Shown: piece after piece, positions 1 to 22,207 of the stretch
How the letters are laid out: every line of letters begins with the position of its first letter
Numbering within the stretch: position 1 is the first letter of the stretch
Virus record (IMG/VR): IMGVR_UViG_3300020204_000419
Location: 1-22,207 of that record
Strand: one strand, 5' to 3'
Origin: a virus
DNA: 22,207 nt
Notes under the pieces: model-generated
What the model was told of the DNA's origin: nothing
What the model saw: the letters and a program-made list of their open reading frames with translations, nothing else
Database searches by the model: none
Program-made: the position numbers and the translations under genes

Positions 1-636
1 GACGAACTAAAGGCGGAAGCAGAAAGACAACTTTATGCGGAGGGTGAGTTACTAACAGCTAAGGGGGGTGTAAAGCCTGAGGATATACAGGCGGCGTTTG
101 CGGTAACACCTTCTGAAAGAGTCCAAGAAGCCAAGGATGATGCGAAAGGACTGACCCCATTAAATCCGGAGGTTAGGACAGCTACCATAGAGATGGAGCG
201 GGAGGCTGCGAAGAAGATAGCGGAAGATGAAAGAAGCAGGAATAAAGCGGATTTACTAACGGCACTAAAGCTAGGTTCAGATGCCTCAAACGATGCAATA
301 TATCAGGCACTTCAAACTAGACCTGCTCTTGGAGGCTTGGCTCAATCCGCAGGTTTCTTTTTAGATGACCCTGAGATCACATCAGCGGACGACTTGTATG
401 TATCAAAATACGGAGTATTTAAGCTAAATCCGAGAGACTTGCCGTCCATGTTGGGAGGAGGGGTAGCGTTCACCAAACCGGGAGGGGCAGTAGATCAGTT
501 GGCAAAGGGTATGGGGATGAACATAGGGACTGTGACGATTCATGTAGATGGGTCAAAGTCGCCAGAGGAGACGGGTAAGGCGGTGGTGGGGGAACTTCTT
601 AAACTGAAAAAGCGTAAGGAGGGTAAGGCAATATGA
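1..636 (+). CDS. Tail tape measure protein, C-terminal end (5' partial)
   Basis: The reading frame is open from base 1, so this is the last 211 residues of a longer protein whose start lies to the left; the internal ATG at 193 is not a start. The first 80 residues are charged and helical (rich in E, K, A, R). Residues about 110-165 carry a glycine/proline turn region, with LYVSKYGVFKLNP followed by a glycine-rich stretch and FTKPGG. The last 35 residues contain a beta strand TVTIHVDGS followed by SPEETGKAVVGELLKL. A closing strand plus helix of this kind, after a 'location then long helix' layout, is typical of the C-terminus of phage tape measure proteins, which set tail length and are threaded through the tube. 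The position directly before adaptor, hub and spike genes supports this. The stop overlaps the next gene by ATGA. The assignment rests on C-terminal pattern and context; the diagnostic long helical body is outside the window. Confidence 0.62.
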   Translation, partial: DELKAEAERQLYAEGELLTAKGGVKPEDIQAAFAVTPSERVQEAKDDAKGLTPLNPEVRTATIEMEREAAKKIAEDERSRNKADLLTALKLGSDASNDAIYQALQTRPALGGLAQSAGFFLDDPEITSADDLYVSKYGVFKLNPRDLPSMLGGGVAFTKPGGAVDQLAKGMGMNIGTVTIHVDGSKSPEETGKAVVGELLKLKKRKEGKAI

Positions 637-1259
637 CAGCCATGCTGAAATCCCCGATGACCCTTCAAAAGGGGGAAGCGGGATTAGGGATACGCCCATT
701 TGTGTTTGACATCATTGCACCTGATGGTGTGACTTCATTACTGCCTGACAACTTAAAAATGGTTCTTCATGTGAACCCTAAGGGGTTAGACTTCTCTTAT
801 TCAAAGATCGTGACAAGAGATCAGACCATGATGGGTTGGGTAGAGACTTATTTTGGGGACGCTGTGTTAACGATAAATTTTGAAAATGTGTCGGGTGCTT
901 TTATCCGACCATTTACGGGTTTGTCGGCAATAACGGGAGCTGTGGGAGTAGGGGGGCAAAGTTATGGCACGAACATAGGCGGGACACGCAGAGATACAAT
1001 CACCTATGACAAGTACTTGGACGCTCTAGCGTTATTTCATAACAACGGCTCCATTTACGATGATTTAGGGAATGTAGCCCTACAAGGGCGGATAAAGGTG
1101 ACTTTTGATGGAGGCACTTGGTGGGGTTGGTTTCAAAGTTTCAGCGTAACGGATAGTGCGGAGAGTCCCTATCAGTTTTCTATGTCTCTAGCGATGCAGG
1201 TGGAACGCGAAACCCACGGTATCCGTACTCAAAATGGATACTCTCCGACAGGGGGTTGA
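633..1259 (+). CDS. Tail tube-baseplate adaptor-like structural protein (NP...GWVE...GD family), copy 1
   Basis: A 208-aa protein starting at ATG 633, which overlaps the preceding stop (ATGA) and has GGAGGG about 9 bases upstream. The core at about residues 45-95 reads VNPKGLDFSYSK, then GWVETYFGD, then SGAFIRP. From family knowledge, phage tail-tip and baseplate proteins often show this pattern of NP, a S/N-Y-K strand, GGWV.E..WGD and GAF. A second half (residues about 125-200) has a helix YLDALALFHNNG, then strands ending in GWFQSFSVTDSAESPYQFSMS, the usual 'correction and output' strands of these beta barrels. The next gene repeats the same architecture, so the two are diverged paralogues. 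Role by context: a ring or adaptor between tube and hub. It could alternatively be a minor baseplate protein; no enzymatic motif is visible. Confidence 0.6.
   Translation: MTAMLKSPMTLQKGEAGLGIRPFVFDIIAPDGVTSLLPDNLKMVLHVNPKGLDFSYSKIVTRDQTMMGWVETYFGDAVLTINFENVSGAFIRPFTGLSAITGAVGVGGQSYGTNIGGTRRDTITYDKYLDALALFHNNGSIYDDLGNVALQGRIKVTFDGGTWWGWFQSFSVTDSAESPYQFSMSLAMQVERETHGIRTQNGYSPTGG
1250..1255 (+). promoter_or_regulatory. Shine-Dalgarno site that selects the start at 1264
   Basis: AGGGGG lies 8 bases before ATG 1264. The upstream in-frame ATG at 1234 falls inside the previous gene and has no such site, so 1264 is preferred. Confidence 0.6.
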
Positions 1260-1263
1260 TTGT

Positions 1264-2220
1264 ATGAAAGCCACCACAGCCACAGCCCCATATGTAGACC
1301 TATACACGACCGATGAGTTTATCCTATTCCCTGAGGATAACTTGGGGACTATTCCCCTTGATCCTGTTAATCAGCAACACCTTAGGTCTTTCTCTCCATT
1401 TGTGTTGTCGATAAATCCGCCTCAGATGGGAAACTACACCACCAATGCAGGGAGACCCTTTAGGTCTCCCTTAGGCATTTCGGATAGTCAAAGGTATTCA
1501 ATAGACACGAAGCGAGCGAGATTGATTTCACCTAATATCTCGACAAGGGCAAGTACTCCAATATCGAGTGGTGGGGTTGAACCAAGTGTTCCGTATCTGC
1601 AAGCGGGTGTAGTGGATAGAGATGTAGTGATTGACGCTGTTCTTCAGCATCAACAACTAAGACAACTCCCACCAATCATCTTTTTGATCAATCCGACATC
1701 TTTTGCGGTGAACTATACGGACATACAAAACTACGGAGATCAGACTAAATATGGGTTTATTTTCTACAGATGGGGCGAAGATTTAACAAAGATTTCTGTC
1801 TCGTGTCGGCTAGGTGCTTTTATAGCGGGCAGGGAGAACCCTAATGAGGGATTAAATGCAGAAGGACAAATGAAGGGCATCTCAGGGCTTCAGTTTGTCT
1901 CTCGCAGAGACTCGGCTGGATGGAGACAACTTATGTCTATTTTTGCCATCTATCGTAATAGCGTGACTATTGCGGATAGACTTGGAAGAAGCCGTGCTTA
2001 CCACGACATTGGAACACAATCTATCCATTATGATGGGCAAAGATATGTGGGAAGAATGGATAGTTTTACATTTGGGATAACGGAGGAGAATCAGTTGGGG
2101 GGTGTGGAGTTTAGTTTTGATTTTGTGGTGTATGAACACCATCAAGACAGCTTTGAGATGAAATCATCTCTTAGTCCAATGTATCCGCCAAGTGCGACTT
2201 GGTTGGGGGGACTGACATGA
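1264..2220 (+). CDS. Tail tube-baseplate adaptor-like structural protein, copy 2
   Basis: A 318-aa protein starting 4 bases after the previous stop. Residues about 135-185 contain FLINPTSFAVNY, then FYRWGEDLTKISV and LGAFIAG, which line up with the NP/GWVE/GD/GAFI core of the upstream gene. The second half also matches: a helix WRQLMSIFAIYRNS, then YVGRMDSFTFGITEENQLGG and FSFDFVVYEHHQ, like the SFSV...PYQFS end of copy 1. It differs by a 130-residue N-terminal extension with its own SINPPQM motif, rich in S, T and P. The pair suggests an ancient tandem duplication giving two rings of different size. The stop overlaps the hub start (ATGA at 2217-2220). The function is inferred from context; the paralogy is seen in the sequence. 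Confidence 0.58.
   Translation: MKATTATAPYVDLYTTDEFILFPEDNLGTIPLDPVNQQHLRSFSPFVLSINPPQMGNYTTNAGRPFRSPLGISDSQRYSIDTKRARLISPNISTRASTPISSGGVEPSVPYLQAGVVDRDVVIDAVLQHQQLRQLPPIIFLINPTSFAVNYTDIQNYGDQTKYGFIFYRWGEDLTKISVSCRLGAFIAGRENPNEGLNAEGQMKGISGLQFVSRRDSAGWRQLMSIFAIYRNSVTIADRLGRSRAYHDIGTQSIHYDGQRYVGRMDSFTFGITEENQLGGVEFSFDFVVYEHHQDSFEMKSSLSPMYPPSATWLGGLT
2205..2210 (+). promoter_or_regulatory. Shine-Dalgarno site that selects the hub start at 2217
   Basis: A run of six G lies 6 bases before ATG 2217, and that ATG overlaps the preceding stop as ATGA. The in-frame TTG at 2199 would put the start before this site, so it is not preferred. Confidence 0.55.
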
Positions 2221-5200
2221 AGATCGAAAATAGACCCTACGCAGGCAATTGGACATCGGACATAAAAAACAAGTACCGAAGGGTACGAAGTTGGACACCC
2301 GATGCAATAGTTCAGTTCAACGGAGATACCTCCGTTCCGGGCTGTAATGAGTGCAAGAACAAGATAGACTTCCAAGCATTTATTACATCTGTGTCAGTAG
2401 GAGCTGGCGTTACGCCCAACTCGAATAGCTGTTCCATCAATGCCATTATTCCTAGAGCATATGGAGACAGCGTATTTAAAGATGGCGAGTTTATCCTAAT
2501 ACCCGGAGTCGAAGTTAATGTGTACTTCCGTGGGTTCTTCAAAACGGATGAACTATTAGGTGCAGGGGATACTATCCGTCTCAATGAAGAAGATGTGGAT
2601 TTATCCAAAGTAGAGATGCGTCCTTATTATCCCGTTTTTCATGGAGTATTAAGCGGTGTTGATGTTGATCAAACCCTTCAAGGGTCTTACTCCATAAGCA
2701 TGAGCTGCAAGGCACTTTTAGCCTTTTGGGAAAACCAACAGGTAAACACAAACGCAGGTTATTTTGCCGCTCAACCCACAGAGTCAAAGGGCAGCATTCA
2801 ACTAACGGGGCATAAATACACCGATATGACCCCCCATCAAATCATCTATGACCTTTATCTAGACTCGGGTGGTTCCGCACAAGGTACAGGCTTCGCTCTA
2901 CAGAAAACGGATAACATGAAGGCAAAGTCCGTAACAGGACAGCAGTTTTATTCTCTTGCCCTTAGATATTGGGAAAACCGCTTTGAAAATGGATTGTATG
3001 GGCTGAGGATGTATGGCGTATCAGGCAGACTTTATTCAGCTACTGAAACAGCCCTTTTATCCGATGTCTCAATCAAAGGTAAAAAGAACGAGTTTGTATC
3101 CGTAATCAAAGAAGCCTTACAACCTCACGCTGACAAGAAGCCCAGCCCCCTGCTTAAACGCTTCATGGAAGCAGGTTTGGTTCAGTATGACTCCAACGAT
3201 AGGAAACTTCTTCGCTTACCTGATCTTCAGTTTCTAACTCAGGCATCTGAGGATGATCGAGGAGGCGGCGTAAATGTACGAGCACTTAAAGAGTTTATTA
3301 CAGATATCGGAGCCTTGGGTCAAGTGAGTATGTTTGAGTCTAGCTTTACGAGCAAGCTCTCTCTTGCAGGAGATGTCGCTCAAAAGTGCGGCTATGAGTT
3401 CTTCCAAGACCTCGATGGGGATTTGGTCTTTAAACCACCCATGTATAACCTAGATACTTCAGATAATCGCGTCTATCGAATCCAAAGGGAAGATATTTTA
3501 TCCATTTCGTTCGGAGTGACAGAGCCTGAAGCGACCTATGTTATCTGTAAAGGTGGACCCTTTAGAAATATATCGGGTGTGATCGACTCAGGCGAATGGG
3601 GAGTAAAAGGAACCTATGTCGATTACCATCTAGTGGCGAAGTTTGGGTGGAAAGAACACTCCTTTGACACGAGCTTCTACAACACTAAAAGACAAGCCTA
3701 TTATGCCGCAGTTGTTGAATTAGACCGCATCAATAAAGGCATGAATACCTGCAACATCTCCATACCACTAAGACCTGAAATTAAACCAGGTTATCCAATA
3801 TATATCGAACACATAGATTGTTTCTATTATGTCGAATCCGTAAGCCATAGCTTCTCTTATGGAAGTTCAGCCACAACAGGACTCACTCTCACTTGTAGAC
3901 GAAAGAAGTTTATCCCTCCCGGCGATGCTGATGTTGATTATGCGAATGATCCCGCCCGTGCCGTTGACCTCGGAAGAACAGACCTCCCCAAGAAATACCT
4001 ATACAAAAAGGTTAAACTATCCAATGATCTAGGCGACTCTTATGAAACCCGTAAAATAGCGGGATTTCCTAATGTCGTTATGGCTCTTGACCCTACGAAG
4101 ATTGACCCAGGTTTTTTGACCTTTTCCATAGACTTTCAAGCCATAGGTGGTCTTGGAACTGCACAAAGAACTGCCTACAGAAACAACCTGATTATTGAAG
4201 CCAAACGCCTCAAAATCCTAGAAGTAGCTGACGACGGAGACCTGTTCAATGGACCTTGGGTTTTGAAACTACCCAACACAAATAATCCAAGCGGAGAACC
4301 CATAAAAGGTAACTTGTCGTTGGAGGGTGAAGGGTCACAAACAATAACCCGAAATAAAAAAGGTGTGGTGGTCACTCGTAGAGATGGCTCTGCCGTTACA
4401 CGCAGAACTTCCAAAAAAGATGGAGTCATCATCAAAGGAGAATCCGAGCTAGAAATAGCCGCAGTAAAAAGACAACAAGCCAGCCTCAAAGCTGCTCAAC
4501 TCGCTGCACAAGGTCAAAGAGGCAAAGCACAATCCATTAAAGACCGCGAACAGGCACAACTAGAGTTTGAGCAAACTATCCAATCCCTGAGGGGGAATGC
4601 GGAGAGTGGGTTTACAATAGTGGATTTGCTCACCGCAGTTAAGGAAGCACGATACTCAACCAAAGAGAACTCGGCAATAGAGGCAGGAAGCACGGCTAAT
4701 ATCCTCAGACTTCTTCAAAATAAGAAAGCATCTTTTGGACCTCAGCTACCTGGATATTACCGCTACTTCTCTTCTTCTCACCCTGCCCCCGAACACCAAG
4801 CCCCCGACTTAATGGATGCTGAAGTGACCGAAAATGCGGAACAGGCTAGGCTTACTCTGAAAGAAGGTCGGATAGATGACACCGATGTAAATATGGTCTT
4901 TAGCGAAGGTGGAGGAGATTCGATTTATTACTCCGAAGGTCTGATTAAAAAAGGACTTCTTACCCGCACTCAGTATTCCAACGACTTTGAAATCGTCCCC
5001 ACAAAAGATATCCTCACGCTCTCTTTTCAAAAGCATGGGACTCTTGAGAAACGCAAGGTCACCACCACATCACCTAAGGCATCAGGGTGGGGAGTAAGGG
5101 GTCAGACCTTTTGGACGGGCTTCTTTAATAATATCCGAAGTTTCCTCACTAAAGAAATCCAAAAGGGAACACAGAACGCTCGCGTCCTAGCTGACTCGTT

Positions 5201-6344
5201 GTTTTCGGATAACTTCGCAGGGGCTTTCTTCAATTCTGTCCTGCCCAACAAGATGTTCCCCGATACCACCGATAATGATCTAATCACAACGGATAGCGTT
5301 TTTACCGTGGTTGGCTCCTTGAGAGGTGTGATGATCAAACATCATGAAGCCCAAAGACCGAATTATTATGGAGATGGCTTTGATGCCGTCACGGCATTAA
5401 ATGGGACTCTGGCGGATATGAGATCAACTTTTAAGAATGCGGATAGGTTCTTCCCAAGCACGGCGGTTTCCAAGACAACGGCTGAAAAGACCACATGGTC
5501 AAAAGACACCTTTGTGTCTCCGATATTCCCTGTGTCGGATGAAAATGGATTTGAGGTTTTTGGAGCGTATCAATATGGGAGGGGGTTAGAAATATCCAAA
5601 GGCGGAAGTTTTGATCAGCTTTTGGTGCAAGACCCGACGCGGGTCTTTTCGGCTAAAGACCTGCAATCTTTTGTCTTGGACAACAATGGGAGTCCTGAGG
5701 GAACGAGAGAGCAAAGGGGGAAGGTTATTGCAGAGAAGCTAAAGGAAATAGAAAAAGCGGGCAGATTAGACATCATAGATAAGATAGCCTCATCGCGGGG
5801 TTTAGAAAGGGGAGACTTATTAGGGAATGTGTCGCAGGAGATGTTGAACAAATTAATGACGACACTAGACGAGCAGGTGATAACGAATGTGCCGAAGAGG
5901 ATAAGCGAGATAACCCCACCGAGCAGGGGAGATGCGATGTGTAGATGTAAGGCACAGAGCACGGACTTGGAGTTATTGGCACTAGCATCAGACACATCAA
6001 ACTTTGTATCTGTGGGGAATGCGATTAAGACGGAAATGGATATAGTGAACAATGTGGGTAGAGAGATAGCGAGCCGAGAGACGGATTACAGGACACACGA
6101 GGCGGCATTGAGGCATGATTTAGACGCACAGGGAGGTGAGGGTACATTTAAGAGACTGACGGGGGCATTTGGGAGGGTGGGTGGGTCTGTAGTTGAGGAT
6201 TATGAAAACTTGGTTTCTGAACTAGGGTCTACGGAGGAGTTGTTATCTGAGACATTGGATACTTTGGTGGAGAGGGCAGGAGAGATAGGTACAACGGATA
6301 GGGAGAGAGTGGAAGCGGCAAAGAAGCTAAGAGGGAGAGGTTAA
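2217..6344 (+). CDS. Baseplate hub protein with long C-terminal extension
   Basis: 1375 aa. The first ~570 residues look like a hub of the T4 gp27 / P2 gpD (late control D) kind. An early strand set has SVSVGAGVTPNSNSCSINAI and LIPGVEVNVYFRGFF. A later barrel ends in RPEIKPGYPIYIEHID, followed by YYVESVSHSFSYG, ATTGL and LTCRR. The 'YYVESVSHSF...TTGLTL.CRR' closing strand is characteristic of these hubs, which form the trimeric platform for the spike. The spike gene follows one base after the stop. Beyond the hub the protein runs another ~800 residues: a charged, probably coiled-coil stretch (about 720-800), a globular part with PVSDENGFEVFGAYQYGRG near residues 1103-1121, a CRCK motif near 1240, and a helical tail. 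Typical hubs are about 350-500 aa, so the extension is unusual. CNEC near residue 42 could be a metal site but is not proven. The coding style changes near 5.4 kb from C/T-ending to A/G-ending codons. Confidence 0.68.
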   Translation: MKIENRPYAGNWTSDIKNKYRRVRSWTPDAIVQFNGDTSVPGCNECKNKIDFQAFITSVSVGAGVTPNSNSCSINAIIPRAYGDSVFKDGEFILIPGVEVNVYFRGFFKTDELLGAGDTIRLNEEDVDLSKVEMRPYYPVFHGVLSGVDVDQTLQGSYSISMSCKALLAFWENQQVNTNAGYFAAQPTESKGSIQLTGHKYTDMTPHQIIYDLYLDSGGSAQGTGFALQKTDNMKAKSVTGQQFYSLALRYWENRFENGLYGLRMYGVSGRLYSATETALLSDVSIKGKKNEFVSVIKEALQPHADKKPSPLLKRFMEAGLVQYDSNDRKLLRLPDLQFLTQASEDDRGGGVNVRALKEFITDIGALGQVSMFESSFTSKLSLAGDVAQKCGYEFFQDLDGDLVFKPPMYNLDTSDNRVYRIQREDILSISFGVTEPEATYVICKGGPFRNISGVIDSGEWGVKGTYVDYHLVAKFGWKEHSFDTSFYNTKRQAYYAAVVELDRINKGMNTCNISIPLRPEIKPGYPIYIEHIDCFYYVESVSHSFSYGSSATTGLTLTCRRKKFIPPGDADVDYANDPARAVDLGRTDLPKKYLYKKVKLSNDLGDSYETRKIAGFPNVVMALDPTKIDPGFLTFSIDFQAIGGLGTAQRTAYRNNLIIEAKRLKILEVADDGDLFNGPWVLKLPNTNNPSGEPIKGNLSLEGEGSQTITRNKKGVVVTRRDGSAVTRRTSKKDGVIIKGESELEIAAVKRQQASLKAAQLAAQGQRGKAQSIKDREQAQLEFEQTIQSLRGNAESGFTIVDLLTAVKEARYSTKENSAIEAGSTANILRLLQNKKASFGPQLPGYYRYFSSSHPAPEHQAPDLMDAEVTENAEQARLTLKEGRIDDTDVNMVFSEGGGDSIYYSEGLIKKGLLTRTQYSNDFEIVPTKDILTLSFQKHGTLEKRKVTTTSPKASGWGVRGQTFWTGFFNNIRSFLTKEIQKGTQNARVLADSLFSDNFAGAFFNSVLPNKMFPDTTDNDLITTDSVFTVVGSLRGVMIKHHEAQRPNYYGDGFDAVTALNGTLADMRSTFKNADRFFPSTAVSKTTAEKTTWSKDTFVSPIFPVSDENGFEVFGAYQYGRGLEISKGGSFDQLLVQDPTRVFSAKDLQSFVLDNNGSPEGTREQRGKVIAEKLKEIEKAGRLDIIDKIASSRGLERGDLLGNVSQEMLNKLMTTLDEQVITNVPKRISEITPPSRGDAMCRCKAQSTDLELLALASDTSNFVSVGNAIKTEMDIVNNVGREIASRETDYRTHEAALRHDLDAQGGEGTFKRLTGAFGRVGGSVVEDYENLVSELGSTEELLSETLDTLVERAGEIGTTDRERVEAAKKLRGRG

Positions 6345-6345
6345 G

Positions 6346-8628
6346 ATGACAGCAACAGATTTAATGAGAGAGAGGCTAGAGTTTGAGAGTAGATCACAGG
6401 GTTGGTCTGCGTTATCATTGGGGATAGCGATAGTATTGGAGATACAATGGGAGGAGTTTAGGTGTACGCTTCAAATCCTGCATGGAGCGGGAGCGGATAC
6501 CACAATGAATGGCGTAGAGTTGATGATGCCATCTATGGGGAACAGGCACTTTTTGGGTGGGATACCTGAGAGGGGAGACAAGTGTGTTGTGGGATGGTTT
6601 GCAACGGAGACAAAGGGGGACACATCGCAGAAAACCCCTGCGATATTAGCTTGGCTTCCTGCGTCTAGTTATTTGGGACATGAGTGGATACCTGTTCAAG
6701 GCATCACACCTGATGAAGGGTTGATGGGGAACTTGAAAGACCGACAAAAGATCAGGTCTTTTTATCAACGGATAAGGCACAAGCTAAAGCACTACAATGC
6801 GGGGAACATCGGAGCATCATCTGCACAGGGATCGGATTTGCTCTTAGATGAGAGTGTTCATTTATCCAATAGACGCTCAAATGAGATCATATTAAGAGAT
6901 CAAGATCAGGCGATTGTTTTTAGGTCTTTACAGCAGTTTCACGCTTTGAGTGGGGCGAGGGTTTATGGGGGCATGGTTCAGCGAGATGCTCGTTTGTTAC
7001 CTAAGGAGATGTTTTCAGACGGGATCAAGTGGGACGCGGCTGTTCAGCTTGATGAAGAGGGCAATCCATTCATCCCACAAGAGACTTCTTTGTTAGACAT
7101 TTCCAAACTTGATCCACATCCACTTTTCAATCGGGGTAATGACTCTTATGTAGATGCTGAGGGCTCTTTTCATTTATCCAATACCCTGTTTGAGAGAGAC
7201 ACGCCATCGGGAACGATGCCTAAGAGCATAGACCCCTATCGCTTTCTTTATCAGGCTGGCTTGGTTTCGGATAAGTTTAAGGATGAGACGGATAACTATT
7301 TAGGTGAGGTGTATGGAGGGAAGTCGATATTGAGGGTTGGAGATGTGTTCAAAGAAAACGCGATGTTAAATGGAAATGCGTTTACGGAATATCGGATAGA
7401 GGTTACGCATACAACGGATGGTTCTTTACCTGTAACGGAACAGACGGATGGGTTTGACAGCGATAGAGTACCTGAAACAAGAGGGGGTTCAAATAACACG
7501 CCCTTTATCGAGTGGGTCATTGGAACCCCTGTTGGGAATGATCCATTTTCAACGCTAGGCAAAGAGACCTTCGGATTGCCTTTAGTCTCTGAGATAAAGG
7601 ATACATTAGGGATACTGAAGGGAGCAACGGAGTCCACTTCGTTGGTGGATCATTCAGCAACTTTATTAAGAGTAAAGCCGATAGTGGAGGCATTGGACGA
7701 CACCTTCATAACGCTCACAAAGGGCGGCAAGTTTAGAGCGTTCATTTCATCCCCTGCCCCTGATGCCGTTCAGGTTTTAACAAAAGGCGGGGTAGCGATT
7801 AATGCAGGGGGTGAGATATCCGTTAGAGGGTCGAGTTTATCCTTGAGTGGGGACACGGGATTGGCTGTGACATCTGCGAGCGGAGCCATAAATTTATCCG
7901 CCAGCGGAACAAGTATCCAAAATGGGCAAGAGGTTTCTTTATCCATATTGGGTAAGAAGCGAGTGAGTATTCAGAGCAATGTGGCGATAGAGTTTAAGGC
8001 ACCCTTGGTAGATTTCTCAAATGCGGGAGAGATTAGACTAGCGAGTCAAAGTCAGTTATCTTTGAACACGGGGGCGGGTATGGAGTTATCGGCACAGTCG
8101 ATGAAACAGGTTGCATTGGGGGAGTACAACCTTGTGGTATCGGGACCGACAAACTTCAATACGGCTCAGGGTGCTTCTCGATCAGTCACCATAGCGTCCA
8201 ATCCTGCATCAGGTAGTGCAGGTCCTTCGGATAGTTATTTGAATGTGTTTGGAGGAAGAACAGAGACCTATTTGGGTGTCACTACCAACACCAAAACGAT
8301 TGCTTCAGGGACGGAAACAAAAACGATTGTAGCGGGTACGGACACCACCATTGTTGGCACCAACACACAAGTGATTGACCCCACGGGATTCAAGTTCTTA
8401 GCCCCTGCGGGAGGTGTGGTGATACAAGCGGGGTTGGTAGTATCCGTAAATGCCACATCTGTCGTGATGACGGGAACAGCGAACATCACTTTATCTGCAC
8501 CTTCGGTTTTATTATCCTCACCGGGTGCTTCTTTTGGACCGATTGTTTGTGGGTCGGATATTCATCCTATACTTGGAGTACCATTTGCCACCTTTTGTCC
8601 CCCAAGAGGGCAAAACCTTTCGCCCTAG
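6346..8628 (+). CDS. Baseplate central spike (gp5/gpV-like) with beta-helix
   Basis: 760 aa, starting one base after the hub stop with AGGGAGAGG just upstream. The N-terminal ~90 residues fit an OB-fold cap: FRCTLQILHGAG, GVELMMPSMGN and GGIPERGDKCVVGWF resemble the 'P..GD.V.V.F' OB strands of phage spikes. A long middle domain (about 90-450) has no family I can name firmly; it carries RSNEIILRDQDQAIVFRSLQ and MVQRDA. From about residue 460 to 730 the chain becomes short S/T/G/A/V-rich strands (for example GGEISVRGSSLSLSG and GAINLSASGTS), as in an intertwined beta-helix needle. Residues about 645-675 form a near-repeat, TKTIASGTE / TKTIVAGTD / TTIVGTN. The final 30 residues contain VCGSDIHPILGVPFATFC, a likely tip. 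No lysozyme motif is visible, unlike T4 gp5. The role is membrane puncturing at the tail tip. Confidence 0.75.
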   Translation: MTATDLMRERLEFESRSQGWSALSLGIAIVLEIQWEEFRCTLQILHGAGADTTMNGVELMMPSMGNRHFLGGIPERGDKCVVGWFATETKGDTSQKTPAILAWLPASSYLGHEWIPVQGITPDEGLMGNLKDRQKIRSFYQRIRHKLKHYNAGNIGASSAQGSDLLLDESVHLSNRRSNEIILRDQDQAIVFRSLQQFHALSGARVYGGMVQRDARLLPKEMFSDGIKWDAAVQLDEEGNPFIPQETSLLDISKLDPHPLFNRGNDSYVDAEGSFHLSNTLFERDTPSGTMPKSIDPYRFLYQAGLVSDKFKDETDNYLGEVYGGKSILRVGDVFKENAMLNGNAFTEYRIEVTHTTDGSLPVTEQTDGFDSDRVPETRGGSNNTPFIEWVIGTPVGNDPFSTLGKETFGLPLVSEIKDTLGILKGATESTSLVDHSATLLRVKPIVEALDDTFITLTKGGKFRAFISSPAPDAVQVLTKGGVAINAGGEISVRGSSLSLSGDTGLAVTSASGAINLSASGTSIQNGQEVSLSILGKKRVSIQSNVAIEFKAPLVDFSNAGEIRLASQSQLSLNTGAGMELSAQSMKQVALGEYNLVVSGPTNFNTAQGASRSVTIASNPASGSAGPSDSYLNVFGGRTETYLGVTTNTKTIASGTETKTIVAGTDTTIVGTNTQVIDPTGFKFLAPAGGVVIQAGLVVSVNATSVVMTGTANITLSAPSVLLSSPGASFGPIVCGSDIHPILGVPFATFCPPRGQNLSP

Positions 8629-8637
8629 GAAAGAACC

Positions 8638-9051
8638 ATGAGACTTCTTTATTTTGCGTATGGGTTAAACCTAGATACAAACGCGATGATGGAGATGTAT
8701 CCCTACACGCAGTTTTATTCTTTCGCTGTTTTAAAAGACTTCTGTCTTTGTTTTAAGGACGGGTATCCCTCTGTAGAGGCTAAAGGGGATCACTTTGTAG
8801 AGGGAGTTCTCTACAACATCGCCCTCGATGACCTGAAAGCATTGGATAAGCAAGAGGGCTATCCGTTTTCATCTATGCGGTCTAGCACGGACATCATAAC
8901 GGATAGTGGGAAGTTGGTGAAGGCGATGGTGTACACCACCTTAAAAGCCAAGTCCCAAATCAGCACAGAGGCTGATAACTTTGAGTATCTAAAAAAGTTT
9001 TATTACCGATATGGTTTTGATAAACGCAATCTAAGTCTTGCCTCGTCTTAG
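8638..9051 (+). CDS. Gamma-glutamylcyclotransferase-like protein (GGCT/AIG2-like fold)
   Basis: 137 aa with a good Shine-Dalgarno AGGAAAG. Enzymes of this fold cyclise gamma-glutamyl amines or amino acids to 5-oxoproline. Visible family marks are YFAYGLNLDTN at residues 5-15 (the substrate-loop position normally occupied by YGSNL), HFVEGVLYNI at 52-61 and LKALDKQEGYP at 66-76, where E73 sits at the position of the catalytic glutamate in the usual 'Ld..EG.P' motif. The length is normal for the family. The loop has leucine where serine is usual (YGLNL), which may alter binding. The gene follows the spike by 9 bases and so is probably expressed late with the tail genes. Its stop overlaps the converging gene by 4 bases. 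The fold is fairly sure; activity and substrate are not. Confidence 0.78.
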   Translation: MRLLYFAYGLNLDTNAMMEMYPYTQFYSFAVLKDFCLCFKDGYPSVEAKGDHFVEGVLYNIALDDLKALDKQEGYPFSSMRSSTDIITDSGKLVKAMVYTTLKAKSQISTEADNFEYLKKFYYRYGFDKRNLSLASS

Positions 9052-9302
9052 AGACCCTTCATCTTCAGTTCTTTGTTGAGACGAACGATCATATCGAGGA
9101 TGCGGTTACTGCAAGATACCCAATCCCCGAAATGATCTTCGCTCACGATGACTTCAGGCATCTCTTGCATAATGATATCCATTTCCTTGATGCAAGAAAC
9201 CATCTTCGATGCAGAGGACTTAAAGTCCTGCACGCTGAAGGTCATCTCTTCAAGATCAATGGCTAAATCTTTCATGCGTCCTGCGGTTCTGCCGTTTCTC
9301 AT
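9048..9302 (-). CDS. Small hypothetical helical protein (84 aa)
   Basis: No family recognised. After a basic N-terminus (RNGRTAGRMK) the protein is almost entirely helix-forming, with methionine- and isoleucine-rich heptad-like spacing (SKMVSCIKEMDIIMQEM; SNRILDMIVRLNKELKMK), suggesting a small coiled-coil or helical-bundle protein. The ATG at 9302 has AAAGAG about 8 bases upstream, which supports translation. It is the last gene of a leftward run of four small genes, separated from the previous one by 60 bases. Its stop overlaps that of the cyclotransferase-like gene (9048-9051), so the two transcription units converge with no spacer and no visible terminator hairpin. Confidence 0.6.
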   Translation of the reverse strand: MRNGRTAGRMKDLAIDLEEMTFSVQDFKSSASKMVSCIKEMDIIMQEMPEVIVSEDHFGDWVSCSNRILDMIVRLNKELKMKGL

Positions 9303-9362
9303 GTTGTTATCTCTTTACTCAAGTGGTTTAGCACCTTTGGTCGATAATAAACAAACTACAAA

Positions 9363-9623
9363 TCAATTATCCGAGTCATCCGTCTCTTGATAAGAGGCGA
9401 GAACCGAGTCGGTTTCCTCGTGATAAATCTCAAGTCTATTGTAGTTTAACTCAAGGTTTCCGATGAACAATCCATTACGGGTGGAGACTTCAATATCTCC
9501 ATCTATGTACACATCATGCTTCTTTTGAATTGCCATAAGAGATTCCAAAAACTCCACAAGGTTCTTCTTGCTCATATCCATTTTCTCGGTCGGAGGGGTT
9601 GGTGGGTTAGATGTTATCAGCAT
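9363..9623 (-). CDS. Small acidic hypothetical protein (86 aa)
   Basis: No family recognised. A helix (NLVEFLESLMAIQKKH) is followed by strands (VYIDGDIEVS; LFIGNLELNYNRLEIYHE) and an acidic tail (ETDDSDN). The ATG at 9623 gives a 17-base overlap with the upstream gene but lacks a clear Shine-Dalgarno site. ATG 9581 or 9575 (MDMSKKN) is a plausible alternative start, which would drop a proline/threonine-rich leader. It belongs to the run of small leftward genes between the two structural blocks. The same order of helix then strands occurs in the 102-aa neighbour, which hints at, but does not prove, a shared fold. Confidence 0.58.
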   Translation of the reverse strand: MLITSNPPTPPTEKMDMSKKNLVEFLESLMAIQKKHDVYIDGDIEVSTRNGLFIGNLELNYNRLEIYHEETDSVLASYQETDDSDN

Positions 9624-9915
9624 ACCAAAGCCGTCTTGCCTCGTTTAATAACTCCTCCATCGCATCAAGGAGGTATTCAGTTTCGTAGGTGACATTTAAG
9701 GCACCAAAATTGAGACTGAATACCTTGTTGCAGTTGAGTGCTATACTGCCGCTATAGCCCATAAGAGTAAAGTTTAGGGTATCCATAGTTGAGGAGTATT
9801 GTCCCTTTAGTTCCTCGATAAACTCTTCCCAATATGTAAGGATATAATCAGGGTGGTCGAAGAACACACAAGTGGTTAGTACATGGCGTTCCTGCGACAT
9901 CTTATGAGTGAACAT
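9607..9915 (-). CDS. Small acidic hypothetical protein (102 aa)
   Basis: No family recognised. The ATG at 9915 has AAGGAG 7 bases upstream and overlaps the end of the preceding gene by 14 bases, so the two are likely translationally coupled. The chain shows a helix YILTYWEEFIEELKGQ, strands TLNFTLMGYSGSIALN and FSLNFGALNVTYE, then an acidic closing helix (LLDAMEELLNEARRLW). There is no signal peptide, membrane span or catalytic motif. It could be a small regulatory or host-interaction protein, but nothing in the sequence shows which. Confidence 0.62.
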   Translation of the reverse strand: MFTHKMSQERHVLTTCVFFDHPDYILTYWEEFIEELKGQYSSTMDTLNFTLMGYSGSIALNCNKVFSLNFGALNVTYETEYLLDAMEELLNEARRLWYADNI

Positions 9916-10135
9916 TCTCCGTCTCCTTAAACAGCTTTAGATAAAATCCCCCATCTGCCTCATTTAGAAACACAACCTGCCATTCCTCAATAGCTGAGGC
10001 AACCTTTTCCATAAGTGCCTCACCTTCAATCACCCACACCTTGTCTTCAGACTTGAAGTTCTTAAGGGTGGTGTCATAGTTGTATGGGTCGAGCTTCTTG
10101 CCGAGGAACTTCTCAAAGACGCTTAATTGTACCAT
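9902..10135 (-). CDS. Small hypothetical protein (77 aa), first gene of the small leftward cluster
   Basis: No family recognised. The ATG at 10135 has AAGGAG about 10 bases upstream. The protein has a basic/aromatic N-terminal half and a second half with the helix EALMEKVASAIEEW, then strands WQVVFLNEADGGFYLKLF, a small alpha/beta layout. Being first after the divergent gap 10136-10208, it should carry the promoter for the four-gene cluster, although no convincing -35/-10 pair could be picked out. Its stop lies inside the next gene (14-base overlap). Confidence 0.6.
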   Translation of the reverse strand: MVQLSVFEKFLGKKLDPYNYDTTLKNFKSEDKVWVIEGEALMEKVASAIEEWQVVFLNEADGGFYLKLFKETENVHS

Positions 10136-10208
10136 TTTAGTCTGTCTCCTTGTTTAGAGGGGTTACAGCTAGACTAATAGGGTCATGTCACTTGTTGGGA
10201 TACAATAA
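10136..10208. promoter_or_regulatory. Divergent intergenic gap, probable promoter region
   Basis: These 73 bases separate the starts of the leftward small-gene cluster and the rightward 44-aa gene, so at least one promoter is expected here. The leftward Shine-Dalgarno AAGGAG is in it, as is a weak GGGA for the rightward gene. A TACAAT hexamer follows at 10201-10206, just inside the spacer before ATG 10209, but is too close to that start to be its -10 box with a normal leader. No reliable -35 was found. Confidence 0.3.
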
Positions 10209-10343
10209 ATGAATAAAGCAGATGCGTGTCTCTTGTTAGGCAGTTTAGTTACAGTTGTTATCACAAGGGGCAACCCCAATAAAATCCCAACCTTTCTTGC
10301 TGTCACCACTATCCTATTTATATTGGCAGCATTTATCCAATAG
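10209..10343 (+). CDS. 44-aa small protein with two predicted membrane segments
   Basis: The frame ATG 10209 to TAG 10343 reads as a hydrophobic hairpin: MNKADA, a first span ACLLLGSLVTVVIT, a short polar loop RGNPNKIP, then a second span FLAVTTILFILAAFI and a final Q. The loop is basic, which would place it on the cytoplasmic side, with both ends outside or, if short helices pair differently, reversed. The ribosome site is weak (GGGA, 8 bases upstream). Small two-span proteins in phages include holins, antiholins and superinfection-exclusion proteins; the size and lone position do not decide between these. Its 3' end overlaps the end of the converging 314-aa gene by 11 bases. Its last 13 bases before the final base are an exact copy of a dispersed 13-mer (CATTTATCCAATA). 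Confidence 0.5.
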   Translation: MNKADACLLLGSLVTVVITRGNPNKIPTFLAVTTILFILAAFIQ

Positions 10344-11277
10344 CGGTGTACTTTTCCTCGCCTGTGGGAGCATCATCAACGAGGGACTTGTAGTAAGAAT
10401 CTTTGGTCGTTTGTCTAGGCTTAGAGAAGTCAGGTGCAGCCGAGTTATCTTCAAGAGGAAAGTAAAAGTTCAGATCAATATTGGATACAATCTTAGAGAG
10501 GTGGTTTTCAGGGAGTGCGTCATTGGGGTTATAGTCGGGATAATACAATGTGGTTCCCTGTATAGCGGACTTTAAGATTTCATCTCTTTCAAGGAGGAGC
10601 TGTTCCCTAACATCGCACAGCTTGAGTATCCGAGCCTCCAAGTTATTGCGTAGCTGAGAAATCTCTTGGGTTATCCATTTTCGGGCTTCGGAGGTGATGT
10701 TGCTGATTTCATCGGCTCGTGGATAGATGTTCTGATTATTTCCGCCTAGTTTACGAGCAGGGTATCTCCAAAGAGGAAGCCAACCTGCGGTTTCTACGCC
10801 TTTAAAGTCTTCTTCCTTTTGAGGGAGTTGTGCAGCTACGCCCCCATAGGGCTGAGTAGGATTCAAGATGGTTTGGTCTTCTAGAATGACTGAACCATTT
10901 GGCACATCAAGAAGCTCATAAGAGTCAGGCTGTAGAAACATGGATATGTCGAATGGGTTTCCACCTTGAGCGATGTAAGCCATCATCAACTTCCCAAGTG
11001 AACTGCCTTGTTGCACCTCTAAGCCGATTCGTCTTTCCGTCACCTGTAAAAACTCAGGGCTTATATTCCATGCACCCGAGTCCACAGCTTGCTTTATTGC
11101 ATCAGGGATACTCGCATCATTCGGCTTATGATAAATCACCCTCACATTCCCGATTTTGGATAGTTCCTGATTGATAATCCTTATGCGGGAGTCCACATTT
11201 TTGCGTTGCAAGAGAGAGAATCTTCTGAACTCCAACCAGGCTCCCCTGCGAAACATGGCGTTCCATCCAAAACTCAT
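10333..11277 (-). CDS. Hypothetical virion/baseplate-associated protein (314 aa)
   Basis: No named family recognised. The ATG at 11277 overlaps the stop of the 798-aa gene (ATGA) and has GGGGGTGAG directly upstream, so coupling is likely. The N-terminus MSFGWNAMFRRGAWLEFRRF is basic and aromatic. A block at about residues 75-115 (ERRIGLEVQQGSSLGKLMMA, then GGNPFDISMFLQPDS) looks like a compact conserved domain. Residues about 185-235 are a helical, probably coiled-coil region (WITQEISQLRNNLEARILKL). The C-terminal 60 residues are polar, with prolines and tyrosines. As the last gene of a coupled leftward string headed by a giant beta-domain protein, it is most likely another structural or assembly protein of the outer baseplate. 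Confidence 0.6.
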   Translation of the reverse strand: MSFGWNAMFRRGAWLEFRRFSLLQRKNVDSRIRIINQELSKIGNVRVIYHKPNDASIPDAIKQAVDSGAWNISPEFLQVTERRIGLEVQQGSSLGKLMMAYIAQGGNPFDISMFLQPDSYELLDVPNGSVILEDQTILNPTQPYGGVAAQLPQKEEDFKGVETAGWLPLWRYPARKLGGNNQNIYPRADEISNITSEARKWITQEISQLRNNLEARILKLCDVREQLLLERDEILKSAIQGTTLYYPDYNPNDALPENHLSKIVSNIDLNFYFPLEDNSAAPDFSKPRQTTKDSYYKSLVDDAPTGEEKYTAIG

Positions 11278-13670
11278 GACTCACCCCCAATCAAGGCAAC
11301 GAAGAAGTCTACAAGTAAAGAAGGAACACCCCCCAACACCAACATCCCCCCCGCTCCATAACCCCCTGCTTGTATATCAGGCTTGCGTTGTGCAGATAGG
11401 ATTTCCCGCACAGCTCCTGTTGTCCCGTCAGATATGGTCGGCAATACATATAAACCCGCAGGGAATCTAAAACTCAACACCGCGTCTAGTATCGCCTTTA
11501 TTCGGGCTATTATCCTTTGTATCTCCGCTATCCTATTTTTGATTTGTGCGATGTACTTCTTGATGGTCTCTACAATCCCCGATAAGCCCGCTGCCAATGC
11601 CTCTGTGTAATCTTTTAGATCGTCCAAGACATCCACAACACCACTCAACCCCACAAAGTCACCTAGGCGTAAATTCACCCATTGACCAACTGCCTTATCC
11701 TTCGGCACCACTACGGATAAAATAGCTACCGCACTCTTGCACAAATCCTCCATCCCCTGCATCTGAGCTACTGCCCTCGAATAATACTGCTCTGCCGTTA
11801 TGGGATTCCTTATGTATCCCCTCAACTTAGCATTATCGCAATAAATGATCGGCACCTCCGACAAACCTTTTATCTCCGTAACGAGCAAGGGGCTTACGCT
11901 TGGTGGTGACGCAGGTGCAGGGGTAACACCTACAGCTTGTTCCGTAGTAGCCTCTATCTGAGGTTGTGACACACTACTTAAGGGCTGTTGTCCGTTACTC
12001 TGCAACTCCGTGTCTAAACTCAAATTTGAAACCAAACTACCTATGCCGTTGTTGGTTCCATCAGTAAGAGACTTACGGATAAAGGGGTAGAGAGGAACAT
12101 GGTCTTTGTTTTTGTTGTTTAGTTTCTCGATGTGCGTTCTTAAGGGAGCCAAAACGCTCTCCGCAGGCATGGCGGGTAAAAGTTCCGAAATGGCGTTCTC
12201 TACAGCAGAGGCTATGGAGACCATCGTAGCAGTCTTATTCTCCTTTAAGATTTTTTTAATATCTAGGTACTTTGTGAGTAAACCGACTTGGTAAGAACTC
12301 ATTTGAACATTCAGAAATGCCCGACCCTCTGTTGTCTCCAATCTATTGAGGAAGAATAAACACAAGGCTTCCTTGAGAGCCATGCCATACTGAAGTTTTA
12401 TGTCACTATCCATTTTGGGGATTGTCAGTTCTTCGGTGGGCAGACTTAAGACGGAAGGTGTTATGGAAATCTTAGAGATGGGTTTCAGGTCAGCTTTGAG
12501 GATGCGGGTTTTAGGCTTTCCATCATATCCCCCATCGCCTTCTAAGTCTTTCAAGTCCTCCGTATTGAGATCAATCTGAGAACAGGAGCGGACGGATACA
12601 ATATACCCCCCATCTCCACCTGTAGGCAGCCTTTCAAAAGGGATATCCAATCCAAAAGTGGTGTCACCGAAGAACCTTCCTAAGGAACTATCGGATTGAA
12701 CAAAATAGGTGCGATATTTGGAGTAGTAATCATCTAGGGTAGATGTGATTGTATTTGCCCCATCTTCAGCCTGTAGATAGACTTTATCGTTTTGATTGCC
12801 CACATCATTGGATAGGATACTTAGGAGTTCAGCGGGAGCATCTACTCTTGGATTAGCTGGGTCTTGTAAAGAGCCTTCAAAAGAAGCCCCTGTAGTGGAA
12901 GCGGGTTGAGCGACCTTGAAGCGGATAGATTCTTTAGCTGAAGTGGTTTTAACAGATACGATGAAAGTTGGGGGGGGGAGGTTGATTCCGCCAATATTGG
13001 TAGGTGGGTATTCCCACTTTATGCGGATGCCTGAGGGTTTGTTGTCGAGGTCTATGGAGGCGGGCGACATTTCCGTATGGGCAAAAGCGAGCTTCCCATA
13101 GTATTTAACGGATAACCCTGAAACAGACCTAGATGGATTTTGTGTTGGCGTAGCACCGAATAGACTGAACAAATCATTTAGCTTTTGGATCAGTCTATTG
13201 ATGCCACTTGGATCAGCCCCGCCAAAAAAGGTTAAGCAAAACACCTTAGACTGATCGGAAAAATCGGGACGAGTTCTATCCTTTTTATCCAAGAGCTTGA
13301 GGATACTTCGAGACTCAAAAGAGGAGTACCCGCCTGCCAAGTATGTGATTGGGTCCTCGAATAAATCATAATCCCAAGTGAAATAAATCCCAAGAGATTT
13401 CAAGTCTCGGATAAGACCCTCTATTAGAGCGATAAGGGCATCGAGAGCGATTTTTATGGGCTGTGTGATGTCGATCAGTAAAGACGACACAAAATCGAGA
13501 ATGGTATTGAGGACACTCAGTCCCAAATTAATCAACTGAAATGCAGGGTCGGTTGTGGCTTTAACCTGACTGAGGAAATCATATATGGCGTTATCTTTGG
13601 GGACTTGTATGTAGCCCCATTGATTTATGCTTGGAGCTACTGCATAATCCTCAGGTCTGATGTTAGCCAC
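11274..13670 (-). CDS. Large structural protein with amphipathic helices at both ends (798 aa)
   Basis: The preferred start is GTG 13670, giving MANIRPEDYAVAPS. It has AAGG about 8 bases upstream and overlaps the preceding stop by 8 bases (GTGGCTAA), matching the overlap at the previous junction; an earlier in-frame GTG at 13721 is poorly spaced from any ribosome site. Residues about 40-95 form long hydrophobic/amphipathic helices (LINLGLSVLNTILDFVSSLL; IALDALIALIEGLIRDL), then GIYFTWDYDLFEDP. The middle is beta-rich with a proline-rich segment (INLPPPTFIVSV). A second helical stretch near residues 690-740 is rich in I, K and A. The last 30 residues are glycine-rich and hydrophobic (GYGAGGMLVLGGVPSLL). 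The helices could bury in a multiprotein baseplate or act on a membrane. No enzyme motif is seen. It is most likely a baseplate or virion structural protein. Confidence 0.62.
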   Translation of the reverse strand: MANIRPEDYAVAPSINQWGYIQVPKDNAIYDFLSQVKATTDPAFQLINLGLSVLNTILDFVSSLLIDITQPIKIALDALIALIEGLIRDLKSLGIYFTWDYDLFEDPITYLAGGYSSFESRSILKLLDKKDRTRPDFSDQSKVFCLTFFGGADPSGINRLIQKLNDLFSLFGATPTQNPSRSVSGLSVKYYGKLAFAHTEMSPASIDLDNKPSGIRIKWEYPPTNIGGINLPPPTFIVSVKTTSAKESIRFKVAQPASTTGASFEGSLQDPANPRVDAPAELLSILSNDVGNQNDKVYLQAEDGANTITSTLDDYYSKYRTYFVQSDSSLGRFFGDTTFGLDIPFERLPTGGDGGYIVSVRSCSQIDLNTEDLKDLEGDGGYDGKPKTRILKADLKPISKISITPSVLSLPTEELTIPKMDSDIKLQYGMALKEALCLFFLNRLETTEGRAFLNVQMSSYQVGLLTKYLDIKKILKENKTATMVSIASAVENAISELLPAMPAESVLAPLRTHIEKLNNKNKDHVPLYPFIRKSLTDGTNNGIGSLVSNLSLDTELQSNGQQPLSSVSQPQIEATTEQAVGVTPAPASPPSVSPLLVTEIKGLSEVPIIYCDNAKLRGYIRNPITAEQYYSRAVAQMQGMEDLCKSAVAILSVVVPKDKAVGQWVNLRLGDFVGLSGVVDVLDDLKDYTEALAAGLSGIVETIKKYIAQIKNRIAEIQRIIARIKAILDAVLSFRFPAGLYVLPTISDGTTGAVREILSAQRKPDIQAGGYGAGGMLVLGGVPSLLVDFFVALIGGES
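12970..12978. other. Nine-base G/C homopolymer inside the 798-aa gene
   Basis: The + strand has nine consecutive G, read on the coding strand as part of a Leu-Pro-Pro-Pro codon run. A tract of this length is prone to slippage in replication and sequencing; the frame is intact here. Confidence 0.8.
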
Positions 13671-13872
13671 GATGATCGCCTTTTCTTCTGTTCTTTTGTG
13701 CCGCTGCTCTTTGAAGTTCACTCTCTAAAAGAGTCAGCTTTAGTTTCTCTTTGGATAACTCTCCTTCGTAATGACTCTGCAAAGAGTTCAAGTAGGCAAT
13801 CATCTGAGCCAAAGGGCTCTCCCCACTCACATCAGGCTTGACATCTTCTGTTTTCTTCCATGAGTTATCCAT
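13663..13872 (-). CDS. Small helical linker protein (69 aa)
   Basis: No family recognised. The ATG at 13872 overlaps the stop of the giant gene by 8 bases (ATGGATAA) and has AGGAG 8 bases upstream, at 13881-13885. The chain has a polar N-terminus (DNSWKKTEDVKPDVSGES), a central helix LAQMIAYLNSLQSHYEGELS and a charged heptad-like helix EKLKLTLLESELQRAAAQKN, ending in a basic tail. It could be a coiled-coil adaptor or assembly factor made in step with the giant protein and the 798-aa protein, since it is coupled to both. Its stop overlaps the next start by 8 bases. Confidence 0.65.
   Translation of the reverse strand: MDNSWKKTEDVKPDVSGESPLAQMIAYLNSLQSHYEGELSKEKLKLTLLESELQRAAAQKNRRKGDHRG
13679..13684 (-). 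promoter_or_regulatory. Ribosome-binding site for the GTG start at 13670
   Basis: On the coding strand AAAAGG lies about 8 bases before GTG 13670. It supports this start over the GTG at 13721, where the only purine-rich stretch (TAGAGA) sits directly against the start codon. Confidence 0.45.
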
Positions 13873-16800
13873 TTTGTAAACTCCTAAGGGCTGTGGCAGT
13901 AGAGGTAGATGTGTTGTAGTTGATACGGCTCATTTTGGCGAGTGTCCCATTCGTCTGATGAGTTCGGATGTTTATCCAAGCCAAACGATTTTCTCTTGCC
14001 TCAAGAAGAGCCAAACCATCGTCCAACACGCTAGGCAAAGCGGACTCCACTTCCCCATAGCCTTCCGTCTCTAACAATGGGTCTTCACCCATAAAACGCC
14101 TATCTAATACTCCCAAACAAGTATCCGTATTAACAAACGGCTTTAACCCTGTTAATCCCTTGATGTTATCCAATAACACATCGTTGGCAGGATGTGTCGG
14201 ATCACCGATACCTGCTTTGGTCATATAGTCTTGTTGTTCATACTCTTCCCAAGTCACCATGTTCTGAGGAAACGCATTGAAAGCAAAGACCCGCTCTGCC
14301 CAAGAGAGTGTCCGCTCTCTGTAAAACAAGAACTCCTCCGCTACAGCTCTCACCAATCCATTCTTCATCCTCACCACTCGGTATGAGAAAGGATGGATAC
14401 TATCCGTAGTGGTCGCATAAGTGTCTACGACAACACCTGCGGTTACACGCAAAGGATTGGAAACAACACCTCCAATAGTGGGCAGTAGATTGTAAGAACT
14501 CCTTTGTGTATCCCCAACGCTTTCCTCCACCATCAGGTAATCCGAACCCACCTCAATAACCCTGTAGGCTCCTCTATTGTCGTCTAGTTCATGTGGTGAA
14601 CCCTCCACATAGTTAGCCTGCCCTACAAAACCCTGATCTCCCCTCGGAGGATAACCATACTCCTCGCTATTCAAAAGTTTACCCTGAGGGTCTATCACAA
14701 GGTAATCACCAACTTCTACGCCCGTGAAGTCCGCGTTCAAATCCGTTAACACTCCTTCCGTGTCCACAGATATGCCCGACATCGCGGGGGATTCGACTAT
14801 CACATCAAATCCATGATTGAAGTAGCTCTCAAAAGACTGAAGAAGCGGCACTATCCCTACACGAGTTCTTATCTTGAATGACACACCCTCTACAACAGAA
14901 CCCCTAATCTTCTCGCAGGTTAACTCGCCTTCCTCAACCAAGACTATCCGTAGTCGCAGGGTTTCTACACCCACTTCGTCATAAAGGAAAACCTGATCGC
15001 CAGCTTTACATACGCTTGGGAAATTGCCTATTTGGGTATCCGTCCCATCAGCGTTTTCTTGTGTCAAATAATCCACAGAAAGAGCTGTCAGCGAATAAGA
15101 GCCATTTCCCAAATCTGTTATGTCATCTACCAAACCTTGTCTTTGCTCATACACATAACGGAATGAAGAAATACCCTCCACTACACCCTTGACCACATCC
15201 GTAAACCTACGAGGTCGCCTGATCATTAAACTCACCCGCTCGGTAAATGGATAAACAGGTAAGAAGTCTAATGTGTAATCTAGGGGACTCCGTACTTGGC
15301 TTGATCCATCTCCAAACAAAGCAGGTGTGGCATAATCGCCCACAAGTCTAGGAAAAGACTTATCCAAGTAAATGCCAGCGATTACGGATACTTCAAAACG
15401 GAATATGTCCAAGGGCAACAAGAACGCTTCTCCATAAGAGTTTTCGTCTTGCACATCGTCTAAAGTACCCCACTCTATCCCATAGACAACTCCGTCCTCA
15501 TCCACCAACGCATCAAGAGATGCTGCGATGGATAAACCCCCTGCTATGGATAAAGATAAATCTAGTGTCGCTCCCAATGTGCAGGGGGCTTCATATGGGA
15601 CAAAATCCGTCTTGGATAAATCAAAACCTGCTTTCTTATGTCCTGAAATGGATTGCCCAAAGTCCTCTCCCAACAGGCCAAACAACTCGCTAAGGTTCAC
15701 AGCTGTCCCATCTAAATAAGCCACATTCGCTTCCGAAAACACAAAAGCACTCTCGGTTCTCGACACATAACTTATCCTTAGTGCTGATCTTCCATAAGAG
15801 CGATCATAAACACCAAGTGTTGTGGACAATGGTCTAGACCTGTAACCCTCCGTAAGCAAAACGATAAAATCACCCGTTTCATTGAAGTATTTGGATAACT
15901 CCAAACTATCCGTCTGAAGTGTTGCAGATATGCCGAGCGTACTCAGTCCAATCACCTTTGGGAACTGCACTCCCACAACCACGCTTTGTGTGGCTATCGC
16001 CTCCACAACGCCATCCGTTACACCCTCGGTGTAGAATTTCACACGCTGAAGACCTGCATTGTGTCCAATTGACACATACACCAAATCACCATCCCTGACT
16101 CCACTCGCATCCTCTGATAAATTACGGATAACACCCTTCCCATAATCTATGCCCCCTGACACAAGACCCAAATCACCTAAGCCCTTATAAATCACATCAG
16201 CCTCGTCCACCTCTGAACCGACCATAATGGATAATCCCACACCACTTAAAGAGATGTCCGCTTCTCCGCTAGAACGGAAACCATAAAACAAAAGTCCATC
16301 CGATAACACTTCTTTTACTTCAAAACCTATGCCCGCATTTAACTGCTCCGTGTTGTTTACATCTGAGGACACTATCGCAGTTGATACACCCCCTTCTTCC
16401 ATTACCACAAACCCACTATCCAATACTCGGACACTTGTGGTGTACGAACCTTGTACTTCAAATGCTCCAAATAATGGATAAGTCTCTCGTATGGAAACCC
16501 GATCCGAAGGTACATGACAGCTTGTGGAGATCGCATCATAACCTAAATGGAAATCCATGTACCAAGGTGAACCGCCAATGGTCGTGGATATTGTCTCACC
16601 CGTGACAGATGCTGACAAGTCTCCCCAAAACGAAGAAGTTTTGAAGAGCCAAGTCTCTCCTGTAAAGGCAGGAAGAGGAGGCACATTCGGATTGATTGTG
16701 GGATTATCCACAATCGTTAGGGTATCGCCTAGATAGGATATGGAGACTAAACTATTCGGGGTCTGTACTGAACCTAGATACCTTTGAAAGGTGACAGACC

Positions 16801-19800
16801 AATCCGCCAACCCTCGGGTAAAGGTGAAGCGTCCATATCTAAACAAACCTCCGTTCTTCCACACATCAAGGATAATCTGATTATTCGCAATCCCTTCTCC
16901 CGCTAGGTAATCCAAATACAAGAAGTATGTTCGATACTTTGTGTTCGAGAACACCAATTCCGCCGTGGACACATCGTACTTGCCCGATCCCAAGATCGAC
17001 TCGCTCAAGGTTTCTTTGACCTGCACACCCACATCATTATCCGCTAGGTGATACACCAAAGCATTTGAAACGCTAAGGGATAAATACCCACCTACATTTG
17101 AAGCAGGGAAGCGAGGAGGCATTAACTCCGTACCCTCGATGTAAGCCAGCTCCAAAAGCCTGTCTTCAAATACCAATAAATCACCTTCTCTAGGAACTTG
17201 AACACACTCACCCTCAAGGGCTGTGTAGTCATATGATGCCGTCAATACACCATCATCACCCACCACCCCATTGTCTCTCACCTCATCAGGATAAGCGTAC
17301 TCCAAGGTTCCTTCATTATCTGTTGTTGTTGTCAATCGCTCCAAATAGGGAGGAAGAGTAATCAACACATCCCGTTCCGTCAGAGGTTTTCTGAATGGGA
17401 TTGTCTCATCTCCATCATCATTTAAGACTTCCCCTCTCAGAGCAGGATAACCATACGGCTCCAAACTCGAATAACCAAAAACAACATCCCCCTCTAATGC
17501 CTCATTTGCCTCAGGTACATTTTGACCCAATAACTCCTTAATTGGATAGTTTGGGTCATAGCCACTCGGCAAGCTCAGGTCGATTATTTCCCCTGATGCC
17601 GACCTCAATCCCACATCGGCTCCCACTCGATAAACAACGCTCTTACCTTCCTCGTCCAAATCCAACGCAAAACTTTGAAGTATGGTATCGCCCCTCTTAG
17701 GCATAAACACACCCCCAAATGCCTCCAAATTTGTCGCTGATCCATTCAGCACCACCACGCAACCATTCACAATCTCTTTGATGGTCGCATTCCTCGGCTC
17801 GCCGGATAAACTGAAAACAGATGTTATGTCATACGCATATCTACCCATGTCTAATACCCTTGAGAAACCTACACCATCTACACCCAACTCCACCTTGTCT
17901 CCTACACTCAACCCACCAAATACCCTATCCAAACTCCCCACCACTACATCAGACACATCCCCACCCTGAGAAATAAATCTCGCCGTATCAGGATAACCCG
18001 TCGAGATGTCGATTGGAAAGTCCTGTAACGAAACCGCAGACAAAATCAACGAAGGTCGCCCACTTGAACTCGGTGCATATGCAGGGAAACCCACCGCCGA
18101 ATACGCAACCACTCTAAACCTGCCTCCCCTCTTTGTTAAACTTAAAGATGAGACATTCTGCATCCGACCTAAAGCAGGATTCTCCACCAATCCTATCACC
18201 TCTCCAAAGGTGCTAGATAAACCCCTTAAAAAGTACAAATCCCCTCCCGCTCTATAGCTCATCATCTTAGCCGATTGGGGAAATAATCTCGACTCCACAC
18301 TCGGCTTCCACAAGGGAGAATAAATAGGATCATACTCATACTTCACAAACGGATAACCTAGCTCTAGGACTTGAGACATCCTCTTGGAGTATCCCACCAA
18401 GGCAAAATCATCCATTTCATTCTCTACAAGTGCTCTTTGTCCCTCTCTCAATTCCTTGAATTCCACCACACTCGATACTGATCCCGTCTCCACCAAATAC
18501 CTCGGTGTAATCTCTCGCTTTATAGGGTCTTCTAATCCTGCCCCTAAACCATCCAATAACTCAAACCTAAATATCCCGTCTCCATCTCCCACAAGTTTCC
18601 CCATCACACTCGATAACAAACAATCTATCGGCTCAATAAATCCATTGTATTGCTTTATCTTGTTCCTCGCCACCACATCAGAGGCAAGCAAATCAAAATA
18701 ACCATACGACAAACCTCGCTTCACCCTAACATCTCGCTCCAACTTGCCCCCATAACCCCTCTTATCTTCTATCCTCAAACTATCCAATAACTCACGCTCC
18801 ACCTCACCTGCGTATGTGGTGTCATTGACCGTCCTGAAATAAAAGACATCAGGGGCGTAAATCAAACACTTCGCATATATCTTCTTCCCCACATATCCAC
18901 TACTCGGCACTCGCCTCTCTACATACTCCATCTCATATGTCGGATACTCCACCTCACCCGTAGATAACACCCGCTCTGATATGTACCCCTGTGCTGTGTG
19001 CTTCAGGTAATACTCCTCTCCCACCTCTATCCCCACACTCAGCCTGATTGAACTCTCTCCAATTACATAATCCACCCCCTCCTCCAACTCATAACCCAAA
19101 CCCTCTCCCACTACATAACGAATTAATCTGTAACCCTTGTCTCTCAATACTCCCGACAAAAGCGGCAGCTCCAACGATCCCTCCACTAACACATCTCTCA
19201 TCGAAACTAATAAACTATCCGTCTCATGTGCTGATGTTTGTCCCAATACTCTCAATATCGTCACGCCATCCTTAAACTCTACAGACACTACCCTGTAAGG
19301 CACCCCCCCCACCACCACCAATCCCTTGATCAAACCCCTTAAATCCCCGCCTAAAGTAATCTCCGTACCCCTAACCCTACTCTTACACGATACCCCCAAC
19401 ACACTCCTAAATACATAACCCGATGATCTTAATACACTCACTTCCCTCGTCTTCAATCCATATCTCGCTGATGGGAATACAGAGACCAAACCCGCACCCA
19501 CAGCAGTCACCATGAATAAATGCCCACCCACATCCAACATATCTCCCACTCCCACACCCTCCACCTTCAAACTTGTCCCTCCCTCCGCTATCGACACCTC
19601 CTCGATTTCCGTTATCCCACTCCCCGTCTTTACCACATACTCCCCTCCCAATGACCTCGACACATAATAACTGATCCTCACATCCCCCTCCGCCTTGCAG
19701 TATATCCTATCCCCCGTTACTCGATAACCACCAACCAATAACTCCGAACCTACCCATACACTCGGGGCTATGTCCAAATCCACACCCTTCTCCAATCCAC

Positions 19801-22207
19801 CATAACTAAACTCACCCTCACCCACCAACACCGCTGACTCCTCCAATACCAAAAATAACGAAGACTCCAAAACCCTCTCCAATTCACCCTCAGGTATGTA
19901 CGACACCTCCACTCCTATCCCTGATCCCAACGGCTCCGCAAATGAGATCGAACCCGTACTCACCTCATATTTCACCCTGTCCTCCGACAATAACTCCATC
20001 ACCTCCAAATCTACCCCCTCACCAAACGGACTCGATAAATCATCATAACCAACACTCACCTCCGCTCTATCCAATAAATCAGGACGCGGTACTCCCTTGT
20101 AATAACACTCCGTCACCCACCCACTATCCAATACACCGTCCTTTACAAAATCTATCCGCCCATCACTCGCCCTCGTAAATCCCTTCCCCGATACAATCAC
20201 CCCCTCTTCATAAACTACTCCCCCCACCTCCAAACGATAATATCCACCCCTATACTCACTATCCATTACATAGAAATCCCTAAACTCCCGCCTCTTTAAG
20301 ACCACCAACGGATAATACACATCGTCGAGCCCCCCAACCTGCCTCAAATACAATTCCGATGTCGGATGCACAAAACCCCACGCCTCGGATATTCCCCTTA
20401 TGCAGTACACCTCCACACTCCGCCTCGCAGGTCGCAGACGCTCCCAACACTCACCCAATAACTTACTCGGATCAGGCTCTCCCCCACCCTCATCATAACC
20501 TGCATACTCCACCCAACCCAATCCCGACTCATCTAACCTCTCCGTTGATGATAATAAACCCCCCTCCAATACTCGCCTCCAATAACCATCACTACCCAAT
20601 ACATAATTACCCACTCCCAAATCCATCTCCTCCAATCTCAAACCCCTGCTCACCTCTCCCATCACCTCCTTCTTAAATCTTACCCGACCTCCCAAACCAT
20701 ACAACACCTCGTAATCCAACCCCTCCTCTAATCCAATACCACCCACCGATAACCCCAACATCTCTAATACCCCCGATCCACTCTCCACACTATCCAATAC
20801 CCCCCTGACTAACCCCACCTTGCTCACTCGACCTAGCCATGTAAATGATCCACCCATGTCCAAATCATACGCTATGTCCTCTCCCCTTACCAAATAACCC
20901 GCAGACCCTACCCTGAAATGACGCAAACCTATCTCCTCCCCTCCCCTCCATAAATTCACCTCACCTCCAATACCACCCAATATACTCACACTCCCCAAGC
21001 CAGCACTCACCTCCCCTACCTCCTCTCCATCATATGAAATATATCCCCTCACCCCAAAACTACCCACACTCAAACATACTCCACCCGCATACCTCTCGTG
21101 CGGCACTAATCCCAACTTATCCAAATCTCCCGATAATGACTCCACACTCCCCAATATCCTCATGTAACCATATCCGTCCAACTCCACTAAATCACTCCCA
21201 CTCAGTAACTCCCCCTCAGACCAACTCACAGACTCCCCATTCACATATATCTCCCCTGAGCTGATACCTATTCCCCTACTCGATACATAACCCAGCCCCC
21301 CCCTGTCTAACCACACCAAACCCGTACCATACTTCGCACCACTAAAGTCATATATCCGCTTCCCCCCCACACGCCCCAAATCAACTAGTGATACATACGC
21401 CTCCCCTACCCTCATCGACTTCTCGTCCACTTCCCCATACACCACTCGCAATACCTCCCCACTCCCAAGAAGTATGTACGACCCCCTTAGCAAATTACCA
21501 AAAAATCCCCCTCCCTCATGCCCACTCACTCCAAAACTACCCTCCTCTATGTAACCACCTACCAACTCACTCTCCAACTCCATACCCACAGGTCTGTCAC
21601 ATAACACCAACCCCGAATACTCCAACTCCTCCACCCCACTAAAATATACCCTGCCACCCTCTATCTCATACCCCTCATAATAATCCCCCCCCACTCGCCT
21701 CAATAACGGATACTCATTCATATGCGGACTCGGAGATAAATAATCCCCTGACCTCAGTCGCGATGACACCACTCCCAACCTCCCCCTCAATACCACTATC
21801 CCCATACCCCTGTCCGACTCTGATCCCAGCCCCCAATGCAACTCTCCCAATAAGACATAACCATAACCCAACCAATCACCCTCAGGCTCACTATCCAATA
21901 TCGGCAAATCCTCCCCTCCCACTATATACCTCCCCCCATCTATCACTAACTCGTCTCCCAACTCCAATAACAAACCCTCCAATACATCTCCCACTACCTC
22001 CTCCCTCACCTCCCCTCTACCTCCCCCTAATAACTTCCATGTCCCCCCCTCCCACCTAAACCTCTCCCTCTCGCTGTCATTAGAAGTCCACCAATATCCC
22101 ACTCCCTCCAATAAAACCTCGCTGTCAGGCTCCCCTCCCAAACTCAATACACATAACCCCCCCTCCAATACCTCCAACTCCTCCCCTCCACGAGTCCCTC
22201 GCTTTAT
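13865..22207 (-). CDS. Giant beta-domain baseplate/fibre protein (5' partial, at least 2780 aa)
   Basis: The frame stays open to the right edge, so the true start is outside the window; the TTG at 22177 is not a credible start. The visible 2780 residues are almost all beta-rich with few helices. Two local patterns recur: (a) 'DY.V....G.I.F....G..V.V.Y', as in GLDYEVLYGLGGRVRF, EGVDYVIGESSIRL and KYEVSTGSISFAEPLGSG; and (b) 'GV.VGD.L.V.G....V..V....L.V', as in VEVGDYLVID...YRVIEVGSDYLMVEE and VGVGDMLDVGGHLFMVTAVG. Small repeated sandwich domains like these are common in phage fibres, tail-tip and baseplate proteins. The C-terminal ~150 residues switch to a helical domain (SWAERVFAFNAF ... LLEARENRLAWINIRTHQ), a likely attachment or assembly end. 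The first ~1300 visible residues are dominated by G, E, V, L, S, Y and D and the coding strand is almost C-free. The role is probably an outer baseplate arm or host-contact protein; an exact family was not recognised. Confidence 0.66.
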   Translation of the reverse strand: MKRGTRGGEELEVLEGGLCVLSLGGEPDSEVLLEGVGYWWTSNDSERERFRWEGGTWKLLGGGRGEVREEVVGDVLEGLLLELGDELVIDGGRYIVGGEDLPILDSEPEGDWLGYGYVLLGELHWGLGSESDRGMGIVVLRGRLGVVSSRLRSGDYLSPSPHMNEYPLLRRVGGDYYEGYEIEGGRVYFSGVEELEYSGLVLCDRPVGMELESELVGGYIEEGSFGVSGHEGGGFFGNLLRGSYILLGSGEVLRVVYGEVDEKSMRVGEAYVSLVDLGRVGGKRIYDFSGAKYGTGLVWLDRGGLGYVSSRGIGISSGEIYVNGESVSWSEGELLSGSDLVELDGYGYMRILGSVESLSGDLDKLGLVPHERYAGGVCLSVGSFGVRGYISYDGEEVGEVSAGLGSVSILGGIGGEVNLWRGGEEIGLRHFRVGSAGYLVRGEDIAYDLDMGGSFTWLGRVSKVGLVRGVLDSVESGSGVLEMLGLSVGGIGLEEGLDYEVLYGLGGRVRFKKEVMGEVSRGLRLEEMDLGVGNYVLGSDGYWRRVLEGGLLSSTERLDESGLGWVEYAGYDEGGGEPDPSKLLGECWERLRPARRSVEVYCIRGISEAWGFVHPTSELYLRQVGGLDDVYYPLVVLKRREFRDFYVMDSEYRGGYYRLEVGGVVYEEGVIVSGKGFTRASDGRIDFVKDGVLDSGWVTECYYKGVPRPDLLDRAEVSVGYDDLSSPFGEGVDLEVMELLSEDRVKYEVSTGSISFAEPLGSGIGVEVSYIPEGELERVLESSLFLVLEESAVLVGEGEFSYGGLEKGVDLDIAPSVWVGSELLVGGYRVTGDRIYCKAEGDVRISYYVSRSLGGEYVVKTGSGITEIEEVSIAEGGTSLKVEGVGVGDMLDVGGHLFMVTAVGAGLVSVFPSARYGLKTREVSVLRSSGYVFRSVLGVSCKSRVRGTEITLGGDLRGLIKGLVVVGGVPYRVVSVEFKDGVTILRVLGQTSAHETDSLLVSMRDVLVEGSLELPLLSGVLRDKGYRLIRYVVGEGLGYELEEGVDYVIGESSIRLSVGIEVGEEYYLKHTAQGYISERVLSTGEVEYPTYEMEYVERRVPSSGYVGKKIYAKCLIYAPDVFYFRTVNDTTYAGEVERELLDSLRIEDKRGYGGKLERDVRVKRGLSYGYFDLLASDVVARNKIKQYNGFIEPIDCLLSSVMGKLVGDGDGIFRFELLDGLGAGLEDPIKREITPRYLVETGSVSSVVEFKELREGQRALVENEMDDFALVGYSKRMSQVLELGYPFVKYEYDPIYSPLWKPSVESRLFPQSAKMMSYRAGGDLYFLRGLSSTFGEVIGLVENPALGRMQNVSSLSLTKRGGRFRVVAYSAVGFPAYAPSSSGRPSLILSAVSLQDFPIDISTGYPDTARFISQGGDVSDVVVGSLDRVFGGLSVGDKVELGVDGVGFSRVLDMGRYAYDITSVFSLSGEPRNATIKEIVNGCVVVLNGSATNLEAFGGVFMPKRGDTILQSFALDLDEEGKSVVYRVGADVGLRSASGEIIDLSLPSGYDPNYPIKELLGQNVPEANEALEGDVVFGYSSLEPYGYPALRGEVLNDDGDETIPFRKPLTERDVLITLPPYLERLTTTTDNEGTLEYAYPDEVRDNGVVGDDGVLTASYDYTALEGECVQVPREGDLLVFEDRLLELAYIEGTELMPPRFPASNVGGYLSLSVSNALVYHLADNDVGVQVKETLSESILGSGKYDVSTAELVFSNTKYRTYFLYLDYLAGEGIANNQIILDVWKNGGLFRYGRFTFTRGLADWSVTFQRYLGSVQTPNSLVSISYLGDTLTIVDNPTINPNVPPLPAFTGETWLFKTSSFWGDLSASVTGETISTTIGGSPWYMDFHLGYDAISTSCHVPSDRVSIRETYPLFGAFEVQGSYTTSVRVLDSGFVVMEEGGVSTAIVSSDVNNTEQLNAGIGFEVKEVLSDGLLFYGFRSSGEADISLSGVGLSIMVGSEVDEADVIYKGLGDLGLVSGGIDYGKGVIRNLSEDASGVRDGDLVYVSIGHNAGLQRVKFYTEGVTDGVVEAIATQSVVVGVQFPKVIGLSTLGISATLQTDSLELSKYFNETGDFIVLLTEGYRSRPLSTTLGVYDRSYGRSALRISYVSRTESAFVFSEANVAYLDGTAVNLSELFGLLGEDFGQSISGHKKAGFDLSKTDFVPYEAPCTLGATLDLSLSIAGGLSIAASLDALVDEDGVVYGIEWGTLDDVQDENSYGEAFLLPLDIFRFEVSVIAGIYLDKSFPRLVGDYATPALFGDGSSQVRSPLDYTLDFLPVYPFTERVSLMIRRPRRFTDVVKGVVEGISSFRYVYEQRQGLVDDITDLGNGSYSLTALSVDYLTQENADGTDTQIGNFPSVCKAGDQVFLYDEVGVETLRLRIVLVEEGELTCEKIRGSVVEGVSFKIRTRVGIVPLLQSFESYFNHGFDVIVESPAMSGISVDTEGVLTDLNADFTGVEVGDYLVIDPQGKLLNSEEYGYPPRGDQGFVGQANYVEGSPHELDDNRGAYRVIEVGSDYLMVEESVGDTQRSSYNLLPTIGGVVSNPLRVTAGVVVDTYATTTDSIHPFSYRVVRMKNGLVRAVAEEFLFYRERTLSWAERVFAFNAFPQNMVTWEEYEQQDYMTKAGIGDPTHPANDVLLDNIKGLTGLKPFVNTDTCLGVLDRRFMGEDPLLETEGYGEVESALPSVLDDGLALLEARENRLAWINIRTHQTNGTLAKMSRINYNTSTSTATALRSLQNG
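17000..22207. other. Region of extreme strand asymmetry (C-rich, G-poor + strand)
   Basis: Hand counts of single 60-base rows (G/C on + strand): 13921 row 16/12; 15001 row 12/15; 17941 row 8/22; 20641 row 2/29; 22021 row 3/31. The skew grows steadily toward the right edge within one reading frame. The coding (-) strand there is about three-quarters purine in the row counted fully (22021 row: coding G31, A16, T10, C3). Confidence 0.85.

What the first reader, a model, noticed from the sequence alone, without database searches (positions are those of the whole stretch)
1..22207. A short DNA word (GGATA core; ACGGATA and TATCCAATA forms) is massively over-represented
The core is about 3.5 times and ACGGATA about 10 times more frequent than composition predicts, across all genes and on both strands. 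Codon phase varies: ACG-GAT-A (Thr-Asp) at 2909 and 7288, CGG-ATA (Arg-Ile) at 6769, ATC-CGT (Ile-Arg) at 1221 and 2575, TCC-GT (Ser-Val) at 3100 and 8450, and TAT-CCG (Tyr-Pro) at 8863. Use in different frames argues against a protein-level cause and for a DNA-level one. Candidates are a highly iterated word like HIP1 in cyanobacteria, a recombination or packaging signal, a methylation or restriction-linked word, or a binding site for a genome-organising protein.
Basis: partly seen in the sequence, partly recalled or inferred. Interest (0 to 1): 0.78.

Follow-up and report, generated by a model that had tools for sequence, protein, structure and literature searches.

The report
Phage genome peppered with one word
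A family of giant bacterial viruses carries one short DNA word per lineage many times more often than chance would allow, the word changes by a letter or two between lineages, and nearly all viruses that have it also carry an unusual set of DNA-marking enzymes, so the word is probably where they stamp their own DNA.

Summary
Confirmed and extended. The window is a jumbo-phage tail/baseplate fragment. GGATA is 3.7x and ACGGATA 10x over base composition. The sharp word is WWYGGATAR (55 sites in the window), and it survives a null that keeps protein sequence and codon usage (GGATA z=12). It is genome-wide: 2.7/kb in an 82-kb contig of the same phage and 2.05/kb in a 290-kb relative, against 0.12/kb (chance) in relatives with about 54% protein identity. 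It is equal in sense and antisense, in genes and gaps. Sites are conserved beyond codon expectation (z~10; control words no). Related phages iterate other, similar 7-mers (AGAAATC, AGAAATA, RGAAATR, AGAAAKA, CGAACTR). In a contig search by protein alone, 12 of 13 phage groups with a ~400-aa SPPY-type DNA-methyltransferase family (>=43% identity, up to 7 paralogues) bear such a word; no locus with more distant homologues does. The window's phage encodes one, orthologous to one in the other YGGATAR phage. Best reading: the word is a phage methyltransferase's recognition site, kept numerous by selection for marking phage DNA. The enzyme-word link is co-occurrence, with one exception (CGAACTR without the enzyme); methylation and its benefit are untested. 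It resembles cyanobacterial HIP words but is non-palindromic and viral.

The parts
1..22207 (.). Set of 55 WWYGGATAR sites (2.5 per kb). Plus-strand starts: 1148, 1479, 2055, 2906, 5204, 5288, 6293, 6767, 7266, 7391, 8226, 8841, 8898, 11155, 11712, 12074, 12807, 13107, 13750, 15246, 15545, 15890, 16123, 16226, 16473, 17541, 18348, 20307. Minus-strand sites (read YTATCCRWW on +), left ends: 2021, 2601, 3057, 3498, 3791, 4017, 4576, 6862, 7174, 7939, 8859, 10333, 10671, 12406, 13865, 14166, 14400, 14944, 16416, 17925, 18780, 20067, 20124, 20259, 20790, 21117, 21891
   Evidence: 52 in coding sequence against about 6 in codon shuffles
2906..2914 (+). representative site AACGGATAA (Thr-Asp phase, tail-protein gene)
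6767..6775 (+). representative site AACGGATAA in another codon phase (CGG-ATA)
8859..8867 (-). representative site AACGGATAG on the minus strand (TAT-CCG phase of the gene at 8638-9051)
2199..6344 (+). tail/baseplate-hub-like gene (1381 aa) carrying sites; it identifies the window as jumbo-phage tail region
   Evidence: phrog_52 tail protein E 1.5e-5, phrog_196 baseplate hub E 0.008; 40% id to 485-kb uncultured phage LR745208
6346..8628 (+). 760-aa gene used to find relatives (100%, 84% and 54-55% identity groups)
1..9436 (+). stretch 99.9% identical to G001 (IMGVR_UViG_3300020190_000033) 72791-82226; the same contig encodes the candidate methyltransferase at 48011-49189 (outside the window)

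Best explanation
The word is the recognition sequence of a phage-encoded DNA methyltransferase, and the phage genome has filled up with it. Each lineage of this jumbo-phage group carries one to seven paralogues of a ~400-residue enzyme with a conserved SAM-dependent amino-methyltransferase domain (motif TSPPYF, the type usually linked to N4-methylcytosine) and a variable N-terminal half that probably reads the DNA. In the window's phage and its 290-kb relative the shared orthologue would recognise 5'-YTATCCR-3' / 5'-YGGATAR-3'. Lining up the words of all lineages (YTATCCR, GATTTCT, TATTTCY, YATTTCY, YAGTTCG, TCTTTCT) leaves T4 and C6 constant, so C6 is the predicted methylated base (the A opposite T4 is the alternative). 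About two marks per kb would label phage DNA, either as camouflage from the host's defences or as a self tag for a phage enzyme, and selection keeps the sites. Shown: the word, its lineage specificity, its DNA-level maintenance, and the co-occurrence with the enzyme family. Inferred: that the enzyme reads the word, the base modified, and the benefit.
For: Sharp recognition-like word: substitutions in the GGATA core drop counts to near background while flanks are graded. Genome-wide in G001, G010, G011 and G002 (2.0-2.7 WWYGGATAR/kb in G001 and G002), chance level in G005, G006, G008, G009. Both orientations and intergenic DNA equally, so not RNA or codon. Synonymous codons inside sites are identical between G001 and G002 in 58-62% against 39-41% expected (z~10), controls z~0, no excess against relatives lacking the word. 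AGAAATC sites in G009/G005 are 81% intact against 39% of permuted words, per-base divergence 0.055 against 0.148. Amino acids at word codons of G002 differ from those relatives more than expected (z -3.4 to -4.7; reversed-word control +0.9 to +1.4; weaker in G001), so the pull on DNA bends proteins. Sister lineages iterate similar 7-mers. Methyltransferase family: present in G001, G010, G002 (3), G003 and G009 (3), G005 (7), G017 (4), G026 (3), absent from wordless G006 and G008. Search by the enzyme alone: of 21 loci at >=43% identity (13 phage groups) 20 carry a word of this set with z>=7; none of the loci below 43% that were long enough to test does. G001 and G002 share one exclusive orthologue. 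Homology to DNA methylases, methyltransferase fold with pLDDT 89 and Z 15.9.
Against: G016 (289 kb) has a very strong word (CGAACTR, 7.9x) but no member of this enzyme family, although it has other N6_N4 methyltransferases. G026 has three copies and the word GAGCGCG rather than one of the set; G025 has one distant copy and no clear word. G005 has seven copies, and its other candidate words are weaker and less sharp. AGAAATC in G002 has no obvious orthologue of the enzymes of the other AGAAATC phages. Word and enzyme are both inherited along the phage tree, so co-occurrence is partly confounded. Wordless relatives carry other methyltransferases, so methylation in general does not produce words. 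Phages with distant homologues show no word. No modification data exist here.
Confidence: 0.5

Rival explanations
1. The word is a binding or recognition site for some other phage protein (nucleoid or compartment protein, recombination or Chi-like regulator, primase), and the methyltransferase family merely rides along in the same lineages.
For: G016 has a word without the enzyme family. The graded WW flanks and Y/R positions look like a binding-site logo as much as a methylase site. Two multi-helix-turn-helix proteins occur in G002.
Against: No strand or replication-arm skew, as Chi or KOPS would show, and spacing is near random, with a coefficient of variation of 1.04-1.14. The multi-HTH proteins have no homologue in the other word-bearing phages. 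No DnaA C-terminal domain is encoded although YTATCCR resembles part of a DnaA box. Besides the enzymes and their cassette, few long proteins are shared by word-bearing phages and absent from G006 and G008.
Confidence: 0.22
2. Mutational or repair ratchet: methylation at the word biases mismatch repair so that near-matches are converted into the word, with no benefit from the word itself, as proposed for cyanobacterial HIP1 (PMC4390886).
For: Words matched to methyltransferases are the known HIP precedent. High site retention and bent proteins would also follow from a strong ratchet.
Against: The core is enriched over single substitutions at all five positions at once, up to about 60-fold in G002; modification of one base would have to protect or restore all of them. 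No phage mismatch-repair system was looked for.
Confidence: 0.13
3. The word is dictated by the host (its Chi, nucleoid or methylation word), and phages of different hosts match different hosts.
For: Lineage-specific words and strong lineage-specific palindrome avoidance suggest adaptation to different, restriction-rich hosts.
Against: The host is unknown. Word presence follows a phage-encoded gene family and is missing in close relatives (G006, G008). Bacterial loci with distant homologues of the enzyme show no such word.
Confidence: 0.12
4. By-product of codon usage, dipeptides or restriction-site avoidance.
For: Codon usage and dipeptides explain roughly half of the crude GGATA excess.
Against: Codon-shuffle z of 12 in 22 kb and far above the null for sense and antisense separately in the whole contigs; relatives with the same proteins sit on the null; the same in intergenic DNA.
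Confidence: 0.01

Closest known systems
HIP1 and exceptional HIP sequences of cyanobacteria (Elhai 2015, PMC4390886)
   Same: A short word over-represented genome-wide, at roughly 1 per kb; different genomes have different words; the words match methyltransferases that the genome encodes.
   Different: HIPs are palindromic and cellular. Here the words are 7-bp, non-palindromic and viral, they differ by one or two letters between sister lineages, and the enzyme family has multiple divergent paralogues per genome.
DNA uptake sequences of Neisseria and Pasteurellaceae (recalled, not tested)
   Same: Non-palindromic 9-12-mers at about 1 per kb on both strands, with species dialects.
   Different: No uptake or transformation machinery is known for a phage; inverted pairs acting as terminators are not a feature here (adjacent sites share a strand in 330 of 619 cases).
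Chi sites (recalled, not tested)
   Same: Non-palindromic 5-8-mers, over-represented, recognised by a protein that drifts in specificity.
   Different: No orientation bias; AT-rich core; present in phage lineages and absent in close relatives.
Phage N4-cytosine/N6-adenine (SPPY/DPPY) DNA methyltransferases, e.g. Vibrio phage 2.058.O N-4 cytosine-specific methylase (AUS02009)
   Same: 33% identity over the catalytic half; methyltransferase fold; TSPPY motif in the present family.
   Different: A distinct full-length family with a variable N-terminal half, up to seven paralogues, often flanking a thymidylate-synthase-like / PP-loop ATPase / PLP-enzyme cassette.
Phage base hypermodification islands such as CmoX/CmoY of Synechococcus phage S-B43 (PMC12783734)
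   Same: Methyltransferase-like enzyme next to an asparagine-synthetase-like ligase, sequence-dependent modification.
   Different: CmoX is a C5 enzyme with an SPPC motif and GC specificity; the present family has SPPY and candidate words of 7 bp. Whether the cassette acts at the words is unknown.

Membership tests
Highly iterated palindrome (HIP) | strong genome-wide over-representation of a short word in coding and non-coding DNA | tested here: met
Highly iterated palindrome (HIP) | word is palindromic | tested here: not met
   WWYGGATAR and the sister words are non-palindromic
Highly iterated palindrome (HIP) | genome encodes a methyltransferase specific for the word | tested here: inconclusive
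   enzyme family co-occurs with words but its specificity is unknown, and G016 is an exception
Chi site | orientation bias with respect to replication | tested here: not met
   both strands alike along G002, no replichore pattern; replication mode of the phage unknown
Chi site | recognised by RecBCD/AddAB, attenuates degradation | not testable with these tools
   host unknown
DNA uptake sequence | recognised by a competence receptor | not testable with these tools
   needs binding or uptake assays
DnaA box | TTATNCACA consensus | tested here: not met
   after TATCCA the next base is C in about 10% and A or T in 88% of sites; no Bac_DnaA_C domain in the phages
N6_N4 DNA methyltransferase (PF01555) | SPPY/DPPY catalytic motif and SAM-binding motif | tested here: met
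   DFSAGWGDRLVGF-type motif and TSPPYF near-invariant in 23 members
N6_N4 DNA methyltransferase (PF01555) | Pfam gathering score reached | tested here: inconclusive
   G001 and two of the three G002 copies are just below 26.7 bits (22-26), most G005, G009 and G017 copies above
N6_N4 DNA methyltransferase (PF01555) | class I methyltransferase fold | tested here: met
   AlphaFold model pLDDT 89.1; best Z 15.9 over 175 residues (rmsd 3.0) to tRNA m2G methyltransferase aTrm11; M.BseCI also matched
N6_N4 DNA methyltransferase (PF01555) | acts on DNA at a defined sequence | not tested
   needs modification data

The most novel reading that the evidence does not exclude
A clade of jumbo phages runs a fast-evolving self-marking code: arrays of paralogous methyltransferases (or sequence-directed hypermodification enzymes) define non-palindromic 7-bp words, and selection writes hundreds to over a thousand copies of a word into the phage genome, strongly enough to change its proteins. 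Lineages differ by 'dialects' of the word, as DNA uptake sequences do, which could keep co-infecting relatives' DNA apart or block host nucleases.
Probability: 0.35. Interest if true: 0.88.

Novelty: new variant of a known kind. Interest (0 to 1): 0.74.

Why it matters
Why genomes accumulate highly iterated words such as HIP1 has been open for decades. Here the phenomenon appears in viruses, with several sister lineages that differ in word and in enzyme complement, wordless close relatives as controls, and small genomes. That makes the question of selection or mutation, and of what the mark does, directly testable. If the link to the methyltransferase holds, the over-represented word also predicts the specificity of uncharacterised enzymes from sequence alone.

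Tried and rejected
Codon and dipeptide artefact and local effect of one gene: rejected. RNA-level signal: rejected because sense and antisense are both enriched to a similar degree. Replication-oriented or evenly spaced signal: no skew, near-random spacing, no clear helical periodicity. DnaA boxes: wrong eighth base and no DnaA domain. Multi-HTH proteins of G002 as readers: no homologue in the other word phages. The other, split DPPY methyltransferase array of G002 (95.2-100.6 kb): present in wordless relatives too. Distant homologues in Bacteroides, Vibrio and staphylococcal phages and in bacterial genomes: no word. Host identification: TerL finds only one close phage relative, an uncultured one, so the host stays unknown. 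Family searches of window proteins were mostly empty. Foldseek/VIA list no close full-length match for the N-terminal half; that half was not modelled on its own.

Full report
WHAT THE WINDOW IS. The record is a 22.2-kb virus fragment. Its genes are tail/baseplate-like: the 1381-aa product matches tail and baseplate-hub PHROGs and a 485-kb uncultured phage. Its first 9.4 kb are 99.9% identical to the end of an 82-kb contig (G001, IMGVR_UViG_3300020190_000033), and a 290-kb relative (G002, 3300008261_000001) has about 65-75% nucleotide identity, with 80-90% protein identity in many tail genes. More distant relatives (G003, G005, G006, G008, G009; 109-376 kb) share the same genes at about 54% protein identity.

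GGATA occurs 172 times against 46 expected from base composition, and ACGGATA 29 against 2.8. When each gene's amino-acid sequence and codon usage are kept and synonymous codons are shuffled, GGATA is still 164 against 78.6 (sd 7.2), ACGGATA 29 against 6.3 and TATTGGATA 11 against 1.0. The sharp form is WWYGGATAR. In G002, ATTGGATAA is 64-fold over a second-order Markov model, and changing any base of GGATA brings it down to between 0 and 7-fold, mostly about 1, while flanks are graded.

IT IS GENOME-WIDE AND LINEAGE-SPECIFIC. WWYGGATAR runs at 2.7 per kb in G001 and 2.05 per kb in G002, but at 0.12 per kb in G005, G006, G008 and G009, where it sits on the codon-shuffle null. It is similarly enriched in sense and antisense and in coding and intergenic DNA. 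Spacing is close to random and there is no strand pattern along the genome. Lineage-unique genes have almost the same density as core genes (1.76 against 2.14 per kb).

IT IS MAINTAINED AT THE DNA LEVEL. Between G001 and G002, codons for the same amino acid whose third base lies in a YGGATA site are identical in 58% of cases against 39% expected from the same codons elsewhere (z 10.3); reversed and shuffled words give z near 0, and there is no excess against wordless relatives. This alone could partly reflect parallel gain, but in the closer pair G009/G005 (14% divergence) 81% of AGAAATC sites are intact against 39% of permuted words. In G002, amino acids at word codons agree less with relatives lacking the word than expected (z -3.4 to -4.7, reversed-word control +0.9 to +1.4), so the pull on DNA displaces amino acids; in G001 the effect is weaker.

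SISTER LINEAGES HAVE SISTER WORDS. A survey with the terminase found AGAAATC in one group (G003, G005, G009 and others), AGAAATA in another (G013, G014), RGAAATR (G015), AGAAAKA (G017) and CGAACTR (G016), and none in many relatives, including G006 and G008. G002 also carries AGAAATC. Written on the other strand the words share T4 and C6 (YTATCCR, GATTTCT, TATTTCY, YATTTCY, YAGTTCG, TCTTTCT). This alignment is suggestive only.

CANDIDATE WRITER. Comparing gene content showed a ~400-residue DNA-methyltransferase-like family in word-bearing phages and not in wordless G006 and G008: one copy in G001, one in G010, three in G002, G003 and G009, seven in G005, four in G017, three in G026. The catalytic half has a DFSAGWGDRLVGF-type motif and TSPPYF near-invariant; the N-terminal half is variable. 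It is related to PF01555, to phage DNA methyltransferases and to an annotated N4-cytosine methylase, and the model (pLDDT 89) has a class I methyltransferase fold. In five phages the copies flank a thymidylate-synthase-like gene, a PP-loop ATPase and a PLP enzyme, which recalls base-hypermodification islands (compare PMC12783734). The window's phage and G002 share one exclusive orthologue, G001 48011-49189 and G002 217762-218970 (61% identity, 100/100 support).

AN INDEPENDENT TEST. Viral contigs were then fetched by the enzyme alone, without reference to the word. Of 21 loci with 43% identity or more (13 phage groups after collapsing near-identical ones), 20 (12 groups) carry one of the words YGGATAR, AGAAATC, RGAAATA or AGAAAGA with z of 7 or more; the remaining one (G026) carries GAGCGCG. 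None of the loci with lower identity that were long enough to test (6 kb or more) carries any of them. The RGAAATR and AGAAATA phages have exclusive orthologue groups of their own. Limits: word and enzyme both follow the phage tree; G016 has a word but no member of the family; several word-bearing contigs (G013, G014, G015, G018) are too short for absence to count; AGAAATC in G002 lacks an evident shared orthologue.

MECHANISM. The best-supported reading is that each word is the recognition site of one of these enzymes, methylated at one cytosine (predicted C6), and that selection keeps sites numerous because the marks label phage DNA. A purely mutational origin is hard to reconcile with enrichment over substitutions at every core position, but a repair ratchet as proposed for HIP1 (PMC4390886) is not excluded. 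A different reader or binding protein, or a host-dictated word, remain possible. No modification data could be examined.

COMPARISON. The nearest known phenomenon is HIP1 and the other HIP words of cyanobacteria, which also match methyltransferases (PMC4390886). This differs in being viral, non-palindromic and dialect-like. It is not a HIP by definition (not palindromic), but it works like one. No report of such words in phages turned up in eight literature searches; the library is partial.

Noticed in passing
G002 (12 proteins), G005 (21), G017 (10), G009 (6), G001 (3), G010 (3), G026 (4), G006 (3); none in G016, G008: Many otherwise unrelated phage proteins begin with the same leader, about MRRTASEVLRSLEARIARLE. 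It could be a targeting signal (compartment, virion) or a degron.
   Followed up: partly
G002 273246-278121; G005 282890-290081; G009 37580-43608; G017 101011-109361: Cassette of thymidylate-synthase-like, PP-loop (QueC/AsnB-like) and threonine-dehydratase-like genes flanked by paralogous SPPY methyltransferases, resembling a DNA hypermodification island.
   Followed up: partly
G002 95213-100637: Alternating array of short DPPY methyltransferase halves and partner proteins with a variable middle (3-4 copies each), also in the relatives: possibly a split, recombining methyltransferase system.
   Followed up: no
G002, G005, G009, G001 whole contigs: Extreme avoidance of palindromes, different in each phage: AAGCTT 2 against 365, GAGCTC 2 against 311, CTCGAG 2 against 252 in G002; ATCGAT 4 against 382 and TCTAGA 4 against 283 in G005; ACGT words nearly absent in G009. 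Points to restriction-rich hosts and may help to identify them.
   Followed up: no
window 13865-22207 (-): A single open frame of 2780 codons (open at the window edge) with extreme strand asymmetry, GC skew to -0.73 on the plus strand, and no family match.
   Followed up: no
window 8638-9051 (+): Gamma-glutamyl cyclotransferase-like gene within the tail cluster; a diverged copy is at the same place in G002.
   Followed up: no
G002 40943-41776 (+) and 55270-56553 (-): Two proteins made of repeated helix-turn-helix units, with no homologue in the other phages studied.
   Followed up: partly
G005, G009, G018 whole contigs: Further enriched strings: GTAACCCCTTAT-like (TAACCCCT 81 against 15), AGCGT/GAGCGT and CCCGA words; some may be further methyltransferase words, others promoter or terminator elements.
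   Followed up: no
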